From: an uncultured Eudoraea sp.
Lineage (GTDB): Bacteria > Bacteroidota > Bacteroidia > Flavobacteriales > Flavobacteriaceae
Direction of reading: 5' to 3'
DNA: 64,000 nt
Assembly: GCF_947490415.1 (NCBI RefSeq)
Contig: NZ_CANLGX010000001.1
Span: 620,001 to 684,000, forward strand
Shown: piece by piece, positions 1 to 64,000 of the stretch
How the letters are laid out: each line of letters starts with the position of its first letter
Position numbering within the stretch: the first letter of the stretch is position 1
Translations under genes and position numbers: made by a program
The notes under the pieces: generated by a model
Databases searched by the model: none
The model's input: the letters and a program-made list of their open reading frames with translations, nothing else
What the model was told of the DNA's origin: nothing

Positions 1-100
1 CCGGTTTATTGTCCGAAAGTAGTATTTTTCTTATCCAAAGAACTTCTGATTTTCATACAATTAGATTTAATAATTCTTTCAAAAGTTAGGCGGCGTCCTA

Positions 101-934
101 TCAAACTTCTATCTCATGCCCCTGAACAGCAAGTTCTATAGGGAAATCATAGGTATGGGTGCTCATAAACTTTTTAAATATGTTGGATCTGTCTTTATCC
201 GTTTGTGCAGGATCATGATGGAACATTACCAAACGTTTGGCATTGGCTCTCGCAGAGAGTTCCGCGGCAATTTCCATTGAGCAATGCCCCCAACCCACTT
301 TGTCCTCATACTCCTCCGGACTATATTGGGAATCGTGTACGAGTAAATCTGTATTATTGCACAGATCAAATCCGGAGATCCAATTATCTTCCTTAAATAA
401 ATGTGGGTTGCTCAATATGGGTTCATGATCGGGAATATAGGTAACCGATTTGGAGCCAACTTCAATTCTATAACCAACGGTTGGACCGGGATGACAAACA
501 AATTTAGAAGTGATTAAAAACTTCCCAAGCTTAAATGGTTTGTTTGGCAATTCGTGTATGATTAATTTACTGGGGATATCCCTTAGCATCACAGGGAAAA
601 GAGGAGGAGACAAAAATCTGTTCAACCTATCTTTTAAAGTATAGGAACTACCGCCGGGTCCCCAAATATGAATCTCTTTATTAGGATCAAAAAGAGGTTT
701 GAAAAAACCCAAACCCTGAATATGATCCATATGTAAGTGAGTTAGCAGGATATCTATTCGGTCTGAGTTATTATACTTGTCAAAGGCTATATTCAAAATC
801 CCCGTACCTGCATCCAGTATTAGCCTTTCGTTCTCCCCTATGATTTCTATACAGGGGGTATTGCCTCCAAGCTTTCGTGTTTCTTTGGAGGAAGTGGGAT
901 ATGCCCCGCGGGTTCCATGCAATTTAACTTTCAT
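101..934 (-). CDS. MBL-fold metallo-hydrolase
   Basis: Soluble metallo-beta-lactamase-fold hydrolase of about 277 residues. The zinc motif HxHxDH is seen as THLHMDH near residues 65-71, preceded by LILDAGTGI, which is typical of the PhnP/RNase Z-like branch. Further metal ligands fit FVCHPGP, LLVHDSQY and MFHHDP towards the C-terminus. There is no signal peptide. I chose the internal Met at 934 (MKVKLHGTRG) because the fold begins there; the longer frame to 946 only lengthens the overlap with the PAS gene. Its start overlaps the end of that gene, so the two are probably co-transcribed and the PAS protein may sense the signal. The substrate cannot be told from sequence. Confidence 0.85.
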   Translation of the reverse strand: MKVKLHGTRGAYPTSSKETRKLGGNTPCIEIIGENERLILDAGTGILNIAFDKYNNSDRIDILLTHLHMDHIQGLGFFKPLFDPNKEIHIWGPGGSSYTLKDRLNRFLSPPLFPVMLRDIPSKLIIHELPNKPFKLGKFLITSKFVCHPGPTVGYRIEVGSKSVTYIPDHEPILSNPHLFKEDNWISGFDLCNNTDLLVHDSQYSPEEYEDKVGWGHCSMEIAAELSARANAKRLVMFHHDPAQTDKDRSNIFKKFMSTHTYDFPIELAVQGHEIEV

Positions 935-1328
935 AGCTTGAAACATTATCCCAAAAAATAGCTAAAGCTCCTGAAAACTCTTTAGATCTTCCAATGATTG
1001 GGATGGAAGTAACGGAGATTTTAAAGGATTTACCTTCCATGTTTGTAATCCAGAAGGTCTTATGGGCTGGTTCGTGTGAGTTTATGGTTTGTACAAGTGG
1101 CAGGTCAGCCGCTGGAATAGCATTACCTTTTTCGTCATGGGCAGAAAACGCATTACCCCAGTCTCCAACTCTCATTTCCCCTGTATCCTGAAAACGCTTT
1201 CCCAGGATTTTTTCGGCGGGTTCGTTGTAAAAAATAAGGGTCCCTTCAGGGTCTACTATAAAAACAGGGACGGTAAGACAATCTGCCAACTGCCTGCTTA
1301 AAATAATTTCAATTTCATGTGCTGACAT
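924..1328 (-). CDS. Single-domain PAS sensor protein
   Basis: A 134-residue protein that is essentially one PAS domain: it begins with a helix, then VPVFIVDPEGTLIFYNEPAEK, and ends with the PAC-like strand ISVTSIPIIGRSKEFSGALAIFW. There is no kinase, cyclase or DNA-binding output domain, so it must act through a partner. The overlapping downstream MBL hydrolase is the obvious candidate. The ligand (haem, flavin or small molecule) cannot be told. The 390 bases upstream contain its promoter but no motif I recognise with confidence. Confidence 0.75.
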   Translation of the reverse strand: MSAHEIEIILSRQLADCLTVPVFIVDPEGTLIFYNEPAEKILGKRFQDTGEMRVGDWGNAFSAHDEKGNAIPAADLPLVQTINSHEPAHKTFWITNMEGKSFKISVTSIPIIGRSKEFSGALAIFWDNVSSYES

Positions 1329-1672
1329 AGGCAGACAATTTTTACTGGAGAACTCTTTTAAATATATAAAAAATAAATCGGTTTCATTCTATTAAGCCCG
1401 CCAGAATGCGCTGTTATTAATAGCGCCGTTGCTCGGGAGAAAGATCTTATTACAAGATAGTAATTTCTAGTCTTTATCACTAAGTAAAAACCTTAGAAAG
1501 TCTATGGTTACTATGTAAAGTGACTTATTGTTAATTGAATATTTTATAATGGAAACGGGACAAAAGAGAAATGATTGCAGTTAAAATCAGGGTTTAATTC
1601 CCGAACCTAAATTACCATGGGAGTTGATTAAAAATCGAATATTAAAGAGCTTCTTAGAACAGGAATGTATAA
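1329..1672. other. Intergenic region without a recognisable gene
   Basis: No credible coding frame seen. A small inverted repeat GCGCT/AGCGC lies near 1409-1426. The rest is A+T-rich spacer between the PAS gene promoter and the terminator of the next minus-strand gene. Confidence 0.5.
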
Positions 1673-1698
1673 AAGCCCTGGACTATATCCAGGGCTTT
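1673..1698 (-). terminator. Rho-independent terminator
   Basis: Inverted repeat AAGCCCTGG / CCAGGGCTT around a TATA-rich loop, followed on the minus strand by a T-run. It lies directly downstream of the secreted-protein gene ending at 1722. Confidence 0.8.
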
Positions 1699-1721
1699 TT
1701 ACATTTTTTACTCTTCTATTT

Positions 1722-2459
1722 CTAATTAGATCCTGCTACACTCAACTCAGGTAAAAGAGAATGAAATTCCATCCCTTTAAAATTGGTGGCGTCGAGCCAG
1801 TTTTCCCAAAACTCATCCCAGGCATCATCCCCGTACATTTCATTATATTTTTCTACAAAGGCTCTGTCTTTATCCAGGGAAGCCCAATTGTTATGCATCC
1901 ATAGAATTCCCCAATCCCGGCCATCTCCAGCATTGGCCTGATTCGTAAATACATGAAGTCCAATGTCGTAATTCAATTCTTTATAGGCTTTTATAATCGT
2001 CCCAAATAGGTGGCGGGCGTTGTTCCCTTTATTTTCATTAATCTCAAACCAGCGGATTTGCATCACTTTAGCCGACTGCCCTTCCGGTGCATAAGTCATC
2101 CCTTCAGCAAGCTTCCAGTACTCCCATTCTCCCATATCGGAATGTGGTTCTACATTAGCTGTCCAATCTGCAGAATGCGCATCAGACATAGGGGTGTCAT
2201 TATCGGTCCAGGTCATTGGCCCCATTACCCAAACAAGGCTGCCTGCCCTTGGCCCGGAGTCAATTGACCAAACGTTGACCTGCTGAGCGCCCTCGGTATG
2301 GTATTTTTTGTTGTGTGCTTTCAAGCCATCATTAAGTTGTTTGGTATGTCCCGATTTTGGAGTGAGACGGATAGTAGCATACATCACATAAGCAGTATCA
2401 TCCTGAGCACTTAGTTGGCAAGTGATCAATAAAATAAGTAATAAAGTTAATTTTTTCAT
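1722..2459 (-). CDS. Secreted protein of unknown function
   Basis: About 245 residues beginning MKKLTLLLILLITCQLSAQ, a clear signal peptide with likely cleavage before or after SAQ, so exported to periplasm or surface. I start at the Met at 2459; the frame runs on upstream to 2537 but the extra residues would precede the signal peptide. The mature part is rich in Trp (WEYWKLAEG, WFEINENKGNNARHLFG, DEFWENWLD) and resembles a two-repeat alpha+beta barrel of the NIPSNAP/dabb kind, but this is only an impression. It has its own terminator and stands alone. Confidence 0.75.
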   Translation of the reverse strand: MKKLTLLLILLITCQLSAQDDTAYVMYATIRLTPKSGHTKQLNDGLKAHNKKYHTEGAQQVNVWSIDSGPRAGSLVWVMGPMTWTDNDTPMSDAHSADWTANVEPHSDMGEWEYWKLAEGMTYAPEGQSAKVMQIRWFEINENKGNNARHLFGTIIKAYKELNYDIGLHVFTNQANAGDGRDWGILWMHNNWASLDKDRAFVEKYNEMYGDDAWDEFWENWLDATNFKGMEFHSLLPELSVAGSN

Positions 2460-2825
2460 TAGTAATGGTTTTAAATTGATTATTGATCCTAAATGTATAT
2501 ATATTTTAAGGCGATAAATCCATTTAAGGACGAACATGTATATTTAATGTCCGAACAACCCTATTTTTTTAACAAAACAAATGGTGGACTTAGGAAATTT
2601 CGGTTTTGATCTAAGCTTTGCAAGCTAAGCTCCCTTTATCCTTGATTAATAATTTGCTGCCTTAGAAGAAACAAAAAGAATTCCCTGATACTAACTTGCC
2701 ATTTAAATACTTTAAATATGCTATTTGAAAGATTGTTTTAGTGGTCAATGAGATCAAAATAAGACTTCAATCAGTTGCCTACATATAAAAAAATGTCTAT
2801 TATTAACTAATTAAACCAAGGAATA
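2460..2825. other. Divergent promoter region
   Basis: Spacer between two divergent genes. No further coding frame, repeat or RNA structure was recognised. Confidence 0.45.
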
Positions 2826-3011
2826 ATGGATTATAAAAAAACAATTTTACATCTTGTAATTAGCCTGCTATTATCACCAATAATAGTTTACATTGTATTA
2901 ATGACAGCCAAATTAGCCGGGGCCACTTATGAAATGACTCATGGTGAAACATTTATAATTTGGCTACTTATGGCAATTTTGATTAATCTGTCTTTTACTA
3001 AAAAGACATAG
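2826..3011 (+). CDS. Small two-helix membrane protein
   Basis: A 61-residue frame with ATG 6 nt after the purine-rich AAGGAA, giving a protein with two hydrophobic helices (about residues 6-28 and 42-56) separated by a short polar loop containing YEMTHGE. No family recognised. The sound start, plausible ribosome-binding sequence and coherent hydrophobic pattern support a real small inner-membrane protein. Confidence 0.5.
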   Translation: MDYKKTILHLVISLLLSPIIVYIVLMTAKLAGATYEMTHGETFIIWLLMAILINLSFTKKT

Positions 3012-3168
3012 ACCAGAGACCTCGATAGGAGACAATTTGAACAAGGGAATATACCTGTCAATTGCAGGAACAAAAGATAAAATTCTTTTGCCAGCTGCAA
3101 TATGGGCTGTTTAATATGCTTTTTATCCTGGTCTAATTTTTCATTGTTAAGGAAAACCGAAGCTTATC

Positions 3169-3421
3169 CTACCCTTGCTGCTTTTTCATTCCAAATAAAT
3201 CTTCAACCACTCTTTTCCAGAAAATCTTGGTTTAATACTCCTGTGCTATAATCCTCTTTAAATGTCTCAAATAATTCCCCATAAATTTTCTTAGAAATGT
3301 CAATATTAAAAACAGCTGCGGTTGCATAATTCTTCTGTCTTTTAAATCTTATATGTATCTTCGAGACACCAAAAATATAAAGCTTATAACAGCGCTGCCT
3401 CCGACAGAAGATTATACACCT
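3169..3421 (-). pseudogene. Decayed gene fragment, unknown family
   Basis: On the minus strand a frame without any start codon stays open for about 70 codons and reads like real protein (FNIDISKKIYGELF, ETFKEDYSTGVLNQDFLEK). It stops at 3203; shifting one base continues into VVEDLFGMKKQQG and a stop at 3169. The lack of a start and the frameshift suggest a broken remnant. I cannot name the family. Confidence 0.3.
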
Positions 3422-3435
3422 TTAACAAATTTAAT

Positions 3436-5673
3436 ATGGCAATGACAAAGAACATAATATTGCTTTTTTCTCTTATCCTTTTTCATAATTTATCATATGG
3501 TCAAAACCAAAAATGGCAGGGAAAATTTGAACCCATAGATAATATGATCTCACCTCCTAACACCTACAGGACGGCAAGTGGGGCGCCGGGAAGAGATTAT
3601 TGGCAGCAACGTGCCGATTATAAAATAAAGGCGGCTTTAGATGAATCAAATAACACAATCACGGGAGAAGAAACTATTACTTACTATAACAATTCCCCTG
3701 ATGATTTAAGGTATCTATGGATTCAGTTAGAACAGAATGTAAACAAAAAAGGAAATGAAGATTTTGGTTCCTTTTTTAATAATATAAAAGACTCTATAAC
3801 TGCACGCCAGATGCAGTTACTTACCAGAGCTATTGATTTTCCTGCCGGGTATACTATTAAATATATAAAAGATATTAATGGGAATTCCATGAAATCAATG
3901 GTTAATAATACCATGATGAAAGTATTGCTTAAAGAGCCTCTGAAATCAGGCTCATCTTTAAGTTTTTCTATTGCCTGGTCCTACCCTATTACAGACCGAA
4001 GCATGTTTTTTTTATCCAGGGAAGGTTATGAATATTTCCCTGAAGATGATAATACAGTTTACCTTATTGCCCATTGGTTTCCCAGAATGGCAGTTTACAA
4101 CGATACCGAAGGCTGGCAAAATCAACAATTTCAAAGACTTGGGGAATTTGCTCTAGAATTTGGAGATTATAGTGTTGAAATAACTGTCCCCGAAGATCAT
4201 ATAATTGCATCAACAGGTATCTTACTAAATAGTGATGATGTGCTCACCAAGACACAACAAAATAGATTGAAAGAAGCACGTGGGTCTTTTGATAATCCCG
4301 TAATGATTGTCACTAAAGATGAGGCTGAAAATAATGAGCAAACAAAATCCACCAAACTGAAAACCTGGAAATTTAGCGCTACAAACGTTCGCGACTTTGC
4401 TTTTGCTTCATCACGTAAATTCCTTTGGGATGCACAAGCTGTAAAACTGCCTAGTAATACAGTTATGGCGATGTCTTTTTACCCTAAAGAAGGGCTGCCT
4501 GTATGGCAGGAAGAATCTACAAAAGCAATAAAAAATGCACTCGAAGTGTATTCTGATGCTACCTTTGATTATCCTTATCCTGTGGCTATTTCAGTGAACA
4601 CCTCCAATATAGGTATGGAATTCCCCATGATTAGTTTTAATGGCGGAAGACCTAAAAATGGCCGGATCAGTAATGCTGCGAAACAGGGGATGATTGGTAC
4701 AATTGTTCATGAAGTGGGTCATAATTGGTTTCCCATGATTGTGAGTTCAGATGAGCGTAAATGGATGTGGATGGACGAAGGTTTAAACACGTTCCTTCAT
4801 CAAAGAACTATTGCAGAAAGATACCCCGGATTTAGCAGTACAACACCTAAAACCATTGTACCCTTTATGAGTGGTGATAAAAATATTCTGCGCCCTATCA
4901 TGACAACCTCTGATAACGAATTACTAACTCAGTTCGGAAACAACTTTTATATGAAACCTACGGTTGGTCTGCAGATGCTGAGGAACTCAATTGTTGGACG
5001 CGAGCTATTTGACCAGGCGTTTAAGGAATATGCCAATCGATGGAAATACAAACACCCAAATCCGGCAGATTTATTTAGAACGCTGGAAGATGCAAGTGCA
5101 GTAGATCTGGATTGGTTTTTCAGAGGTTGGTTTTTTACAACTGATAATGTTGATATGGAACTCACTGATGTCAAATGGTATAAAGTAAATGAAGAGGAGT
5201 TTACTAATAAGGACCAGAAAAAGACCATTAAATTAAAGATTGAGGGTGAAAACTCCGGTGAAAAAGCAAAAGATTTTTCCAGCGGTCCCGAAGCAATAAC
5301 CATGACCTCAACTCCCGATGCAAGCTATGGCGGATTTTTATCAAGAATGGATGAGCCCGAACTTCGCAAACAACTTTCCGGTAAAAATATTTATGAAATT
5401 AGTATTAAAAATGTTGGTGGCCTGGTTATGCCTGTAACCATAGAATGGATATATACTGATGGCACTAATGAGATTGATACATTGCCTGCAGAAGTTTGGC
5501 GCAGTAACGAATATGAGATTAAAAAGACTTTTATAAAAGAAAAAGAAGTTTCAAAAGTGACTTTAGACCCAAATTTTGAGTTTGCAGATACGGATATGAA
5601 AAATAATTCCTTTCCTAAAGCAGATACTCCTTCAGAATTTGATGAGTTTAAAGCGAAGAAGACTACTAATTAG
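3436..5673 (+). CDS. M1-family zinc aminopeptidase, exported
   Basis: A 745-residue exported metallopeptidase. A signal peptide (TKNIILLFSLILFHNLSYG) is followed by the M1 beta domain and the catalytic domain with HEVGH at about residues 425-429 and the third zinc ligand Glu at about 448 in WMDEG, the spacing HExxH-18-E of M1 enzymes. SNIGMEFP replaces the usual GxMEN substrate loop, as in many Bacteroidota members. Met3 (MTKN) is an alternative start. It probably trims N-terminal residues from periplasmic peptides. It has its own terminator and no operon partner. Confidence 0.92.
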   Translation: MAMTKNIILLFSLILFHNLSYGQNQKWQGKFEPIDNMISPPNTYRTASGAPGRDYWQQRADYKIKAALDESNNTITGEETITYYNNSPDDLRYLWIQLEQNVNKKGNEDFGSFFNNIKDSITARQMQLLTRAIDFPAGYTIKYIKDINGNSMKSMVNNTMMKVLLKEPLKSGSSLSFSIAWSYPITDRSMFFLSREGYEYFPEDDNTVYLIAHWFPRMAVYNDTEGWQNQQFQRLGEFALEFGDYSVEITVPEDHIIASTGILLNSDDVLTKTQQNRLKEARGSFDNPVMIVTKDEAENNEQTKSTKLKTWKFSATNVRDFAFASSRKFLWDAQAVKLPSNTVMAMSFYPKEGLPVWQEESTKAIKNALEVYSDATFDYPYPVAISVNTSNIGMEFPMISFNGGRPKNGRISNAAKQGMIGTIVHEVGHNWFPMIVSSDERKWMWMDEGLNTFLHQRTIAERYPGFSSTTPKTIVPFMSGDKNILRPIMTTSDNELLTQFGNNFYMKPTVGLQMLRNSIVGRELFDQAFKEYANRWKYKHPNPADLFRTLEDASAVDLDWFFRGWFFTTDNVDMELTDVKWYKVNEEEFTNKDQKKTIKLKIEGENSGEKAKDFSSGPEAITMTSTPDASYGGFLSRMDEPELRKQLSGKNIYEISIKNVGGLVMPVTIEWIYTDGTNEIDTLPAEVWRSNEYEIKKTFIKEKEVSKVTLDPNFEFADTDMKNNSFPKADTPSEFDEFKAKKTTN

Positions 5674-5722
5674 AATAAACGTTTATAGAAATAAATAGAC
5701 CCATATACAAGGAGTATAAAGC

Positions 5723-5751
5723 AAAAAGACAGCCAATATGGCTGTCTTTTT
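5723..5751. terminator. Bidirectional terminator
   Basis: Stem AAAAAGACAGCC / GGCTGTCTTTTT with a 5-nt loop. It lies between the 3' ends of the convergent peptidase and YegP genes and has T-runs on both strands. Confidence 0.85.
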
Positions 5752-5789
5752 GCATTCTAATCACATTTAGGTGTGATTAAACAGAATTT

Positions 5790-6119
5790 TTAAGAATTAT
5801 CTGCAACCGTAGCTTTAGGCGCATTTTTTTTAACCGATGCAATCCCGCTAGCCATAGAGGAAGCAGAGGCATACATCTGACTGGCGCCTATAACCTGCCC
5901 ATTAGACGCTTTTAAATTAAAATATGGGCGGCCGTCCTTTGCCTTATTCCTCTCGAACATGGCGTCATTTTGTGAGTTTTTCCTAACGGATTCTATCCCG
6001 TTATCACATGCCGCTTTAGAATTGTAGGCTTCACTGGTGAGAATTACCTGTCCGTTTGATGCTTTAAGATTGAATCTTAGCTTTCCGGCTTTGTCTTTTT
6101 TAATTTCAAATTTTCCCAT
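5790..6119 (-). CDS. YegP-family protein (two DUF1508 repeats)
   Basis: A 109-residue protein built from two copies of the DUF1508 motif: FEIKKDKAGKLRFNLKASNG with QVILTSEAY, then PYFNLKASNGQVIGASQMY. Each repeat is followed by a helix ending ASVKKNA or ESVRKNS. Full length for the YegP family, whose molecular role is unknown. Cytosolic, no signal peptide. Single gene. Confidence 0.9.
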   Translation of the reverse strand: MGKFEIKKDKAGKLRFNLKASNGQVILTSEAYNSKAACDNGIESVRKNSQNDAMFERNKAKDGRPYFNLKASNGQVIGASQMYASASSMASGIASVKKNAPKATVADNS

Positions 6120-6292
6120 TGGTATATTTTTAAATACTGTTCGTAAAATTAAAGAAAAAATTGCATATTCCTTTATTATTTTAATACCTCATACAATTAT
6201 ACCCTCCCTGATTGTGAATAACTTGGCATTAAAAATCGATGCTTTTTTTATTCCAGATTGTTGTCCAAAATAGTGTCCTGAAAAATTAGAAA

Positions 6293-8131
6293 TTAGGCAG
6301 GATTTTTACTGCGAAGCCCATTCACAAAATACATTTTCATTTTGCCCCGGTTCTTTACTGGAATTTCGCCCCTGTACTCACAGTTAAATTCATCTTTTAC
6401 CAGTTCGAAAGTGTATTCGCTGATATTGATCTTCCCTGTTTCGGAATTCGTTTCCATGCGGGAGGCCACATTCACGGTATCTCCCCAGATATCATAGGAA
6501 AACTTTTTACTGCCAACTACCCCGGCTACTACCGGGCCCGTATTGATCCCTATCCGAATATTAAAGGAGAGTTCATCTTCTGTTTTGCCGGACTTCGCAT
6601 CTTCTACGAATTCTAAGATCTCAAAGGCAGCCTTCACCATTTTTATGGCATGATCCTCAATGGGAAAGGGCAATCCACCCGCACACATATAGGAGTCTCC
6701 AATAGTTTTAATTTTTTCCAGGTCGTATTTTTCAATAATGTCGTCAAAGGCGGTAAAATAATCCCCAAGTCTTTTGACCAGTACTTCAGGATTTGTATTT
6801 TCCGAATGCGCAGTGAACGCCTCAAAATCTGTAAACAATACGGTAACAGATTCAAATTTGTTTGCTTTAACCACCCCTGATTCTTTTAATTCTAAGGCAG
6901 TTTCTTCCGGCAAAATATTAAGTAAAAGTCTATCGGATCGGTCCTTTTCTTTTTCGATTATAGCCTTGGTTCTTTTTATATATATATTGCGTCTGAACAA
7001 CCCGGCTGCTATCAGGAAAATAAGAAATAAAGCCGTTCCGGTTGAGATTGTCAGTATCTTTTGTGTACGTTTCTGTTGATTCGCTAAATCCAGTTCTATC
7101 TGTTTTTGAGCAACTTCCATCTCCGCCATTTGCTGAACTGAGGTGATGTTTTGAACACTATCCCTGAAGGCAATATAATTTCGATAATATTTCAGAGCAG
7201 CGGAAGTATAACCGGTTCTTTCATACAACTCCGAAAGCTTTAAGTAGGCACCGCCCATTTCTGCTTTCAGTCCATATTGTTTGGCCAGGTTTAAAGAACG
7301 TAATGAGTAGGTAAATGCAGCATCCCAATCGTTCTTATCGGCATAAATATCAGACATATAGGTAAGGTATGTTGTAATAGGTCTGTAGTATCCTAATTCT
7401 TCAAGGATGGCGATTGCTTCACTGATGTTTTCCTCTGCCCGGGTTTCCTCTCCTTGTTGAGCATAGGCCAGGCCTTTGTTGCCAAGATTGTAAGCCAAAT
7501 AGTCTTTTCTTTGAAGAGCTTTAAAGATGGTTCCCGATTTGTTGAATAAAACAAGGGCAGAATCTGGCTGGGCCCATTCCAAATAAGAATCTCCCAGGTT
7601 TTCTACTGCGACGGCCAAATTAATTCTTGCGTCCAGGTCTTCGAATATTTTAATTGCATTGTTATAGTATTTTTTTACATTCTGTTTATTCCCCATTCCG
7701 GAATAAACTCCAGCTATTGCCGTATACACTCTACCCAGTTCACTTTTTTCTCCACGCTCATTGCTTATGTCAACCGCCTTAAAATAACTTTCAAGGGCCT
7801 TGCTCAGATCGCCCTTTATCTCCAGGGAATTCCCTCTTTGTAGATAACCCTCATAGATAAAATTACTGGAATCCATACGTATGGCCTCTTTTAAAAGTAA
7901 ATCATTGTATTTTAAAGCTTCATCAGGGTTCGGACTTGAAGAAGCAATAGCCCTTAACAATTCCAGATGCTCTGAAGGATCATACTTGCCGGACTCATAA
8001 ATTTTAATAAGACTGTCGGATATTACTTCGCGATTTTGACTTAAACACGGCGTTAGGGCAAGCAGAAGTATCCCAAGCAAATAAATTCCCCTGATAACAA
8101 ACACATATCTCTTTTTAACGTAAGGCTTCAT
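6293..8131 (-). CDS. TPR-containing class III adenylate cyclase
   Basis: A 612-residue membrane receptor-type cyclase. Order: N-terminal hydrophobic segment (about 10-30), a long run of TPR helices (about 45-325), a transmembrane helix (about 355-378, TALFLIFLIAAGLF), a linker with NILPEETALELKESG, then a class III cyclase domain (about 425-600). Metal-binding Asp is in FTDFEAF and GDSYM. Lys in IKTIGDS and Asp in YDIWGD are the purine-specifying residues of ATP-using enzymes, so cAMP rather than cGMP is predicted. The TPR part would face the periplasm. It lies 32 bp after a small secreted-protein gene, so the two may form one unit. Confidence 0.9.
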   Translation of the reverse strand: MKPYVKKRYVFVIRGIYLLGILLLALTPCLSQNREVISDSLIKIYESGKYDPSEHLELLRAIASSSPNPDEALKYNDLLLKEAIRMDSSNFIYEGYLQRGNSLEIKGDLSKALESYFKAVDISNERGEKSELGRVYTAIAGVYSGMGNKQNVKKYYNNAIKIFEDLDARINLAVAVENLGDSYLEWAQPDSALVLFNKSGTIFKALQRKDYLAYNLGNKGLAYAQQGEETRAEENISEAIAILEELGYYRPITTYLTYMSDIYADKNDWDAAFTYSLRSLNLAKQYGLKAEMGGAYLKLSELYERTGYTSAALKYYRNYIAFRDSVQNITSVQQMAEMEVAQKQIELDLANQQKRTQKILTISTGTALFLIFLIAAGLFRRNIYIKRTKAIIEKEKDRSDRLLLNILPEETALELKESGVVKANKFESVTVLFTDFEAFTAHSENTNPEVLVKRLGDYFTAFDDIIEKYDLEKIKTIGDSYMCAGGLPFPIEDHAIKMVKAAFEILEFVEDAKSGKTEDELSFNIRIGINTGPVVAGVVGSKKFSYDIWGDTVNVASRMETNSETGKINISEYTFELVKDEFNCEYRGEIPVKNRGKMKMYFVNGLRSKNPA

Positions 8132-8163
8132 AAGATAAGAATTGGGTTTATCAACAACCGTTT

Positions 8164-8616
8164 CTATTCTCCGATTTGGATTTTTGGATCAATGGTATAC
8201 ATCCGGCTATTGGAACCTGCACTAAATTGAATTTGATATTTGTAAGGGGCCTTGCCGCCGCGTATTACAGTAGCCTGAACAAGCTTATCCCCTTTTATGG
8301 TATCTGAAGTAAAAATTCTTGGGCCACTGATATATTTAATAGCGGTAATCTTAACCGGGATATTGGGCTCTGTGGATGATACCCCTTTCCATACAATATT
8401 ATCCCCTACCTGAGCTAAAATAGTAAAGGTCTCAGGAGAACTGTTATTTAATACCGTTGTATTCTTGCCCGCCTTAAAGAAGCAGGCCTTTCCCGGGTTT
8501 GGATTCTTTGTGTCTACATTAAGGGTAATTTCATGTGCCGCCTGTGCATTCAAACCATCTGCAGCCAAAACCATGGCCAAAATAAAGACAAGCCTGCTAA
8601 TTTTATTCCGTTTCAT
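8164..8616 (-). CDS. Small secreted protein, paralogue A
   Basis: A 150-residue exported protein (signal peptide ending LNAQA). It resembles the next upstream gene over its whole length: ITLNVDTKN versus ILTVDAA, ACFFKAG versus ACFFNVA, FTILAQVGDNIVWKGV versus FTILVKPDDYVEWEGV, and a C-terminal IDPKIQI versus FDPKIKV. It precedes the TPR adenylate cyclase by 32 bp and could supply or bind a periplasmic ligand for it; that is inference from position. No named family. Confidence 0.75.
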   Translation of the reverse strand: MKRNKISRLVFILAMVLAADGLNAQAAHEITLNVDTKNPNPGKACFFKAGKNTTVLNNSSPETFTILAQVGDNIVWKGVSSTEPNIPVKITAIKYISGPRIFTSDTIKGDKLVQATVIRGGKAPYKYQIQFSAGSNSRMYTIDPKIQIGE

Positions 8617-8733
8617 TTACTTTGATTATAACTCTCAAACAAAAAAAGAGGTTATTCAATACTTATCCTATTTATTTAAAGAGATTATACCAGAAATATA
8701 CTATATATATCTAAAATTACCTCTATTCCCAAA

Positions 8734-8765
8734 AACGAAAACCCGGGTTAACCCGGGTTTTCGTT
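8734..8765. terminator. Perfect 32-bp palindrome, likely terminator
   Basis: The half AACGAAAACCCGGGTT is followed at once by its exact reverse complement with no spacer. It lies between the two paralogous secreted-protein genes, downstream of the one starting at 9308. It may act as a terminator or partial processing barrier; a zero-length loop is unusual. Confidence 0.6.
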
Positions 8766-8816
8766 AGTTGAAAAGTATTCACTTTTAGCCCTCAATGGCT
8801 AACTTAATTCTCTGTC

Positions 8817-9308
8817 TTATTCTTTTACAACTTTAATTTTTGGGTCAAATTGATACGTTTCCCCAGCTACCGTAAACTCAATGGCATAACTGTATTCCAT
8901 GCCCCTAGCGTTACCATTAACTTTTTGTTTCACTTTCTTTTTTGATCCATTTTCATTCCTACCTTGCCCTCTATTCGTGTTAAATATATTTTGGCTATTG
9001 CCCACCGCTCTAAATTCTATCATCTCAATATCTACCTCTTCCCCTGAAGTAGTAACCCCTTCCCATTCCACATAATCATCGGGTTTAACAAGTATGGTAA
9101 AATCTTTTGCTGGTTCACTAACCTCAACAATTGTAACATTTCCATCAGCAACATTAAAAAAACATGCAGCAGCAGGGTCTTCCTGAGTCAATTCTGCAGC
9201 ATCTACCGTTAATATAATTATGTGATTAGCGCCCTGGCCATAGAGGTTAGTGCCAAAACAAATTAATAAAAGGGCTATTCCTGCTAAATTTCTGTTGAAT
9301 AGTTTCAT
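8817..9308 (-). CDS. Small secreted protein, paralogue B
   Basis: A 163-residue exported protein, signal peptide MKLFNRNLAGIALLLICFGT ending near LYGQG. Paralogue of the 8164-8616 protein with a longer polar insert rich in Asn, Gly and Lys (GRNENGSKKKVKQK). Both are mainly beta-strand and share the Cys in ACFF. Function unknown. Upstream lies a perfect -7 box and a palindrome that could be an operator. Confidence 0.75.
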   Translation of the reverse strand: MKLFNRNLAGIALLLICFGTNLYGQGANHIIILTVDAAELTQEDPAAACFFNVADGNVTIVEVSEPAKDFTILVKPDDYVEWEGVTTSGEEVDIEMIEFRAVGNSQNIFNTNRGQGRNENGSKKKVKQKVNGNARGMEYSYAIEFTVAGETYQFDPKIKVVKE

Positions 9309-9389
9309 GATTGGTTTTTTTGTTAATTAGTTATCTTATCCTATTGTATTTGGATCTCATTTTTCTATCGTCAAGGTAAGTAATAATTT

Positions 9390-9416
9390 CAAATATAAAA
9401 GTAGGTTTTTACCTAC
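9390..9416 (-). promoter_or_regulatory. Promoter with overlapping palindrome
   Basis: On the minus strand TATATTTG (9397 to 9390) matches the Bacteroidota -7 box. The palindrome GTAGGT-N4-ACCTAC (9401-9416) abuts it upstream, a position where a bound repressor would block the -33 region. Confidence 0.5.
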
Positions 9417-9670
9417 ATAAAATAACTGCCGCCTCACACCACTTTGGTTAAGTTACTTTGCATACATGAATTCATTTCCCCTCCTTAAGAAATTCAAAAA
9501 GCAATTTGTTAATTCCTTGAAGCAAGTTGATGAACAACTAATTGCAATGTGCCTATATCCTATTAAAATGGGATTAAGTTAAAGAGTAAGACAAGATTGA
9601 AAAGGTTAGTATAGGAATGACTTATATTTACGCGATGGATAACCATCCAACCCAAAGTGTTTAAAAAAAC
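9417..9670. other. Spacer between divergent genes
   Basis: No coding frame, RNA structure or repeat recognised. It contains the promoter of the amidase gene. Confidence 0.4.
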
Positions 9671-11131
9671 ATGAAGAAATTTATTACATTTTTACTAATC
9701 ATTGCGGGGCTATATCTCTTACTTCTTATCCCCATGCCTGAAAATAAAAGTAAACCTCAAAAGGCATCAGAAATTCCTTTTATTTGGGATCAGGATGCGC
9801 TTTGGGAGAATTTGGAAATTGCCTTTCTCCGGGCAAAAGCAATTTCATCTGAAGAATTGGATTCTATCGTACAGGATATGGCTTTTGAAAATGATAGTAT
9901 CCTAAACGCCTATGAAAATAAAACCATAAAACCTGAAGATGGATTTTACGCATTGATAGAGCGCAGGTTTTTCCAGATTGCTCCGCTGATTGCGGCACAG
10001 GAAAACAAATCTGATTGGCACGTCCGGTTTTATAATAGGGTAAGAAAAAAGATAAAATTAGATTCCCGTTTTTGGGATATGAACAGCGCCAGCGCCCGCA
10101 ATACCTCTTACCGCATTCTATATGGTATGAGAGCTGCAGTGGAGGAGATTTTATTGCAATCCAGTGATGATCAGTTTGTATCCACAACCTTTGTTTCCGA
10201 CGAACCTTCTGCTACTCCCTCTGTAGATATCCTGGGAATAGAAGTGCATAGTGGTGATTTGCTCGTCAGCCGGGGGGGAGCAGAGGTTTCAGCTTTTATT
10301 TCGAGGGGAAATGATTTTCCAGGAAATTTTTCACACGTGGCCATTATTCATATAAATGAGGAGACCAATGAGCCATATTTAGTGGAAGCTCATATTGAAA
10401 AAGGTGTGGCCATAGCAACACTGGATGAGTATTTAAATGATAAAAAACTGAGGTTTATGGTTATGAGGCCCAGGATTGATTTGGAACAAATGATCGCAAA
10501 TCCTATGCTCCCCCATGAAGCATCCTTATATATTTTTAATGAATCTCAAACCAGGCATATACCTTATGACTTTAAAATGGATTATTATGATTCTTCGGCC
10601 ATGTTCTGTTCAGAAGTTGGATCATATGCCTATAAACAGTTTGGGATAAATTTATGGGAGTCTGAGTCTACCATCTCGTCAAATGGGATCATTGAATGGC
10701 TGAACAATTTTGGGGTGGAAAATTTCGTAACCCAAATGCCCTCTGATCTTGAATACGATCCAATGCTAAGCGTTGTAGCCGAATGGAGGGATAAGGAAAT
10801 TCTTTTTCAGGATCATGTAGACAATGCTGTTATGGATGCTTTGATAAGCCGTGCCAATGAAGGTGAGAAACTCGATTACAATCTTTGGATGCTGCCCGTG
10901 GCAAGAGTTATTAAGGGGTATTCATTATTTCTTAATAGCATCGGAAAAGAAGGTATTATCCCGGAAGGCATGGGGGCTGTTACAGCACTAAAAAATACTG
11001 ATTTTGTAGACCGGTTTAAGGAATGTAAATCAATTACAGAATTAAAAATAAACGCTTTTAAAGAGGAAAATGAGTATTTACCTCCATACTGGCAACTGGT
11101 AAGAATTGCCGAAGAGAGTATAACAAATTAG
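9671..11131 (+). CDS. YiiX/YaeF-like permuted papain-fold amidase
   Basis: A 486-residue protein with an N-terminal membrane anchor or uncleaved signal (ITFLLIIAGLYLLLLIPMP) and a central permuted NlpC/P60-like domain. Landmarks are VHSGDLLVSR, the catalytic His in FSHVAIIH, the acidic residue in YLVEAHIEKG, and the catalytic Cys in AMFCSEVGSYAY. The reversed order (His before Cys) is that of YiiX/YaeF enzymes, which hydrolyse amide bonds of lipids or cell-wall peptides. The helical N- and C-terminal parts have no family I recognise. Single gene. Confidence 0.82.
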   Translation: MKKFITFLLIIAGLYLLLLIPMPENKSKPQKASEIPFIWDQDALWENLEIAFLRAKAISSEELDSIVQDMAFENDSILNAYENKTIKPEDGFYALIERRFFQIAPLIAAQENKSDWHVRFYNRVRKKIKLDSRFWDMNSASARNTSYRILYGMRAAVEEILLQSSDDQFVSTTFVSDEPSATPSVDILGIEVHSGDLLVSRGGAEVSAFISRGNDFPGNFSHVAIIHINEETNEPYLVEAHIEKGVAIATLDEYLNDKKLRFMVMRPRIDLEQMIANPMLPHEASLYIFNESQTRHIPYDFKMDYYDSSAMFCSEVGSYAYKQFGINLWESESTISSNGIIEWLNNFGVENFVTQMPSDLEYDPMLSVVAEWRDKEILFQDHVDNAVMDALISRANEGEKLDYNLWMLPVARVIKGYSLFLNSIGKEGIIPEGMGAVTALKNTDFVDRFKECKSITELKINAFKEENEYLPPYWQLVRIAEESITN

Positions 11132-11401
11132 GTTCTCCTTAAAAAGAACAATCCTATTTACAGCCTGCCACCCCCCAGGGGTCGGTGCTGCCTATGTTAA
11201 CCAACTCATTTGTAAGCACTATACCGGATATGAAATTTGTTATACCCTATCTCAAAAACTTCTTTGTCTTAGTTTCAAGTAATTAATACCGTTAGATCTG
11301 ATAGCTTGTAAAGGAATACTACCTTTTTGCCTTTATCCGGTCAATTTGTTTTTAAAGTGACCCATCTATTGGTTATATTTAAGAGATTGAATCATCCTAA
11401 A

Positions 11402-13093
11402 ATGAATACAAACTTCGACGCTATCGTCATTGGATCCGGCATTTCTGGTGGATGGGCCGCTAAGGTATTGTGTGAACAAGGCCTTAAAACCTGTATCGTG
11501 GAACGGGGTAGAAATGTGGAGCACACTAAAGATTATCCTACTGCTCTTTTGCAACCTTGGGAGTTTCCCCATGCCGGGTGGATGCCAAAGGCATTCAGAG
11601 ATGAAAACCCCCTGATCACCAAAGCGGCAGGTTTTGGAGAGGACACTGCCCACTTTTTTATTAAAGATAAAGATCAGCCCTACGTACAAAAAAAGCCTTT
11701 CGATTGGATACGGGGATTTCAGGTAGGTGGAAAATCCTTAACGTGGGGCAGAGCTTGCCAGCGATGGAGCCAATCCGAATTCGAATCCCCTTCCAAATAT
11801 AATTACGGCATTCAGTGGCCGGTAGATTACGCAGAAATGGCTCCCTGGTATCATTTAGTGGAAGATTTTATCGGCGTATGTGGAAATAAAGATGGGTTAG
11901 AATCCATGCCCGACGGGGAGTTTCTGCCCCCTTTCGAAATGAATTGTGTAGAACAGCACATGAGCACCGCCTTAGCCGACCGATATCCGGACAGGCATCT
12001 GGTACATGGAAGATGGGCGCACCTGACCGAACCTAAAGAACATCATTTAGAATTAGGCAGAGGAAAATGTCAGGCGAGAAATCTTTGCATGAGAGGTTGT
12101 CCTTTTGGCGCTTATTTTAGCAGTAATTCCAGCACCATCCCCTCGGCACAACGAACCGGCAACCTTAGCATTCTTTCCAATGCTGTTGTGATTAAAATCA
12201 TTTATGACGACCAACAAAAAAAGGCTACCGGAATTGAATATATAGATACGGCTGCCGGATCACGACAGGAGATAAAAGCCAGCATAATTTTTGTAAACGC
12301 CTCGGCCCTAAACTCTAATCTTATTTTATTGAACTCTACTTCTGATCGTTTTCCGAATGGTTTGGGAAATGATCATGATGTACTAGGTCATTATGTAGGG
12401 TTTCATAATTACCGGGGATATACCTCTGGTAAGTTTGAAGGCTTTAAAGACACTTATGTTTATGGCAGGAACCCTTCGGAACTTATTTTAGCAAATTTCA
12501 GAAATGTATCTAAGCATGATATGCCTTTTGTTGGAGGATATACCATTTTCAGTGGCGCCTATAGGTCACGAAATGAAGAGGCTCCGGGAGATGGCCCTGG
12601 AATTGGGGCAGCATATAAAGAAGGTCTTCGTCTTCCGGGAGACTGGCGGGCATATATGTATATGCAGGGCGAGACCATACCAAAAGCATCGAACCGCGTT
12701 TATTTGTCTGACACAGAAAAAGATCCCTGGGGAATTCCACAGCTTGTAATGGATGTGAATTATGATGATAACGACGAATTGATGGTTCAGGACTTTTTAA
12801 AGGAAAGTAAAGCTATGCTGGAGGTCATGGGGTGTTCAGATATTGAACAAAACGATTCAAAACAAGCTCCGGGTCTGGACATTCACGAAATGGGCGGGTG
12901 TAGAATGGGTGAAGATCCAAAAACTTCTATGCTCAATAAATATAACCAGCTGCATCTGTGTCAGAATGTATTTGTCACCGATGGAGCGTGTATGACAAGC
13001 ACCGGAAACCAAAGTCCTTCCCTACTTTATATGGCATTTACAGCAAGAGCTGCGACCTACGCTGCCGAACAATTTAAAGCGCAAAGTATATGA
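11402..13093 (+). CDS. GMC-family FAD sugar oxidoreductase
   Basis: About 563 residues. It opens with the FAD-binding motif AIVIGSGISGGWAAK, then GGKSLTWGRACQRWS, a Cys-rich stretch CQARNLCMRGCPFGAYF, and ends with the GMC C-terminal block: His in IHEMGGCRMG, FVTDGA and the active-site Asn in GNQSPSL. I start at 11402 because the FAD motif follows within 10 residues. First gene of a four-gene operon with junctions overlapping by 4, 13 and 1 nt. Such membrane-associated enzymes oxidise sugars (for example to 3-keto sugars) together with a gluconate-dehydrogenase subunit 3-like partner, which is encoded two genes on. Confidence 0.9.
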   Translation: MNTNFDAIVIGSGISGGWAAKVLCEQGLKTCIVERGRNVEHTKDYPTALLQPWEFPHAGWMPKAFRDENPLITKAAGFGEDTAHFFIKDKDQPYVQKKPFDWIRGFQVGGKSLTWGRACQRWSQSEFESPSKYNYGIQWPVDYAEMAPWYHLVEDFIGVCGNKDGLESMPDGEFLPPFEMNCVEQHMSTALADRYPDRHLVHGRWAHLTEPKEHHLELGRGKCQARNLCMRGCPFGAYFSSNSSTIPSAQRTGNLSILSNAVVIKIIYDDQQKKATGIEYIDTAAGSRQEIKASIIFVNASALNSNLILLNSTSDRFPNGLGNDHDVLGHYVGFHNYRGYTSGKFEGFKDTYVYGRNPSELILANFRNVSKHDMPFVGGYTIFSGAYRSRNEEAPGDGPGIGAAYKEGLRLPGDWRAYMYMQGETIPKASNRVYLSDTEKDPWGIPQLVMDVNYDDNDELMVQDFLKESKAMLEVMGCSDIEQNDSKQAPGLDIHEMGGCRMGEDPKTSMLNKYNQLHLCQNVFVTDGACMTSTGNQSPSLLYMAFTARAATYAAEQFKAQSI

Positions 13094-14181
13094 AAAGTAC
13101 GCAACAAAATCAGGTGGGCGTTGGGATCATAGGATCTCAATTTATCTCTACCATTCATGCTGAAGCACTGAAAACGGTTGCTGATGCAGTTGTTTTGGCC
13201 GTGATTTCGCCAAACGAGGAGCATGTAAAAACGTTTGCGGAACATCACAAGATCCCGAATTGGTTTACGGATATCGATGCCTTCCTGGCCATGGACGAAA
13301 TAGATATGGTGATCCTGGGAGTTCCCAACCATTTGCATTGCGAATTAGCCGTTAAAATAGCCCAGGCAAAAAAGCATGTAGTGGTAGAAAAGCCCCTATG
13401 TTTGAGCCTGGAGGAAGCAGACATCATGATTGAAACCTGCAAAAAAAATAAGGTTAAATTAATGTATGCAGAAGAACTCTGTTTTGCTCCAAAATATGTT
13501 CGCCTAAAATCACTGTTAGATGAAGGAGCTTTGGGGTATCCGGTATTTTTTAAACAGTCTGAAAAACACGACGGACCTCATGCGGCTCATTTTTATGATG
13601 TTGAAAAATCCGGGGGTGGTGTGATGATGGATATGGGATGTCATGCCATTCAATTCTTTAGATGGTTAAATCCTGAGGCTTCCATTGTTTCGGTTTATGC
13701 ACATATGCAAACCGCTGTCCATAAGGATAAGACTATTGGAGATGACAACAGCGTACTCATATTAGAGTTTGAAAATGGGGTAACTGCAATAGCAGAAGAA
13801 AGCTGGATTAAAAAAGGAGGGATGGATGATAAAGCTGAAATACATGGTAGTGAAGGGGTTGCATACGCAGATGTCCTTCAGGGAAATTCTATCCTGACCT
13901 ATAGTGAAAAAGGGATAGGTTATGCTGTGGAAAAAGCAGGAAACACCAAAGGCTGGAGTTTCACTATGTATGAAGAACTATGGAACTATGGGTTTCCACA
14001 GGAGATGGCGCATTTTGTAGACTGTGTAAAAAATGATCGTACTCCCTTAGTTACCGGGGAAGATGGCAAGGCAGTATTAGAAGTCCTTTTTGCGGCCTAT
14101 GCTTCCGCAGGAGAAGGAAAAAAAATCATGATGCCTTTTAAGACGAATGCCAAAAAACCCTATTTATTATGGAAAAAATAA
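13090..14181 (+). CDS. Gfo/Idh/MocA-family oxidoreductase
   Basis: A 363-residue NAD(P)-dependent oxidoreductase. It shows the Rossmann motif GIIGSQFISTIHAEAL, the substrate-domain signature VVEKPLCLSLEEAD with the catalytic Lys, and MMDMGCHAIQFFRWL with the active-site His. The start overlaps the GMC stop codon (ATGA), indicating translational coupling. It probably acts on the oxidised sugar made by the GMC enzyme or on the matching alcohol; the sugar is not identifiable. Confidence 0.92.
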   Translation: MKSTQQNQVGVGIIGSQFISTIHAEALKTVADAVVLAVISPNEEHVKTFAEHHKIPNWFTDIDAFLAMDEIDMVILGVPNHLHCELAVKIAQAKKHVVVEKPLCLSLEEADIMIETCKKNKVKLMYAEELCFAPKYVRLKSLLDEGALGYPVFFKQSEKHDGPHAAHFYDVEKSGGGVMMDMGCHAIQFFRWLNPEASIVSVYAHMQTAVHKDKTIGDDNSVLILEFENGVTAIAEESWIKKGGMDDKAEIHGSEGVAYADVLQGNSILTYSEKGIGYAVEKAGNTKGWSFTMYEELWNYGFPQEMAHFVDCVKNDRTPLVTGEDGKAVLEVLFAAYASAGEGKKIMMPFKTNAKKPYLLWKK

Positions 14182-14699
14182 ATCGCAGAAATGCCATGGG
14201 GATATTAGCCCGGTGGTCCGCCGGAAGTTTTATACCCTTTTCCTGGATTTTGGAAGGTTGTACATATGGTAGCTCTCTATCATTATTTAACAAAGAATAT
14301 CAATCTCTTCTGGGTGCCATTGTCGAAATTATTTTACCTGAAACAGATGAATCTCCGGGAGCCAAAGAGGCGAATGTTCAATATTTTATAGCTCTGATTG
14401 TTGAAGATTGTTATGAAATTGAAAATAAGGACAGAATCTTAGTAGGATTAAACCAATTACTTAAAGATGGATTTCTAGATTTTTCAGCACAGAAAAAATA
14501 TGAGGTAATTGAGCAACTAGACATAGAAGCAAATTCCGCAACCCAAAAAATCCCTCATTATTTTAAGGACCTTAAGTCACTAACACAGTGGGGATATTTT
14601 TCATCCAAAATAGGGATCACTAAAGGACTGAGATACAACCCCATCCCCGGATACTACAAAGGCTGCGTTCCTTATAATGGTGAAATAGCCTGGTATTAA
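14169..14699 (+). CDS. Gluconate 2-dehydrogenase subunit 3-like protein
   Basis: A 176-residue protein starting MEKINRRNAMGILA, resembling a twin-arginine-type export signal, followed by LEGCT and a helical domain with IVEIILPETDESPGA, the hallmark of the gluconate dehydrogenase subunit 3 family (PF13618). These proteins carry no cofactor themselves and are exported with, or stabilise, a GMC flavoprotein. Overlaps the Gfo/Idh gene by 13 nt, so co-translated with it. Confidence 0.85.
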   Translation: MEKINRRNAMGILARWSAGSFIPFSWILEGCTYGSSLSLFNKEYQSLLGAIVEIILPETDESPGAKEANVQYFIALIVEDCYEIENKDRILVGLNQLLKDGFLDFSAQKKYEVIEQLDIEANSATQKIPHYFKDLKSLTQWGYFSSKIGITKGLRYNPIPGYYKGCVPYNGEIAWY

Positions 14700-15409
14700 T
14701 GACAATACATCAGTGTAAAGACTATACCGAATTAAGCAAGGTTGCTGCTGACTGGTTAATCCAGAGGATCAGTAAAAACCCCTTGAGCAAGATTGGTGTT
14801 GCCACCGGAAATTCTCCATTGGAAATGTATAGAAATATTGCAAAGACAAGAGACCTGAACACCAAATCTCTTTCTTTGTTTCAATTGGATGAATGGATAG
14901 GGTTATCCGAATATCAACATAGTTGCATGAGTTACATTGAAAAAGAGGTAAGAATCCCCTGGGGAATACCTTTGGAAAGAGCATATTATTTTTCTCCTGG
15001 TTTAACCCTTCCTGTCAATAAAATTCAGGCGGAGGAGGCAGCCAATTTTATGGGAAAAAAGCTTGAAAAGAAAGGCCTTCTGGATATCCTCATTTTAGGA
15101 ATGGGAAAAAACGGACATTTGGGTTTTATAGAGCCCGACGAAAATTGGCCTTCTGATGAATGCTATGTTTCCGAATTGGCGCCATCTACTCAGAATCACA
15201 ATATGATTAGCTCAGAAAATACACCCCCTGAATTTGGAGTAACTCTGGGTATTAAATCAATCCTGGAAGCAAAAGAAATTTTATTTATGGTAACCGGAAC
15301 TGAAAAAAAAGGCATCTATTCGGAATGGCTTAAAAAGGTGGTCACCCCAAAATTGCCTGCAAGTATTTTATGGAAACATCCCAGAGTTTCCCTGATAACC
15401 GATTTGTAA
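14699..15409 (+). CDS. NagB-family aminosugar-phosphate isomerase
   Basis: A 236-residue cytosolic protein of the glucosamine-6-phosphate deaminase / 6-phosphogluconolactonase fold. It shows GVATGNSPLEMYRN, SLFQLDEWIGL with the catalytic Asp, and LILGMGKNGHLGFIEP. The motif set fits deaminases or isomerases better than lactonases. Its start overlaps the previous stop codon by 1 nt. As last gene of the oxidoreductase operon it may hand the product to central metabolism; whether the true substrate is an aminosugar phosphate is uncertain. Confidence 0.85.
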   Translation: MTIHQCKDYTELSKVAADWLIQRISKNPLSKIGVATGNSPLEMYRNIAKTRDLNTKSLSLFQLDEWIGLSEYQHSCMSYIEKEVRIPWGIPLERAYYFSPGLTLPVNKIQAEEAANFMGKKLEKKGLLDILILGMGKNGHLGFIEPDENWPSDECYVSELAPSTQNHNMISSENTPPEFGVTLGIKSILEAKEILFMVTGTEKKGIYSEWLKKVVTPKLPASILWKHPRVSLITDL

Positions 15410-15529
15410 CTCCTAAATAGCCTTGATTTTTTCTAAGCACAGCTGATCCTGATCATTTACTGCATTAAGCCTGTTTCAGATATTTACTGATTAAAGGGAA
15501 CCGAATTCGTGCCTATACTGTAGATAAAA

Positions 15530-16315
15530 ATACTGGTATTTTTTAAAAAAATCCGACATCATCTTTTAACTAAAAGCCTGCCTGCCATACTGGGAGGCAA
15601 GTTCAGCAAATACTTGCTATATGCCCTGGGGGAAATTGTCTTGGTAGTGGTTGGGATACTCATAGCTTTAAGTATAAATAATTGGAATGAAGATCGTAAA
15701 GAAGAAATTCTGGAGCTGGAATATTTGGAGCGCATTATTACTGACCTTAAAGCAGATACCCGTTATTTTAATCGACAAATAGTTGAATGTAATGAAGTTA
15801 TGGATTTGAGTTATCAATACATTCATAAGGCTTACGAAGAACAAAAGAGCAAGGAAGACTATATTGAATTAATCGAATTATTTACTGATAGAACAGAAAA
15901 TTTGGTGGTCTAGAATTCAACCTATTTAGAACTAAATAATGCAGGCAAATTAAGTATATTCAAAAATCAACAAGTAAAAGACAGCTTAATTGCACTACAT
16001 AGGGATTATGAATATACCGCTTCAAGAATTAAGGAATTTAATGATTACCATGCGAATTTATTAAGTTCATCAATGCGTGTCTACCCCAGAAAGTATTCAA
16101 AAAAGCGCGTTTATCTTCGACAAACCCTATATGTTTAATACCAGGGAATGGGAATATATAAATGACCCAACTTCAGAAGAATTTAGAGAACAAGAATGGA
16201 TAGTAGCCATGTTTCTTGTAAAACATGCTGAGGCCATAGAATTTCATAAGGACCTTCTGTCTAAAATTGAATTTCTTAACGCGCTTATTGAGGAAGAATT
16301 GGATAATAGAAAATG
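15530..16315 (+). pseudogene. Broken DUF6090-type membrane protein gene
   Basis: The conserved N-terminus of DUF6090 proteins is readable (VFFKKIRHHLL ... KYLLYALGEIVLVVVGILIA ... LSINNWNE) but three lesions are visible. The expected start codon position reads ATA. An in-frame TAG follows NLVV at 15911. A one-base shift near 16076 separates SSS from STPESIQKS, after which the family's C-terminal part continues to 16315. Product was a single-pass membrane protein of unknown role. One of three damaged copies in this window. Confidence 0.85.
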
Positions 16316-16453
16316 AGCATGTTATTTAAGCTAGAAAATTCAATTCTCCGATGAAATGCATAAAAAATACGACTAAACCACAACTTTTGGCCCTTTCACA
16401 ACAATTCTGTCTAAAGTCACCACAAGAAATCGTAACTTATTACTACTAAAAAT

Positions 16454-16603
16454 ATGAATTTAAAAACCCTTGCTATGGAATCGAATTCAAACAAACATCC
16501 CGTATTAAACACTATTCTTTCTGTATTAAATATTAGCTTAGAGGTATTACTGGCTTTAATAGCCCTTGGAGTTATCATTGGCCTTTGGGGGATTTTAAGC
16601 TAA
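16454..16603 (+). CDS. Small single-helix membrane protein
   Basis: A 49-residue frame MNLKTLAMESNSNKHP followed by one hydrophobic helix (ISLEVLLALIALGVIIGLWG). Clean ATG and TAA, polar N-terminus and a helix of membrane length suggest a small inner-membrane protein. No family recognised; shorter than usual gene-calling cut-offs. Confidence 0.45.
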   Translation: MNLKTLAMESNSNKHPVLNTILSVLNISLEVLLALIALGVIIGLWGILS

Positions 16604-16720
16604 ATAGTATTTCTTTAGTTTGAAGTTTTAATCCAAGTTTTACCGCTTAGAAATTTTGATGTTTTCTAACTATTGTCACTTAATGGATTTAAGGAGCAGT
16701 ATGCCAGGCTACTTCTCGGG

Positions 16721-17926
16721 TCAATTTCTTTTATTAAGTTTTCTCGTCCCACTGGAAATGATAAGCTTTTCTGTAAAGCTAATCCAAAACGGACTGATGA
16801 TTAAGGTTAAAGAAATAAGGCTAATAGTAAACTTATAACTATAACTTTCAATAATATTAAGGCTGTAGGCCGTTGAAGCGATCAAAAAACTTAATTCCCC
16901 GATTTGAGCGAGCAGGGCTCCGCCCAAAAAAGCCTCTTTCCATGGGCAGGAAAACAAACGTAAAATAAATGAATTAATCAAGTGGTTCGTTATATATACA
17001 CAAATTAAAACCGCTAGAATGGCCCATATATTTTCGATAATGAAGTCAAAATCCAATTGTAACCCAACACTTATAAAAAAAATAGCTACAAACAAGATCC
17101 TAAAGGAGTTTAGGGTATTGTATATCCAATGAGTTGCTTTGGAGGCGTGCATGACCATACCTCCCACAAAGGCCCCTAAGGCCGGTGATAGTTCAAAAAA
17201 AGAAGCTCCCAAAGCACCTCCGAAGCAAAAAAGTATGGCTAAAAAAACCTGAAGTTCATGATCCTTTTCAATTGCTTTGGAAAAGGGAAGTTTTATAGTT
17301 TGCTTTTTGTAAATGTAGATAAGAGAAATAATAATAACTAAGCCTCCTGCGATATTCAGAAAAATTGCCTTGGTAGATTCTTCTTTCCCCCCAAGCATTG
17401 TTACTGCTATCAAAAGCGGGACAATTATGATGTCTTGCATCAATAAAATGCTCAATACGTTCTTTCCTATCCTGGTATTTGTCAGGTTTTTATCTGAAAG
17501 AAGTTTTATGATGACTGCCGAACTACTCAATGCGATTACAAATCCGAGGATAACCGAACGTTCCATGCGCCATCCAAAAAAATAACCCACTGCCAATATG
17601 ATAACAACACTTAAAACAACCTGAATTGTTGTCCCTATGGCAGCAACTTTCCATTGTTTAATAAATTCCGGCAGACTTATTTCCATTCCAATGAAGAAAA
17701 GCAGAAGTATAATTCCCATTTCCCCCAGATGATCAATAGTAGACGGGTCTTCTATAAAACCCAGTCCAGATTGGCCAAGCATAGCCCCTACCAATATATA
17801 GCCAATAATATAAGGCTGTTTTATCTTTTTTAAAAATAACCCCACGGCTACGATCAATATTGCTATGACCGAGATGGACCCAATTAAAGGATCAAAACTT
17901 ATTAACTTGGGCAGTAGTGCGTTCAT
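16721..17926 (-). CDS. KefB/CPA2-type cation:proton antiporter
   Basis: A 401-residue polytopic membrane protein with about 12 hydrophobic helices. The CPA2 pattern is seen in YIIGYILVGAMLGQSGLG, LGEMGIILLLFFIGMEISLPEF, the discontinuous helix ALGAFVGGMVMHASK, and LLAQIGELSFLIAS. There is no C-terminal RCK/TrkA domain, so it is the transporter part only, like many bacterial Na+(K+)/H+ exchangers. It probably exchanges monovalent cations for protons across the inner membrane. Single gene. Confidence 0.88.
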   Translation of the reverse strand: MNALLPKLISFDPLIGSISVIAILIVAVGLFLKKIKQPYIIGYILVGAMLGQSGLGFIEDPSTIDHLGEMGIILLLFFIGMEISLPEFIKQWKVAAIGTTIQVVLSVVIILAVGYFFGWRMERSVILGFVIALSSSAVIIKLLSDKNLTNTRIGKNVLSILLMQDIIIVPLLIAVTMLGGKEESTKAIFLNIAGGLVIIISLIYIYKKQTIKLPFSKAIEKDHELQVFLAILFCFGGALGASFFELSPALGAFVGGMVMHASKATHWIYNTLNSFRILFVAIFFISVGLQLDFDFIIENIWAILAVLICVYITNHLINSFILRLFSCPWKEAFLGGALLAQIGELSFLIASTAYSLNIIESYSYKFTISLISLTLIISPFWISFTEKLIISSGTRKLNKRN

Positions 17927-18123
17927 TGATTTTTTTAATTTCCGGAATTAGGAAGTAATTGATTTCCTTCGTATTCCAAATGTATAATTTTTATTCCCAG
18001 GAGTGCAAAAAGGTTAGTTATAGCTCATGACAATGGTTATGCACTAAAGCCCTGAGCATAAATAATTTTCTAACTTAGTAAGAACTACCAACCATAATTA
18101 ATTTCTTCCATTATCGAAACAAA

Positions 18124-18182
18124 ATCACGCCAAGGCGTGATCAAATGTCCAGTGGACATTTGGTTGAGATAGCCGCTTGCGG
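18124..18182. repeat. Three consecutive short inverted repeats
   Basis: Three hairpins in a row: ATCACGCC-AA-GGCGTGAT (18124-18141), CAAATGTCC-AGT-GGACATTTG (18142-18162) and CCGC-TT-GCGG (18173-18182). They lie just before the truncated DUF6090 gene. The cluster resembles a REP- or MITE-like element rather than a simple terminator. Confidence 0.6.
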
Positions 18183-18208
18183 GCGTCTTGACAATATACT
18201 TAGAACCT

Positions 18209-18646
18209 ATGATTAATTTTTATAGGCGAATACGCAGAAAACTCGCAGACGATAACAAACCTTTAAATTACATGAGGTATGTTTTTAGGGAAATCCTACT
18301 TGTTGTGGTTGGTATTTTGATTGCCCTGCAGATCAATAATCTAAATAACCTCGTAAAGGACCGGCTTACCGTACTGCAGCTTCGAATTGATGACATTGTA
18401 CAAGACGACCTGAATTTGGTCCGTTTTACCAGGGGTTCCAAAACCAGACTGGATGTCTATATAGAAAGGAAACCTGAAAATAATTATTCCGAAATTTTAA
18501 AGCAGCCAAAGGTACGTAACCTTTTGGCCATGAAACTTCTGCTTACCGTTGACGTAATGGAATTTAGAATTGATCTACAAAAAGAAATTGACCGGATTAT
18601 TGAATTAATCGAAATAGAGTTGGGGCTTTCTAAACAGGAAACATAA
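18209..18646 (+). CDS. Internally shortened DUF6090-type membrane protein
   Basis: A 145-residue protein with the DUF6090 start (MINFYRRIRRKLADDN ... MRYVFREILLVVVGILIALQ) and the family's C-terminal helices (KVRNLLAMKLLLTVDVMEF ... IDRIIELIEIEL). The family is normally around 230-260 residues; the middle third is missing without loss of frame. I start at 18209 where the family's MI(N/K)FF-type start lies. It may be non-functional. LytTR gene follows 80 bp downstream. Confidence 0.65.
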   Translation: MINFYRRIRRKLADDNKPLNYMRYVFREILLVVVGILIALQINNLNNLVKDRLTVLQLRIDDIVQDDLNLVRFTRGSKTRLDVYIERKPENNYSEILKQPKVRNLLAMKLLLTVDVMEFRIDLQKEIDRIIELIEIELGLSKQET

Positions 18647-18726
18647 TTTCCCTGTCGTTTTACGCTTATCATAATTCCCTTTCTTGTAAAAAGATAGCTC
18701 CCGGAAATATTTATCTTTGTATAAGT

Positions 18727-19572
18727 ATGCATCAGGAACTGGTATTCTTTAACGCGCCCAGATATAAACTAATATTGAGCTTTTCCATTGGTTTATTTCT
18801 GTACTTTTTTTTAATTGCTTTCCTGCCTTTTGGAGTCAACAACTACAATCCAAACCACACCTATACTTTTGAATTTCTCTACGAGATAGGCCAATACATT
18901 CCAATTACCATTCTCACCTCTCTTATTAATGAATTTGGCATTAAACCTCTGTTTAGGGGGCGCTTCTCTTATGCTTTTATTATTGGGTGGACTATCTGGA
19001 GTCTTCTATTCCTGGGGCTGATCATGTTCGTTACCTATAATTATCAGGGCGATTGGCATGACTGGAAACTTAGCAGTGTTTATGGCTTTGTGGCCGATGT
19101 TTCCAAAGTATTAATTTTCCCCATGGTGGGTACATTCTTTTATTTCAGGTATAAAGCCCTGCAAGAAAAATATGATGCCTTCCTTACCAATATAGACAAT
19201 AGTATCGATGACAAACGCATGATACATTTTACCGGTCAGGGTACAAACGATAAGATTTCTATGATGGTGGCCGACTTTATTTATGCCAAAGCGCAGGACA
19301 ACTATATTGAATTGCACTATCTGAAAAATGGGCAAAACTCAAGGTTCCTGATACGTTCCTCTCTGGCAGGTCTGAACGATTCCCTGGATTATGGTTTTCT
19401 GATCCGTTGCCATCGCTCCTTTATGGTAAATCTATACAATGTTAGCTCTATCAAAGGCGGCAGGAACGATTTAAGGATCACAATGAGCCATGCAGATGAA
19501 ATGATCCCCGTTTCAAAAACCTATGTGGATGACACATTAGAGGGACTAAAAAAATACAAACGTTTCCAGTAA
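18727..19572 (+). CDS. Membrane-bound LytTR-family transcription regulator
   Basis: A 281-residue protein with four hydrophobic helices in the N-terminal half (about 12-35, 50-68, 80-100, 120-140) and a C-terminal LytTR DNA-binding domain (about 175-278): DFIYAKAQDNYIELHY, FLIRSSLAGLNDSL, FLIRCHRSFMVNL and PVSKTYVDDTLEGLKKY. There is no receiver domain, so the membrane part itself probably senses the signal. A direct repeat, the usual shape of LytTR sites, lies 8 bp after its stop and before the cupin gene, which may be its target. Confidence 0.9.
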   Translation: MHQELVFFNAPRYKLILSFSIGLFLYFFLIAFLPFGVNNYNPNHTYTFEFLYEIGQYIPITILTSLINEFGIKPLFRGRFSYAFIIGWTIWSLLFLGLIMFVTYNYQGDWHDWKLSSVYGFVADVSKVLIFPMVGTFFYFRYKALQEKYDAFLTNIDNSIDDKRMIHFTGQGTNDKISMMVADFIYAKAQDNYIELHYLKNGQNSRFLIRSSLAGLNDSLDYGFLIRCHRSFMVNLYNVSSIKGGRNDLRITMSHADEMIPVSKTYVDDTLEGLKKYKRFQ

Positions 19573-19580
19573 GTCTGTCA

Positions 19581-19611
19581 TTTACCACAAATAATCAAAT
19601 TTTACCACAAA
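19581..19611 (+). promoter_or_regulatory. Candidate LytTR direct-repeat operator
   Basis: TTTACCACAAA occurs twice (19581-19591 and 19601-19611), exactly 20 bp apart, i.e. on one face of the helix. LytTR regulators bind direct repeats of about 9-10 bp with near two-turn spacing. Position between the LytTR gene and the cupin gene fits autoregulation of the cupin unit. Confidence 0.5.
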
Positions 19612-19616
19612 CAAGC

Positions 19617-19649
19617 TAAAAAGCTGGTGCCCTTGGCCCCCGGCTTTTA
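19617..19649 (+). terminator. Terminator of LytTR gene or attenuator
   Basis: Stem AAAAGCTGG / CCGGCTTTT with one G-T pair and a C-rich loop, followed by a short T-run. It lies between the direct repeat and the cupin start, so it could also act as an attenuator. Confidence 0.5.
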
Positions 19650-19686
19650 AATTCGTCTCAATATCAATCATTAAATCTAAATTTTC

Positions 19687-20646
19687 ATGAGAACAAAAAT
19701 TAAAACAAGTAAGAAACAATGCGCCTCGCTTTTACTTAGTGCCGCATTCTATCTCCTGGTGTACCCGGTACAATCACAGGAAAACAGTAAAGAACATCAT
19801 GCAATTTTACAGTCTTTTGTAGAAAGCTATAAAACAGATCCCATGGCCTTGTCGGTTACATTTGGGATTGCAGTGGGTGAAGAATGGTGGCATGTTGTAT
19901 CGGAGCGAAAAGAGGAAGGTTATAAAGTAGGTAAGAAGAAACAATATACCTTTCATAATTATGGTCCAAATGAGGTAACCCTTCATCAGGGGAAACCTAA
20001 AGAACCTACCTGGTATTTTAAATTTGCCGATGCCTCGGTTTTACAAAAAATTAATGCTAAAGTCTGGACCGCAAGTACCGCCAATGCCCGTTCCACCTCA
20101 GCCGATGAAGTGGGCCTGGATATCCTTTCCATGGATGGATTTATATATACACAAAAGACAGATGCTATCTCCTACCAGGTGCTGGAACATTTTTGGAAGA
20201 AGGATGCCATAGAAATCACCCATTTTACCCGTGATAATACCCTGCCCAGCCATGGTGCGGAAATAGTTTCTCTATACACCATGAAAGACAAACGCATAGG
20301 GTGGTTCAGTCTGGGAACGGATGAGGCTGCTAATGCAGACGAGCGTCTGGAAAAAGGTCAGGTACCTAACCTGATGATCTTTACCAAGGGCAAGGGAAAA
20401 GGCCTTTTTGGGGAGGAAGAATTTGATATTGAGCCCGGAATGAGTGTATTTATAGGTCCCTATGTAAAACACGTGATCTATAATCCGTATGAAGAACCGC
20501 TGGAAGGCATCCTGGTACTCTTTGGCGATAATATTGATTTTGCCAAAGGTCAGTCGTATCTGGAATTTTTGGAAAGGGAGCAAGACTTCCTGGAAGAAAA
20601 TGAAAAAAATGTTCAGATAAGCTCCGGAGACCTGGGCAGTAATTAG
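19687..20646 (+). CDS. Secreted cupin-domain protein
   Basis: A 319-residue exported protein, signal peptide through YPVQSQ. N-terminal helical part has FGIAVGEEWWHV; the middle contains ALD-like helices; the C-terminal domain is a cupin: LPSHGAEIVSLY, then GEEEFDIEPGMSVFIGPYVKHVIYNP with the His of the second cupin motif and a barrel end ILVLFGDN. The first His pair is weak, so metal binding is uncertain. Function unknown. Followed by a strong terminator, so monocistronic; probably controlled by the adjacent LytTR protein. Confidence 0.8.
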   Translation: MRTKIKTSKKQCASLLLSAAFYLLVYPVQSQENSKEHHAILQSFVESYKTDPMALSVTFGIAVGEEWWHVVSERKEEGYKVGKKKQYTFHNYGPNEVTLHQGKPKEPTWYFKFADASVLQKINAKVWTASTANARSTSADEVGLDILSMDGFIYTQKTDAISYQVLEHFWKKDAIEITHFTRDNTLPSHGAEIVSLYTMKDKRIGWFSLGTDEAANADERLEKGQVPNLMIFTKGKGKGLFGEEEFDIEPGMSVFIGPYVKHVIYNPYEEPLEGILVLFGDNIDFAKGQSYLEFLEREQDFLEENEKNVQISSGDLGSN

Positions 20647-20670
20647 CCTTCCTTTAAAATATACCATACA

Positions 20671-20700
20671 AAAAAGACCCGGAAGTTTGCCGGGTCTTTT
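20671..20700 (+). terminator. Rho-independent terminator
   Basis: Stem AAAAGACCCGG / CCGGGTCTTTT separated by a short loop AAGTTTG. It lies between the convergent cupin and Lnt-like genes and serves at least the cupin gene. Confidence 0.85.
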
Positions 20701-20742
20701 AATATCAATGATTGTTCTGCCATTTGTACTGCCAAACAACGC

Positions 20743-22371
20743 TCAGGCTTCCAACGCCCTGGTCTTACCCTTTAAATAAGATTTCTTTCTCCTTAGTACT
20801 GCCCTGAACAAGATGTCTAGTATAATATATGCTGTAAGTACCAGACTTAAGTAAGGCAAAACATCTCCTATAGTGTTGTAAATAGTAGCTACTCCTCTGG
20901 TCTTCACATTTGCAATTATAGTCTTATCAGCGGAAGAGAAAAAATCCATTTTAGCGATAATATTCCCATAAGGATCCGTTGCCAAAGAAGTTGCCCTGGA
21001 TACAGGTCTGACTATGGAAACCCCATTTTCGATCCCCCGTAAGACGGCCATCTGGGCATGGTAGGGATCTATTGCTTTCCAGTCTCCGGACGGGATTAGC
21101 AGAATATCCGTTTTATTGCTCCCTGCCTGTTTCATAAAGTGAGGAAAATCAGCATCGTAACAAATTACCGGGGATAATTTGCCATAGGGCGTATCGATGA
21201 CCGGCATAATATCATCGGAACCATAATCCTGTTCGGCAAAAGGAACCGGATTGCTTTTCAGATAGGTGTTTGCCAACTCACCTTCCGGGGTAAGGGTCAT
21301 TGTTTTATTGACCAAAAGCAACCTGTCCGGACTATACGGTCCCGGATTTATCACTCCCAAAGAAATGAAGAGGTAAATCCCTTTTTCCCTGGCAAACTCT
21401 TTGGCCCTTTGAATTACTCCTTCCTCCTGATTATTAATAATTAAACCTATGGCTTCGGACCAGACAACTATCTTCGCGCCTTCATCGGCCAAAAGGGCCG
21501 TTTTTTGAAAAAGGAGTTCCAGATTACCTTCAAGTGTCTTTAGTGTCCTTTTATATTTGTCATCGGCAGGATTTTCAATAAAAGGTATCATGGCCTTATT
21601 GGCTTCCTGAAGTTCCGCGGAAGCCTGTGAAGTTTCCGGCGAAATACTGATCGTTTTTCCAAATTCGTCTTCATAAAGGGTTTCCATTACATTGGTATTG
21701 TCTATGGTAACCCCTGCTATTTTAACATATTCATCTGCTGAAGTATGGCTAAACGCCAATCTGAAAATTCCAAAGGCAAGGACTACCACATAAATTGTGG
21801 CAGCTATGGCGACTCCTCTTTTGATTTTTTTCCATTCCCATTGTAAGCCTGTCATCCAGTTGAACAGCGATGCGAACCAGGCAACTAAAAATGAAATCCC
21901 CCAAATACCAAAGACAGATGCAATTTGCTGAATAGCTTTAAACTGGTATTGGGTGTTGGCAATGGAGCTCCAAACATCCCCGTTTTCGAAGGTATTTAGG
22001 TATTCCAGGCTTATGAATGCCGCAGGAAAAATAAGTGTTCCCAAAAAACCTTTTTCTTTCGCTTTGCTCAGTTTATCTATAAGGTAGGGGATTATAGATT
22101 TCAATGATACGATCATGAGTATGATCATAAAAATGGGCAGGGGAGCCGGGAATACTTCATAGGTGGCCAACAACCCGGAAATATAAAGACCCAGTACCCC
22201 AAAAACCAGCACTTGCCATAATTTGACATTCCTCGAAAAATAAAGTAAAAAGGCAAGTCCAAACCAGGGTGCAATAAATATGGTCCACTTGGCTGAACCG
22301 AAGATCATAAAGAGCATTCCCAGAACTAATGCTACGTACGGATTCGATAAATAACGTTTTAGAGTTTTCAT
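20743..22371 (-). CDS. Lnt-like membrane nitrilase / N-acyltransferase
   Basis: About 542 residues: an N-terminal membrane part of roughly seven helices and a periplasmic nitrilase-fold domain (about 230-500). The catalytic triad of apolipoprotein N-acyltransferase is visible: Glu in IVVWSEAIGL, Lys in YLKSNPVPFAEQ and Cys in VICYDADFPHF. A last helix follows. This may be a divergent second Lnt or an enzyme acylating another substrate. I start at 22371, where a basic residue-rich head (MKTLKRYLSNP) leads into the first helix. An AraC-type regulator gene lies 128 bp upstream on the same strand. Confidence 0.82.
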   Translation of the reverse strand: MKTLKRYLSNPYVALVLGMLFMIFGSAKWTIFIAPWFGLAFLLYFSRNVKLWQVLVFGVLGLYISGLLATYEVFPAPLPIFMIILMIVSLKSIIPYLIDKLSKAKEKGFLGTLIFPAAFISLEYLNTFENGDVWSSIANTQYQFKAIQQIASVFGIWGISFLVAWFASLFNWMTGLQWEWKKIKRGVAIAATIYVVVLAFGIFRLAFSHTSADEYVKIAGVTIDNTNVMETLYEDEFGKTISISPETSQASAELQEANKAMIPFIENPADDKYKRTLKTLEGNLELLFQKTALLADEGAKIVVWSEAIGLIINNQEEGVIQRAKEFAREKGIYLFISLGVINPGPYSPDRLLLVNKTMTLTPEGELANTYLKSNPVPFAEQDYGSDDIMPVIDTPYGKLSPVICYDADFPHFMKQAGSNKTDILLIPSGDWKAIDPYHAQMAVLRGIENGVSIVRPVSRATSLATDPYGNIIAKMDFFSSADKTIIANVKTRGVATIYNTIGDVLPYLSLVLTAYIILDILFRAVLRRKKSYLKGKTRALEA

Positions 22372-22499
22372 GATATTCTGAATTTTTTGATTATTGAACA
22401 AAGTAAGTGCATGAATTGCCCAAAGTCGACAGTATACATGAAGTCGAACCAAAAAAATGAGTATGATTTTCAGTCCCTGATATCGTACCTGTTAAAAGA

Positions 22500-23609
22500 T
22501 CAGGTAGTGCCGGCTTTAAAAGCCGTTGGGGTTATTCCTGTATATTTTTTGAAAGCCGTATTAAAGCTCGACTTGGAACTAAAGCCCACTTCATACATTA
22601 CTTCCAGCACAGTTAGTTTGGTATCCTGAGATTCCCTCAGGATACGTTTTGCCTCTTCGATGCGGTAACTATTGATCAGGTCGAAAAAAGATTTGCCCAA
22701 TTCCATATTGATCAAGGTGGAGAGCTGACGTGGAGAAATCTGCATTTGCTCTGCAAGCAAATTCAAAGTTAGCTCCGGCTCCAAAAATGGCTTGTTTTTA
22801 GACAAATGCTCCCGAAGTTTTTGGAGCAGGGATTCATTTTCTTCTGATTCGACCGTGCTTGTAACCACACTTCTGGAAGCGCCAAGGAAGATCTCATTTT
22901 GGTGGAGCCCTTTGAGCAAGACACTGTTAATAAAAAACAACAAGCCTATTAAACCTAACGCTATTGCCCCCTGATCCATGCGAATAATCTGACTGTGCCT
23001 GAGTACGTTGCCAAAAGTACTTGCCAGCACGGAAATGATAAAAAAATTGACTAAGAAATTCAACCAGTTGAGATTTATCTTGTCAATATTCGAGAATTGC
23101 TCCACAATGGTGCGCCGGTAATGTTTAATAGTTATTTTAATGGCTACCAAATAGGCTAGTTCGTATATAAAACCGAAAACAGAGATAAGAATAGTGCTGA
23201 GATTCTTTCCTGCCTTAACATCTTCCAAAACCCATTGTTGCTTTTCCGGAGATTGGCTGTAATAAAAAACAACCAATAAAATTATAATTATTACAAAAGG
23301 TAACGCATGCAGTAAATGAATGTATCTGAGACTAAATTTAGGGGTGGTCAGGGACTGGGTATATAACAGTAGCAGTGGGGCGTGAAAAACAACCAGACTG
23401 TTAAGAATTAGTGCGTACTGGCTTTTCTCTTCATAGAATTCGGTGATAAGCAGGTAATAGTCCAGTAATCCAAAAGCCAAACTCAGGAAGAAAAAGGCCA
23501 GGAGGTAATTGCTCAATTTTCTGCCTTTTTTGGAAAAGAAAAGGAAGAAGCTTATAAAAAACAACTGAAAGAGTACGAGTAAGGTCAGAAAATTAAAAAG
23601 TTCTGCCAT
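22500..23609 (-). CDS. Membrane-spanning AraC-family regulator
   Basis: A 369-residue protein with about seven hydrophobic helices in the N-terminal 240 residues and a C-terminal AraC/XylS DNA-binding domain: LTLNLLAEQMQISPRQLS, GKSFFDLINSYRIEEAKRIL, and the second helix-turn-helix VLEVMYEVGFSSKSSFNTAF followed by YTGITPTAF. This 7TM-AraC layout is common in Bacteroidota and links an extracytoplasmic signal to transcription. It probably controls the Lnt-like gene that follows on the same strand. Confidence 0.9.
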   Translation of the reverse strand: MAELFNFLTLLVLFQLFFISFFLFFSKKGRKLSNYLLAFFFLSLAFGLLDYYLLITEFYEEKSQYALILNSLVVFHAPLLLLYTQSLTTPKFSLRYIHLLHALPFVIIIILLVVFYYSQSPEKQQWVLEDVKAGKNLSTILISVFGFIYELAYLVAIKITIKHYRRTIVEQFSNIDKINLNWLNFLVNFFIISVLASTFGNVLRHSQIIRMDQGAIALGLIGLLFFINSVLLKGLHQNEIFLGASRSVVTSTVESEENESLLQKLREHLSKNKPFLEPELTLNLLAEQMQISPRQLSTLINMELGKSFFDLINSYRIEEAKRILRESQDTKLTVLEVMYEVGFSSKSSFNTAFKKYTGITPTAFKAGTT

Positions 23610-23939
23610 TTATTATTAACTGTTAGTTTCTGTATCAGATGGAAGGCAATATTTATTATTGCTTCTTATAAATGTATTACATAAAACCGAGTAAATAAAG
23701 TTTCTAACCTCAAGCGCTGTGATAATTCTCCTTAAGGGACTTTTCAATATTCAAAAACTGAACTAATTAGGGATTTTACGAAAGAAGTTGATCATTGGAA
23801 CTGGTAGAGCTATCCAGCGTAGTGAATTATCTATAATTATAGTATAGTGGTTTGTTCAGAAACAGGAATTTAACCTTCACATTAGAGTGAGGACCAGAAC
23901 AATTATTCACCTGGGTATTTCTTTCTGTAATACCCTTAT
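23610..23939. other. Intergenic region without a recognised gene
   Basis: A 330-bp spacer between the AraC gene promoter and the 3' end of the OmpA gene. No coding frame or strong terminator was recognised. Confidence 0.4.
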
Positions 23940-25145
23940 TTATCCGGTTTTGGGTACGTTCATTTTCACAAATTCTACCCTTCTGTTATTAGCTTTGCCT
24001 TCAGGTGTGCCATTATCAGCCACCGGTACATCTTCTCCAAATCCTTTTGAGACCATCCTTTCGCCGTCAATCCCCTGTGCAACTAATTCATCCACTACTG
24101 TCTTAGCCCGCTGTTCCGATAAAGTCATATTAAACTGAGTGTCACCATCACTATCCGTATGTCCTTCAACACTAAAATTAATTTCCGGATGCTCCTTCAT
24201 TAGTTTCGCAACTTCATTAATTACACCCATAGATTCAGGTTTTAAAGTTGCTTTTCCTGAATCAAATTTTATTCCGTTAGTAACAATTTTCCCATCGGTT
24301 AAAAATCGATCATATAGTTGTACGGCGCCTTCTGCTATGCGGATATTTTTTATCATTGTGGGATAATCACCAGTTTGGCTAAAATCATAAGTACTCCCTT
24401 TCAAACTTATTGCTTGTGGATTTCCTTTTACATTGGGCAACATTAACAATCTGTCCTGATCAATATATATTTTTAGCGCTCTTATATTAAAGGAAATTGC
24501 CACATGACGCCAGTGGGGATACTCTTTTTGAGATTCTTTGGGTAAATTTCGACGCATTCTACCGCCGTCATAAGAAGCTCCTTGTTCATAGCCCACATCA
24601 ATAACACCAATATCTCCTAGTTCAGATGGGCGGTGGTGAGCTTTTCCTTTATCCCAGAATAATATTTCATATTTGGTAGTTCTATGTGACAAATACATGT
24701 CGAATTCTATGGTAAATTTTTCCGGTAGATAGTCCCCCTCTTTCTTCATAAGTGGTTTTATGGTTGCCCCGGAACTTTCAACAGGAAACCGAATAACATT
24801 TTCACCTTCAAATAAGGCATTTTCAACGTAGCCATCAATTAAATCCCATTGTGAGGGGAATTCCCCATTTTGCTCTCCCTCTAAATTGTCTTCAAATATT
24901 ACTGTTTCACCCGGCACAAAATCATATTTAGACCAGGGTTTAGCAACCTGGTCATCTGTGGTTTCTTCAGCCTTCAGTTCATTTTCTTTGGTTTGTTTTT
25001 CTTCTGGTTGAGGTTCTTCTTCTTCCAATGCTTTTTCAACCTCCTTTTCGACTTTCTTTTTTAGTTTACCCAGTATTTGTGCCTCAGACACGGCAGGCAT
25101 CTGAAGGAACAAACCAACTATCAGGAATAAAAATATGTTTTTCAT
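23940..25145 (-). CDS. OmpA-family outer-membrane protein
   Basis: A 401-residue exported protein. Signal peptide ends VSEAQ; a highly charged Glu/Lys segment (about 25-75) follows, then a jelly-roll-like domain (about 80-275, FEDNLEGEQNGEFPSQWDL onward) and a C-terminal OmpA peptidoglycan-binding domain with NFSVEGHTDSDGD, LSEQRAKTVVDELV and GEDVPVADN. It tethers a carbohydrate-binding-like module to peptidoglycan. The gene carries the island's operator with a perfect -7 box, so it is the leftmost member of the predicted regulon. Confidence 0.88.
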   Translation of the reverse strand: MKNIFLFLIVGLFLQMPAVSEAQILGKLKKKVEKEVEKALEEEEPQPEEKQTKENELKAEETTDDQVAKPWSKYDFVPGETVIFEDNLEGEQNGEFPSQWDLIDGYVENALFEGENVIRFPVESSGATIKPLMKKEGDYLPEKFTIEFDMYLSHRTTKYEILFWDKGKAHHRPSELGDIGVIDVGYEQGASYDGGRMRRNLPKESQKEYPHWRHVAISFNIRALKIYIDQDRLLMLPNVKGNPQAISLKGSTYDFSQTGDYPTMIKNIRIAEGAVQLYDRFLTDGKIVTNGIKFDSGKATLKPESMGVINEVAKLMKEHPEINFSVEGHTDSDGDTQFNMTLSEQRAKTVVDELVAQGIDGERMVSKGFGEDVPVADNGTPEGKANNRRVEFVKMNVPKTG

Positions 25146-25185
25146 GATCTGTAGATATAAAAATGATTTCTTTTCGCGTTTGGAA

Positions 25186-25228
25186 CAAAACTATGAACCC
25201 CTTTGGAGGATGTCAATGATATAGGTCA
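25186..25228 (-). promoter_or_regulatory. Fnr-type operator and promoter of ompA-like gene
   Basis: TGA-TATAGG-TCA at 25217-25228; on the minus strand TAGTTTTG (25193 to 25186), a perfect TAnnTTTG, begins 24 nt after the palindrome's last base. Start codon is 72 nt from the palindrome. Confidence 0.7.
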
Positions 25229-25364
25229 GTACCGTTTAGTATTTCTATATGAGATTATAGCTTCGTTTCCTGCTATCTAAAAAAATAGACAAATTCAAAG
25301 TGCTTATGGTCGTTTTTGATGAATTTATCTCCAGCACTATCCTACAGGCACGCACGGGAACCCA

Positions 25365-25766
25365 TCAATTCTCTAATTCCATATCACCATCAAACACTTG
25401 CATACATTTTTCGATTTCCTTATTGGCCCCCTCCGCAGTAAAACCAAGTCCAATAGCATATTTAAAAATCAAATTCCGCTCCGCTTCATCAATTTCATGA
25501 TCGGCACAGATAATGCTGAACAGGTCATGGAGCCGTTCAATGCGTTCTTCTAACGAATAGGGTGGAATCAAGTGGTACTTCCGGGGATTTTTAAGTATAG
25601 GTTTTACTTCTTCCTCTGAAACATCGAGCTTAACGGCCAAACGTTTCAAAACAATTTCTTCTTCGGGGTTGATAGGGCCATCTATGATCGCCAACTTTAC
25701 AATAGCGGCGAAATGCGATACTTTACTTTCGTGCTCCCCCGATTCGTAAGCTTCAAAGATTGACAT
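25365..25766 (-). CDS. TerB-like protein
   Basis: A 133-residue all-helical cytosolic protein with the TerB/tellurite-resistance pattern: acidic motif IIDGPINPEEEIVLKRLA and a repeat IICADHEIDEAERNLIFKYA, each with the Asp/Glu spacing of the metal-binding helix pairs. It lies 63 bp after the coiled-coil gene and is presumably transcribed from the same operator-bearing promoter. TerB proteins are thought to sense metal or envelope stress; the exact role is not known. Confidence 0.82.
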   Translation of the reverse strand: MSIFEAYESGEHESKVSHFAAIVKLAIIDGPINPEEEIVLKRLAVKLDVSEEEVKPILKNPRKYHLIPPYSLEERIERLHDLFSIICADHEIDEAERNLIFKYAIGLGFTAEGANKEIEKCMQVFDGDMELEN

Positions 25767-25829
25767 ATTCTGTTTCTTTTATAGGTTGCCGTATATTTAA
25801 TAATTCTTTTTTTTGGCCTTAAGGCGGGC

Positions 25830-26228
25830 TTAAAGCATTCCTCCTATATAATTGAACACCCTTGTTTTGTAATCGTTAAGCCCGGTATAGAATTCCTCAA
25901 AACGATCTTTTAATTCCTTATGGTTTTCCAGGTAAAAGGTATCGCAAGAAATGTCCTGACACTCCAAAATACCTTGTAACTTATCTTCATATTCAGAAAT
26001 TTCTTTCTTTAAGTTCTTCGTCTCCCTTGCTCTGGTCTCAATTTCATGCCTGAACTTTTGCAACCGCTCAAAAAGATTAGGCGTGTTTTCTTTGTAAATA
26101 TGAGCATTCAATAACTGTTCTATAAACTGGGTTTCAGTTTCAATATATCCAAGGATCAATTTCCACCATTGGGCATCATGGTGAAAAGCGGTCAATAGTT
26201 CTTCCTGTGTGTTTTGTTCACCCAACAT
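25830..26228 (-). CDS. Coiled-coil protein of island family, copy 1
   Basis: A 132-residue helical protein without signal peptide. It shares a layout with the proteins at 41260-41661 and 47868-48266: an N-terminal HxxxxW motif (HHDAQWWKLILGYIETE), a middle helix with heptads, and a C-terminal half NHKELKDRFEEFYTGLNDYKTRVFNYI ending the chain. No named family. First gene of a two-gene unit with terB, 55 nt downstream of an Fnr-type palindrome. Confidence 0.72.
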   Translation of the reverse strand: MLGEQNTQEELLTAFHHDAQWWKLILGYIETETQFIEQLLNAHIYKENTPNLFERLQKFRHEIETRARETKNLKKEISEYEDKLQGILECQDISCDTFYLENHKELKDRFEEFYTGLNDYKTRVFNYIGGML

Positions 26229-26251
26229 TTTTAGTATTTTAAAATTGATGG

Positions 26252-26294
26252 AAAAGTTACGTTTTTTGGTAACGCTTTTAAATGATCCATATCA
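26252..26294 (-). promoter_or_regulatory. Fnr-type operator, coiled-coil/terB operon
   Basis: TGA-TCCATA-TCA at 26283-26294, with the minus-strand -7 box TAACTTTT (26259 to 26252) beginning 24 nt beyond it. Start codon 55 nt away. Confidence 0.7.
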
Positions 26295-26311
26295 GTTCTG
26301 TGTCTTTTTTT

Positions 26312-27340
26312 CTAAGAAATTTGTAATACTTTTGCCCCCCTGATTTTTTGTTCCTTTACCTCAATAAGTGCTTTATTTACCTGTTCTAAAGGATACAATT
26401 GGTACTCGGGTTTAATGGAGGCCTTTTCCGCCAGCTCCAAAAAATCGGACACATCTTTGGCTGTTAGATTAGCGACCGACTTAATATTTTTCTCCATCCA
26501 AAGATGATCCTGGTAGGACAGGTTTTGCAGATATTCCCGGTCCTTATTTTCCTTTCGAATAGCGTTGATAATCAATCGGCCTCCCTTTTCCAAATTGCGA
26601 AGTGCTTCCACAACAGGAGCCCATGCAGGAGTGGTGTCGATAATGGCATCGAGCTTTTCGGGGGATGTATCAGTCGTTTTACCAGACCAGATCGCCCCTA
26701 GTTCCATGGCAAATTGCCTTTCCTCAGCTTTTCTCGCAAACACAAAAACTTTGGTATTCGAATAACGATGTTTGATCATTTTGAGTACCAAATGTGCCGA
26801 AGCACCAAACCCCATAAGTCCCAAATTATCCCCGTCCCTAATTTGGGCAAGCTGAATAGAACGGTAACCGATAGCACCAGCACATAGCATAGGTGCTGCT
26901 TCAGCATCAGTAAAAAAATGAGGAATAGAACAGGCGTATTTTTCTGGAACGGTCATATATTCTGCATAACCTCCATTTACGTCTTTTCCCGTTGCAACAA
27001 AATCATCGCAAAGGTTTTCATTACCCTCTAAACAAAATTTGCATTTGCCACAGGCGGAAAAGATCCAGGCTACGCCAACCCTATCTCCTACCCTGAATTT
27101 TGAAGTGCCTATACCTAATTTTTCTACAACACCAATAACCTGATGGCCAGGTACCACTGGAAGTTTTGGAGGTTTTAATCTTCCTTCGATTTCATCAAGT
27201 TCAGTATGGCAAACCCCACAGACCGAAATTTTAATGCGTACTTCATTTTTTTTTGGTTCAGGAATGGGAATATCGCACAATTGAAGAGGTGCTCTGTTTT
27301 CTTTCAGATCAGATATTTGGTTTAATATCATTGCTTTCAT
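26312..27340 (-). CDS. Zinc-dependent alcohol dehydrogenase
   Basis: A 342-residue medium-chain dehydrogenase. The catalytic zinc site is CGVCHTELDEIEG with VVPGHQVIGVV; the structural zinc loop is CGKCKFCLEGNENLC; the NAD(P)-binding loop is LMGFGASAHL. Closest in layout to AdhA-like class enzymes that reduce aldehydes or oxidise primary alcohols. Single gene, 55 nt downstream of an Fnr-type palindrome and divergent from the bactofilin-like operon, consistent with use under oxygen limitation. Confidence 0.92.
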   Translation of the reverse strand: MKAMILNQISDLKENRAPLQLCDIPIPEPKKNEVRIKISVCGVCHTELDEIEGRLKPPKLPVVPGHQVIGVVEKLGIGTSKFRVGDRVGVAWIFSACGKCKFCLEGNENLCDDFVATGKDVNGGYAEYMTVPEKYACSIPHFFTDAEAAPMLCAGAIGYRSIQLAQIRDGDNLGLMGFGASAHLVLKMIKHRYSNTKVFVFARKAEERQFAMELGAIWSGKTTDTSPEKLDAIIDTTPAWAPVVEALRNLEKGGRLIINAIRKENKDREYLQNLSYQDHLWMEKNIKSVANLTAKDVSDFLELAEKASIKPEYQLYPLEQVNKALIEVKEQKIRGAKVLQIS

Positions 27341-27363
27341 ATCTGTATACGTAAGGTATCATA

Positions 27364-27406
27364 TAAAAATAAGCGCAATGCTTCATGCCTGCCATGACCT
27401 TTATCA
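27364..27406 (-). promoter_or_regulatory. Fnr-type operator of alcohol dehydrogenase
   Basis: TGA-CCTTTA-TCA at 27395-27406, with the minus-strand box TATTTTTA (27371 to 27364) exactly 24 nt beyond. Start codon 55 nt away. Confidence 0.72.
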
Positions 27407-27471
27407 GTAGCCGTAGTAGTAAAAATTGAAAATAAGAGTCGTTTAAAGTAGAAAACACAAAATCTGCAACG

Positions 27472-27514
27472 TGACCTAAATCATTTCATAAGTGACACAA
27501 TATGAATTCCTTTG
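27472..27514 (+). promoter_or_regulatory. Fnr-type operator of bactofilin-like operon
   Basis: TGA-CCTAAA-TCA at 27472-27483; box TTCCTTTG at 27507-27514 begins 24 nt after it. The transcript should start near 27519, so the frame's upstream GTG at 27492 cannot be the start codon. The start at 27537 is 54 nt from the palindrome. Confidence 0.72.
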
Positions 27515-27536
27515 GATACCATTAAAAATCATGATT

Positions 27537-28727
27537 ATGAAAACAAAGACACTTTTATTCATTTGGTTACTCCCTTTTTTAGTGATCTCGCAATTTAAAA
27601 CCGGGGAGGATATCACCATTTCAACTCCTCAGAACGACGATGTTTACCTGACAGGCAAGGATATAAGTATTGATGCAATGGTCAAAGGGGATTTAGTAGC
27701 CGCTGGCAGCTATATTACCGTAAACGATTCTATTACCCAGGATCTTATTGTGGCCGGTGGTGAGATAATTGTCAAAGGCTATGTGGCAGATGATATACGT
27801 ATGGCTGGTGGAAAACTGACCATTGACTCAGAAGTCGGCGATGATGTCATCGTTGCCGGTGGCGAACTTACTATTACCAAAGATGCCGTGATAAATGGCA
27901 ACCTGATAACCGTGGGAGGCAAGACCAGAATAAAAGGAGTCATCATAGGAATGCTAAAAGCAAGCGCGGGTGAACTGGTAATGAATGGCATAGTGGAAGG
28001 CGATGCAATGCTGCAAGGAGGGGAATTGAAAATTGACGGAATAATACATGGCACCTCCGAAATCGTGGCAGAAGATCTTGAAATCGGTGAAAATGCCCAA
28101 TTTCATAAAGATGTTTCTTATTGGTCGGAAGACGGTCAAATCGATTTTAAGAATTCGCTGTTCAATGCAACGGCCAAACTAGATGAAACCCTGATGGGCG
28201 AACATGAGGAAATTCCCTGGAAATTCTTTGGTATTGCCGCTTTTGGCTTTTGGGTCTTTTATATACTTTCAGCATTTTTGGTCATCCTGTTATTGAATTA
28301 CTTTTTTAAACCTCTTCTTACCGAGGCGGTTACCTATATCAAAGAAGATTTGTGGAAAAGTTTTGGCTACGGTCTTATTTATCTTTTTGGCCTGCCTATC
28401 CTTATCGCGTTTACATTTATGATCATCATCGGCATCCCCATCAGCCTGTTCCTTCTGTCGTTCTATCTTTTTAGTTTGCTGTTCGGGCATTTAGTTGGAG
28501 CCTTGCTGCTTACCTATTATTTGGAAAAACGAAATGGCCAACCCTGGGGAGTTTGGAGAACCTCGTTTATAGCACTGGGCTTTGCAATTGTCTTACGATT
28601 ATTAACTTTTATTCCCTTGTTGGGGTTTCTAATTGCATTCCTGGTAATGACACTTGCGTATGGTTTATTGGCCTACACGATATGGCAAAATAGAAATCGA
28701 AAAAATCCAAAATTAGTTGAAGAATGA
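27537..28727 (+). CDS. Bactofilin-like beta-helix membrane protein
   Basis: About 396 residues: signal peptide (MKTKTLLFIWLLPFLVIS), a right-handed beta-helix built of about ten short imperfect repeats of the type V-x-GDVxxAGGxLxI (for example DVIVAGGELTITKDAVINGN), and four C-terminal transmembrane helices (about 240-385) with LIYLFGLPILIAFTFMIIIG. The repeats resemble bactofilin/polymer-forming domains but face the periplasm here. First gene of an operon with a hydrolase (4-nt overlap) and a phosphoribosyltransferase. Confidence 0.8.
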   Translation: MKTKTLLFIWLLPFLVISQFKTGEDITISTPQNDDVYLTGKDISIDAMVKGDLVAAGSYITVNDSITQDLIVAGGEIIVKGYVADDIRMAGGKLTIDSEVGDDVIVAGGELTITKDAVINGNLITVGGKTRIKGVIIGMLKASAGELVMNGIVEGDAMLQGGELKIDGIIHGTSEIVAEDLEIGENAQFHKDVSYWSEDGQIDFKNSLFNATAKLDETLMGEHEEIPWKFFGIAAFGFWVFYILSAFLVILLLNYFFKPLLTEAVTYIKEDLWKSFGYGLIYLFGLPILIAFTFMIIIGIPISLFLLSFYLFSLLFGHLVGALLLTYYLEKRNGQPWGVWRTSFIALGFAIVLRLLTFIPLLGFLIAFLVMTLAYGLLAYTIWQNRNRKNPKLVEE

Positions 28728-29395
28728 TAGCATCCGAAGAAATACGTAAAACCGTTTCTATTAGAATTGAAAGTATTGTCTTAAAAGGAAATCTGATCGT
28801 ACCCGCAAAAGGGACCGGTTTGGTTATTTTTTCTCATGGCAGCGGAAGCAGCCGACTAAGTCCAAGAAATAATTATGTAGCTGAAGTGCTACAGAAAAAA
28901 GGCCTGGCTACATTACTCTTTGACCTTTTGACCGAGGATGAAGACCGCATTTATGAAAACCGTTTCAATATTGATTTACTGACTATCCGCCTGATCAACG
29001 TAACGCAATGGGCACAACGGCAAAACGAAATCCACGGCTTACCCATTGGGTATTTTGGCGCAAGTACAGGAGCCGCGTCCGCATTACGGGCGGCCGCCTT
29101 TTTTGGCAAGGATATCAAGGCAGTAGTCTCAAGGGGTGGAAGACCTGATATGGCCTTGCAGGAACTCAAAAAGGTTACTGCCCCAACACTCTTAATTGTC
29201 GGTGGCTGGGACAACGTGGTCATAGAGCTCAATGAAATGGCCTATCAAAAATTACAATGCGAACGCAAATTACAGATAATACCCAAAGCAACACACTTGT
29301 TCGAAGAACCCGGCAAACTGGAAGAAGTCGCAGGCATATCGGCCAATTGGTTCGCCGCGTATCTCCTAAATAAAAAAGTTGAAAGTCATGTTTGA
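28724..29395 (+). CDS. Alpha/beta hydrolase (dienelactone hydrolase-like)
   Basis: A 223-residue alpha/beta hydrolase: oxyanion region IFSHGSGSSRLSPRN, nucleophile Ser in YFGASTGAASAL, Asp in VGGWDNVV and His in KATHLFEEPG. Family members sit next to phosphoribosyltransferase genes in stress islands of many phyla, as here, where the gene overlaps its neighbours on both sides. Substrate unknown. Confidence 0.85.
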   Translation: MIASEEIRKTVSIRIESIVLKGNLIVPAKGTGLVIFSHGSGSSRLSPRNNYVAEVLQKKGLATLLFDLLTEDEDRIYENRFNIDLLTIRLINVTQWAQRQNEIHGLPIGYFGASTGAASALRAAAFFGKDIKAVVSRGGRPDMALQELKKVTAPTLLIVGGWDNVVIELNEMAYQKLQCERKLQIIPKATHLFEEPGKLEEVAGISANWFAAYLLNKKVESHV

Positions 29396-30029
29396 AGATA
29401 GAGTCGATGCCGGAACGCAATTAGCAGAAAAACTAGTACAGTTCAAAAATAATAATGTAGTAGTGCTGGCCATCCCACGAGGAGGGCTCCCCATTGGTTC
29501 TATAATAGCAAAGACCCTAAAAGCTCCTTTGGATGTCGCCCTGACTAAAAAAATTGGTCACCCTTATCATAAGGAGTATGCTATTGGTGCGGTAAGTTTG
29601 GAAGACATGATACTTACCGATGCCATAGGAGTTAACAAAAGCTATATAGAAGAAGAAGTCTATCGGATCCGGAAAAAACTAAGAGAGCGCCATAATCAAT
29701 ATTATAGAAACCGTCCTCCCCAAAATTTAAAGAATAAAACGGTAATCATCGTAGATGACGGCATTGCTACGGGGAATACCCTTATGGCTACTGTGGAGCT
29801 TGTCAGTAAACAAAAACCAAAAAAAATAGTTGTGGCAATACCTGTGGCCCCGAGTTCCGGGATACACAAATTTGAAAACAACCCGAAAGTCGATCAAATT
29901 ATTTGTCTCCATGCTCCTTATTATTTTCAAGCTGTGGGACAGTTCTATAAAAAATTCGAACAGGTTTCTGATCAGGAAGCGATTCAGTTGTTGGAAGAAA
30001 CCGATGCAACAATGAAACCTAACCTTTGA
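29388..30029 (+). CDS. Type I phosphoribosyltransferase-like protein
   Basis: About 213 residues with the PRPP-binding loop VIIVDDGIATGNTL and the N-terminal IPRGGLPIG motif. I start at 29388 (MFEDRVDAGTQLA), overlapping the hydrolase stop by 8 nt. This stand-alone family recurs in DosR-like and heat-resistance islands; its acceptor base is not known. The gene's 3' end overlaps the converging rtcB 3' end by 11 nt. Confidence 0.88.
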   Translation: MFEDRVDAGTQLAEKLVQFKNNNVVVLAIPRGGLPIGSIIAKTLKAPLDVALTKKIGHPYHKEYAIGAVSLEDMILTDAIGVNKSYIEEEVYRIRKKLRERHNQYYRNRPPQNLKNKTVIIVDDGIATGNTLMATVELVSKQKPKKIVVAIPVAPSSGIHKFENNPKVDQIICLHAPYYFQAVGQFYKKFEQVSDQEAIQLLEETDATMKPNL

Positions 30030-31467
30030 CTACCACTACAGGTTTAAGTTTAGCTACTTTCCTGGCAATACCGGAATTACTTACGGTCTCGACCACCATA
30101 TTAACATCTTTATAGGCTACGGGCGCTTCTTCGGCTATACCCTTAAAGGAACCTGCTTCAACAAAAATGCCTTTTTCTTTGAGATTTTCTTTGAGTACCG
30201 GAGCATTTACTTGTTTCTTTGCAGCCGTCCTGGACAACCTTCTTCCCGCTCCGTGGCAACATGAACCGAAGGTCAGTTCCTTGCTTCTGGTAGTGCCGGC
30301 CAATACATAGGAACAAGTACCCATGCTTCCGGGAATAATCACGGGTTGCCCTACCGATTTATAGGATTCAGGTAATTCTTCAAACCCCGGACCGAAAGCT
30401 CTTGTAGCCCCCTTACGGTGTACAATAACCTCAACTTGCTTTCCATCGACTAAATGTCTCTCAACTTTGGCAATATTGTGCGCCACATCATACATCAGTT
30501 TAAGAGGTTCAATGTTTGGTCCAAAAATATTCTTCCAGGCGTTTCTGACCTCCCACGAAATTACTTCCCTGTTGCACCAGGCATAATTGGCCGCAGCACA
30601 CATGGCTTTGAAATAATTCTGTCCTTCTTTGGAATTGAAAGGCACGCAAGCCAATTCCCTATCGGGCACTTCAATGCCATAATTGGGCATTGCCGATATG
30701 ATTTGACGAATGTAGTCAGTGGCGACCTGATGTCCTAACCCACGGGATCCGGTGTGAATCAATATCACTACCTGACCTTTGGCCAGTCCGTAAGCTTCCG
30801 CAATGGACTCTTCATAAATCTCCGCCACATAATCCACCTCTACAAAATGGTTTCCTGAACCTATGGTGCCCAGTTGGTCAGTACCCCTTTTTTTTGCCAT
30901 ATCGGAGACCAAAGACGGATCTGCATTTTCCAACCGACCATTGCTTTCCATAAAAGCCAAATCCCTCTTTTCCCCATATCCTTTTTCAACAGCCCACTCG
31001 GCTCCTTTGAGAAGCACTTCATCCATTTCTTGCGTAGAAAGTTTAATTTGCCCGCCTTTTCCCATCCCAGAAGGGACCTGGGCATACATTTCTTTGGATA
31101 GTATCTCCAATTTATCTTTGATGTCTGCTATTTTTTGGTCGGAAGTAAGTAACCGTACCCCGCAATTGATATCATAGCCTATACCCCCTGGGGAAATTGC
31201 TCCGTCTGGATGCAAAGTGGCCGCCACGCCACCAATGGGAAAACCATATCCTTCGTGAACGTCGGGCATAACAAGGGAAGCTCCCTTTATACCGGGCAGG
31301 GATGCCACATTTACCAATTGCATAAGGGACCGATCTTCCATAATGGCGTCGAGCAAAGGTTCTGATGCCAATATCCTTGCGGGTACCCGCATATTAGGTC
31401 GGAACGCTTTGGGAATCTCCCACAAGAAGTCTTCTATTTTATGGATATCGGCTTTTTTAATTTTCAT
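30019..31467 (-). CDS. rtcB: RNA 3'-phosphate ligase RtcB
   Basis: A 482-residue GTP-dependent RNA ligase that joins 2',3'-cyclic phosphate or 3'-phosphate ends to 5'-OH ends. Motifs: YDINCGVRL (metal Cys/Asp), GSGNHF, IHTGSRGLGHQ, MYDVAHNIAKVERH, GSMGTCSYVLAG, and the guanylated His in CCHGAGRRLSR. Full family length. Its activator archease lies 3 bp upstream and a methyltransferase overlaps archease, so the three form an RNA-repair operon controlled by an Fnr-type palindrome. Confidence 0.96.
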   Translation of the reverse strand: MKIKKADIHKIEDFLWEIPKAFRPNMRVPARILASEPLLDAIMEDRSLMQLVNVASLPGIKGASLVMPDVHEGYGFPIGGVAATLHPDGAISPGGIGYDINCGVRLLTSDQKIADIKDKLEILSKEMYAQVPSGMGKGGQIKLSTQEMDEVLLKGAEWAVEKGYGEKRDLAFMESNGRLENADPSLVSDMAKKRGTDQLGTIGSGNHFVEVDYVAEIYEESIAEAYGLAKGQVVILIHTGSRGLGHQVATDYIRQIISAMPNYGIEVPDRELACVPFNSKEGQNYFKAMCAAANYAWCNREVISWEVRNAWKNIFGPNIEPLKLMYDVAHNIAKVERHLVDGKQVEVIVHRKGATRAFGPGFEELPESYKSVGQPVIIPGSMGTCSYVLAGTTRSKELTFGSCCHGAGRRLSRTAAKKQVNAPVLKENLKEKGIFVEAGSFKGIAEEAPVAYKDVNMVVETVSNSGIARKVAKLKPVVVVKG

Positions 31468-31470
31468 TTG

Positions 31471-31887
31471 TTAAATATCAAAAATGATCAGGGTTTCCCA
31501 GTCCCTGTTATTATTTTTTTGCACATCAGCCTCATGGTAAGTCACTGCCTTGATTTCCTCGTCAAAACCTTGGGCTTGTTGTCTGCCATGAATCTCTGCC
31601 CTTATCTTCGTGGTTGTCAACTCAAAAATTTTTACTTCACAAAAAATCGCTTTTTCGGAATAAGAATTAGATAGTACTTCAGATAAAAAATCAATAAGCA
31701 GGCAGGTTTCATCATGTGCCGTAAGTTCAATTTTTAACTTGACCATAAATGGGCCATTCTTATCACAAAAACCATCCCTTAAAATGTTACCCATTCCCAA
31801 TACTCCTGCAGTAAAAAGCTCTTCTAGACTGGAACCCTCTATTTTCATGCGGATATCCGCAGTGTGGGGAAGGTATCTAATCTTCAT
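31471..31887 (-). CDS. Archease, activator of RtcB
   Basis: A 138-residue archease: YLPHTADIRMKIEGSSLEELF at the start, DFLSEVLSNSYSE in the middle, and IKAVTYHEADV near the end with the metal-binding acidic residues. It speeds guanylation of RtcB and allows several turnovers. It lies between the methyltransferase (4-nt overlap) and rtcB (3-bp gap). Confidence 0.93.
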   Translation of the reverse strand: MKIRYLPHTADIRMKIEGSSLEELFTAGVLGMGNILRDGFCDKNGPFMVKLKIELTAHDETCLLIDFLSEVLSNSYSEKAIFCEVKIFELTTTKIRAEIHGRQQAQGFDEEIKAVTYHEADVQKNNNRDWETLIIFDI

Positions 31888-32522
31888 TTTTTGGTCGCTT
31901 TCACCACTAGAAAGGAACCCTCTCCAAAACCTGGTTTTGGAATTTGTATTTCCTCGATCTCGTCTAAATCACCAAAAAGGGTCTGGTTGAATTCCAGGTT
32001 TTTGAATCCTGCTTCCTTTAGCAATGTCTGTATTCGGTCTACGGTATAAAAATTGGCCTTTGCGAAGAACGTACTTCGATGGCGTTTTTCGATATATTGT
32101 TGCGCTATACTTCTATCCTTATCCAAAAACCCGATCAACACAGAACCTTCGTGTTTTAAAACCCTGTGCGCTTCGGCCAAAGCATTCTTTAAACTAGCCA
32201 AATGGCAAACGGTTACAAAAAGTACAAAATCGAATTGCAGGTCTCCGTACGGAAGGCGTTCAGCTAACACCTCAATAACCTCTATTCCCCTGTTGATGGC
32301 TTTTTCTGCCATACTCCTGGAGGGCTCTACGCCTTCTTTAATTCCTAAAGGAAGGGCAAACCTTCCGGTTCCCAAACCCACCTCAATACCTCTGATATTT
32401 TCCGGTAGTTTTAATAATTGTTCCCTAATCGCAGCAAGTTCGGAATGATAGACTTCAGAATAGTCTTCGTACCATTTCTCATATTCTTCTACGTGTCTGT
32501 CAAATATTTCTGTATGTGTCAT
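31884..32522 (-). CDS. SAM-dependent methyltransferase
   Basis: A 212-residue class I methyltransferase: SAM motif GIEVGLGTGRFALPLG, acidic end of strand 2 in GVEPSRSM, FDFVLFVTVCHLASLKNALAEA and VLKHEGSVLIGF. Similar to UbiE/type 11 enzymes. First gene of the archease-rtcB operon, so an RNA or nucleotide substrate is possible, but this is inference from position only. Confidence 0.85.
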   Translation of the reverse strand: MTHTEIFDRHVEEYEKWYEDYSEVYHSELAAIREQLLKLPENIRGIEVGLGTGRFALPLGIKEGVEPSRSMAEKAINRGIEVIEVLAERLPYGDLQFDFVLFVTVCHLASLKNALAEAHRVLKHEGSVLIGFLDKDRSIAQQYIEKRHRSTFFAKANFYTVDRIQTLLKEAGFKNLEFNQTLFGDLDEIEEIQIPKPGFGEGSFLVVKATKK

Positions 32523-32544
32523 CGTGCTTCTGTTTTTGATTCCC

Positions 32545-32587
32545 TAAATATCATGAGAATTAAGTCCAGCTGCAATGATCTATGTCA
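32545..32587 (-). promoter_or_regulatory. Fnr-type operator of the RNA-repair operon
   Basis: TGA-TCTATG-TCA at 32576-32587; minus-strand box GATATTTA (32552 to 32545), an imperfect match, sits at the standard 24-nt phase. Start codon 54 nt away. Confidence 0.6.
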
Positions 32588-32658
32588 ATAGGGGCAGCTT
32601 TTTAGAAGTAAAAAAACCAGGCCTGCGCTTAGTGCACCTGGTAAGAATGTCAACAAAA

Positions 32659-32706
32659 GATAAGGTACCGCCTAAAGGAAATTCAGCTTTTCCGCAGTAC
32701 CTTATC
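32659..32706 (-). terminator. Terminator of dodecin gene
   Basis: Long stem GATAAGGTAC / GTACCTTATC with an inner stem GGAAA / TTTCC, followed on the minus strand by TCTTTTGTT. It lies 29 bp after the dodecin stop codon. Confidence 0.7.
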
Positions 32707-32734
32707 AAACCAATCTAATTAAAGTCAACCAATT

Positions 32735-32941
32735 TTAGTGTTCCAATACTTCAAAAGTTACTTTGGTATTTACACGATATTCAGAAATCTTATTATTAGT
32801 TACAGCTACCTGCATGTCTTGCACGTAGACCGATTTGATGTCTCTCACGCTTTTTGAGACTTCGTTAATAACATTTTGTACGGCATCTTCAAAACTTTCC
32901 GTAGAATTTCCTAAAATTTCAACAACTTTTAATACTGACAT
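32735..32941 (-). CDS. Dodecin, flavin-binding storage protein
   Basis: A 68-residue dodecin: VLKVVEILGNSTESFEDAVQ, then IKSVYVQDMQVAV and a final strand YRVNTKVTFEV. Dodecins form hollow 12-mers that store flavins. Full length. Upstream a perfect -7 box TAATTTTG (33028 to 33021, minus strand) is seen but no exact TGA-N6-TCA site, so its control may differ from its neighbours. Confidence 0.92.
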   Translation of the reverse strand: MSVLKVVEILGNSTESFEDAVQNVINEVSKSVRDIKSVYVQDMQVAVTNNKISEYRVNTKVTFEVLEH

Positions 32942-33112
32942 AATTATTTGTTTTTATTAATTTATAAACTAAGTTCCTGTTCTTTAGTAATCAATAGCTG
33001 AACTTCGGTGTTTATCGCTTCAAAATTAAATTACTGATTAAGCCTCACTAGAAGTTGAATCAATCTCCCAAGAATCGAATTATTCAATACGGTATATTTT
33101 CCCTGGAAACCA

Positions 33113-34282
33113 TCAAAACCTAAAAACAGCGTTCATCGGACTTTCCTTTACGGGCATTTGTTCAGGAGGCAAAAAATACACTTCACCCCCTTGTTCAAAA
33201 GTTAGCAGAGCTGCCAAATTGGTCAATGATACATTGTTAATTTCGTTTTTCTGATCTATTGTAACTTCATTGTCCTTCTTATCATAAATGCCAAATACAT
33301 CGCCGCCTTCTTCTATAAAGAGTGTGTCAATCTTGCCATTGATAGCAGCATTAACAATGACATCTATCTCATAAGAAGTCTTCTGTGTATGGTATAATTC
33401 GTTGAACTTGTTAATCTTAGTAAACTGAGGTCGCCTAAAATATTCCTCAACCAGCGCCCAGGATTCCCGATGTCTTTCATCATCATTTTTATATTGAGGG
33501 TCTCCTGGCAAGTGCTTGTCATACAGATTGTGATGTGTATTTGCTTCTGCATACATCGCGTACAAGCGATCAGTACATGAAAGAACCAAGGGAGCCTTCG
33601 AATCTGTGGCAATTTTTTTTACGCCATCATCCAACATCCTGAAGTACCGGAACAATTCATCCTTTTCGTCTTCCTTTCCCTCTCCCTGACCATGGAACGA
33701 TGCCCCATGTGTAGCTTGCCCACTCCTGAACTGCAAATTCTTTTGTTCATAATCCGATCCAACGGCATCTTCCAGTTGTCCCGGGGCGAAATCCTCCAGA
33801 TATAAATCCTTAAAAGAGTAACGTGATGCCTGATATAGTTTTACATAATCCTGGCTAAGATCCAACAGATAGTATAGCCCATCGTTATGATATAATGGCA
33901 GCAGGGGCAAAAGATAAAAATGGCCCGCTACATAGGTTTTTGCATCGAATGATATGGGAACCATATAATATCTCATCCCCTTCTCTGAATCCAAAAAAAT
34001 AGCCAATCCATCTGAGGGGTTCCTCCACAGTTGTACCTTGTCTAAAAGCTGCTCTACAGGTTCGAGATATTCCTTTATTTCGTTCATATGCATTTGATGT
34101 TCAATCAACTTTTTCTGTACCTCGTTGATACTTTGTCTTAGCCGGGCCTGCGCTAAATGCATATTCTGTTCCTTGCCTTTTTTATCCATGGGCAGGAATA
34201 TGGAAACACAATAAAGACTGCGTGTTTCGGCTAGGGTTTCAAAGTCTTTTTTAGGCAGTGGATGTTTTTCGGAAGTATTCAT
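33113..34282 (-). CDS. baeRF-type protein (eRF1-like fold)
   Basis: A 389-residue cytosolic protein resembling the bacterial-archaeal eRF1-like (baeRF) families: an N-terminal domain with RSLYCVSIFLPMDKKG, a middle domain with HGQGEGKEDEKDELFRYFR and PLVLSCTDRLYAMYAE, and a C-terminal pelota-like part IDTLFIEEGGDVFGIYD ending LTFEQGGEVYFLPPEQMP. Such proteins are proposed to act on ribosomes under stress, parallel to ribosome hibernation or rescue. Single gene 49 nt from an Fnr-type palindrome. Confidence 0.72.
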   Translation of the reverse strand: MNTSEKHPLPKKDFETLAETRSLYCVSIFLPMDKKGKEQNMHLAQARLRQSINEVQKKLIEHQMHMNEIKEYLEPVEQLLDKVQLWRNPSDGLAIFLDSEKGMRYYMVPISFDAKTYVAGHFYLLPLLPLYHNDGLYYLLDLSQDYVKLYQASRYSFKDLYLEDFAPGQLEDAVGSDYEQKNLQFRSGQATHGASFHGQGEGKEDEKDELFRYFRMLDDGVKKIATDSKAPLVLSCTDRLYAMYAEANTHHNLYDKHLPGDPQYKNDDERHRESWALVEEYFRRPQFTKINKFNELYHTQKTSYEIDVIVNAAINGKIDTLFIEEGGDVFGIYDKKDNEVTIDQKNEINNVSLTNLAALLTFEQGGEVYFLPPEQMPVKESPMNAVFRF

Positions 34283-34299
34283 GACTCAACTATTTTGAA

Positions 34300-34342
34300 C
34301 CAAAATACCCAAATCAAAGAAAACTCAAAATGATTTTAATCA
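34300..34342 (-). promoter_or_regulatory. Fnr-type operator of baeRF gene
   Basis: TGA-TTTTAA-TCA at 34331-34342; minus-strand box TATTTTGG (34307 to 34300) starts 24 nt beyond. Start codon 49 nt away. Confidence 0.65.
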
Positions 34343-34408
34343 GTAGGTTGAAATTATTGTGATAGCCATAATGTGCAATTAACGACTTCTCATGCCAGCA
34401 ATAGGACG

Positions 34409-34792
34409 TTATTTTTTAAGTATTTTTTGCTTATTTACGTGTTTTTCAATAGTAGTTAAAAGGTCTTCAAGTTCAAAAGGTTTGGTTAGGTAATCATCCG
34501 CGCCGGCATCGATACCTGCCTTAATATCTATCTTTTCCGATTTTGCGCTGAAAAAAATAAACGGTATTCTTTTTAGATCAGGATCTTGCCCCACATGTCT
34601 AAGTACCGCAAAACCATCCATCTCCGGCATAAGAATATCACAGAGTATCAGGTCCGGGGTTTCACATTTAATCTTTTCGAGACCCGTCCTACCGTTCGAA
34701 GCGGCAGACACAAAGTAGCCCTCGAGCTGCAAAAGTTCTGCGGTATTCCCGCGAATGCCCACATCGTCTTCAATAATAAGAATGCGTGTCAT
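34409..34792 (-). CDS. Single-domain response regulator
   Basis: A receiver domain alone, about 127 residues: acidic pocket ILIIEDDVG, phospho-acceptor Asp in LILCDILMPEMDGF, Ser in FFSAKSEK and Lys in YLTKPFELEDL. No output domain. I start at 34792 (MTRILIIEDD). A partner kinase is encoded at 44815-46173 in the same island; pairing is inferred. An inverted repeat AATGTGAA/TTCACATT lies upstream. Confidence 0.9.
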   Translation of the reverse strand: MTRILIIEDDVGIRGNTAELLQLEGYFVSAASNGRTGLEKIKCETPDLILCDILMPEMDGFAVLRHVGQDPDLKRIPFIFFSAKSEKIDIKAGIDAGADDYLTKPFELEDLLTTIEKHVNKQKILKK

Positions 34793-35017
34793 AAGCAATA
34801 TGAATTGGGTTATAGAAGATACAAAAACAGTTCTTATTGAAAGAATAATCCTATCTAAAATGTGAACTTTTTTTCAAATAAGGAAAATTCACATTCTAGC
34901 CACCCTCATTCCTGTGCATCCCTTAACAAACCAGCACCATGTAAAGCATATCCCCGGCATGGAAAAAAGTGGTCTGAACTTATTTTATCCACGAAACTGC
35001 CAATGGAGAGTAAGGAA

Positions 35018-35060
35018 TGATTTATATCATTTCTGATTAGCGTCAATGTAACTTCCTTTA
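35018..35060 (+). promoter_or_regulatory. Tandem Fnr-type operators before pfkB
   Basis: Two palindromes: TGA-TTTATA-TCA (35018-35029) and TGA-TTAGCG-TCA (35034-35045), centres 16 bp apart. The first has box TTCCTTTA (35053-35060) at the standard 24-nt phase. The second lacks a good box and may modulate. Confidence 0.65.
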
Positions 35061-35093
35061 TACCAGAATTTTTAAGTAACAAACTTTGTTAAA

Positions 35094-35135
35094 ATGAAAA
35101 CTATAAAAATAGTTGTGATAGTACAGGAAAAGTAA
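35094..35135 (+). CDS. 13-codon leader frame MKTIKIVVIVQEK
   Basis: A short frame with ATG 49 nt from the second palindrome, the distance at which full genes start elsewhere in the island. It ends 25 bp before pfkB. It may be a translated leader or the stub of a deleted gene. Confidence 0.35.
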   Translation: MKTIKIVVIVQEK

Positions 35136-35160
35136 TAACGGTTAATAAATAAACATTGAA

Positions 35161-36129
35161 ATGAATAAGATTATCACCCTGACCATGAACCCTGTGGTCG
35201 ATAAAGACACCTCTGTAGCAGGCATTGTGCCCAACAAAAAGTTGCGATGCAAAGCACCTGCCTATTATGCAGGAGGTGGAGGCATCAATGTTTCAAGGGC
35301 TTTGAAGAACCTGGGTTTTGAATCGCTTTGTATGTATTTGTCGGGCGGCCCAATGGGAATCCACTTGCAACAATTAATATCCAATAATAATATCGAACAA
35401 AAAGTAGTTCCAATTGAAGGGTGGACCCGTGAAAACCTTTCCGTAACCGATACAAATACCCAATTGCAATACCGATTTGTAGTGCCGGGGCCCATCGTAA
35501 AAAAAGAAGAATGGAAGGGGGTACTGATCCTTTTGGAGGAAATTTTACAAAAAGACGATTTTTTAGTCGCCAGTGGAAAATTGCCTCCCAAAATGCCAAC
35601 TGATTTTTATGTGCAGGTCTCGAAAATCACGGATAAAAAGGAAGCGAAACTGGTGTTGGATACTTCCGGCGAAGCATTGCTCCCCAGCATGAAAGCTAAT
35701 ATTTTTCTAATGAAGCCCAACTTAGGTGAGCTGAGCACTATTCTGCATGTAGCATCCATCTCGGCTATGGAACTGGAACCTTTGGCCAAAAGGCTCCTTG
35801 AAGAAATTAGTTGTAAAGTACTCGTGGTTTCCTTAGGTGCGAAAGGTGCATTATGGGCGACCAAAAATGAAATAGAATATATTCCCGCCCCTACGGTACA
35901 TCAAAAAAGTACCATTGGCGCAGGCGACAGTATGGTCGCTGGTATGGTATTCAGCCTAACCCATGGAAAATCATTAGGGGAAGCCGTAAAATATGGCGTA
36001 GCATGTGGTACGGCCGCTACTCTTCATCCCGGCACACAACTTTGTAATAAGGAAGATGCGGACAAATTATATGAGTGGATAGAAAATAATACTGTTAAAA
36101 AAGCGAAAAAAATCCCCAAACTGATCTAG
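35161..36129 (+). CDS. pfkB: 6-phosphofructokinase II (PfkB)
   Basis: A 322-residue ribokinase-fold kinase phosphorylating fructose 6-phosphate. It tracks Escherichia coli PfkB closely: ITLTMNPVVDKDTSV, KLRCKAPAYYAGGGGINVSRAL, GWTRENLSV, YRFVVPGP, LDTSGEAL and the catalytic STIGAGDSMVAGM. C-terminal KKAKKIPKLI is a short basic tail. In dormancy-type islands this ATP-dependent isozyme supports glycolysis under oxygen limitation. Its stop codon lies inside the operator of the next transcription unit. Confidence 0.93.
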   Translation: MNKIITLTMNPVVDKDTSVAGIVPNKKLRCKAPAYYAGGGGINVSRALKNLGFESLCMYLSGGPMGIHLQQLISNNNIEQKVVPIEGWTRENLSVTDTNTQLQYRFVVPGPIVKKEEWKGVLILLEEILQKDDFLVASGKLPPKMPTDFYVQVSKITDKKEAKLVLDTSGEALLPSMKANIFLMKPNLGELSTILHVASISAMELEPLAKRLLEEISCKVLVVSLGAKGALWATKNEIEYIPAPTVHQKSTIGAGDSMVAGMVFSLTHGKSLGEAVKYGVACGTAATLHPGTQLCNKEDADKLYEWIENNTVKKAKKIPKLI

Positions 36130-36164
36130 GTCATTTGAAACCAGAAATTGACCTTGTATTTTTG
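36122..36164 (+). promoter_or_regulatory. Fnr-type operator of small RNA unit 1
   Basis: TGA-TCTAGG-TCA at 36122-36133 overlaps the pfkB stop codon; perfect box TATTTTTG at 36157-36164 begins 24 nt after its last base. Predicted start near 36169. Confidence 0.72.
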
Positions 36165-36168
36165 TGGT

Positions 36169-36381
36169 TTAGTTAAGAATAACAAAGTTCATTGAAAAAT
36201 TTACAAGCCTTACTCGGGGGAATTAAGGCTTGACAGGACGGAAGAGGCATGACGTTCCTTTAGACCATTTGAATCGCGATAGGATTTAGCTATAAATTTT
36301 GTTGAGGTCAGTGTAAGCGGTAATCGGATCAGAAAGCATCATCCGGGAAACCGGAACATTTGGGTGTTCCGGTTTCTTTTT
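36169..36381 (+). ncRNA. Candidate small RNA unit 1
   Basis: About 213 nt without a credible coding frame. From 5' to 3': AGTTCATTGAAAA (36186), hairpin CAAGCCTTA/TAAGGCTTG (36204-36232) with the 11-nt loop CTCGGGGGAAT, box TTTAGCTAT (36285), box AAGCGGT (36315), and a terminator with the 12-bp stem GAAACCGGAACA/TGTTCCGGTTTC (36347-36376) and T-run. Unit 2 has the same elements in the same order. Confidence 0.65.
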
Positions 36382-36399
36382 CAAAAAATAGTATTAACC

Positions 36400-36442
36400 T
36401 GACGAAGGTCATGTTGAACCTGGACGCCATTCCTTAGTTTAG
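36400..36442 (+). promoter_or_regulatory. Fnr-type operator of small RNA unit 2
   Basis: TGA-CGAAGG-TCA at 36400-36411; box TAGTTTAG (36435-36442), one mismatch to TAnnTTTG counting only the TTTG part, at the standard 24-nt phase. Confidence 0.68.
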
Positions 36443-36446
36443 CATC

Positions 36447-36688
36447 TTAGTTGAATGGAATAGTTCTTTGAAAATGAAGTCTGAACGACTTCTATCATGA
36501 TAAATAATAAAAACTTATTATTCGTGGGGAGTAATAAGGTCTAGCATAAGAAGGTGTCGGAAATGCCCCATGCCGTGTAATTTTAGCTATGGCCTAGCAA
36601 TAGGTTTCACTCAAAATTACGCAAAGCGGTCAAAGGTAGTTTTTACACTTTCTTGGAAACTGGAACATGCAAATGTTCCAGTTTCTTT
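36447..36688 (+). ncRNA. Candidate small RNA unit 2
   Basis: About 242 nt, related to unit 1: AGTTCTTTGAAAA (36462), an extra small hairpin GAAGTC/GACTTC (36476-36492), hairpin CTTATTA/TAATAAG (36514-36538) with the 11-nt loop TTCGTGGGGAG, TTTAGCTAT (36582), an inner repeat GTAATTTT/AAAATTAC, AAGCGGT (36624), and a terminator with the 13-bp stem GAAACTGGAACAT / ATGTTCCAGTTTC (36656-36685). Confidence 0.65.
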
Positions 36689-36695
36689 AAAGTAT

Positions 36696-36727
36696 TGATC
36701 GGCATCATTGCAAAATGGTAAAGGTCA
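36696..36727 (+). promoter_or_regulatory. Operators of small RNA unit 3
   Basis: TGA-TCGGCA-TCA at 36696-36707 and a degenerate TGG-TAAAGG-TCA at 36716-36727. The 24-nt position after the first (36731) reads TAAAGGAA, only a partial -7 box, so the start point is less sure than for units 1 and 2. Confidence 0.5.
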
Positions 36728-36742
36728 TAGTAAAGGAAATGG

Positions 36743-36873
36743 ATGCAGTCAGTTCTCCAATCGATCGTTTAGGTCGTTTTAGCAATAAAATGGTTTAAGA
36801 GATTGATATAAAAGTGTTGATGAATCCCCTTTCTTTATGAAAAACAGGAAGTTTCGGCTTCCTGTTTTTTTTT
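36743..36873 (+). ncRNA. Candidate small RNA unit 3
   Basis: About 130 nt, shorter than units 1 and 2. It contains AGTTC near its 5' end (36751) and a C-rich segment AATCCCCTTTC (36823) that could touch the G-rich loops of units 1 and 2. It ends in a strong terminator AAAACAGGAAG/CTTCCTGTTTT (36841-36868) with a long T-run. The assumed 5' end follows the operator phase. Confidence 0.5.
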
Positions 36874-36953
36874 GACTTCAATATATAGGCTTCAAAACAG
36901 CAATCACTTGGCGACCATGGGCTTCATCTTCCCTCAAATATTTTGGGAAAATT
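36836..36953 (-). ncRNA. Possible convergent minus-strand transcript
   Basis: Promoter elements at 36959-36999 point left into the unit 3 terminator, which also has a T-run on this strand. No coding frame in the roughly 118 nt between. It would end against unit 3. Confidence 0.3.
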
Positions 36954-36958
36954 TCCCG

Positions 36959-36999
36959 CAAATATATTATGATGCCAGGTATAGAAATGACTTATCTCA
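36959..36999 (-). promoter_or_regulatory. Fnr-type operator facing left
   Basis: TGA-CTTATC-TCA at 36988-36999 with a perfect minus-strand box TATATTTG (36966 to 36959). Phase is 22 nt instead of 24. The inverted repeat GGGAAA-A-TTTCCC (36945-36957) follows. Confidence 0.5.
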
Positions 37000-37055
37000 T
37001 TTTAACCCGATTTAGATTTTACATCAATAATTTTTTCTTTCTCGTATAGTACGGG

Positions 37056-38561
37056 TCAAGAATCAAGACCAAAGGCATAATATTGTTTTCCGGGCGTATC
37101 TTCATATATACCTTCAAGCATCACGCCGCCCTTTTTATTTTCCAAAATCGCAACCAATTCCTTTATATTGGTCACTTTTTTACCATCAATATGGGTAATG
37201 ATATAACCGGGACGCATTTGAGTACTTTGGCGTAACAGGCCGGGATACAGGTTAACGACTCTTACTCCACCATCTAAATTCAACTTTTTAGCAGTTTCCT
37301 TATCCAGTGTTTCAAAATCAGCACCCAGATAATTGAGCATTTCCACATTTTCCTTTTTCGTAATATCAGTAGTGCCCTTAACGTTTTCAAGAGTGACTTT
37401 AAAATCCTTTTCTTTTCCTTTTCGGTTTACGATGATTGATAATTTGTCTCCCGGTCTGTGCTGGGCTATGATTTCCTGCAATCTTGGAGAAGTGGCAACT
37501 TTTATTCCATCTACTTCGGTGATAATATCCCCGGCTTCGATGCCTGCCTTCTTAGCCGCACTATCCTCTCCCACGTTTTCGACCCAGACCCCTTTAATAA
37601 AATTCATCTCCTTTTCTTTGGCCAAGCCGCCGGTCATGGTCCGTATAGTTACCCCGAGCATTCCCCGCTGTACACTACCATATTTTAAAAGATCGGCAAC
37701 TACTTTGGAGACGATATTGCTGGGTATGGCAAATCCATATCCGCTATAACTTCCTGTTCTGCTTGCGATGGCCGTGTTGATGCCAACAATTTTACCATCA
37801 AGATTAACCAAAGCACCACCGCTGTTACCTGGATTAATGGCCGCATCGGTTTGTATAAAACTTTCCACAGCTAATTTTTCAGGATTGATATTAATATTAC
37901 GTGCTTTCGCACTGACAATCCCTGCAGTAACTGTGGAGTAAAGGCTATACGGGTTTCCGATGGCCAATACCCATTCCCCGATCTCTACTTCGTCAGAATC
38001 GACGAATGACAAATACTGTAGGTTATCTCCTTTGATCTGTAACAACGCAATATCGGTAGTAGGGTCGGCGCCAATTACCGTGGCTTTATAGGTTTCATTG
38101 TCATGAAGGGTAACTTCCAATTCCGTGGCATTATTGATAACGTGGTTATTGGTTACGATATGGCCTTTCGCGTCGATAATGACACCAGAACCTGAACCGT
38201 ACATTGGTTGTTGAGGCATATTCTCCGGCATTTGAAAACGATCTCCGAAAAAATCTCTGAAAAAATCCGGCAATTCGCGGGGCAGCATATCCGAATTTTT
38301 ATCGATGCTGGTCTGAGTAGACCTGATATGTACCACAGCATCTAAAACCTTTTTAGCGGTTTCGGTAAAATCTACCGGTCCGCTTTTGACTTCTTTAACG
38401 TCATTTTTTACCGTTTCTTCATGACTTTTTTGCTCAGCGTATAATTGTAGGCGCTCATCATCCGGACTTTCCTGTTGTCCATTTAAATCTTTACAAGACG
38501 TAAGCGAAACTGATATCGCCGCTATCAATAGTATTCCGATGCCTGTTTTTATTTTTCTCAT
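37056..38561 (-). CDS. HtrA/Deg-family periplasmic serine protease
   Basis: A 501-residue protease-chaperone with a lipoprotein-type signal (SLTSC, lipid on Cys). Trypsin-like domain shows the triad His in IVTNNHVINNA, Asp in DPTTDIALLQI and Ser in INPGNSGGALVN, followed by two PDZ domains (about 290-385 and 405-495). It degrades or refolds damaged envelope proteins. Second gene of an operon 26 bp after a small lipoprotein gene whose promoter carries the Fnr-type palindrome. Probably a stress-specific second copy. Confidence 0.93.
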   Translation of the reverse strand: MRKIKTGIGILLIAAISVSLTSCKDLNGQQESPDDERLQLYAEQKSHEETVKNDVKEVKSGPVDFTETAKKVLDAVVHIRSTQTSIDKNSDMLPRELPDFFRDFFGDRFQMPENMPQQPMYGSGSGVIIDAKGHIVTNNHVINNATELEVTLHDNETYKATVIGADPTTDIALLQIKGDNLQYLSFVDSDEVEIGEWVLAIGNPYSLYSTVTAGIVSAKARNININPEKLAVESFIQTDAAINPGNSGGALVNLDGKIVGINTAIASRTGSYSGYGFAIPSNIVSKVVADLLKYGSVQRGMLGVTIRTMTGGLAKEKEMNFIKGVWVENVGEDSAAKKAGIEAGDIITEVDGIKVATSPRLQEIIAQHRPGDKLSIIVNRKGKEKDFKVTLENVKGTTDITKKENVEMLNYLGADFETLDKETAKKLNLDGGVRVVNLYPGLLRQSTQMRPGYIITHIDGKKVTNIKELVAILENKKGGVMLEGIYEDTPGKQYYAFGLDS

Positions 38562-38586
38562 GACTTTAAATTAATTCTACAATGGT

Positions 38587-39003
38587 TTATCCGTTACTTC
38601 TACTCATATTTCTGTTGCTTCCCGGGGTATTCCGATTGCTCCTGCCTCGATTGGCATTATGCTCGTCATGGTACCCCCGAATGTTATCATCACTATAATC
38701 TCGAATCCGTTCATATCGTGATCGCCTTAAATCGATGTTTCGGTAACGCGGTGGCAATGTGTTGCGCCGTACCCAAACGTTTCCATCCAAATACAGATAG
38801 GTTCTTGCCGACAGATCGTAGTAAATCATGTATTCGGGAAAATAGACATAGCGCACCACCTCTATTCGGTTTGGATAAAACCAGGGTGGCGGCGGATTGT
38901 GGGGTCGAGAAGTAACTACAACCGGGCCACATCTTGCCAATAACAATAAAACTATGACCATAATAAATAGTATTCCTGATTTAAATAGCCCTCTGTTTTC
39001 CAT
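38587..39003 (-). CDS. Small lipoprotein, Tyr/Arg-rich
   Basis: About 138 residues beginning MENRGLFKSGILFIMVIVLL with a lipobox-like LLLARC, so probably lipid-anchored. Mature part has RYVYFPEYMIYYDLSARTYLYLDGNVWVRR, resembling small Bacteroidota proteins with a YxxxxxxYYxxxWV pattern, then an Arg/Asn-rich tail. Function unknown. I start at 39003, which places the start 50 nt from the operator. Co-transcribed with htrA. Confidence 0.72.
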   Translation of the reverse strand: MENRGLFKSGILFIMVIVLLLLARCGPVVVTSRPHNPPPPWFYPNRIEVVRYVYFPEYMIYYDLSARTYLYLDGNVWVRRNTLPPRYRNIDLRRSRYERIRDYSDDNIRGYHDEHNANRGRSNRNTPGSNRNMSRSNG

Positions 39004-39021
39004 CACTTTTAATTTCAATAA

Positions 39022-39064
39022 CAAATTAAAGGGAGGATAGAGAAATTCGAAATGACCTACATCA
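39022..39064 (-). promoter_or_regulatory. Fnr-type operator of lipoprotein-htrA operon
   Basis: TGA-CCTACA-TCA at 39053-39064; minus-strand box TTAATTTG (39029 to 39022) starts 24 nt beyond. Start codon 50 nt away. Confidence 0.7.
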
Positions 39065-39179
39065 TATCAGAATACATGCTTTTAAAATAATTTTGTGATT
39101 GTTCTACGGAAAAATACCCGTGTCCTAATATATGATGATAAAGGATTGTTCAAATAAATACAACGAACCATATAAGGTC

Positions 39180-39269
39180 ATGAAGACTTTAAGCACAGAC
39201 TTGTCAGATACCGTAGAAGCACTATATCAATTTGCAATTTTGGAATGGAATGAAACAAGTGTCAAATAA
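39180..39269 (+). CDS. 29-codon frame overlapping ftsH start
   Basis: ATG at 39180 opens MKTLSTDLSDTVEALYQF and ends 20 nt inside ftsH. It starts inside a half-operator (GGTCATG). Composition looks protein-like. It could be a leader that couples translation of ftsH or a remnant. Confidence 0.35.
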   Translation: MKTLSTDLSDTVEALYQFAILEWNETSVK

Positions 39270-41220
39270 AAATAAAAAAGGAGCATCCAATATTTCGGGA
39301 AGCAATAAAAGCTCCCCTAAACCGCCCTATGGAGGTTATGGTTTCAGTTGGTACTATTTCTTTCTATTTGGACTCATATTGTGGTTTGCTCTCTTTTCCA
39401 ATCCCGTTTCCGGTACCAGGGAAATCAGTTGGTCTTTTTTGCAGGACTCCCTTTTAGCACAACAGGAGGTCGCAAAAATCGTAGTGGTTAACAAAGAATT
39501 TGCAGAAGTCTATATCAAAAAAGATCGCTTGGCAGACCCTAGATATAAAGAGGTCAGAGAAAAATTGTTCAGCACTGAAGTAGGGCCGCAATACCGCATG
39601 AACATAGGATCGGTAGAGACTTTTGAGGACAAATTGCAACGGGCGCAAGAGGATTTTTCCCCTTCAGAAAAAATAAGTGTACAATATGAGACCCGTACCA
39701 GTTGGATCGGCATCCTGTCCTGGCTGTTACCTTTTGGGATTATCATTTTATTCTGGATGTTTATGCTACGGCGAATGGGTGGAAAAGGTACAGGTGGCAA
39801 TCCGCTTTTCAATTTTGGGAAATCAACACCCCATATTTCGGAAAAAGGCACCAAAAGCTCAGCAAGCTTTGAAGATATTGCAGGTTTAAAAGAAGCCAAG
39901 TTAGAAGTCATGGAGGTTGTGGACTTCTTAAAAAATCCTGAAACTTATACGAAGCTAGGCGCTAAAATCCCCAAAGGCGTATTGTTGGTAGGCCCTCCCG
40001 GAACGGGAAAGACTTTAATGGCGAGGGCAGTTGCAGGCGAGGCGCAGGTTCCCTTTTTCTCAATGTCGGGATCCGAATTTGTAGAAATGTTCGTGGGTGT
40101 GGGAGCCTCCAGGGTACGCGACCTCTTTAAAAAAGCCAAAGAAAAAGCACCGAGTATCATATTTATTGATGAAATAGATGCCGTGGGCCGCTCCCGTGGC
40201 AAAGTCAATGCGTTCCAGGCCAATGATGAACGGGAAAGTACTTTGAACCAATTACTTACGGAACTTGATGGCTTCGGCCCCAACACAGGAGTTATTGTAC
40301 TAGCTGCCACCAACCGTCCCGATGTGCTGGACAAGGCCCTGTTGCGCCCTGGAAGGTTCGACCGCCATATCTATCTTGAACTGCCTACCAAAGAGGAACG
40401 AAAAGAAATCTTTGGAGTGCATCTTCGTCCTCTAAAGCTTTCAAAAGATGTAGATGTGGATATTCTTGCTAAACTGAGTCCCGGTTTTTCAGGAGCGGAT
40501 ATTGCCAATATCTGTAATGAGGCTGCACTGATCGCGGCCCGAAAGAAAAAGAAGAAAGTGGAACAAGAAGATTTTATGGAGGCCCGTGATCGGGTCATTG
40601 GTGGTCTGGAACGCAAAAGCAAGATCATCTCGCCCAAAGAAAAAGAAATCGTGGCACACCACGAGGCGGGGCACGCCGTGGTCAGTTGGTATCTTAAAAA
40701 TGTAGATTCTTTGGTCAAGGTGTCCATCATTCCGCGAGGAAAATCTTTAGGTGCTGCCTGGTACCTGCCCGAAGAAAGACAAATTGTAACCAAATCACAA
40801 TTTATGGATCAGATTTGTGCCTCGTTAGGAGGCCGGGCTGCGGAGGAGATAATTTTTGACGAGCCTTCCTCAGGTGCTTTAGACGATTTGGAAAAAGTGA
40901 CAAAACAGGCTTATACCATGGTAGCCTACTATGGTCTGGATGAGGAGATAGGACCAATCAGTTTCTACGACTCCTCGGGACAAAATGAAAGGTTATTAGG
41001 GAAACCCTACAGTGAAAATATGGCGCAACAGATCGACAAGGAAGTAAAGGAGCTTGTGACCACGGCTTATGAAAGAACAAAAAACTTACTGTTGAAACAT
41101 CGTGATGAACTGGAAACACTGGCACAACTTCTCTTAAAACAAGAAGTGGTTGAAAAAGATGATCTGGAGAAGATATTGGGGAAAAGAGGCGTAAAAGAAC
41201 TGTTAGAAAGCAAGGAGTGA
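39250..41220 (+). CDS. ftsH: FtsH membrane-bound AAA+ zinc protease
   Basis: About 656 residues: two N-terminal transmembrane helices (about 35-50 and 150-170) around a small periplasmic domain, AAA+ module with Walker [10 protein letters not shown], Walker [33 protein letters not shown], and a zinc site HEAGH. The start at 39250 ([11 protein letters not shown]) is the first in-frame ATG. It degrades misfolded membrane and cytosolic proteins. Given its setting among Hsp20, HtrA and small RNAs, this is likely an extra stress copy rather than the housekeeping gene. A coiled-coil gene follows 39 bp downstream. Confidence 0.95.
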
Positions 41221-41259
41221 AATTATAGAACAGAATAAACGTATAAAAATTAAGTGATC

Positions 41260-41661
41260 ATGGAAAAAACACAAAAACCGGAAGAAGTAATCTTTAATGA
41301 AGATTTACATTTTGAACACCAACAATGGCGCTCAGAACTTGCATTTTGGGAAGACGAGTTAAAATCCTTTAATAACAGATTAAGTGAACTTGTAACCCGG
41401 TGGACTGATAAAACAGTATTGGCAGAATTGGAACATTATCAAAATGAATTTATCCTTCATGGTGGTGTCATAGACGATTTGCAGGAAACTATTGAGCAAC
41501 ATGAGACCCGTATTGCCGCCCAAACAAAAACAGGACAAGATACTTTAGATGCCCTACTCGTAAAAAGACATCTGGAATTCAGAAACCGTATGGAGACGCA
41601 GCGACAGATCTATGCCGATTTGAAAAAAGCATTTTTTAAGTTTCTTTCAAGATACATGTAA
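41260..41661 (+). CDS. Coiled-coil protein of island family, copy 2
   Basis: About 133 residues, acidic and helical: FEHQQWRSELAFWEDELKSF at the start, a heptad middle, and HLEFRNRMETQRQIYADLKKAFFKFL at the end. It matches the layout of the proteins at 25830-26228 and 47868-48266 (N-terminal H-x(3,4)-W and E-x-FW pattern, C-terminal H-x-x-x-K/R...F). I start at the ATG at 41260; GTG lies two codons upstream. Likely co-transcribed with ftsH. Confidence 0.72.
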   Translation: MEKTQKPEEVIFNEDLHFEHQQWRSELAFWEDELKSFNNRLSELVTRWTDKTVLAELEHYQNEFILHGGVIDDLQETIEQHETRIAAQTKTGQDTLDALLVKRHLEFRNRMETQRQIYADLKKAFFKFLSRYM

Positions 41662-41704
41662 ATAATCTTGATTTATAACTATCTCGACTAAAACAAAATT
41701 AAGC

Positions 41705-41747
41705 TGACCAATGTCATGATTAATTATTTATTGTTATGATACATTAA
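41705..41747 (+). promoter_or_regulatory. Fnr-type operator upstream of CheB/CheR gene
   Basis: TGA-CCAATG-TCA at 41705-41716 with TACATTAA (41740-41747) at the 24-nt phase, an imperfect box. A second, perfect box TAAATTTG at 41808-41815 lies nearer the start codon at 41844, so two promoters are likely. Confidence 0.5.
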
Positions 41748-41843
41748 CACATTATTTATGACGTATGGAGTCCTTTTAAGGCCTCTTTTATATTTTGTGC
41801 TTTTGGTTAAATTTGTCAAAGATCAACCGAGAACAAGATTACA

Positions 41844-44825
41844 ATGGCGAAAAGAAAAACATCGGCTACCAAAAACACAACCAAAAAAGTGCCTCTCAAT
41901 AAAACGGGAAGTACTAGTGTGAAGGAAGACAAATTCCTTATTGTAGGTATGGGGGCATCTGCTGGCGGTCTTGAAGCCTTCAAAGAATTTTTTGCTAATA
42001 TGCCCCAAGATCCGGGAATGGCATTCGTGTTGGTGCAACATCTGGATCCTACCCATAAAAGTCTGATGGTGGATCTCTTAAAAAAACATACCGAAATGCC
42101 GGTATCTGAAGTGAAGGATCGCACTGCAGTTAAACCCAACCATATTTATATCATTCCTCCCAATAAGGATATGGCCATATACAATGGCTCGCTTCGTCTA
42201 ATGACGCCAATCGCAGCCAGAGGTTTTCGAAAACCAATAGATTACTTCTTTCGGTCATTGGCACAAGACCAGACTGAAAGGGCAGTGGGAATCATCTTAT
42301 CCGGTACGGGAACTGAAGGCACTTTGAGCCTTAAGGATATCAAAGGGCATGGGGGTTTATCTATAGTACAAGACCCTGAAACGGCAAAATACGATGGTAT
42401 GCCCAGAAGTGCTGTTGCCGCCGGGGCCGAAGATTTTGTTCTTCCCATCAAAGAAATGCCTAAAATGCTACTCAAATATGGCAAGAACCGAAAACTCAAA
42501 CCCGAAGAAAAACAGACTAAGATTGAAGCCGCGAACGACCTTTTGGACAAAGTTTTTATTCTGTTACGCAATGAAACAGGCTGTAATTTTGGAGATTACA
42601 AAAGCAGTACTGTAATAAGAAGAATAGACAAGCGCATGGCGCTCAATCAAATTGATAAGCTGGAAAACTACTTAAAATACCTTCAAAAAAACCGTGATGA
42701 AGTCATTAAGTTGTTCAGGGAACTACTGATCGGTGTGACCAGTTTTTTTAGAGACAAGGAAGCGTATGATGCCTTGCAAAAGTCTATCATTCCGGAGATC
42801 CTGAATAAAAAAATGGATGGCGATACTATCCGTATTTGGGTGCCCGGTTGTTCAACAGGAGAAGAAGCTTATTCGCTGGTGATTCTATTTGATGAGGCCA
42901 TACGAAAACAGTCCAAAAAACTTAAAGTACAACTTTTTGCCTCCGATCTTGACGGAAACGCCATCAACCTTGCTCGTCAAGGTGTTTATCCCGAGACAAT
43001 CGCAACCGATGTGAACGAAGAACGCCTCTCTCGTTATTTTCAGAGCTACTCGACAACCTTTAGGATAAAGAAAGAGATTAGAGATCAGATTATTTTCGCT
43101 GAACACAACCTGGTTAAGGATCCCCCGTTCTCGAAACAGGATCTGATTAGCTGCAGAAACCTACTGATCTATCTGAACCTCGCTGCGCAAAAAAGAGTAT
43201 TTACCATTTTTGATTATGCCCTAAAACCCGGGGGGATACTTTTTTTGGGCAGTTCTGAATCCTTAGGAGAGTTTGCCAATCATTTTGACATAATCGACCG
43301 AAAACACAAAATATTCAGGCATAAAAATATAGTATTGGCCAAAATGCCCAATATCGGCGAACTTTTCCGGGAGCCAACCAATATAAAAACAGAAAACCCA
43401 TCGCTCTTGAAAATTCAAGCCAAGGAAAATTTAGCCGGAATTACAGAGCGTCTGCTCTTGGCAAATTATGCCCCAGCATGTGCAATTATAAATAATGAAG
43501 GCGATGCAATATATTTTTCCGGAAATACGGGAAAATACCTACAACCCTCTCCCGGCGAGGCAAAGTTGAACGTGATAGACATGGCTCGTGAAGGGCTTAA
43601 AACCGACTTGCGCACCCTTATCTTAAAAACAGGGAAAAGCAAAAAGACCGAAGTAAGAAAAGGTATTACCGTAAAAACCAACGGTAGCTTTCAGACCATA
43701 GACCTCAGAATCAGGCCCTTGAAACCTTCCGGTGTCATTGAAGGCTTTTTCATGGTTACCTTTGAAGATGTACAAAAAGTAAAAAATATACCTTCCAAAG
43801 TCAAACAGACCACTGCCGAGGAAACTTCGGAACTACATGCTTTGGAACAGGAACTTACCGCCACCAAGGAATATCTGCGTTCTACCATAGAAGAACTTGA
43901 AGTCTCAAACGAGGAACTGAAATCGAGTAACGAGGAACTGCAATCAAGCAACGAGGAACTGCAGAGCACAAACGAAGAACTCGAAACCTCGAAAGAAGAA
44001 CTACAGAGCGTCAACGAAGAGATCGTTACGGTAAATACGGAACTTACCTCTAAGATAGATGAGCTTGCACAGGCCTACGACGATATGAACAATCTTTTGT
44101 CGAGTACCGAAATAGGAACTATTTTTTTGGATTCCGATCTTAAAATAAAACGTTTTACGCCCCCCATGACCAAGATAATCAACCTGATCGAGAGCGATGT
44201 GGGAAGACCCGTAGAGCATTTATCATCGAATCTGATTTTTGATGGTTTCGTGAAAGAAGTGAAAAAAGTGCTGAACAAGCTTAGGCCTTTTAACACCTCC
44301 GTAAAAAGTAGCGATGGTACTTGGTATAAAATGCAGATCATGCCCTACCGCACCTCTGAAAACGTTATCGAAGGCGTAGTTATCACTTTTGTCGATATTA
44401 CCCATGAAAAACAATTGGCTGAAGAATTGAAAGAAGCCAAGGAAAACTATGAACATTTGCTCGAAATGTCAAAGACCATTGTCTATACACAGGACAAGGA
44501 TTTAAAATATACCAGTATTGCAAACATACAGTCAGACTTTCAGTTCAGTGCCATGGTTGGAAAAAAGGATGTCGATTTTTTCTCAAAGGAAGATACGGAA
44601 AAACTGGAAAAAATAAAGAAGCAAGTTCTAAAACAGGGAAAGCCCATACGGGAAAATATAGCTCTGAAAATCGGGCATACACAACACTTCTACGATCTTA
44701 TGGTGCGCCCTGTTTATACGGATGAAAAAGTTGAAGGAATCGCCTGTATCTTAATAGATATTACCGAACTTTCAGAAACCGAACGGGCATTGGCAAAACT
44801 TAAAAAACAAAAAAATGGCAGCTAA
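41844..44825 (+). CDS. CheB-CheR-PAS hybrid sensor
   Basis: A 993-residue soluble fusion. CheB methylesterase domain (about 32-215) has Ser in VGMGASAGG and His in VQHLDP; the usual catalytic Asp position reads SGTGTEGT, Glu instead of Asp. CheR methyltransferase domain (about 235-495) has GVTSFFRD, WVPGCSTGEEAYSL and CRNLLIYL. A long coiled coil (about 665-745, repeated SSNEELQS) follows, then two PAS domains (about 745-860 and 870-985). Its last 11 nt overlap the next gene, a histidine kinase, so both act together. There are no chemoreceptors nearby, so it probably modifies other targets. Confidence 0.9.
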   Translation: MAKRKTSATKNTTKKVPLNKTGSTSVKEDKFLIVGMGASAGGLEAFKEFFANMPQDPGMAFVLVQHLDPTHKSLMVDLLKKHTEMPVSEVKDRTAVKPNHIYIIPPNKDMAIYNGSLRLMTPIAARGFRKPIDYFFRSLAQDQTERAVGIILSGTGTEGTLSLKDIKGHGGLSIVQDPETAKYDGMPRSAVAAGAEDFVLPIKEMPKMLLKYGKNRKLKPEEKQTKIEAANDLLDKVFILLRNETGCNFGDYKSSTVIRRIDKRMALNQIDKLENYLKYLQKNRDEVIKLFRELLIGVTSFFRDKEAYDALQKSIIPEILNKKMDGDTIRIWVPGCSTGEEAYSLVILFDEAIRKQSKKLKVQLFASDLDGNAINLARQGVYPETIATDVNEERLSRYFQSYSTTFRIKKEIRDQIIFAEHNLVKDPPFSKQDLISCRNLLIYLNLAAQKRVFTIFDYALKPGGILFLGSSESLGEFANHFDIIDRKHKIFRHKNIVLAKMPNIGELFREPTNIKTENPSLLKIQAKENLAGITERLLLANYAPACAIINNEGDAIYFSGNTGKYLQPSPGEAKLNVIDMAREGLKTDLRTLILKTGKSKKTEVRKGITVKTNGSFQTIDLRIRPLKPSGVIEGFFMVTFEDVQKVKNIPSKVKQTTAEETSELHALEQELTATKEYLRSTIEELEVSNEELKSSNEELQSSNEELQSTNEELETSKEELQSVNEEIVTVNTELTSKIDELAQAYDDMNNLLSSTEIGTIFLDSDLKIKRFTPPMTKIINLIESDVGRPVEHLSSNLIFDGFVKEVKKVLNKLRPFNTSVKSSDGTWYKMQIMPYRTSENVIEGVVITFVDITHEKQLAEELKEAKENYEHLLEMSKTIVYTQDKDLKYTSIANIQSDFQFSAMVGKKDVDFFSKEDTEKLEKIKKQVLKQGKPIRENIALKIGHTQHFYDLMVRPVYTDEKVEGIACILIDITELSETERALAKLKKQKNGS

Positions 44826-46173
44826 AAAGCCATTGCATAACACGTTACGTGACAAAGCGGAGGCCAAAGTCAAAAAATTGCCTCTATCGGCTTTGGACCT
44901 TACCATGGAAAAAGCCAGGGTTATGATGCATGAGCTGGAAGTGCATCAGGTGGAACTCGAGATGCAGAATCAAGAACTGCGCGAGGCACAGCACCGTCTG
45001 GAAGAAGCTCGTGACCAATATACCGATCTATTCGACTTTGCCCCGATAGGCTACCTCATCTTGGACAAAAAAGGTGTAATCAACAACATCAACCTTACAG
45101 CTTGTAATCTGCTGGGTATAGAGCGTGTGCATTTGAAGGGGAAACCCCTCTCGGCCTATATGTTTAGTGGCGAGGCCAATAAACTGTTATTGAAATTGCG
45201 AAAAGCCTTTAAAACTGGTACTTTGCCCGCATTGGAGCTGCATCTGAAACGTAATGGAAATAAAGACTTTACTGCTCTGATTCATGGTATAGTAGTTGTA
45301 GGTGGAAATCAAGATAATCCGTTATGTCGCATTGCTATGCAGGATGTTACTGAACTTCGTGAAGCAGAAGCCCTCCAACAGCGCCATGAAGACCTGCAAA
45401 GAGAAAAGGAAAGCATTCAACAATACAATGAGGAACTGGAGGCCATTGTAAAAAAACGTACGAAAGAACTAAGTGAAGCCCTGGAAGCAGAAAAGCAGAT
45501 CAACGAAATGAAAAGTGCCTTTATAACGATCGCTTCCCACGAACTACGGACACCGATTACCATTATCAAGTCGTCGGTCATTCTTATAGAGAAGTTTAAA
45601 AATCTGGGGCGGTACGATAAAATCGACCCACATGTCGAACACATTAAATCGTCTATCAATAATTTTACTGCAATTCTAGATGATTTTCTTTCCCTCGAAA
45701 AACTAGAAAGGGATGCCGTGAGGGTCAAAAAGGAAAACTTAGAAATTCCAGAATTTATAAAAGACCTCAAGACAGAAATGGAAGGTATTTTAAAACCTGG
45801 ACAACATATTAATTATTACCATGAGGGAAGGACTGAGGTCATACAGGACAAAAATATCCTGCGCCATATAATATTCAACCTGTTGATTAATGCTATAAAA
45901 TACTCAGAAACCGATGTAACCTTGCGTACCCAAACTTTGAACGGGACGTTGACCGTAATGGTGAAGGACGAGGGGATTGGTATTCCCCTTGACGACCAAA
46001 AAAATCTCTTCAAACGATTTTTCAGAGCCAAAAACGTTAAAGATTTTCAAGGTACAGGATTAGGTCTGAGTATTGTTGAACGCTATCTTGATTTGCTGAA
46101 TGGAACCATCCAATTTCAAAGTATACCGGGTAAAGGCAGCACGTTTACGATAACTCTGCCTCAAGATTCCTAA
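44815..46173 (+). CDS. PAS-sensor histidine kinase
   Basis: A 452-residue soluble histidine kinase: coiled coil (about 30-70), PAS domain (about 70-185), second coiled coil, then HisKA with the phospho-accepting His at about 242 in ASHELRTPI and HATPase_c with N box LLINAIKYS, G1 DEGIGIP and G2 GTGLGLSIV. No transmembrane helices. Overlaps the CheB/CheR/PAS gene by 11 nt. A separate single-domain receiver at 34409-34792 is a plausible partner. Confidence 0.92.
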   Translation: MAAKKPLHNTLRDKAEAKVKKLPLSALDLTMEKARVMMHELEVHQVELEMQNQELREAQHRLEEARDQYTDLFDFAPIGYLILDKKGVINNINLTACNLLGIERVHLKGKPLSAYMFSGEANKLLLKLRKAFKTGTLPALELHLKRNGNKDFTALIHGIVVVGGNQDNPLCRIAMQDVTELREAEALQQRHEDLQREKESIQQYNEELEAIVKKRTKELSEALEAEKQINEMKSAFITIASHELRTPITIIKSSVILIEKFKNLGRYDKIDPHVEHIKSSINNFTAILDDFLSLEKLERDAVRVKKENLEIPEFIKDLKTEMEGILKPGQHINYYHEGRTEVIQDKNILRHIIFNLLINAIKYSETDVTLRTQTLNGTLTVMVKDEGIGIPLDDQKNLFKRFFRAKNVKDFQGTGLGLSIVERYLDLLNGTIQFQSIPGKGSTFTITLPQDS

Positions 46174-46225
46174 TCTATTCCTTCCTAAAGTTTTGAAAAA
46201 TTTAACAGTTATTACTTCGGCCAGC

Positions 46226-46268
46226 TGATGTAAATCATTTTAACGCCCATAATGCAATACTAACTTTG
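46226..46268 (+). promoter_or_regulatory. Fnr-type operator of BON gene
   Basis: TGA-TGTAAA-TCA at 46226-46237; perfect box TAACTTTG at 46261-46268 begins exactly 24 nt after it. Best example of the arrangement. Confidence 0.78.
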
Positions 46269-46306
46269 GGCCAGTTTAAAAAAGTTTAATCTAAATTTAT
46301 GTAACC

Positions 46307-46975
46307 ATGAAAACGGATGTGGAAATTAAAGATGATGTACTGGACGAATTGGCATGGCAACCAGACATTGATGAGACCGAAATAGGGGTCATTGTTGAAA
46401 ACGGAGTAGTAACGCTTAGTGGTGTAGTAGATAGCTATTCTAAAAAAATTGCCGCTGAAAAAGCGGTAAAAGGCGTTGAGGGCGTAAAAGCCTTGGCAGG
46501 AGATATCGAGGTAAAATATGGTGAGGCATTCAAAAAAACAGATAAGGAAATTGCCAAGGCTGTTGTGGATGCCCTGGAATGGGACTCTTCTGTGCCAGAA
46601 GAGGATCTGACTATTAAAGTTGAAGACGGTTGGGTATACCTTTCTGGTGAAGTCAACTGGAGCTATCAAAAAAAGGCAGCGAAAAGTGCCGTTGAAAATT
46701 TACTCGGCGTTCGGAGCGTTATTAATAACATTAACATCAGACAAGATGTAAAACCTTTTGAGGTAAAAGAGAAAATCAAGAAAGCTTTCGAACGAGCAGC
46801 AGAAATCGATGCGAACAATATTGCTGTTATAACAGATGGCCATACAGTAACTTTAAAGGGCAAGGTAAGTTCCATTAAAGAAAAAGAGGATGCGGAAACA
46901 GCAGCATATCGCGCTCCTGGTGTCAATTATGTAAACAATGAGCTTAAGGTGCAATATTATACCGAATACGCATAG
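46307..46975 (+). CDS. Triple BON-domain protein
   Basis: A 222-residue protein with three BON domains (about 3-70, 78-145, 150-218), each with the pattern V-E-N/D-G-x-V-x-L-x-G-x-V (VENGVVTLSGVVDS, VEDGWVYLSGEVNW, ITDGHTVTLKGKVSS). BON domains bind phospholipid membranes. No signal peptide, so it would act in the cytoplasm at the membrane, or it uses an unusual route out. Strong terminator follows. A decayed copy lies 200 bp downstream. Confidence 0.9.
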   Translation: MKTDVEIKDDVLDELAWQPDIDETEIGVIVENGVVTLSGVVDSYSKKIAAEKAVKGVEGVKALAGDIEVKYGEAFKKTDKEIAKAVVDALEWDSSVPEEDLTIKVEDGWVYLSGEVNWSYQKKAAKSAVENLLGVRSVINNINIRQDVKPFEVKEKIKKAFERAAEIDANNIAVITDGHTVTLKGKVSSIKEKEDAETAAYRAPGVNYVNNELKVQYYTEYA

Positions 46976-47021
46976 GTAAAGTGAAAAAATAACCGGATTT
47001 TTTTGATGCTCAACAAAAACG

Positions 47022-47047
47022 ACCCCGATTTATTTCCAAATCGGGGT
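47022..47047 (+). terminator. Terminator of BON gene
   Basis: 10-bp stem ACCCCGATTT / AAATCGGGGT with a 6-nt loop, 47 bp after the BON stop codon. Confidence 0.75.
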
Positions 47048-47173
47048 TGATTTTATCCGCTATTTAATAATACTTAGGTGTCCAGTATTAAAGTCAACAA
47101 TCCCTGAGCTGTTCCATTTAAACCAGTTTATTACTATATTGTGTATACGTCTTATTAAATCAAATAAAAGTAT

Positions 47174-47350
47174 CTTAAGAACAGACCTGGAAATTAAAAA
47201 CGATGTGCTGGAAGGGTTGACACAGGAGCCATAGATTGATTAACCCTGAACAGTTTTGTTGATGAATATAACAAAAAGAACATTGCTGAAAACGCCTTTA
47301 AAAAGGTAAAAGGCGTCTTAAATATGCGAATCTCGAATGGGAAAGCTTTC
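47174..47350 (+). pseudogene. Decayed BON-domain gene copy
   Basis: Reads TDLEIKNDVLEGLTQEP, matching TDVEIKDDVLDELAWQP of the intact BON gene. A TAG follows, about 45 nt are missing, and another frame continues TLNSFVDEYNKKNIAENAFK, matching the first BON domain (TLSGVVDSYSKKIAAEKAVK). No start codon. A partial, broken tandem duplicate. Confidence 0.75.
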
Positions 47351-47456
47351 GGCCTATTTATAGAGTAAGGTTTGCCTTCCTTATACTACCATCAGGATAA
47401 TAAAAGTACTATTTAATAATTCAATATTGTTGTTTCCTAAATTCTTAGGTTTCATA

Positions 47457-47816
47457 TTATAAATCTGCCTTAAAATATTTCTCCAAAACCTTTAACTGCC
47501 AATTACCGACTGCAGAGGTTTTCGCCTCGGCGTTCATCAATACCAACCCGTAGCCCAATTGAGAGAGCTTGCAATCACCAATTATTTCTCTGTCTATACT
47601 ACTAAAAAGTGGCTTAAAATGTTGGTGAATGTCCAGCCCTGAAGATTTGCCAACCTTGATTGCACGAAGTACAGCATCGCTTATCTGCTGAGGAGTAAGG
47701 CCTTCGTACAAAAGATCGCTGGCAAGATATTTCATTTGCAAGCTATAATAAAAATCCATGAAATGCGTGATGCTTTCAGAAGTCCCATATTCTTTCCTGA
47801 AAATGCTTATTTCCAT
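47457..47816 (-). CDS. Hypothetical helical protein
   Basis: A 119-residue cytosolic protein, largely helical: HFMDFYYSLQMKYLASDLLYEGLTP, DAVLRAIKVGKSSGLDIHQHF and a final LKVLEKYFKADL. No family recognised. Last gene of an operon with a coiled-coil protein and a sigma factor (gaps 51 and 19 bp), so it probably works with them under the island's control. Confidence 0.65.
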   Translation of the reverse strand: MEISIFRKEYGTSESITHFMDFYYSLQMKYLASDLLYEGLTPQQISDAVLRAIKVGKSSGLDIHQHFKPLFSSIDREIIGDCKLSQLGYGLVLMNAEAKTSAVGNWQLKVLEKYFKADL

Positions 47817-47867
47817 AGTCCTACCTTACGAATTTGTTTGCCTGTTTTTGCCTTTCGCCTTTTTAGT

Positions 47868-48266
47868 TCATAGTTTTTTAACATACCTAAAGACCATTTT
47901 TTTAAAATCGCGAAAATCACTCGTAAAAAGTTGCATACGTTTCTTTAAGTTTTTATGCCTGTCTCTGTAATCGGCATCCGCAATTCCTTTTTCGCCTTTT
48001 TCCAAACGGGCCAATAATTTTTCATGACTGATAATATCGTCCACCAGATAGTCGAACAGATTCTCATGAATCTTGTCCAGATTACTTAGCATTTTGCCAT
48101 ATTCCAATTCCCCGCCGTCTTTTTTGTGCAACAGATCGGCGAAGAACCTGGTCTCGTCTTTCCAGAAGGCAACGGTTTCCAGCCATTCCAGACTCTCTCG
48201 ATGCAGAATGTCCAATCCTACACCCAATAAAATATCTGAATTTGGATTTGAAGTTTTCGTGTTCAT
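47868..48266 (-). CDS. Coiled-coil protein of island family, copy 3
   Basis: About 132 residues. It shares the N-terminal HRESLEWLETVAFWKDET and C-terminal DRHKNLKKRMQLFTSDFRDFKKMVFRYV with copies 1 and 2, closest to copy 1 at the C-terminus. I start at 48266 (MNTKTSNPNS), which avoids an overlap with the sigma-factor gene and leaves a 19-bp gap. Its place beside a sigma factor raises the idea of a regulatory partner. Confidence 0.72.
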   Translation of the reverse strand: MNTKTSNPNSDILLGVGLDILHRESLEWLETVAFWKDETRFFADLLHKKDGGELEYGKMLSNLDKIHENLFDYLVDDIISHEKLLARLEKGEKGIADADYRDRHKNLKKRMQLFTSDFRDFKKMVFRYVKKL

Positions 48267-48285
48267 AATTGTATTAATTATAGAT

Positions 48286-49053
48286 TCATTCCTTTGTTCT
48301 ATTATAAAAACTCGTTTTGAGTGCCTTACGGGCATCTTCTAAAAGTTGTTTCACTTCCTGAAGGCTTTGATTTCTAATTCCTGCGATTTCCTCGACATTA
48401 AAATGGTGTTCCGTTGCAAGTTCGTAAACAGTGCGCATAGGTAGCGGCAAATGGTACAATACCATTTCGGCATGCTTCCTGATATTCTCCTCGCCCCATT
48501 CTTTGTCTAGCTTGGCAATCATTTCATTATTGTCATCTTCTACAAAAACCTGGTTCAGTACATAATCCTTATTTCCGTAGGATATATCATCCAATTCTTC
48601 CATCATGACCAGATCACCATCGCCGTCAGTAGAGAATTTTTCTTCCATAGCATTCCAGGCAGGTTTTGAAAAATCATCGATGTTCTGAAAGAAAACCTCA
48701 TCGAATTCCTCATCTGTAATGGTATTCTCGAGCAGTTCATCGGCCTTTTTGAATATCCATGGGTATAAGTCTTTTTCCCTTTTTACCTCATCAAAATGTT
48801 CATATGCCGTGATGAATAATTGATCTATAAAATCGGCAGGTCTGTATTTTCCCTGGGGAAGATTTCCTATTGATATCGCAGTATTTAGTCTTTTGACAAT
48901 GTACCGATTTACCTTAGGCAAGATTTTTAACAACAATTCGTTAAACTCTTTTTTCTCACCCATTTTCTTATACCGGACCAAATCAGAAAAAGTACTAGCC
49001 ACATATACTCGGAACTCCTTTTGGCTTTTGTAATACGTTCTCGTGTTTTCCAT
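48286..49053 (-). CDS. ECF-like sigma factor, divergent
   Basis: A 255-residue protein with a region 2-like helix bundle (about 30-130: LLKILPKVNRYIVKRL, RPADFIDQLFITAYEHFD, PWIFKKADELL) and a region 4 helix-turn-helix (about 200-250: YHLPLPMRTVYELATEHHF then VEEIAGIRNQSLQEVKQLLE). The acidic linker (about 130-190) is unusually long. Its own promoter carries the Fnr-type palindrome, so it may pass the signal on to a second promoter class. No anti-sigma gene is next to it. Confidence 0.75.
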   Translation of the reverse strand: MENTRTYYKSQKEFRVYVASTFSDLVRYKKMGEKKEFNELLLKILPKVNRYIVKRLNTAISIGNLPQGKYRPADFIDQLFITAYEHFDEVKREKDLYPWIFKKADELLENTITDEEFDEVFFQNIDDFSKPAWNAMEEKFSTDGDGDLVMMEELDDISYGNKDYVLNQVFVEDDNNEMIAKLDKEWGEENIRKHAEMVLYHLPLPMRTVYELATEHHFNVEEIAGIRNQSLQEVKQLLEDARKALKTSFYNRTKE

Positions 49054-49073
49054 TTTATTGATATTTTATAAAA

Positions 49074-49116
49074 CAAAAATGCGAACATAAAACGTTCGGT
49101 GAAATGATTAGGATCA
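49074..49116 (-). promoter_or_regulatory. Fnr-type operator of sigma-factor operon
   Basis: TGA-TTAGGA-TCA at 49105-49116; minus-strand box CATTTTTG (49081 to 49074) begins 24 nt beyond. Start codon 52 nt away. Confidence 0.7.
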
Positions 49117-49168
49117 GTCAGAATGTTTTTGTTGGTGATGATAAAAGCATGTTAAAAATCAGACTGAC

Positions 49169-49211
49169 TGATTTGCATCATTTTCAATGATCCTTGTTAA
49201 GGCTACTTTTA
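49169..49211 (+). promoter_or_regulatory. Fnr-type operator of polymerase-esterase operon
   Basis: TGA-TTTGCA-TCA at 49169-49180; box TACTTTTA (49204-49211) starts 24 nt after it. A 12-codon frame MGFIKNRNEERK (49243-49281) follows, before the first gene at 49342. Confidence 0.68.
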
Positions 49212-49341
49212 AGGTAAATGAATTATTGAAATAAATTGTCTTCCATGGGGTTTATCAAGAACCGGAACGAAGAACGGAAATGACTCCGTAGTAAAATTAT
49301 ATTCTGAATTTGCCCATGCAGTAAGAATACTAGAAGAAAGG

Positions 49342-50262
49342 ATGAGATCTGTAGAGAATCCATATAGCGACAAAATCTATTTTCCTGTTTCGGGGATTAC
49401 CAAGGGAGACCTGATCCGGTATTACGAAGAAATAGCAGATTATATGTTGCCCTATCTCCAAGACCGTCCGCTGACAATGCACCGGTTTCCAAACGGCATA
49501 ACAAAAGAAGGCTTCTATCAAAAGAATGCGTCGGACTATTTCCCTGATTGGATCAAAACAGAAAAAATAAAGAAAGAAGATGGTTGGGTTAAGCATGTTA
49601 TCTGCAATAGCAAGGATACTTTGTGTTATTTGGCAGCGCAGGGAACGATTACCTTTCATGTCACCTTAAGCAAGATCGATAAACTGAACTACCCTGATAA
49701 ATTGATATTAGACCTAGATCCATCAGGCCAAAATTTTGATTCAGTCGTGAATGGCGCCCAAATACTTCGGAGATTGTTGGAGGAAGAATTGAAACTCTCA
49801 ACTTATGCGATGCTTACGGGTTCCAACGGACTTCATCTGCTAGTTCCACTTGTGCGTGTCGAAAATTTTGACGAGGTACGGGGTTTTGCCAAAAGAGTTG
49901 CCGCGTACCTGGCGAAACTATATCCTGACGATTTTACCATAGAAATGCGAAAAGACCAACGCAGGGGTCGATTGTTCCTGGATTACCTTCGGAATTCGTA
50001 TGCGCAAACCGCGGTTTGTCCGTTTTCCGTGCGAGCGTTTGAAGGTGCCCCTGTCGCCGTACCTATTGCTTGGGACGAATTGGCAGAAATGTCCAATTCC
50101 CGTGCTTTTAACATACATACCATTTTTGATCGTTTGAAGGAAAAGTCAAATCCCTGGCAAAATTTTGGGAAAAACGTCAAACTCTTGACTAGCGCCAAAA
50201 AGAAACTGGAAAAATTAATGGACAGACAGGTTGACGCCGATACTATTTCAAAATCAATTTAA
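49342..50262 (+). CDS. Stand-alone LigD-type primase-polymerase
   Basis: A 306-residue protein equal to the polymerase domain of bacterial NHEJ ligase LigD: PVSGITKGDLIRYYEEIADYM, LTMHRFPNGITKEGFYQKNA, metal-binding LILDLDPSG, and GSNGLHLLVPL. No ligase or nuclease domain and no Ku gene in the window. Such enzymes fill in DNA or RNA ends. The ATG at 49342 follows a GAAAGG purine run. First gene of an operon with an erythromycin esterase (12-bp gap). Confidence 0.9.
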   Translation: MRSVENPYSDKIYFPVSGITKGDLIRYYEEIADYMLPYLQDRPLTMHRFPNGITKEGFYQKNASDYFPDWIKTEKIKKEDGWVKHVICNSKDTLCYLAAQGTITFHVTLSKIDKLNYPDKLILDLDPSGQNFDSVVNGAQILRRLLEEELKLSTYAMLTGSNGLHLLVPLVRVENFDEVRGFAKRVAAYLAKLYPDDFTIEMRKDQRRGRLFLDYLRNSYAQTAVCPFSVRAFEGAPVAVPIAWDELAEMSNSRAFNIHTIFDRLKEKSNPWQNFGKNVKLLTSAKKKLEKLMDRQVDADTISKSI

Positions 50263-50274
50263 AATAATAACATC

Positions 50275-51585
50275 ATGAATACTTCGGAGCAAAGAATAGC
50301 GGTCCTCGATAAAGTAAGCAAGAAATTGGAGAATGCTTTGGATTTAGATCCCCTGATAGAAAAGCTCTCCGATTCACAAGTAGTATTATTGGGCGAGGCC
50401 TCTCACGGCACCCACGAATATTACACTTGGCGCACAGCCATAAGCAAAAGGTTAATCGAAGAACACGGTTTTAATTTTATTGCTGTAGAAGGCGATTGGC
50501 CAGATTTTTATCGCGTGAACCGATATGTAAAACACTATGAAAACAGTCATAGCAGTTCCGTAGAAGTATTAAAGGAATTCAACCGATGGCCTACCTGGAT
50601 GTGGGCCAACTGGGAAATAGAGACCCTGATCAACTGGTTGCACATGCACAATGAAAAGCTGCCTGCCAATGAAAGGGTGGGTATCTACGGCCTTGACGTT
50701 TATAGCCTATGGGAATCCATGGAAGCCATCATGGACTACCTGAAGACCCACGACCTTAGCTTAGTGCCTTCGGCCAAAAGGGCCCTGGGCTGTTTTGAAC
50801 CTTTCGGCGATGAAAAAGGCATGGCCTACGCAAGATCATTGCAGCGTTTTCTACCCAAAACCTGCGAAAACGAAGTGGTATCATTGCTTCAGAATATTAA
50901 AAATCGTTCGCAACATTTCAATACCGATTTAGAGGCCTCACTAAATATGGAACAGAATGCCCATATCGCGAAAAATGCGGAAGCCTATTACCGTTCCATG
51001 GTACATGCCAACCAAAGTTCATGGAACCTGCGCGACCATCATATGATGGATACCCTAAAGCGCCTGCTCCATTTTCACGGACCCAAATCAAAGGCAATTA
51101 TCTGGGAACATAACACCCATGTTGGCGATGCCAGGGCAACGGACATGGCATTGGACAGTACCGTAAATGTAGGTCAGTTGGTACGCGAGCAATTGCCGGG
51201 CCTCAATCCTAAAATAGTAGGTTTTGGATCATACAAAGGTACGGTCGTAGCGAGTGCAGAATGGGGCGCTCCCATGCGGAATATGCATGTGCCGGAAGCC
51301 ATCGAAGGTTCGTGGGAACAGCTTTTGCACCAAACCGGAAAAGGGGATCAATTGTTGTTTATGAACGACTTAAAGGGAAACAACCTCTTTAAGGACCCGA
51401 TCGGGCAACGTGCCATTGGGGTGGTGTACCACCCGCACTTTGAGAAAATAGGTAATTACGTACCCTCGGTTATGCCCGAACGCTATGATGCCTTTATCTA
51501 TATCGATACTTCGGAAGGGGTGCATGCTATGGATGTGTATGTAGATAAATCGCAACTGCCCGAAACTTACCCCTGGGCATTTTAA
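50275..51585 (+). CDS. Erythromycin esterase-family hydrolase
   Basis: A 436-residue protein of the erythromycin esterase family: LLGEASHGTHEYYTWRTA (Glu and His of the active site), FIAVEGDWPDFYRVNRYV, YGLDVYSLWESM, and IIWEHNTHVGDARATDM with the second His. Cytosolic. Members in stress islands are not known to act on antibiotics; the natural substrate is open. Preceded by the LigD-type polymerase gene in one operon. Confidence 0.9.
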   Translation: MNTSEQRIAVLDKVSKKLENALDLDPLIEKLSDSQVVLLGEASHGTHEYYTWRTAISKRLIEEHGFNFIAVEGDWPDFYRVNRYVKHYENSHSSSVEVLKEFNRWPTWMWANWEIETLINWLHMHNEKLPANERVGIYGLDVYSLWESMEAIMDYLKTHDLSLVPSAKRALGCFEPFGDEKGMAYARSLQRFLPKTCENEVVSLLQNIKNRSQHFNTDLEASLNMEQNAHIAKNAEAYYRSMVHANQSSWNLRDHHMMDTLKRLLHFHGPKSKAIIWEHNTHVGDARATDMALDSTVNVGQLVREQLPGLNPKIVGFGSYKGTVVASAEWGAPMRNMHVPEAIEGSWEQLLHQTGKGDQLLFMNDLKGNNLFKDPIGQRAIGVVYHPHFEKIGNYVPSVMPERYDAFIYIDTSEGVHAMDVYVDKSQLPETYPWAF

Positions 51586-51889
51586 CCCATTATATTCGGT
51601 TTTATCGAACCTTACCGAATTACCTTCTATTACAATATCCGGGAACTTACCAATTGAGAATGCGGTATCCCATTGGTCATCTTCTGAAAGCATTTTGAAT
51701 TCTTAGAGCGTCATTAAAAGGAGGAAGATTTGCTCCCCTTATCTATCATTCTTGCTCAGGGTTCCAGAAAATATTTATAGGAGCCATTAGATCACTCCAT
51801 AATGTTTGGCTATTTCGTATTCTTGGGATAATCAGGCTCGTGCAGACAGTGATGTAACCGTTAAAAAAGCACAGCTTTTTTATTAAAAC
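51586..51889. other. Spacer with weak terminator
   Basis: No coding frame seen. A weak terminator-like hairpin AAAAAGC-ACA-GCTTTTT (51864-51880) lies just before the desaturase operator. Confidence 0.45.
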
Positions 51890-51933
51890 TGACCAAAATC
51901 ATTAACTCGTATAGTAGTTTTTAAATAAATTTC
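51890..51933 (+). promoter_or_regulatory. Fnr-type operator of desaturase gene
   Basis: TGA-CCAAAA-TCA at 51890-51901; box TAAATTTC (51926-51933) begins 25 nt after it, one more than the usual phase. Start codon at 51962. Confidence 0.66.
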
Positions 51934-51961
51934 GAGGGTAATATTAATTTAAACGAATATC

Positions 51962-53077
51962 ATGGAAAGTGTTAAGTTCGTGAGGCAAAACATTAAGGAG
52001 CGAGAGTTTGCCCATGAGGTACGCAAACGTGTACGTGCCTATTTCAAAGATAATAACAAGTCTATTTACGGCAACTTTAATATGTACCTGAAATCGGTTG
52101 TTATTTTAGGTGTTTATTTAGTGCCCTTTATCATATTGCTCACCAGTCCCGTATCAGCCTGGACAGCGCTGGTTTTCGCTGTTATAATGGGTATAGGGGA
52201 AGCCGGTGTGGGGATGTCAATCATGCATGACGGGGTACATCATGCCTATTCTTCAAAAAAATGGGTAAATGATCTCGCTTCGTCTACCATGTTCCTTTTA
52301 GGCAGCAATATCTTTAATTGGAGAATACAGCATAACATTCAGCATCATACGTTTACCAATATTTTCAATTATGACCCTGATATTTCTAACTTAAAGATTA
52401 TCCGTTTGTGCCAATACGGGCCACTTAAAAAGTATCATCGTTATCAGCATTTCTATGCCTTTCCGCTTTATGGCCTCATGACATTTACAAGATTGTTTGG
52501 TGAAATTGGAGTATTGCTGGAGTATAACAGAAAAGGTATAACCCTCGAGCAAAATGTTAACCCAACATGGCAACTGGTAAAACTCATTGCCATTAAAATT
52601 GCCTACTTTGTAACTATCATTGGCATGCCCTTATATTTTACAGATTTCACTTTCTGGCAAATATTAATCGGCTTTATTGTTTTGCATGTAACCGCAGGGA
52701 TGATCATGAGCACAGTATTTCAAATGGCACATGTGGTAGAAGGCACGGATCAGGTTCTTGCTGATAAAGACCAACAAATTAAAAACGATTGGCTGGTACA
52801 TCAACTTCACACCACATCAGATTTTGGAAGAAAGAATGGCTTATTCAGCTGGTATATCGGCGGACTGGATTTTCAGATTGAGCACCATATTTTTCAAAAT
52901 ATATGCCATGTGCATTATCCTGCCATTGCCGGTATTATAAAAACAACTGCTGAAGAATACGGGTTCACCTATAATCTTAAACCCAATGTTTTGAGTGCAC
53001 TAGCCTCACACTATCGCAGGTTAAAAGAGTTGGGGAAACCAGATGCAACATTGCCTGTCATTACATCCGTTCAGTAG
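51962..53077 (+). CDS. Membrane fatty acid desaturase
   Basis: A 371-residue di-iron desaturase with about four transmembrane helices and the three His boxes HDGVHHAY (about 89-94), HNIQHHTF (about 124-129) and FQIEHHIF (about 302). QxxHH as third box is typical of front-end or acyl-CoA/acyl-lipid desaturases; no cytochrome b5 domain. It would adjust membrane fluidity. Because the reaction needs oxygen, control by an oxygen-type regulator would make sense as repression or as response to recovery. Confidence 0.9.
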   Translation: MESVKFVRQNIKEREFAHEVRKRVRAYFKDNNKSIYGNFNMYLKSVVILGVYLVPFIILLTSPVSAWTALVFAVIMGIGEAGVGMSIMHDGVHHAYSSKKWVNDLASSTMFLLGSNIFNWRIQHNIQHHTFTNIFNYDPDISNLKIIRLCQYGPLKKYHRYQHFYAFPLYGLMTFTRLFGEIGVLLEYNRKGITLEQNVNPTWQLVKLIAIKIAYFVTIIGMPLYFTDFTFWQILIGFIVLHVTAGMIMSTVFQMAHVVEGTDQVLADKDQQIKNDWLVHQLHTTSDFGRKNGLFSWYIGGLDFQIEHHIFQNICHVHYPAIAGIIKTTAEEYGFTYNLKPNVLSALASHYRRLKELGKPDATLPVITSVQ

Positions 53078-53215
53078 TTCCATATTGATGCCCCCGATCG
53101 CACGAAGAAGGTAATTTCCGAGTTTACCTGCCCTTACGGTTTTGCCTCCCGCCAGTTCCTGTGGAACATTCAATAAACGCGAGGAATCATCAAATGGCGA
53201 AATAAAACAAGTGGC

Positions 53216-55870
53216 TTATTCCCGGCCAAAAATACTTCCCACGCGCTTTACGAACTGGGCCAGGACCAAAGAACCAAAAGCAAACAAAATAGTAACTCCT
53301 AAATGTCCGGAAGAAAAGGTCTCCAGAGAAAGTGCCCGGGCCACCGGCGGTATTAGATAGGCCCCGAGCGTAATCATTATAGACAACACAATAGCGCCCC
53401 ATACCCACGGATTTTTAGTCACTTCATTGACAAAGAATAATTCTTGACGTTTGGGCATGTTGAAGACATTGAACAATTGTGCCAAAACCAAAGTATAGAA
53501 TGCCATGTTATTAATGGCCATGGGGGCTAGTTTTAAAATGAAGTTTCCATAGGCCACAACGCCTAATACGGAGGCACTTATAGAGAGACCGTATATCATT
53601 GTGTCGTACCAGTCTTTTCGCTCCATAATGGGGGCTTTTGGGTTTTTGGGTGGTTGATCCATAATATCTTCTTCACCTTTTCCCAAACCAAGGGCTAAAG
53701 CGGGAAATACATCGGTTACAAGGTTAAGGAACAAGATCTGCAAGGGTAACAATGGTGCCGGAAGATTCAATAAAGCTGCCAGTCCTACGGATAAAATTTC
53801 GGCCAGATTGCACGACAAGAGATACACCACGAACTGACGGATGTTCTGAAAGACTACCCTGCCTTGCCTGATAGCGAGTTCAATGGCCGTAAACTTGTCG
53901 TTCTTTAAAATTACATCTGCAACTTCGCGCGCCGCTTCCGTACCCCGAATACCCATTGCTATGCCAATATTTGCTTTTTTTAAGGCCGGGACATCGTTGA
54001 TCCCGTCGCCGATCATTCCTACAATATGATTGTTATCTTGATAGAAAGTTACTAAATCCAATTTCTGTTCAGGTGTTACCCTTGCGAAAACGGATGCGTT
54101 GAGTAACTTTGCGGTACAATTGTCACTTTTGTCAAGACCTTGCTGCAAATCTTTACCCAGCAAGACCTTTTCTTTAGGCTCATCCTCCTTTAATATCCCT
54201 ACTTCCTCTGCAATTTTTTTAGAAGTTCCCGGGTGGTCACCTGTTACCATCACGACCCGTATGCCCGCTTTCCTGTAAATGTCGATAGTTGCCTTAACAT
54301 CTTCGCGCGCGGGGTCTATAAAACCAATGATACCCAAAAAAGTCAATTCGTGCAATAAGCTTTCCTTTGTTGGGCATTCTGAGGTTTCTTTTATGGCAAA
54401 AGCCAAAGTGCGCAGGCCTTGTGAGGCCAGTTTATCCAGTTTTTTATCCCAATCTTCTTTAAGGTCGAAGGGTTTTCTTCCAGATGTATCCCAATAAAAA
54501 CTACAATAGGGAACGAGACTTTCATATGCCCCTTTAACATAAACTTCAAATTTTTTTTGATACTGGTTTACTGTGGCCATTAATTTCCGTTTTGCATCAA
54601 AAGGGAGTTCCATTATTTCGGGGTGTTCATTTTTGATAGACACAGTATCGTAGTCCAATTGTTCGGCAAAATCCATTAGCGCAAGCTCTATAGAATCACC
54701 AGGTTCGTCTTTTGGCATACCCACAACATTGTTGCAGAGAATGGAAGCCAATATTATTTTATTGAAAGCAGAATATTTGCTTCCAGAATCCAAAATATCC
54801 GATTTGACCGGATATTCTTTTGTCAAAGATTCATTTCCGAAAAGTACGGTATGCACTTTCATCTGATCCTCGGTCAGCGTTCCCGTTTTGTCCGTACAGA
54901 TAATATCCGTTGCCCCTAAGGTCTGTACCGCTTCCAGTTTTTTGATGATTACTTTTTTCTCTGACAATCTCAACATGCCTTGGGCCAATGCAATTGTCGC
55001 CACGATTGGGAGTCCTTCGGGTATTGCTGCAACGGCAAGGGCTACTCCCGTTTCTATCATTAGTAGTAGGTCTATTCCGCGAATATAACCCGTGACAATA
55101 ATCAATACCGCAAAAAAAACAGTCAACCAAATGAGCCATTGGCTTAACTGGTTCAATTTCTTTTCCAGAGGAGTTCGTTCTTTTTCAGCATCCAGGCCCA
55201 TCTGCTGAATATTGCCTAATTGGGTGTGCTTACCTGTCGCGGTTACAATAGCTCTTCCCGATCCTGCAAGCACCGAAGTTCCCCTAAATACCATATTGGA
55301 TTGATCAGTAATCGGGGTTTTTGCCTTTAGCTCCTCCACTTTCTTATTAACTGGAGCGCTTTCGCCCGTTAAAGCAGATTCCTTTACTGAAAGATTATCG
55401 ACTTCGATCAGTCGGCCATCTGCAGGAATTACATCCCCGGTATATAGCAGTACCACATCGCCCGGCACTACTACGGAAGCCTTGAGCCTGATTTTTTTTC
55501 CAGATCGAATAACATATGTCGTAGCCTGACCCATTTTCCGCAAGGCCTCCAGGGAGCGTATCGCCTGAAGCTCCATAAAAAAGCCAATACCGACCGAAAT
55601 TAATATTACAATGATTATGGCAATCCCCTCCAGGAGATCGCTAAATACAAAAGCCAGTACGGCGGCAACCGCAAGAATATAAATTATCGGATTCAGCAAT
55701 TGATCGACAAATATGATCCACCGCTTTTTAGGGCCTTGTTCCGGAATTTGGTTAAAACCATAGTGTTCAAGGCGCTGGGTAGCTTCTTTCCTGCCTAGAC
55801 CTTGAACATCATCGCTGTCTAATTGGGCAACAATCTCTTTTATGGAAAGGGTGCAAGGGTCTTGAGGCAT
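53216..55870 (-). CDS. P-type Ca2+-ATPase-like cation pump
   Basis: About 884 residues, P2A-type. N-terminal cation-ATPase domain, actuator loop LTGES, PEGLP motif in helix 4 (VAAIPEGLPIVATIAL), phospho-Asp in CTDKTGTLTEDQ, hinge MIGDGINDVPALKKA, and about ten membrane helices. Closest to bacterial Ca2+ or Mn2+ exporters. I start at 55870 (MPQDPCTLS); the frame extends further without a recognisable domain. It lies 99 bp after hsp20 on the same strand and probably shares its promoter. Confidence 0.92.
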   Translation of the reverse strand: MPQDPCTLSIKEIVAQLDSDDVQGLGRKEATQRLEHYGFNQIPEQGPKKRWIIFVDQLLNPIIYILAVAAVLAFVFSDLLEGIAIIIVILISVGIGFFMELQAIRSLEALRKMGQATTYVIRSGKKIRLKASVVVPGDVVLLYTGDVIPADGRLIEVDNLSVKESALTGESAPVNKKVEELKAKTPITDQSNMVFRGTSVLAGSGRAIVTATGKHTQLGNIQQMGLDAEKERTPLEKKLNQLSQWLIWLTVFFAVLIIVTGYIRGIDLLLMIETGVALAVAAIPEGLPIVATIALAQGMLRLSEKKVIIKKLEAVQTLGATDIICTDKTGTLTEDQMKVHTVLFGNESLTKEYPVKSDILDSGSKYSAFNKIILASILCNNVVGMPKDEPGDSIELALMDFAEQLDYDTVSIKNEHPEIMELPFDAKRKLMATVNQYQKKFEVYVKGAYESLVPYCSFYWDTSGRKPFDLKEDWDKKLDKLASQGLRTLAFAIKETSECPTKESLLHELTFLGIIGFIDPAREDVKATIDIYRKAGIRVVMVTGDHPGTSKKIAEEVGILKEDEPKEKVLLGKDLQQGLDKSDNCTAKLLNASVFARVTPEQKLDLVTFYQDNNHIVGMIGDGINDVPALKKANIGIAMGIRGTEAAREVADVILKNDKFTAIELAIRQGRVVFQNIRQFVVYLLSCNLAEILSVGLAALLNLPAPLLPLQILFLNLVTDVFPALALGLGKGEEDIMDQPPKNPKAPIMERKDWYDTMIYGLSISASVLGVVAYGNFILKLAPMAINNMAFYTLVLAQLFNVFNMPKRQELFFVNEVTKNPWVWGAIVLSIMITLGAYLIPPVARALSLETFSSGHLGVTILFAFGSLVLAQFVKRVGSIFGRE

Positions 55871-55969
55871 TATTTTGAGTTTTGCAGGAAAATATAATGC
55901 CCCCTGACCAATACTATTCAAATGGACGCCTGGTTATTGGCAAGAGGGCAATCAGAATTCAAATGGTCA

Positions 55970-56434
55970 TTAAGCGATTTCTATCACTTTGGGTGGACGT
56001 TTTTTGGCCTCTTCTTTTTTAGTCAGCTTAAAGCTTAAGATACCGTCTTTGTATTTGGCCTTAATTTCTTCTTCTTTTACGCTCTCGGGTATTTTCAGAG
56101 AACGTTCAAAAGAATTGTAACTAAATTCCCTTCGGGTATAGTTTTCTTCTTTTTCTTCTGCCTTGCTTGACTTTTCAGCAGAGATGTTGAGGCAGCCATC
56201 ATCAATGGTTACATTGAAATCTTTTTTGCCAAAACCAGGAGCGGCAAGTTCGATCTCGAAATTGTCATCCGTTTCCCTGATGTTTAAAGCAGGTTCCATT
56301 CTTTTCCCATTCCAAAAGTTAGTAGGTAGCATATTTCTTCCCCATCTGCGGTTATCCAAAAAATCGTCCATATCAAAGAAATCTTGGGTTACCAGACTGC
56401 CAAAAGGCCTTCTTCTAAATTTTACCAGTGTCAT
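55970..56434 (-). CDS. Hsp20 small heat-shock protein
   Basis: A 154-residue alpha-crystallin chaperone. The crystallin domain spans about 45-140 (LNIRETDDNFEIELAAPGF, NISAEKSSKAEE, YKDGILSFKLTK) and the C-terminal I-x-I anchor is seen in PKVIEIA. It holds unfolding proteins. First gene of a probable operon with the P-type ATPase; its promoter carries the Fnr-type palindrome 73 nt from the start. Confidence 0.95.
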   Translation of the reverse strand: MTLVKFRRRPFGSLVTQDFFDMDDFLDNRRWGRNMLPTNFWNGKRMEPALNIRETDDNFEIELAAPGFGKKDFNVTIDDGCLNISAEKSSKAEEKEENYTRREFSYNSFERSLKIPESVKEEEIKAKYKDGILSFKLTKKEEAKKRPPKVIEIA

Positions 56435-56475
56435 GATCTTATATTTTTAAGTTAAACAATTAATTAAACATGACC

Positions 56476-56518
56476 CGAAGGTACCTTGTGCGGCCTATAT
56501 GCGAAATGATTTGGGTCA
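56476..56518 (-). promoter_or_regulatory. Fnr-type operator of hsp20
   Basis: TGA-TTTGGG-TCA at 56507-56518; minus-strand box TACCTTCG (56483 to 56476), near TAnnTTTG, begins 24 nt beyond. Rightmost exact site of the island. Confidence 0.68.
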
Positions 56519-56647
56519 GTCCGAAATAGTTCTAAAAAACTTTTTGATCACCCTATTTCTGAAGATTAAAGTCATTTAAGAAGATGCCAGATATCTATAC
56601 ATTACCTAAAATGTTGGATTGATAATCTAAAAATATGAAAGCAATAG

Positions 56648-56992
56648 AAAAACGAAAGGAATTTTTATGGAGAACAACCTATAGAAGTAGCTACTACAAT
56701 TATTGCCTTAGATTTATTTTATGAAGTAACAGGAAAAAACAAATATAAAAATCAACTTGAGTTAGCCTTTAGTTGGTTTTTGGGAAATAATCATTTTAAA
56801 CGAATCATGTATAATACGGAAAACGGCGCCTCCTATGATGGTCTTGAAGATACACACATTAACATTAATCAAGGAGCAGAATCTACCTTATATTTTTTCA
56901 AAGCACAAATAATTATGGATAAATACACCATAAAACCAACTGCTCATAAATCTGATAAGTCTATACGAAAAGATCACTTAAAGATCACTTAA
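56648..56992 (+). pseudogene. C-terminal fragment of carbohydrate-active protein
   Basis: An open frame without start codon reads YGEQPIEVATTIIALDLFYE, FSWFLGNNHF, YDGLEDTHININQGAEST, like the C-terminus of the alpha/alpha-barrel proteins encoded with glycosyltransferases in Bacteroidota. Everything upstream of the barrel is gone. A near-operator (AGA-TTAAAG-TCA, 56563-56574) precedes it. Confidence 0.6.
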
Positions 56993-57046
56993 ATCTACTT
57001 TACAAAGCTTTTCGGTTACGCCGGTCGTGCCATCGGAATGTACAGT

Positions 57047-57886
57047 TCAATAGCGTAAGCCATGTCCGAAAGCACCCTGCACCCGGCAAATCTCTGCAGC
57101 GAAGGAAGCAGCTTTCTCAAGGGAGTTTTCAATCAATAAGGCCGGTTGAACACCGGTGTTGGCTTTGCCTCCAACATAGGAAATCAGGAATCCGCTGATG
57201 AAAGCATCTCCTGCTCCGAGCGTGTCCTTTGGTATCACTACCCGGGGAGCTTGTCTAAACCAGGATCGACCATCGAACAGAATGACTTCGCGGGGACCCC
57301 TTGTGGCCACTGCAAGGGTACAGCCTTTATTCACCGCTTTCTCAAGAAGTTCTTTTGCCGCTTCTTCGGTCCATTCGGCACAGGAAAAAAAACCAAAGTC
57401 GATGTACTGACATAGGGAAAGCGCATATTCGCTATCGAAGTCATCCGAAAAGTCGTAGCTGATCAAGGGATTTAGTTGTTGCAATTGGGATAAGTAGCGA
57501 TCCATATAGCTGTACGCACTGGTATGCACAATTGAAAACGTTTGCAGGTAATCGAGATCGTCGAAAATGAATTCCATTGGAACGGATTTGCTGATTCCTC
57601 CTTTATTCGATGAAATAAAAACTCTCTCGCCATCTTCGATTGTCAAAATTGCATGGCCATTTGGTCCTTCAACACAGCGACAATGGGAAGTGTCTACGCC
57701 TATTCGGGCGAGTGTTCGTTGCACATGCTTAGCACTTTCATCACTTCCAAAAATACCCAGATAGGCCGAATCGCAGCCTAACATCGACGCATATACCGAA
57801 AAGTTAAGCGCGTTACCGCCCGGAAACATTGTCCGAATGTGACTATAGTCGTCCACAACATTGTCGCCGATACCTATAACCTTCAT
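57047..57886 (-). CDS. frlD: Fructosamine kinase FrlD-like (PfkB family)
   Basis: A 279-residue ribokinase-fold kinase resembling FrlD: GIGDNVVDDYSHIRTMFPGGNALNF at the start, DTSHCRC, ISYDFSDDFDS, WFRQAPRVVIPKDTLGAGDAFISGF at the catalytic end. FrlD phosphorylates fructoselysine (an Amadori product) at C6. Starts at 57886 rather than 57907. It is 23 bp after frlB. Together with frlB its G+C content is visibly higher than that of its neighbours, which suggests acquisition by transfer. Confidence 0.8.
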   Translation of the reverse strand: MKVIGIGDNVVDDYSHIRTMFPGGNALNFSVYASMLGCDSAYLGIFGSDESAKHVQRTLARIGVDTSHCRCVEGPNGHAILTIEDGERVFISSNKGGISKSVPMEFIFDDLDYLQTFSIVHTSAYSYMDRYLSQLQQLNPLISYDFSDDFDSEYALSLCQYIDFGFFSCAEWTEEAAKELLEKAVNKGCTLAVATRGPREVILFDGRSWFRQAPRVVIPKDTLGAGDAFISGFLISYVGGKANTGVQPALLIENSLEKAASFAAEICRVQGAFGHGLRY

Positions 57887-57909
57887 TGCGCTATCTCCCA
57901 TCATCAAAA

Positions 57910-58899
57910 TTAGTATTCCACTTTACCCATATAACGGCGTGTTTCAAGTGGATGATTGCGAATATTTGCCAATGCTTCCCGGTAATCACACAGCACGCTG
58001 TAGAACAAGACCGGATTAAAAAACTCGACAACAGACTCGGGAAGCACCCCAATACCAAGCTCTTTGGCGTCGATTACTACATAATTCTTGGCGTAATTTT
58101 TAAGGAAGGCAATCACCCTCTCATCAAGGGGACGAGTGCGACCTTCATTCACCAAAAGAATGAAATTGGTTTTTTTGTCTGTAACTTCAAAAGGACCGTG
58201 AAAAAACTCACCGGAGTGAATTGCGCTCGCGTGCAGCCATTGCATTTCCATCAAAGAGCAGATCGCAAAGCCATAAGCGTGTCCATAGCTCGCTCCGCTA
58301 GACAAAATATAGAACATTTTCTCATTCTGATACGTCTCTGCAAATGTCAAGACTCGCGAGCCCACTTTGTTGCGTGCTGCTGCAACGACATCATCTATCT
58401 TTAACAAAGCTTCCTGAAATTTGTGGTAATTGACATATCCCTCCGAGTATTGCAATATTTCAAGACAAAGCGCCAGTGTAATTGCCATCGGATTATTTTG
58501 AACGCTTGATTCATCTCCCCATTCGTAAACAACATTATAATCCGAAAAAGCAGCAATATCTGATGACTTGTTATGAGTTAATGAGACCGTAAGAGAACCT
58601 GCTGCTTTTGCAACTTTCACCGCCTCAACTATTTCCGGGGTAATACCACTGTGCGAGCATAAGATGACAACCGACCGTTCCCCAAGCACCTTCGGTACCG
58701 CATGAACAAACTCGTTGGCCGTATAGAGATCAGTACGCAATAGACGGCTTTCACTCCCCAGGAAGAATTTGGCCGGGTAGAGATCTACCAGTGAGCCTCC
58801 ACAGGCAACTAAAAATACCTCTGACATTTGAACACCGTCTTCAGCTCTCGCTATGAGCATTTTGACTAGTGCCTTAGTATGCAGGGTAATTGAATTCAT
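57910..58899 (-). CDS. frlB: Fructosamine 6-phosphate deglycase FrlB-like
   Basis: A 329-residue SIS-domain protein related to FrlB: VFLVACGGSLVDLYPAKFF, ILCSHSGITPEIVEAVKVA, HSGEFFHGPFEVTDKKT with the catalytic Glu, and the C-terminal ETRRYMGKVEY. FrlB splits fructoselysine 6-phosphate into glucose 6-phosphate and lysine. Which amino acid is attached here is unknown. Forms an operon with frlD and, 41 bp upstream, a transporter. Confidence 0.82.
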   Translation of the reverse strand: MNSITLHTKALVKMLIARAEDGVQMSEVFLVACGGSLVDLYPAKFFLGSESRLLRTDLYTANEFVHAVPKVLGERSVVILCSHSGITPEIVEAVKVAKAAGSLTVSLTHNKSSDIAAFSDYNVVYEWGDESSVQNNPMAITLALCLEILQYSEGYVNYHKFQEALLKIDDVVAAARNKVGSRVLTFAETYQNEKMFYILSSGASYGHAYGFAICSLMEMQWLHASAIHSGEFFHGPFEVTDKKTNFILLVNEGRTRPLDERVIAFLKNYAKNYVVIDAKELGIGVLPESVVEFFNPVLFYSVLCDYREALANIRNHPLETRRYMGKVEY

Positions 58900-58940
58900 A
58901 AATAATTAATCTTGATATTATGTTAGGTGCTTTTTTAATT

Positions 58941-60434
58941 TTAATAAACAGAAATAGTCAACAAGATCATTGTTGTAATCAACAATAGTAAAAGCAGAGG
59001 CATTATAAATTGCACCCACTTATTGAACCCTATTTTCACAATAGCCAACGCTGCCAGGATTAGACTTGTAGGATTGATTAAATAAAACAGACCCATCCCA
59101 TATTGATAAGTGTTAACAATAGTCTCTCTTCCAATGTTTACAGTATCTGCTAATGGCGACATGATTGGCATGGTTAAAACAGCCATTCCTGAGGACGAGG
59201 GCATGAAAAAGGATAAACCCCCATAAATAAAGAGCATGACATTCGTAAACACGCCTTTGTTCATCCCTTCTGTAATTGTACTGGCATAATATAAAATAGT
59301 ATCGCTAATAAGACCATCTTCCATTAAAATGGTAACCCCCCGGGCAATCCCAACAATAAAGGCAACACTGAGTAAGGAGGCTGCACCTTTTGCAAACACC
59401 TCCACAAAAACAGTTTCTTTGATCTTTCCAATAATCCCAATAAGTATTGCGCCAACAAGAAAGGTAGTTGTCATTTCTACAAACCACCAATCTAAAAAAG
59501 AAACACCCACAATCATTACTACAAAGCATAATGAAAATACAAGGGTAATGAGTCTCAGTCTATTTGTGAATTCCGTTGTTGTGTTCATGGGTTTTATTCC
59601 AAACACCTTCTCCAGGGCCTCTTTTTGGTCATAAATAATTGACTTCGAGGGATCTGCTTTTACCCGTTTTGCATAGCGAAGAATATAAAGAATGGTAATA
59701 ACCAAACAAACAAACAGCATGATTAGGCGATTGTTGAGACCCATTGTCCAGGCTATTCCAGCAGCATCCGAAGCAATAATCGTAGAAAACGGATTTATAG
59801 TAGAGCACATTGTCCCAATTCCTGACCCTAGAAAAATACAGGCAAGCCCAACCATCGCATCGTATTTTGCTGCCAGGAATACAGGAATTAAAATAGGGTA
59901 AAAGGCCATCGTTTCTTCCGCAAGACCAAAGGTTGTTCCACCAGCTGCAATTAGTGTTGTTACCAATATAATTAGAATATACTCTCTGCCTTTAAGCGTT
60001 TTTGCCATCCAGGATATGCCAGCATCAAATGCCCCTGTGAGATTCATAATGCCAATTAAGCCCCCAATAATAAGGATAAGAAAGATGATGTCTGCTGCCG
60101 CGATTATTCCTTTTATTGGCGATTTCGCCAAAGCTGCAAGGCCTTGTGGTTTTGATTCCAGTTCTTTATAGGTATTAGGAATTCCAATGGGCTTATAGAT
60201 ATCACCACTTGTAAATTTGTGAATAGGAATTTTAATGTTGAGGTTCTCTAAAGTTTCTTGCGTTGCAGGCAATTCTACACTTTCTTCTATGCTAGTTTTG
60301 GTAAATGTATTACCTATAGTATTGTAGGCCAGACTATCGTATTTTCCTGCAGGAACCAACCAGGTTAAAAGTGTTACAAATCCGGCGATGAAGATTAGAA
60401 TGGTTTGGGCTGTTGGAAATTTTAGTTTTTTCAT
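58941..60434 (-). CDS. YfcC/DcuC-type transporter
   Basis: A 497-residue polytopic transporter with about 12 helices, of the YfcC family: FIAGFVTLLTWLVPAGKYD at the start, ILIIGGLIGIMNLTGAFDAGI, GGTTFGLAEETMAFYPILIP and SGMAVLTMPIMSPLADT. Escherichia coli uses an amino-acid permease (FrlA) for fructoselysine; here a YfcC-like protein takes that place and probably imports the Amadori product. First gene of the frl-like operon. Confidence 0.8.
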   Translation of the reverse strand: MKKLKFPTAQTILIFIAGFVTLLTWLVPAGKYDSLAYNTIGNTFTKTSIEESVELPATQETLENLNIKIPIHKFTSGDIYKPIGIPNTYKELESKPQGLAALAKSPIKGIIAAADIIFLILIIGGLIGIMNLTGAFDAGISWMAKTLKGREYILIILVTTLIAAGGTTFGLAEETMAFYPILIPVFLAAKYDAMVGLACIFLGSGIGTMCSTINPFSTIIASDAAGIAWTMGLNNRLIMLFVCLVITILYILRYAKRVKADPSKSIIYDQKEALEKVFGIKPMNTTTEFTNRLRLITLVFSLCFVVMIVGVSFLDWWFVEMTTTFLVGAILIGIIGKIKETVFVEVFAKGAASLLSVAFIVGIARGVTILMEDGLISDTILYYASTITEGMNKGVFTNVMLFIYGGLSFFMPSSSGMAVLTMPIMSPLADTVNIGRETIVNTYQYGMGLFYLINPTSLILAALAIVKIGFNKWVQFIMPLLLLLLITTMILLTISVY

Positions 60435-60708
60435 TTATGAATTCTATTACTATTTCTTAGTTAGTCCAAAAGCACCATAACGGTTTTAATAAACGACTCT
60501 TTTAATGGCGTATTTTTGTTATTCGATACTGTTTATTCTTTAAATAAGAGGCATTAGCAACATAAATATAACCGGGGTATAATTTCTTTTTAAAGAACAT
60601 TTTTAATTGTTGAATTCGGGTTTGATGATAGCATAAAATCCCTCCATCTAACAGCAGATAGTATCATTGACCCTGAAATTATAAAAGGCAATATTAAGCG
60701 CTTCATTT

Positions 60709-61653
60709 TCATCCCCATTCAGGAAATTGAGTAGTATTCAGATCCAGTGTTGCAATGGTCTGCATATCAGATTCAGCAAGCTCAAAATCGAAAATATCCA
60801 GATTTTCAATCATATGTGCTTTTTGGGAAGACCTTGGAATTGCAATAATTCCTCTCTGATAGTGCCACCTTAAGCATACCTGAGCGATGCTCTTAGTATA
60901 CTTCTTGCCTATGGCAGCGAGGGTTTGGTTGCTGAAAATTTCATTTCGCCCGGCAGCAAAAGGAGACCAGGCTTCCATTTGCGTCCCAGAGTTTTTCAAA
61001 AATTCATATGACTTGTCCTCCTGGAAGAAAACATGGGTCTCGATTTGATTGATTGCAGGTCTGATTTTAGCATATTCCATCATATCATCAAGTTGATCAG
61101 GTAAAAAATTACTCACGCCAATGGCTCTGATTTTGCCTTCCTTGAAGAGCTCTTCCATCGCCTGCCATGTCCCTTTTACATCTCCTCTGGGCCGGTGGAT
61201 AAGATAAAGATCTAAATACTCAACACCCAATTTGTTTATAGATGTTTCAAATGCCTTCTTTGTGCTTTCATAACCCGAATCGTCAACCCAAAGTTTTGAC
61301 GTTATAAATAGTTCCTTTCTATCAATACCACTTTGCTTAATCCCTTCTCCTACAGCTTCTTCGTTTCCGTAAATATGAGCAGTATCAATAAGGCGATAAC
61401 CCACTGAAATTGCATCAAACACACATCGTGTACCTATAGCTCCTTTTAGGGTATTTGTGCCAAAACCAAGCCTTGGCATTGGTATACCATTGTTGAGCAA
61501 TACGGTTGGAATTGAATTATTTATTGGGGTAGCGGAAAGCGCTCCAAATAGTTTTGAACTTCCTAAACCCACAAACACTGTTGCAGCAGCAAACTTTGTG
61601 CTTCTTTTTAAAAACTCCCGACGTTTTACTAAACCATTCCTATGATTTTCCAT
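60709..61653 (-). CDS. Tat-exported aldo/keto reductase
   Basis: A 314-residue aldo/keto reductase with a twin-arginine signal (RREFLKRSTKFAAATVFVGL). Catalytic tetrad is seen: Asp and Tyr in LIDTAHIYGNEEAVG, Lys in FITSKLWVDDS, His in LYLIHRP. NADP loop near IAIPRSSQKAHMIEN. Export of an NADPH enzyme by Tat is unusual but recurrent in Bacteroidota. Single gene. Confidence 0.9.
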   Translation of the reverse strand: MENHRNGLVKRREFLKRSTKFAAATVFVGLGSSKLFGALSATPINNSIPTVLLNNGIPMPRLGFGTNTLKGAIGTRCVFDAISVGYRLIDTAHIYGNEEAVGEGIKQSGIDRKELFITSKLWVDDSGYESTKKAFETSINKLGVEYLDLYLIHRPRGDVKGTWQAMEELFKEGKIRAIGVSNFLPDQLDDMMEYAKIRPAINQIETHVFFQEDKSYEFLKNSGTQMEAWSPFAAGRNEIFSNQTLAAIGKKYTKSIAQVCLRWHYQRGIIAIPRSSQKAHMIENLDIFDFELAESDMQTIATLDLNTTQFPEWG

Positions 61654-61851
61654 ACTTATTTCTCACTTTTAATTTATATAAAAATAGCTAAAACTCTGTT
61701 GAGTTTCAATTTCTTTTAGCGGATGCTCACGAAGATCGGAGATTTGTAACTTAGTTAAACAAACCTTTTCGGAGTCATCAACAAGAAATTAAGAATATTC
61801 CATTGGAAAGAGAAACAGTCAAAAGGGTATAAGGCAAGAAAATAGTACTTT

Positions 61852-62472
61852 TTACAGGCGCCCACAAAACGCATTGTAAAAGTCCACCACTTCCAAGGGC
61901 CCGGTCAATGAACGGTTGTTTATTTTTTCTGCAAGGGTGGGGCAATCCCAAAAATAGCTGGCCAGGCGTTTCTTTTTAAGGCCAAAGATACCTTGGGTGG
62001 CCCGTTCCATAGTGGTTTCACCTTCCCGAAGAAACAGTTCAAATTGATCCAGGTAATCATTGTCGTCATGTATAAATTCCCTTGCATAACAACCTAAGGG
62101 TCCCTTGGCCAATACCTTTAAAAAGACTTTTTTGCCATATCCGGGCCGGCTATAATAATGAAACCTAAAAAACTGGTTTTCCTCAGCATACCAAAGGGAT
62201 TCATACGTATGTATCCCTGCCTTATAGCCCAATAGGTCTTCCGCACTATAGCGCTTTACCTTGCCGCGTTCATCCTTGAACCTGATCTTTTTAAAGAGCG
62301 TCCCATCATTCCGGTCTTTCACCGATCCATAAAGTGAATCTTTACTGTTGAGAACTATGTATCCGGGTTCATAGGTTTGGGCACTAACGGCCTGGGGCGA
62401 ACAACAGAGAATTAGTACGAAGAGCGTGAAACCTAAACCTTTACCTCTATATAGAAAAGCATTGAATGTCAT
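61852..62472 (-). CDS. Secreted hypothetical protein
   Basis: A 206-residue protein with a signal peptide (LGFTLFVLILCCSPQAVSAQ) and a mainly beta N-terminal half: GYIVLNSKDSLYGSVKDRN then IRFKDERGKVKRYSAEDLLGY. This resembles the start of Bacteroidota periplasmic proteins with unknown roles. Four Cys residues in the mature part. No clear partner. Confidence 0.65.
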   Translation of the reverse strand: MTFNAFLYRGKGLGFTLFVLILCCSPQAVSAQTYEPGYIVLNSKDSLYGSVKDRNDGTLFKKIRFKDERGKVKRYSAEDLLGYKAGIHTYESLWYAEENQFFRFHYYSRPGYGKKVFLKVLAKGPLGCYAREFIHDDNDYLDQFELFLREGETTMERATQGIFGLKKKRLASYFWDCPTLAEKINNRSLTGPLEVVDFYNAFCGRL

Positions 62473-62594
62473 AAAAAAAGTTTATAGGTCCCTAAAGACA
62501 AAGAATATACCATAATCAGCGAACCTGTTTGTTTTTCGCTCAAATGCTAAAATTTCAGGTCTCCTTTAAAACTGCACCCCTTATGATCCTCAAA

Positions 62595-62768
62595 TTAAGC
62601 AGGAATGTGCTCTTCTTTTTCCCCCAGGTCCTGGCGAAGCTCCATCTTTATGCCTCGTGCAATGGTAGAGCCCGGCACATCATTATAAAGTAGTAAGGTG
62701 GAAGCATATATTTTCCTTGTCATATGATGGCTGATGGACTTGTTGATGCCGACAATATGCTCCTTTAA
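62595..62768 (-). pseudogene. C-terminal fragment of tyrosine recombinase
   Basis: Minus-strand frame reads LKEHIVGINKSISHHMTRKI, YASTLLLYNDVP, then RGIKMELRQDLGEKEEH and a stop. HHMTRKIYAST matches the HxxR block of phage-type integrases. No start codon, and its upstream part has been replaced by the lipoprotein gene, whose stop codon it overlaps. A fossil of a mobile element. Confidence 0.65.
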
Positions 62769-63166
62769 CCAGCAAAAAACGTGGAGTCTACAAAAGGAGT
62801 GCTATTCAGTTCTTCTATAGCAATGATTGTCAATATGATTATAGGAATTGCTATAATAGCAACCGTCACCCAGGTTGATTTGCTTTTACTCTGTATAAAA
62901 ACATTATCTATTTCATTAGTATCTAAAGGGATTTTGACCATATTCTTATTTAGTTTTTTAAGGCCATAGAATTTCCCCTCTTCAAACACAATTTGTTCAT
63001 AATGGTATTTTTTCTGGGAGATGGTATTAATCTTAGTCCGTTTTTGTTCCCGGACAGCCTGCTCCAAACTTACTGAGGCACTTTGATAAGCCACACAACC
63101 CTGAAACATCATAATTGATATAAAGAAAAGGGTAATTGATTTCAGCCATTTTTTAAGTGTTTTCAA
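62765..63166 (-). CDS. Small lipoprotein with C-terminal helix
   Basis: A 133-residue protein: lipobox MMFQGC after a signal (LKSITLFFISIMM), a polar middle, and a hydrophobic helix near the end (VTVAIIAIPIIILTIIAIEEL). Family unknown. Its 3' end runs into an integrase fragment, so the last residues may be recent. Confidence 0.6.
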   Translation of the reverse strand: MKTLKKWLKSITLFFISIMMFQGCVAYQSASVSLEQAVREQKRTKINTISQKKYHYEQIVFEEGKFYGLKKLNKNMVKIPLDTNEIDNVFIQSKSKSTWVTVAIIAIPIIILTIIAIEELNSTPFVDSTFFAG

Positions 63167-63330
63167 GGCAAAAAGGTTTAGATCTATAAGTCAAGGTAAT
63201 GAAAATGAAGGAAAAGGGAATTGTTTTTCAGATACTTATTAGTGTTTTCACGGCCACTGCGATTGAACCACCAGAATACTTTTCCAGATAATTTAGTACC
63301 TTGGGAAGACCAACCAACCACTTCCTTCCT

Positions 63331-63509
63331 ATGATCAACTTCTTCCAGGACAGCCCACCAAAAAAATGTCTGGCGACAACTAGTCTTTTAAATACATGAG
63401 GTATGCCATTGGGAAGGTAGTATTGGTGGTGGTTGGGATTCTGATTGCCTTGCAAATCAACAACTGGAATAAAAACCAACGAAATAGATATCAAAATAAA
63501 TATAACTAA
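63331..63509 (+). pseudogene. Fragment of a DUF6090-type gene
   Basis: Starts MINFFQ at 63331, then a frameshift into KKMSGDN, a TAG, and from 63396 the conserved MRYAIGKVVLVVVGILIALQ and INNWNKNQ. It ends at 63509; the rest of the domain is absent. Third damaged DUF6090 copy of the window. Confidence 0.8.
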
Positions 63510-63557
63510 ATAAAGCCTGCCACGCAGCATACCAGAGACTGCCGGCAGCAATAAGAA

Positions 63558-63923
63558 ATGAACATAGAAACATGCATAAAATATCTCGAATTTGTATACT
63601 ATGAATGTGAGAGATTCCTGGAAGATGGACGCGTTACAGATGATGAATTAAACAAACTAATCATTGAGTTTCACAGATTTCTGGACCAGGCATCTGAGAG
63701 TACCTTGCCTGTCGGAATAAAAGATCGAATCGCTGAATTGAATATAGATTACCCCAGGGCTCAAATTAGACGTGGGTATTGGTACATGTTCTCCGTTGTA
63801 TTCACATTGGGATTAATGGCCATAATTTCCACTAACTTAAGACAAAGAAAGCGAAAGAGAGTTTTGGAAAATCTAAAAAGCGATACGGCAAACACATTAA
63901 TTTTTATCAAAACGAATTACTAA
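63558..63923 (+). CDS. Small hypothetical membrane protein
   Basis: A 121-residue protein with an N-terminal helical domain (ETCIKYLEFVYYECERFLED) and one transmembrane helix near residues 76-93 (YMFSVVFTLGLMAIIST), then a basic tail. Good internal composition but no family recognised. Confidence 0.6.
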   Translation: MNIETCIKYLEFVYYECERFLEDGRVTDDELNKLIIEFHRFLDQASESTLPVGIKDRIAELNIDYPRAQIRRGYWYMFSVVFTLGLMAIISTNLRQRKRKRVLENLKSDTANTLIFIKTNY

Positions 63924-63962
63924 AATTATTAATACTATACTAACCAATTAAAAAGGATTCAA

Positions 63963-64000
63963 ATGAGTACTATGAAAGAAAAAGTTGTGCTGATCACCGG
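63963..64000 (+). CDS. Short-chain dehydrogenase, truncated by window end
   Basis: Only the first 13 codons are present (MSTMKEKVVLITG). VVLITG is the start of the Rossmann nucleotide-binding motif of short-chain dehydrogenases. The preceding AAAGGATT is a plausible ribosome-binding run. Confidence 0.65.
   Translation, partial: MSTMKEKVVLIT

Follow-up and report, generated by a model that had tools for sequence, protein, structure and literature searches.

The window analysed here is a 64,000-base stretch of DNA from an uncultured Eudoraea sp., and between positions 25,186 and 56,518 it contains a stress island. An earlier note had proposed that one Crp/Fnr-type operator, the palindrome TGA-N6-TCA set at a constant spacing from the promoter box, controls this island, and had listed 19 palindromes, all of which (19/19) are present in their places. 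We scored the best TAnnTTTG-like box with at least 4 of 6 letters, and the gap was counted as the intervening bases after the palindrome. The phased sites, each composed of an operator and a box at gap 23 (gap 24 for TAAATTTC), and two candidate small RNAs are as follows.

25186..25228, minus strand: operator 25217-25228 and box TAGTTTTG, 0 mismatches; upstream of the OmpA-domain gene 23940-25145
26252..26294, minus strand: operator and box TAACTTTT; upstream of gene 25830-26228 and the TerB-like gene 25365-25766; conserved in loci L119 and L133
27364..27406, minus strand: operator and box TATTTTTA; upstream of the alcohol dehydrogenase gene 26312-27340; the dehydrogenase site is also in L133
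27472..27514, plus strand: operator and box TTCCTTTG; operon of gene 27492-28727 (true start probably downstream of the listed GTG), alpha-beta hydrolase and phosphoribosyltransferase; conserved in L121
32545..32587, minus strand: operator and weak box GATATTTA (4/6); upstream of methyltransferase-archease-RtcB; conserved in L119, L120 and L121
34300..34342, minus strand: operator and box TATTTTGG; upstream of the baeRF family-7 gene 33113-34282
35018..35060, plus strand: operator and box TTCCTTTA (4/6); upstream of the PfkB gene 35161-36129; conserved in L119 and L133
36122..36164, plus strand: operator and box TATTTTTG; overlaps the pfkB stop codon, ahead of small RNA 1
36169..36386, plus strand: candidate small RNA 1, start predicted from the box; terminator-like hairpin and T-rich tail at about 36346-36383
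36400..36442, plus strand: operator and box TAGTTTAG; ahead of small RNA 2
36447..36692, plus strand: candidate small RNA 2, paralogous to RNA 1; has a terminator-like hairpin of its own; z -6.5; E 1.7e-12
39022..39064, minus strand: operator and box TTAATTTG, reading leftward; faces gene 38587-39024, whose true start is probably more internal, and the gene of a DegP-type protease, 37056-38561; conserved in L119 and L134
39053..39095, plus strand: operator and rightward box TAATTTTG, the palindrome common with TTAATTTG; toward the FtsH paralogue 39232-41220; conserved in L119 and L134
41705..41747, plus strand: operator and weak box TACATTAA (4/6); upstream of the CheB-CheR-PAS gene 41844-44825 and the histidine kinase gene 44815-46173
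46226..46268, plus strand: operator and box TAACTTTG, 0 mismatches; upstream of the BON-domain gene 46307-46975
49074..49116, minus strand: operator and box CATTTTTG; upstream of the divergent ECF-sigma-like gene 48286-49053; conserved in L134
49169..49211, plus strand: operator and box TACTTTTA; upstream of the LigD primase-polymerase gene 49342-50262 and the erythromycin-esterase-family gene 50275-51585; conserved in L134
51890..51933, plus strand: operator and box TAAATTTC; upstream of the fatty-acid desaturase gene 51962-53077
56476..56518, minus strand: operator and box TACCTTCG; upstream of the Hsp20 gene 55970-56434 and the Ca2+-type P-ATPase gene 53216-55921

The box starts exactly 23 bases past the palindrome at 15 of the 19 sites (25217, 26283, 27395, 27472, 32576, 34331, 35018, 36122, 36400, 39053 on both strands, 41705, 46226, 49105, 49169 and 56507). 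A gap of 24 intervening bases was rejected, with only three perfect matches genome-wide for a looser palindrome versus one for the reversed control; the phasing of "24 nt" given earlier therefore means 23 intervening bases. Site 51890 is off-phase as claimed, with its box at gap 24, and site 36988 only in part, having a perfect box at gap 21 but also a 4/6 box at gap 23. Palindromes 35034 and 36696 are without a box, in agreement with the note. These shifted and missing boxes, together with the weak boxes (4/6) at 32576, 35018 and 41705, were counted against the regulon reading. The palindrome at 35034 is a second one at the PfkB promoter. The refined operator motif is TGAY-N4-RTCA, with the extended form [A/C]TGAY-N4-RTCAT; the listed site 36988 departs from it, as does the intergenic palindrome 32836, which was absent from the list.

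The island's intergenic space comprises 4,703 bases, with genes picked by hand from the open reading frame list, and contains 20 palindromes, or 19 once the gaps are concatenated. In 1,000 dinucleotide shuffles of this DNA the mean was 1.44 palindromes and the maximum 7. The remaining window has two palindromes in 6,755 intergenic bases, and the whole window 33 versus 19.5 expected. Around these 33 palindromes, on both strands, there are 15 boxes with at least 5/6 letters at gap 23, of which the island holds 13, versus an average of 0.69 and a maximum of 4 (gap 21) at the other 54 gaps; at 4/6 letters the count is 25 versus an average of 4.91 and a maximum of 11. Genome-wide, 22 of the 40 perfect matches over gaps 8-38 sit at gap 23, and 18 are spread over the other 30 gaps. 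Chance promoters were ruled out by the shuffles and the gap controls.

Loci of Eudoraea and Maribacter have phased sites in front of the same genes as the island, and perfect phased sites were found in 30/30 same-family genomes drawn. Upstream of baeRF7 the phased site occurs also in Kaistella, and 8 of the 16 named baeRF7 loci have it. The other eight (Psychroflexus, Sinomicrobium, Bacteroidales, Saprospiraceae) do not, which was counted against the reading, as was the finding that, of 58 phased sites in named loci, only 30 stand before a gene recognised as homologous to one of the island. It is extremely improbable that the palindromes are linked to promoters by chance or are repressor sites. 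The few sites without a box would agree with this, and so would a palindrome at about -27.5 in the own promoter of the FNR-like gene described below; the excess at gap 23, the shuffle peak of 7 versus 19 and the conservation in relatives stand against it.

In a passage of PMC9723704 the box of F. psychrophilum promoters lies at -12 to -5. The palindrome, locked 23 bases from TAnnTTTG, is therefore centred at -41.5, the class II position that had been claimed, at a constant distance from the -10 type element and without a strong -35. No conserved TTG at -33 was found among 74 phased sites, only T-rich columns, the out-of-window sites being from regions chosen for phasing; the gap histogram of such preselected regions was excluded as phasing evidence. 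A dimer on the palindrome would be a class II activator touching RNA polymerase, and the bound activator would replace the missing -33 contact.

No evident protein gene follows sites 36122 and 36400. Among open reading frames of at least 20 aa in the gap behind them the longest have 42 aa (36570-36698) and 47 aa (36872-37015); protein genes were rejected as a reading here, and the two sites are taken to drive candidate small RNAs, with starts computed from the box position. The family is structured, about 215-245 nt long, and has tandem copies and a boxA-like 5' element. Since the contig breaks off about 112 bases ahead of its own 16S gene, the 16S leaders of relatives were used for the boxA comparison. 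Rfam 15 at gathering score gave 0 matches in the window. A phased operator is present at 8 of 10 small RNA matches in other genomes; of the two misses, L148 looks spurious and L147 has the palindrome without the box. FnrS is an FNR-activated small RNA of enterobacteria, and the candidate RNAs are like it in lying behind an FNR-type class II operator, but they differ in length, tandem copies, the boxA-like element and the lack of an Rfam match in the window.

The phased code, allowing at most one mismatch, was found at 102 places in the genome versus 5 for the reversed pattern. The earlier note had seen the arrangement in the island alone, without a full scan of other regions; the genome-wide sites overturn this and rule out an island-only operator. 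The island holds 14 of the 102 near matches, with 0.8 expected by length, and is the largest cluster in this genome list. Other clusters, picked afterwards, lie at C4:471-488 kb (8 sites), C1:702-715 kb (6), C6:199-211 kb (5) and, more loosely spaced, C2:31-62 kb (8). The island is denser on average, but these clusters are locally as dense, and the equal density elsewhere that was named as evidence against the operator is therefore found locally, not on average.

Targets include Hsp20 and, elsewhere in the genome, cbb3 oxidase subunits, CcoI, hemN (above cut-off), pyruvate:ferredoxin oxidoreductase (PFOR), universal stress proteins (USPs) and the ribosome-hibernation factor HPF. The cbb3, hemN, PFOR, USP and hibernation-factor genes make low oxygen the likely signal of the regulon. 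In F. psychrophilum, cbb3 and haem genes rise under oxygen limitation, according to part of a published account.

The controlling protein had been placed outside the window, and both linked Crp/Fnr genes are indeed elsewhere. The first encodes an FNR-like protein (L034, C6:144 kb) and adjoins ccoI-ccoNOP (cbb3 oxidase); the second, a receiver-Crp fusion (C4:478 kb), adjoins a PAS kinase. The ccoI palindrome lies at gap 23 from the ccoI box and, on the opposite side, at gap 9 from the FNR-like gene's own perfect box; for the latter gene its position, about -27.5, would be suited to autorepression.

L034 is composed of a cNMP-binding domain (PF00027, 6.4e-18) and a Crp helix-turn-helix (PF13545, 2.5e-15). 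Its cysteines C7, C10, C56 and C109 are invariant in 30/30 best hits, its own included; C7 and C10 (CxxC) and C109 align with cysteines of "FNR type regulator" chains, and C109 is the equivalent of C122 in FNR numbering. The four cysteines probably hold an oxygen-labile iron-sulfur cluster. The FNR consensus is TTGAT-N4-ATCAA, with 23 bases from the core to the -10 type box. The present system is like the E. coli FNR class II regulon in its Crp/Fnr fold, TGAY-N4-RTCA core and cbb3/hemN-type targets. Unlike E. coli FNR, it uses the Bacteroidota box TAnnTTTG, and L034 has N instead of the third N-terminal ligand cysteine (C29), the invariant C56 being in the cNMP-type domain. The recognition helix also differs, being E-x-x-I-R in 30/30 sequences where FNR has E-x-x-S-R, and the NCBIfam Fnr model (NF008365), although the best NCBIfam hit of L034, scores 108.4 bits, below the 228-bit cut-off. 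The missing third ligand, the altered helix and the low score were counted against the regulon reading. A probable second, receiver-fused reader is a further difference; in the helix of the fusion E and R occur in 30/30 and I in 24/30 sequences.

Site numbers track these two proteins across 296 genomes of the phylum, by counts and a Mann-Whitney comparison uncorrected for relatedness and with presence thresholds of 1e-39 (FNR-like), 1e-60 (fusion) and 1e-30 (L038). Perfect sites per genome were 12.0 with both regulators (n=15), 4.52 with the FNR-like protein only (n=42), 3.25 with the fusion only (n=28) and 0.36 with neither (n=211). Counted against this were 8/42 FNR-like-only and 4/28 fusion-only genomes lacking a perfect site, and 7/211 genomes with neither regulator having three or more. 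It is very unlikely that another Crp/Fnr paralogue, of the L036, L037 or L038 type, reads the operator. The helix of L038, E-x-x-S-R, is nearer to that of E. coli FNR, and the last part of its gene overlaps a phased site; against this, L038/L037-like proteins without either main regulator go with 0.24 sites (n=25), and a main regulator without them with 3.85 (n=26). This co-occurrence, which covered L038 and L037, led us to reject those two as readers.

The earlier idea of one controlling protein is right as to the Crp/Fnr type, and two readers of the operator are possible. That only one of the two proteins binds it and the other merely accompanies is doubtful, though with some chance. Within the family, all 14 genomes that have the FNR-like protein but not the fusion (14/14) keep 2-17 perfect sites, and the fusion is therefore not needed. 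Conversely, the clean same-family fusion-only cases are G053, G130 and G234 only, because in G088 of the fusion-only group a distant FNR-like protein (E 1e-37) is found as well; the three have 6, 3 and 7 perfect sites, G130 retains the small RNA with its phased operator, and the highest site numbers occur in genomes with both regulators.

Phasing, genome scan, co-occurrence and conservation thus support, at the level of sequence, a Crp/Fnr-type operator with class II geometry that would control the stress island. We consider it quite probable that the operator is the site of a genome-wide Crp/Fnr regulon of low-oxygen type, with the FNR-like protein as main activator and the fusion as second reader. 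The main activator would most likely be the protein at C6:144 kb; the fusion shares the E-x-x-I-R helix and is a probable reader of this operator too, through which a phosphorelay signal would be added. As oxygen falls, both regulators would switch on the high-affinity oxidase and ferredoxin-based metabolism, and also a maintenance programme of proteases, Hsp20, ribosome factors, RNA and DNA repair and small RNAs.

A real class II operator with a signal other than oxygen (energy charge, nitric oxide, stationary phase or carbon), the cysteine protein being a thiol or NO sensor, is unlikely. General stress genes are abundant in the island, and since the fusion carries a receiver, a phosphorelay must be among the inputs. 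Part of PMC8510549 assigns carbon sensing to CRP/FNR homologues of a Flavobacteriales bin by MalR resemblance. These points are opposed by the typical low-oxygen set among the targets elsewhere (cbb3, CcoI, hemN, PFOR) and by the invariant CxxC and equivalent of FNR C122.

Returning to the two-reader low-oxygen regulon, the DosR regulon contains, among others, PfkB, P-type ATPase, esterase and phosphoribosyltransferase. A passage of PMC5069765 describes the hypoxia programme of DosR/DevR (Mycobacterium) and OsdR (Streptomyces) with USPs, PPDK, alcohol dehydrogenase and a latency heat-shock protein; the words pfkB, erythromycin esterase and phosphoribosyltransferase did not turn up in a search of that paper. 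The present programme is likewise of hypoxia type, but its linked regulators are of Crp/Fnr type instead of a DevR-type response regulator, and the operator TGAY-N4-RTCA differs. In FixLJ-FixK, a PAS kinase, a receiver domain and a Crp/Fnr DNA-binding output control cbb3. The same parts are found here, but receiver and Crp are fused in one protein and the operator is probably shared with the FNR-like protein.

We might tentatively speculate that the two sensors, a rearranged-cysteine FNR and a phosphorelay receiver-Crp, integrate oxygen and a kinase signal at each class II promoter; the same code would drive a new family of hypoxia-induced small RNAs with a boxA-like 5' element, which may engage the Nus antitermination complex, damping rRNA synthesis while the maintenance proteins of the island are made.

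The gain is a readable operator with base-level spacing, a promoter list, a family of small RNAs and two candidate sensors identified by name, and low-oxygen survival in the group is thereby open to direct testing. A further suggestion is that in Bacteroidota a different regulator took control of a DosR-like set of survival genes.

All 19 TGA-N6-TCA palindromes that the earlier note had listed in the stress-gene island of the window (about 25.2-56.6 kb) were found, and the concatenated intergenic bases of this island contained 19 palindromes, against a mean of 1.44 and a maximum of 7 in 1,000 dinucleotide shuffles. The promoter box was scored at each gap by the matches to the six fixed letters of TAnnTTTG. 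On both strands of the 33 window palindromes, 15 boxes with at least 5/6 letters were located at a gap of 23 bases, 13 of them in the island, whereas the mean of 54 other gaps was 0.69; at the 4/6 level the values were 25 and a mean of 4.91. Thus a single preferred palindrome-box distance was upheld; the 24 nt of the earlier note, counted to the first base of the box, are 23 intervening bases. A working box (at least 4/6 letters) was present at this gap in 15/19 listed sites. Two palindromes outside the island (2930-2941 and 17259-17270) depart from the refined motif, yet have a 5/6 box at gap 23.

Across 74 phased sites (palindrome, then box at gap 23), of which the non-window ones were selected as phased, the operator motif was [A/C]TGAY-N4-RTCAT, and a T lay 3' of the promoter-proximal half in 69/74. 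At the -33 element position of the same sites no conserved TTG was found and the columns were T-rich. A centre at -41.5 is the class II position for E. coli CRP and FNR. Because the box spans -12 to -5 at mapped starts of Flavobacterium psychrophilum (PMC9723704), gap 23 would place the palindrome at -47 to -36 with its centre at -41.5, in agreement with the class II placement suggested before.

In the whole genome (3.89 Mb, 18 contigs; places listed in full for contig 1 and in part for the others), the refined pattern gave 22 perfect matches and, when a single mismatch was tolerated, 102 places; its reversed form gave 5. The arrangement is real and also wider than was claimed. When gaps of 8-38 bases were allowed, gap 23 accounted for 22/40 perfect matches genome-wide. 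The island held 14 places with at most one mismatch versus 0.8 expected from its length, and one of these, the intragenic C1:649558, is probably a chance match. The island is therefore enriched over expectation, but not unique: among four further clusters chosen post hoc, C2:31-62 kb (8 sites), C4:471-488 kb (8), C6:199-211 kb (5) and C1:702-715 kb (6), three match it in local density. Two operator segments at C1:748825 and 749429, spaced about 600 bases, are almost identical, and two far-apart palindromes (C1:703440-703513 and 776519-776602) have flanks alike on either side; both cases are probably duplicated promoters.

The nearest named relative of the island was an uncultured Eudoraea (86% identity, baeRF7 protein), which makes a flavobacterium of Eudoraea or its vicinity the probable source. 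In 16 named-genome loci near baeRF7 relatives we found 58 phased sites (at least 4/6), confined to 8/16 loci, and 30/58 lay at most 400 bases upstream of an island-gene homologue. Many sites in Eudoraea and Maribacter precede genes whose window counterparts also have one, with the four central bases and spacer varying. baeRF7 had its own phased site in 8/16 loci, those of Eudoraea, Maribacter and Kaistella, and none in the examined loci of Psychroflexus, Sinomicrobium, Saprospiraceae and Bacteroidales.

The genome contains five Crp/Fnr-type genes and none is in the window, as the earlier note had stated for the regulator. L034, an FNR-like protein of 231 aa, adjoins ccoI and ccoNOP. Its cysteines 7, 10, 56 and 109 were invariant in the 30 best matches, own included; the CxxC and C109 aligned to cysteines of FNR chains, while C29 of FNR was opposite an asparagine, and C56, in the cNMP-type domain, was opposite an alanine. 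The top PDB match was 2gau, another Crp/Fnr regulator, narrowly above FNR. We infer that L034 may hold a rearranged iron-sulfur site. L034 and ccoI are separated by a palindrome with a 4/6 box at gap 23 on the ccoI side and a perfect box at gap 9 on the L034 side (L034 promoter, C6:144794-144822). For L034 the palindrome is centred at about -27.5, a placement that would suit autorepression while serving ccoI. L035 (352 aa) fuses receiver, cNMP and HTH domains, with receiver D10, D53 and K105 invariant in 30/30. Its gene is in an apparent operon (HPF-USP-PAS kinase-L035) downstream of a phased site whose box is weak. Since both proteins have an E-x-x-I-R recognition helix (in L035 the I position is I in 24/30 and S in 6/30), we propose that they share the operator.

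Perfect sites were counted in 296 phylum genomes, as raw counts ignoring kinship, for the L034, L035 and L038/L037-like types. The mean was 12.0 where L034 and L035 types were both present (n=15), 4.52 with L034 alone (n=42), and 3.25 with L035 alone (n=28), and it fell to 0.36 in the 211 genomes that have neither; over all 296 genomes, the reversed pattern gave 24 matches. At least two perfect sites were present in 30/30 same-family genomes, and three L035-only genomes of the family (G053, G130, G234) had 6, 3 and 7. The L038/L037-like type was rejected as an explanation of the sites, with a mean of 0.24 where L034 and L035 were missing (n=25) and of 3.85 where it was absent and L034 or L035 present (n=26). 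A distant phylum genome with 28 perfect phased sites has two neighbouring FNR-like paralogues (G271:C1:1931408 and 1932321).

The predicted island targets include OmpA, TerB, alcohol dehydrogenase, a hydrolase and phosphoribosyltransferase operon, RtcB-archease-methyltransferase, a baeRF family-7 protein, PfkB, a DegP-type protease, an FtsH paralogue, CheB-CheR-PAS and kinase, BON, an ECF-sigma-like protein, LigD polymerase, an erythromycin-esterase-family protein, desaturase, Hsp20 and a Ca2+-type ATPase. The divergent ECF-sigma-like protein (under every cut-off) and a small partner gene at 47868-49053, downstream of a phased operator, are a possible sigma/anti-sigma pair within the regulon. 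Outside the island, the genes closest to phased sites encode CcoNO, CcoI, cytochrome c, an Rrf2 regulator, HemN (431 bits versus a cut-off of 325), PFOR, a second 2-oxoacid:ferredoxin oxidoreductase, PEP synthase/PPDK, several USPs, a second Hsp20, a second baeRF7, a ribosome-hibernation (S30AE) factor and an AMP-binding synthetase; a flavodoxin gene lies 349 bases from a box. Of the 50 ORFs scanned near sites, 16 were without a Pfam match at 1e-5. Oxygen is suggested as the signal by the haem and oxidase targets, and genes for cbb3 and haem synthesis are up in F. psychrophilum under oxygen limitation (PMC9723704).

Sites 36122 and 36400 face into the 926-base pfkB-degP gap, in which we found no convincing reading frame, and a long hairpin with a T-rich tail follows about 180 and 210 bases, respectively, past the predicted starts. 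Two small RNAs are predicted:
36169-36386, + strand, RNA 1
36447-36692, + strand, RNA 2

The RNA from 36169 had a more stable fold than its shuffles (z -3.6), and for that from 36447 the difference was much larger (z -6.5). The automatic terminator scan omitted both hairpins and gave no excess (4 versus 4.9 in shuffles); it listed 36839-36870, a hairpin terminator near the leftward palindrome 36988, whose perfect box is at gap 21. When RNA 1 was aligned with five relatives, 13/56 pairs of a structure predicted from that same alignment had both-side changes versus 6.3 in shuffles (0/500 as high), and pair types showed no excess (31 versus 31.8). A covariance model starting at the predicted RNA start, operator excluded, matched 11/199 family genomes, own included, with no match in G397, the only other same-genus genome listed, or in G182. 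In 8/10 matches of other genomes, an exact TGA-N6-TCA and a box of at least 5/6 at gap 23 were present, and the box-predicted start was at most 13 bases from the model start. Rfam gave no family match in the window. A weak third copy was seen at 36663-36879 (E 2e-6). The small RNAs have in common GTTCWTTGAA near +19; by eye, eight 16S leaders of six relatives (L155-L160, L163, L164) contained exact GTTCATTAACATATTG in 2/8 and related forms, e.g. GTTCATTGGAATATTG or GTTCGTAGACATATTG, in the remaining six. These leader forms resemble boxA, and the 5' element of the small RNAs may be a boxA, which we offer as a lead.

Among the literature matches listed (title and abstract start), none described a flavobacterial oxygen regulon of the FNR or Crp/Fnr type, or a receiver-Crp fusion, both weak evidence with subscription literature mostly outside the search. 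The words 'crp' and 'fnr' are absent from the main text of PMC9723704, and a Flavobacteriales homologue is given a MalR-like carbon role in PMC8510549. Judged from sequence, the operator set is a predicted class II Crp/Fnr regulon of the low-oxygen type. Such a regulon is known in kind; as far as the literature searched shows, the regulators, the type of promoter and the branch of small RNAs would be new.
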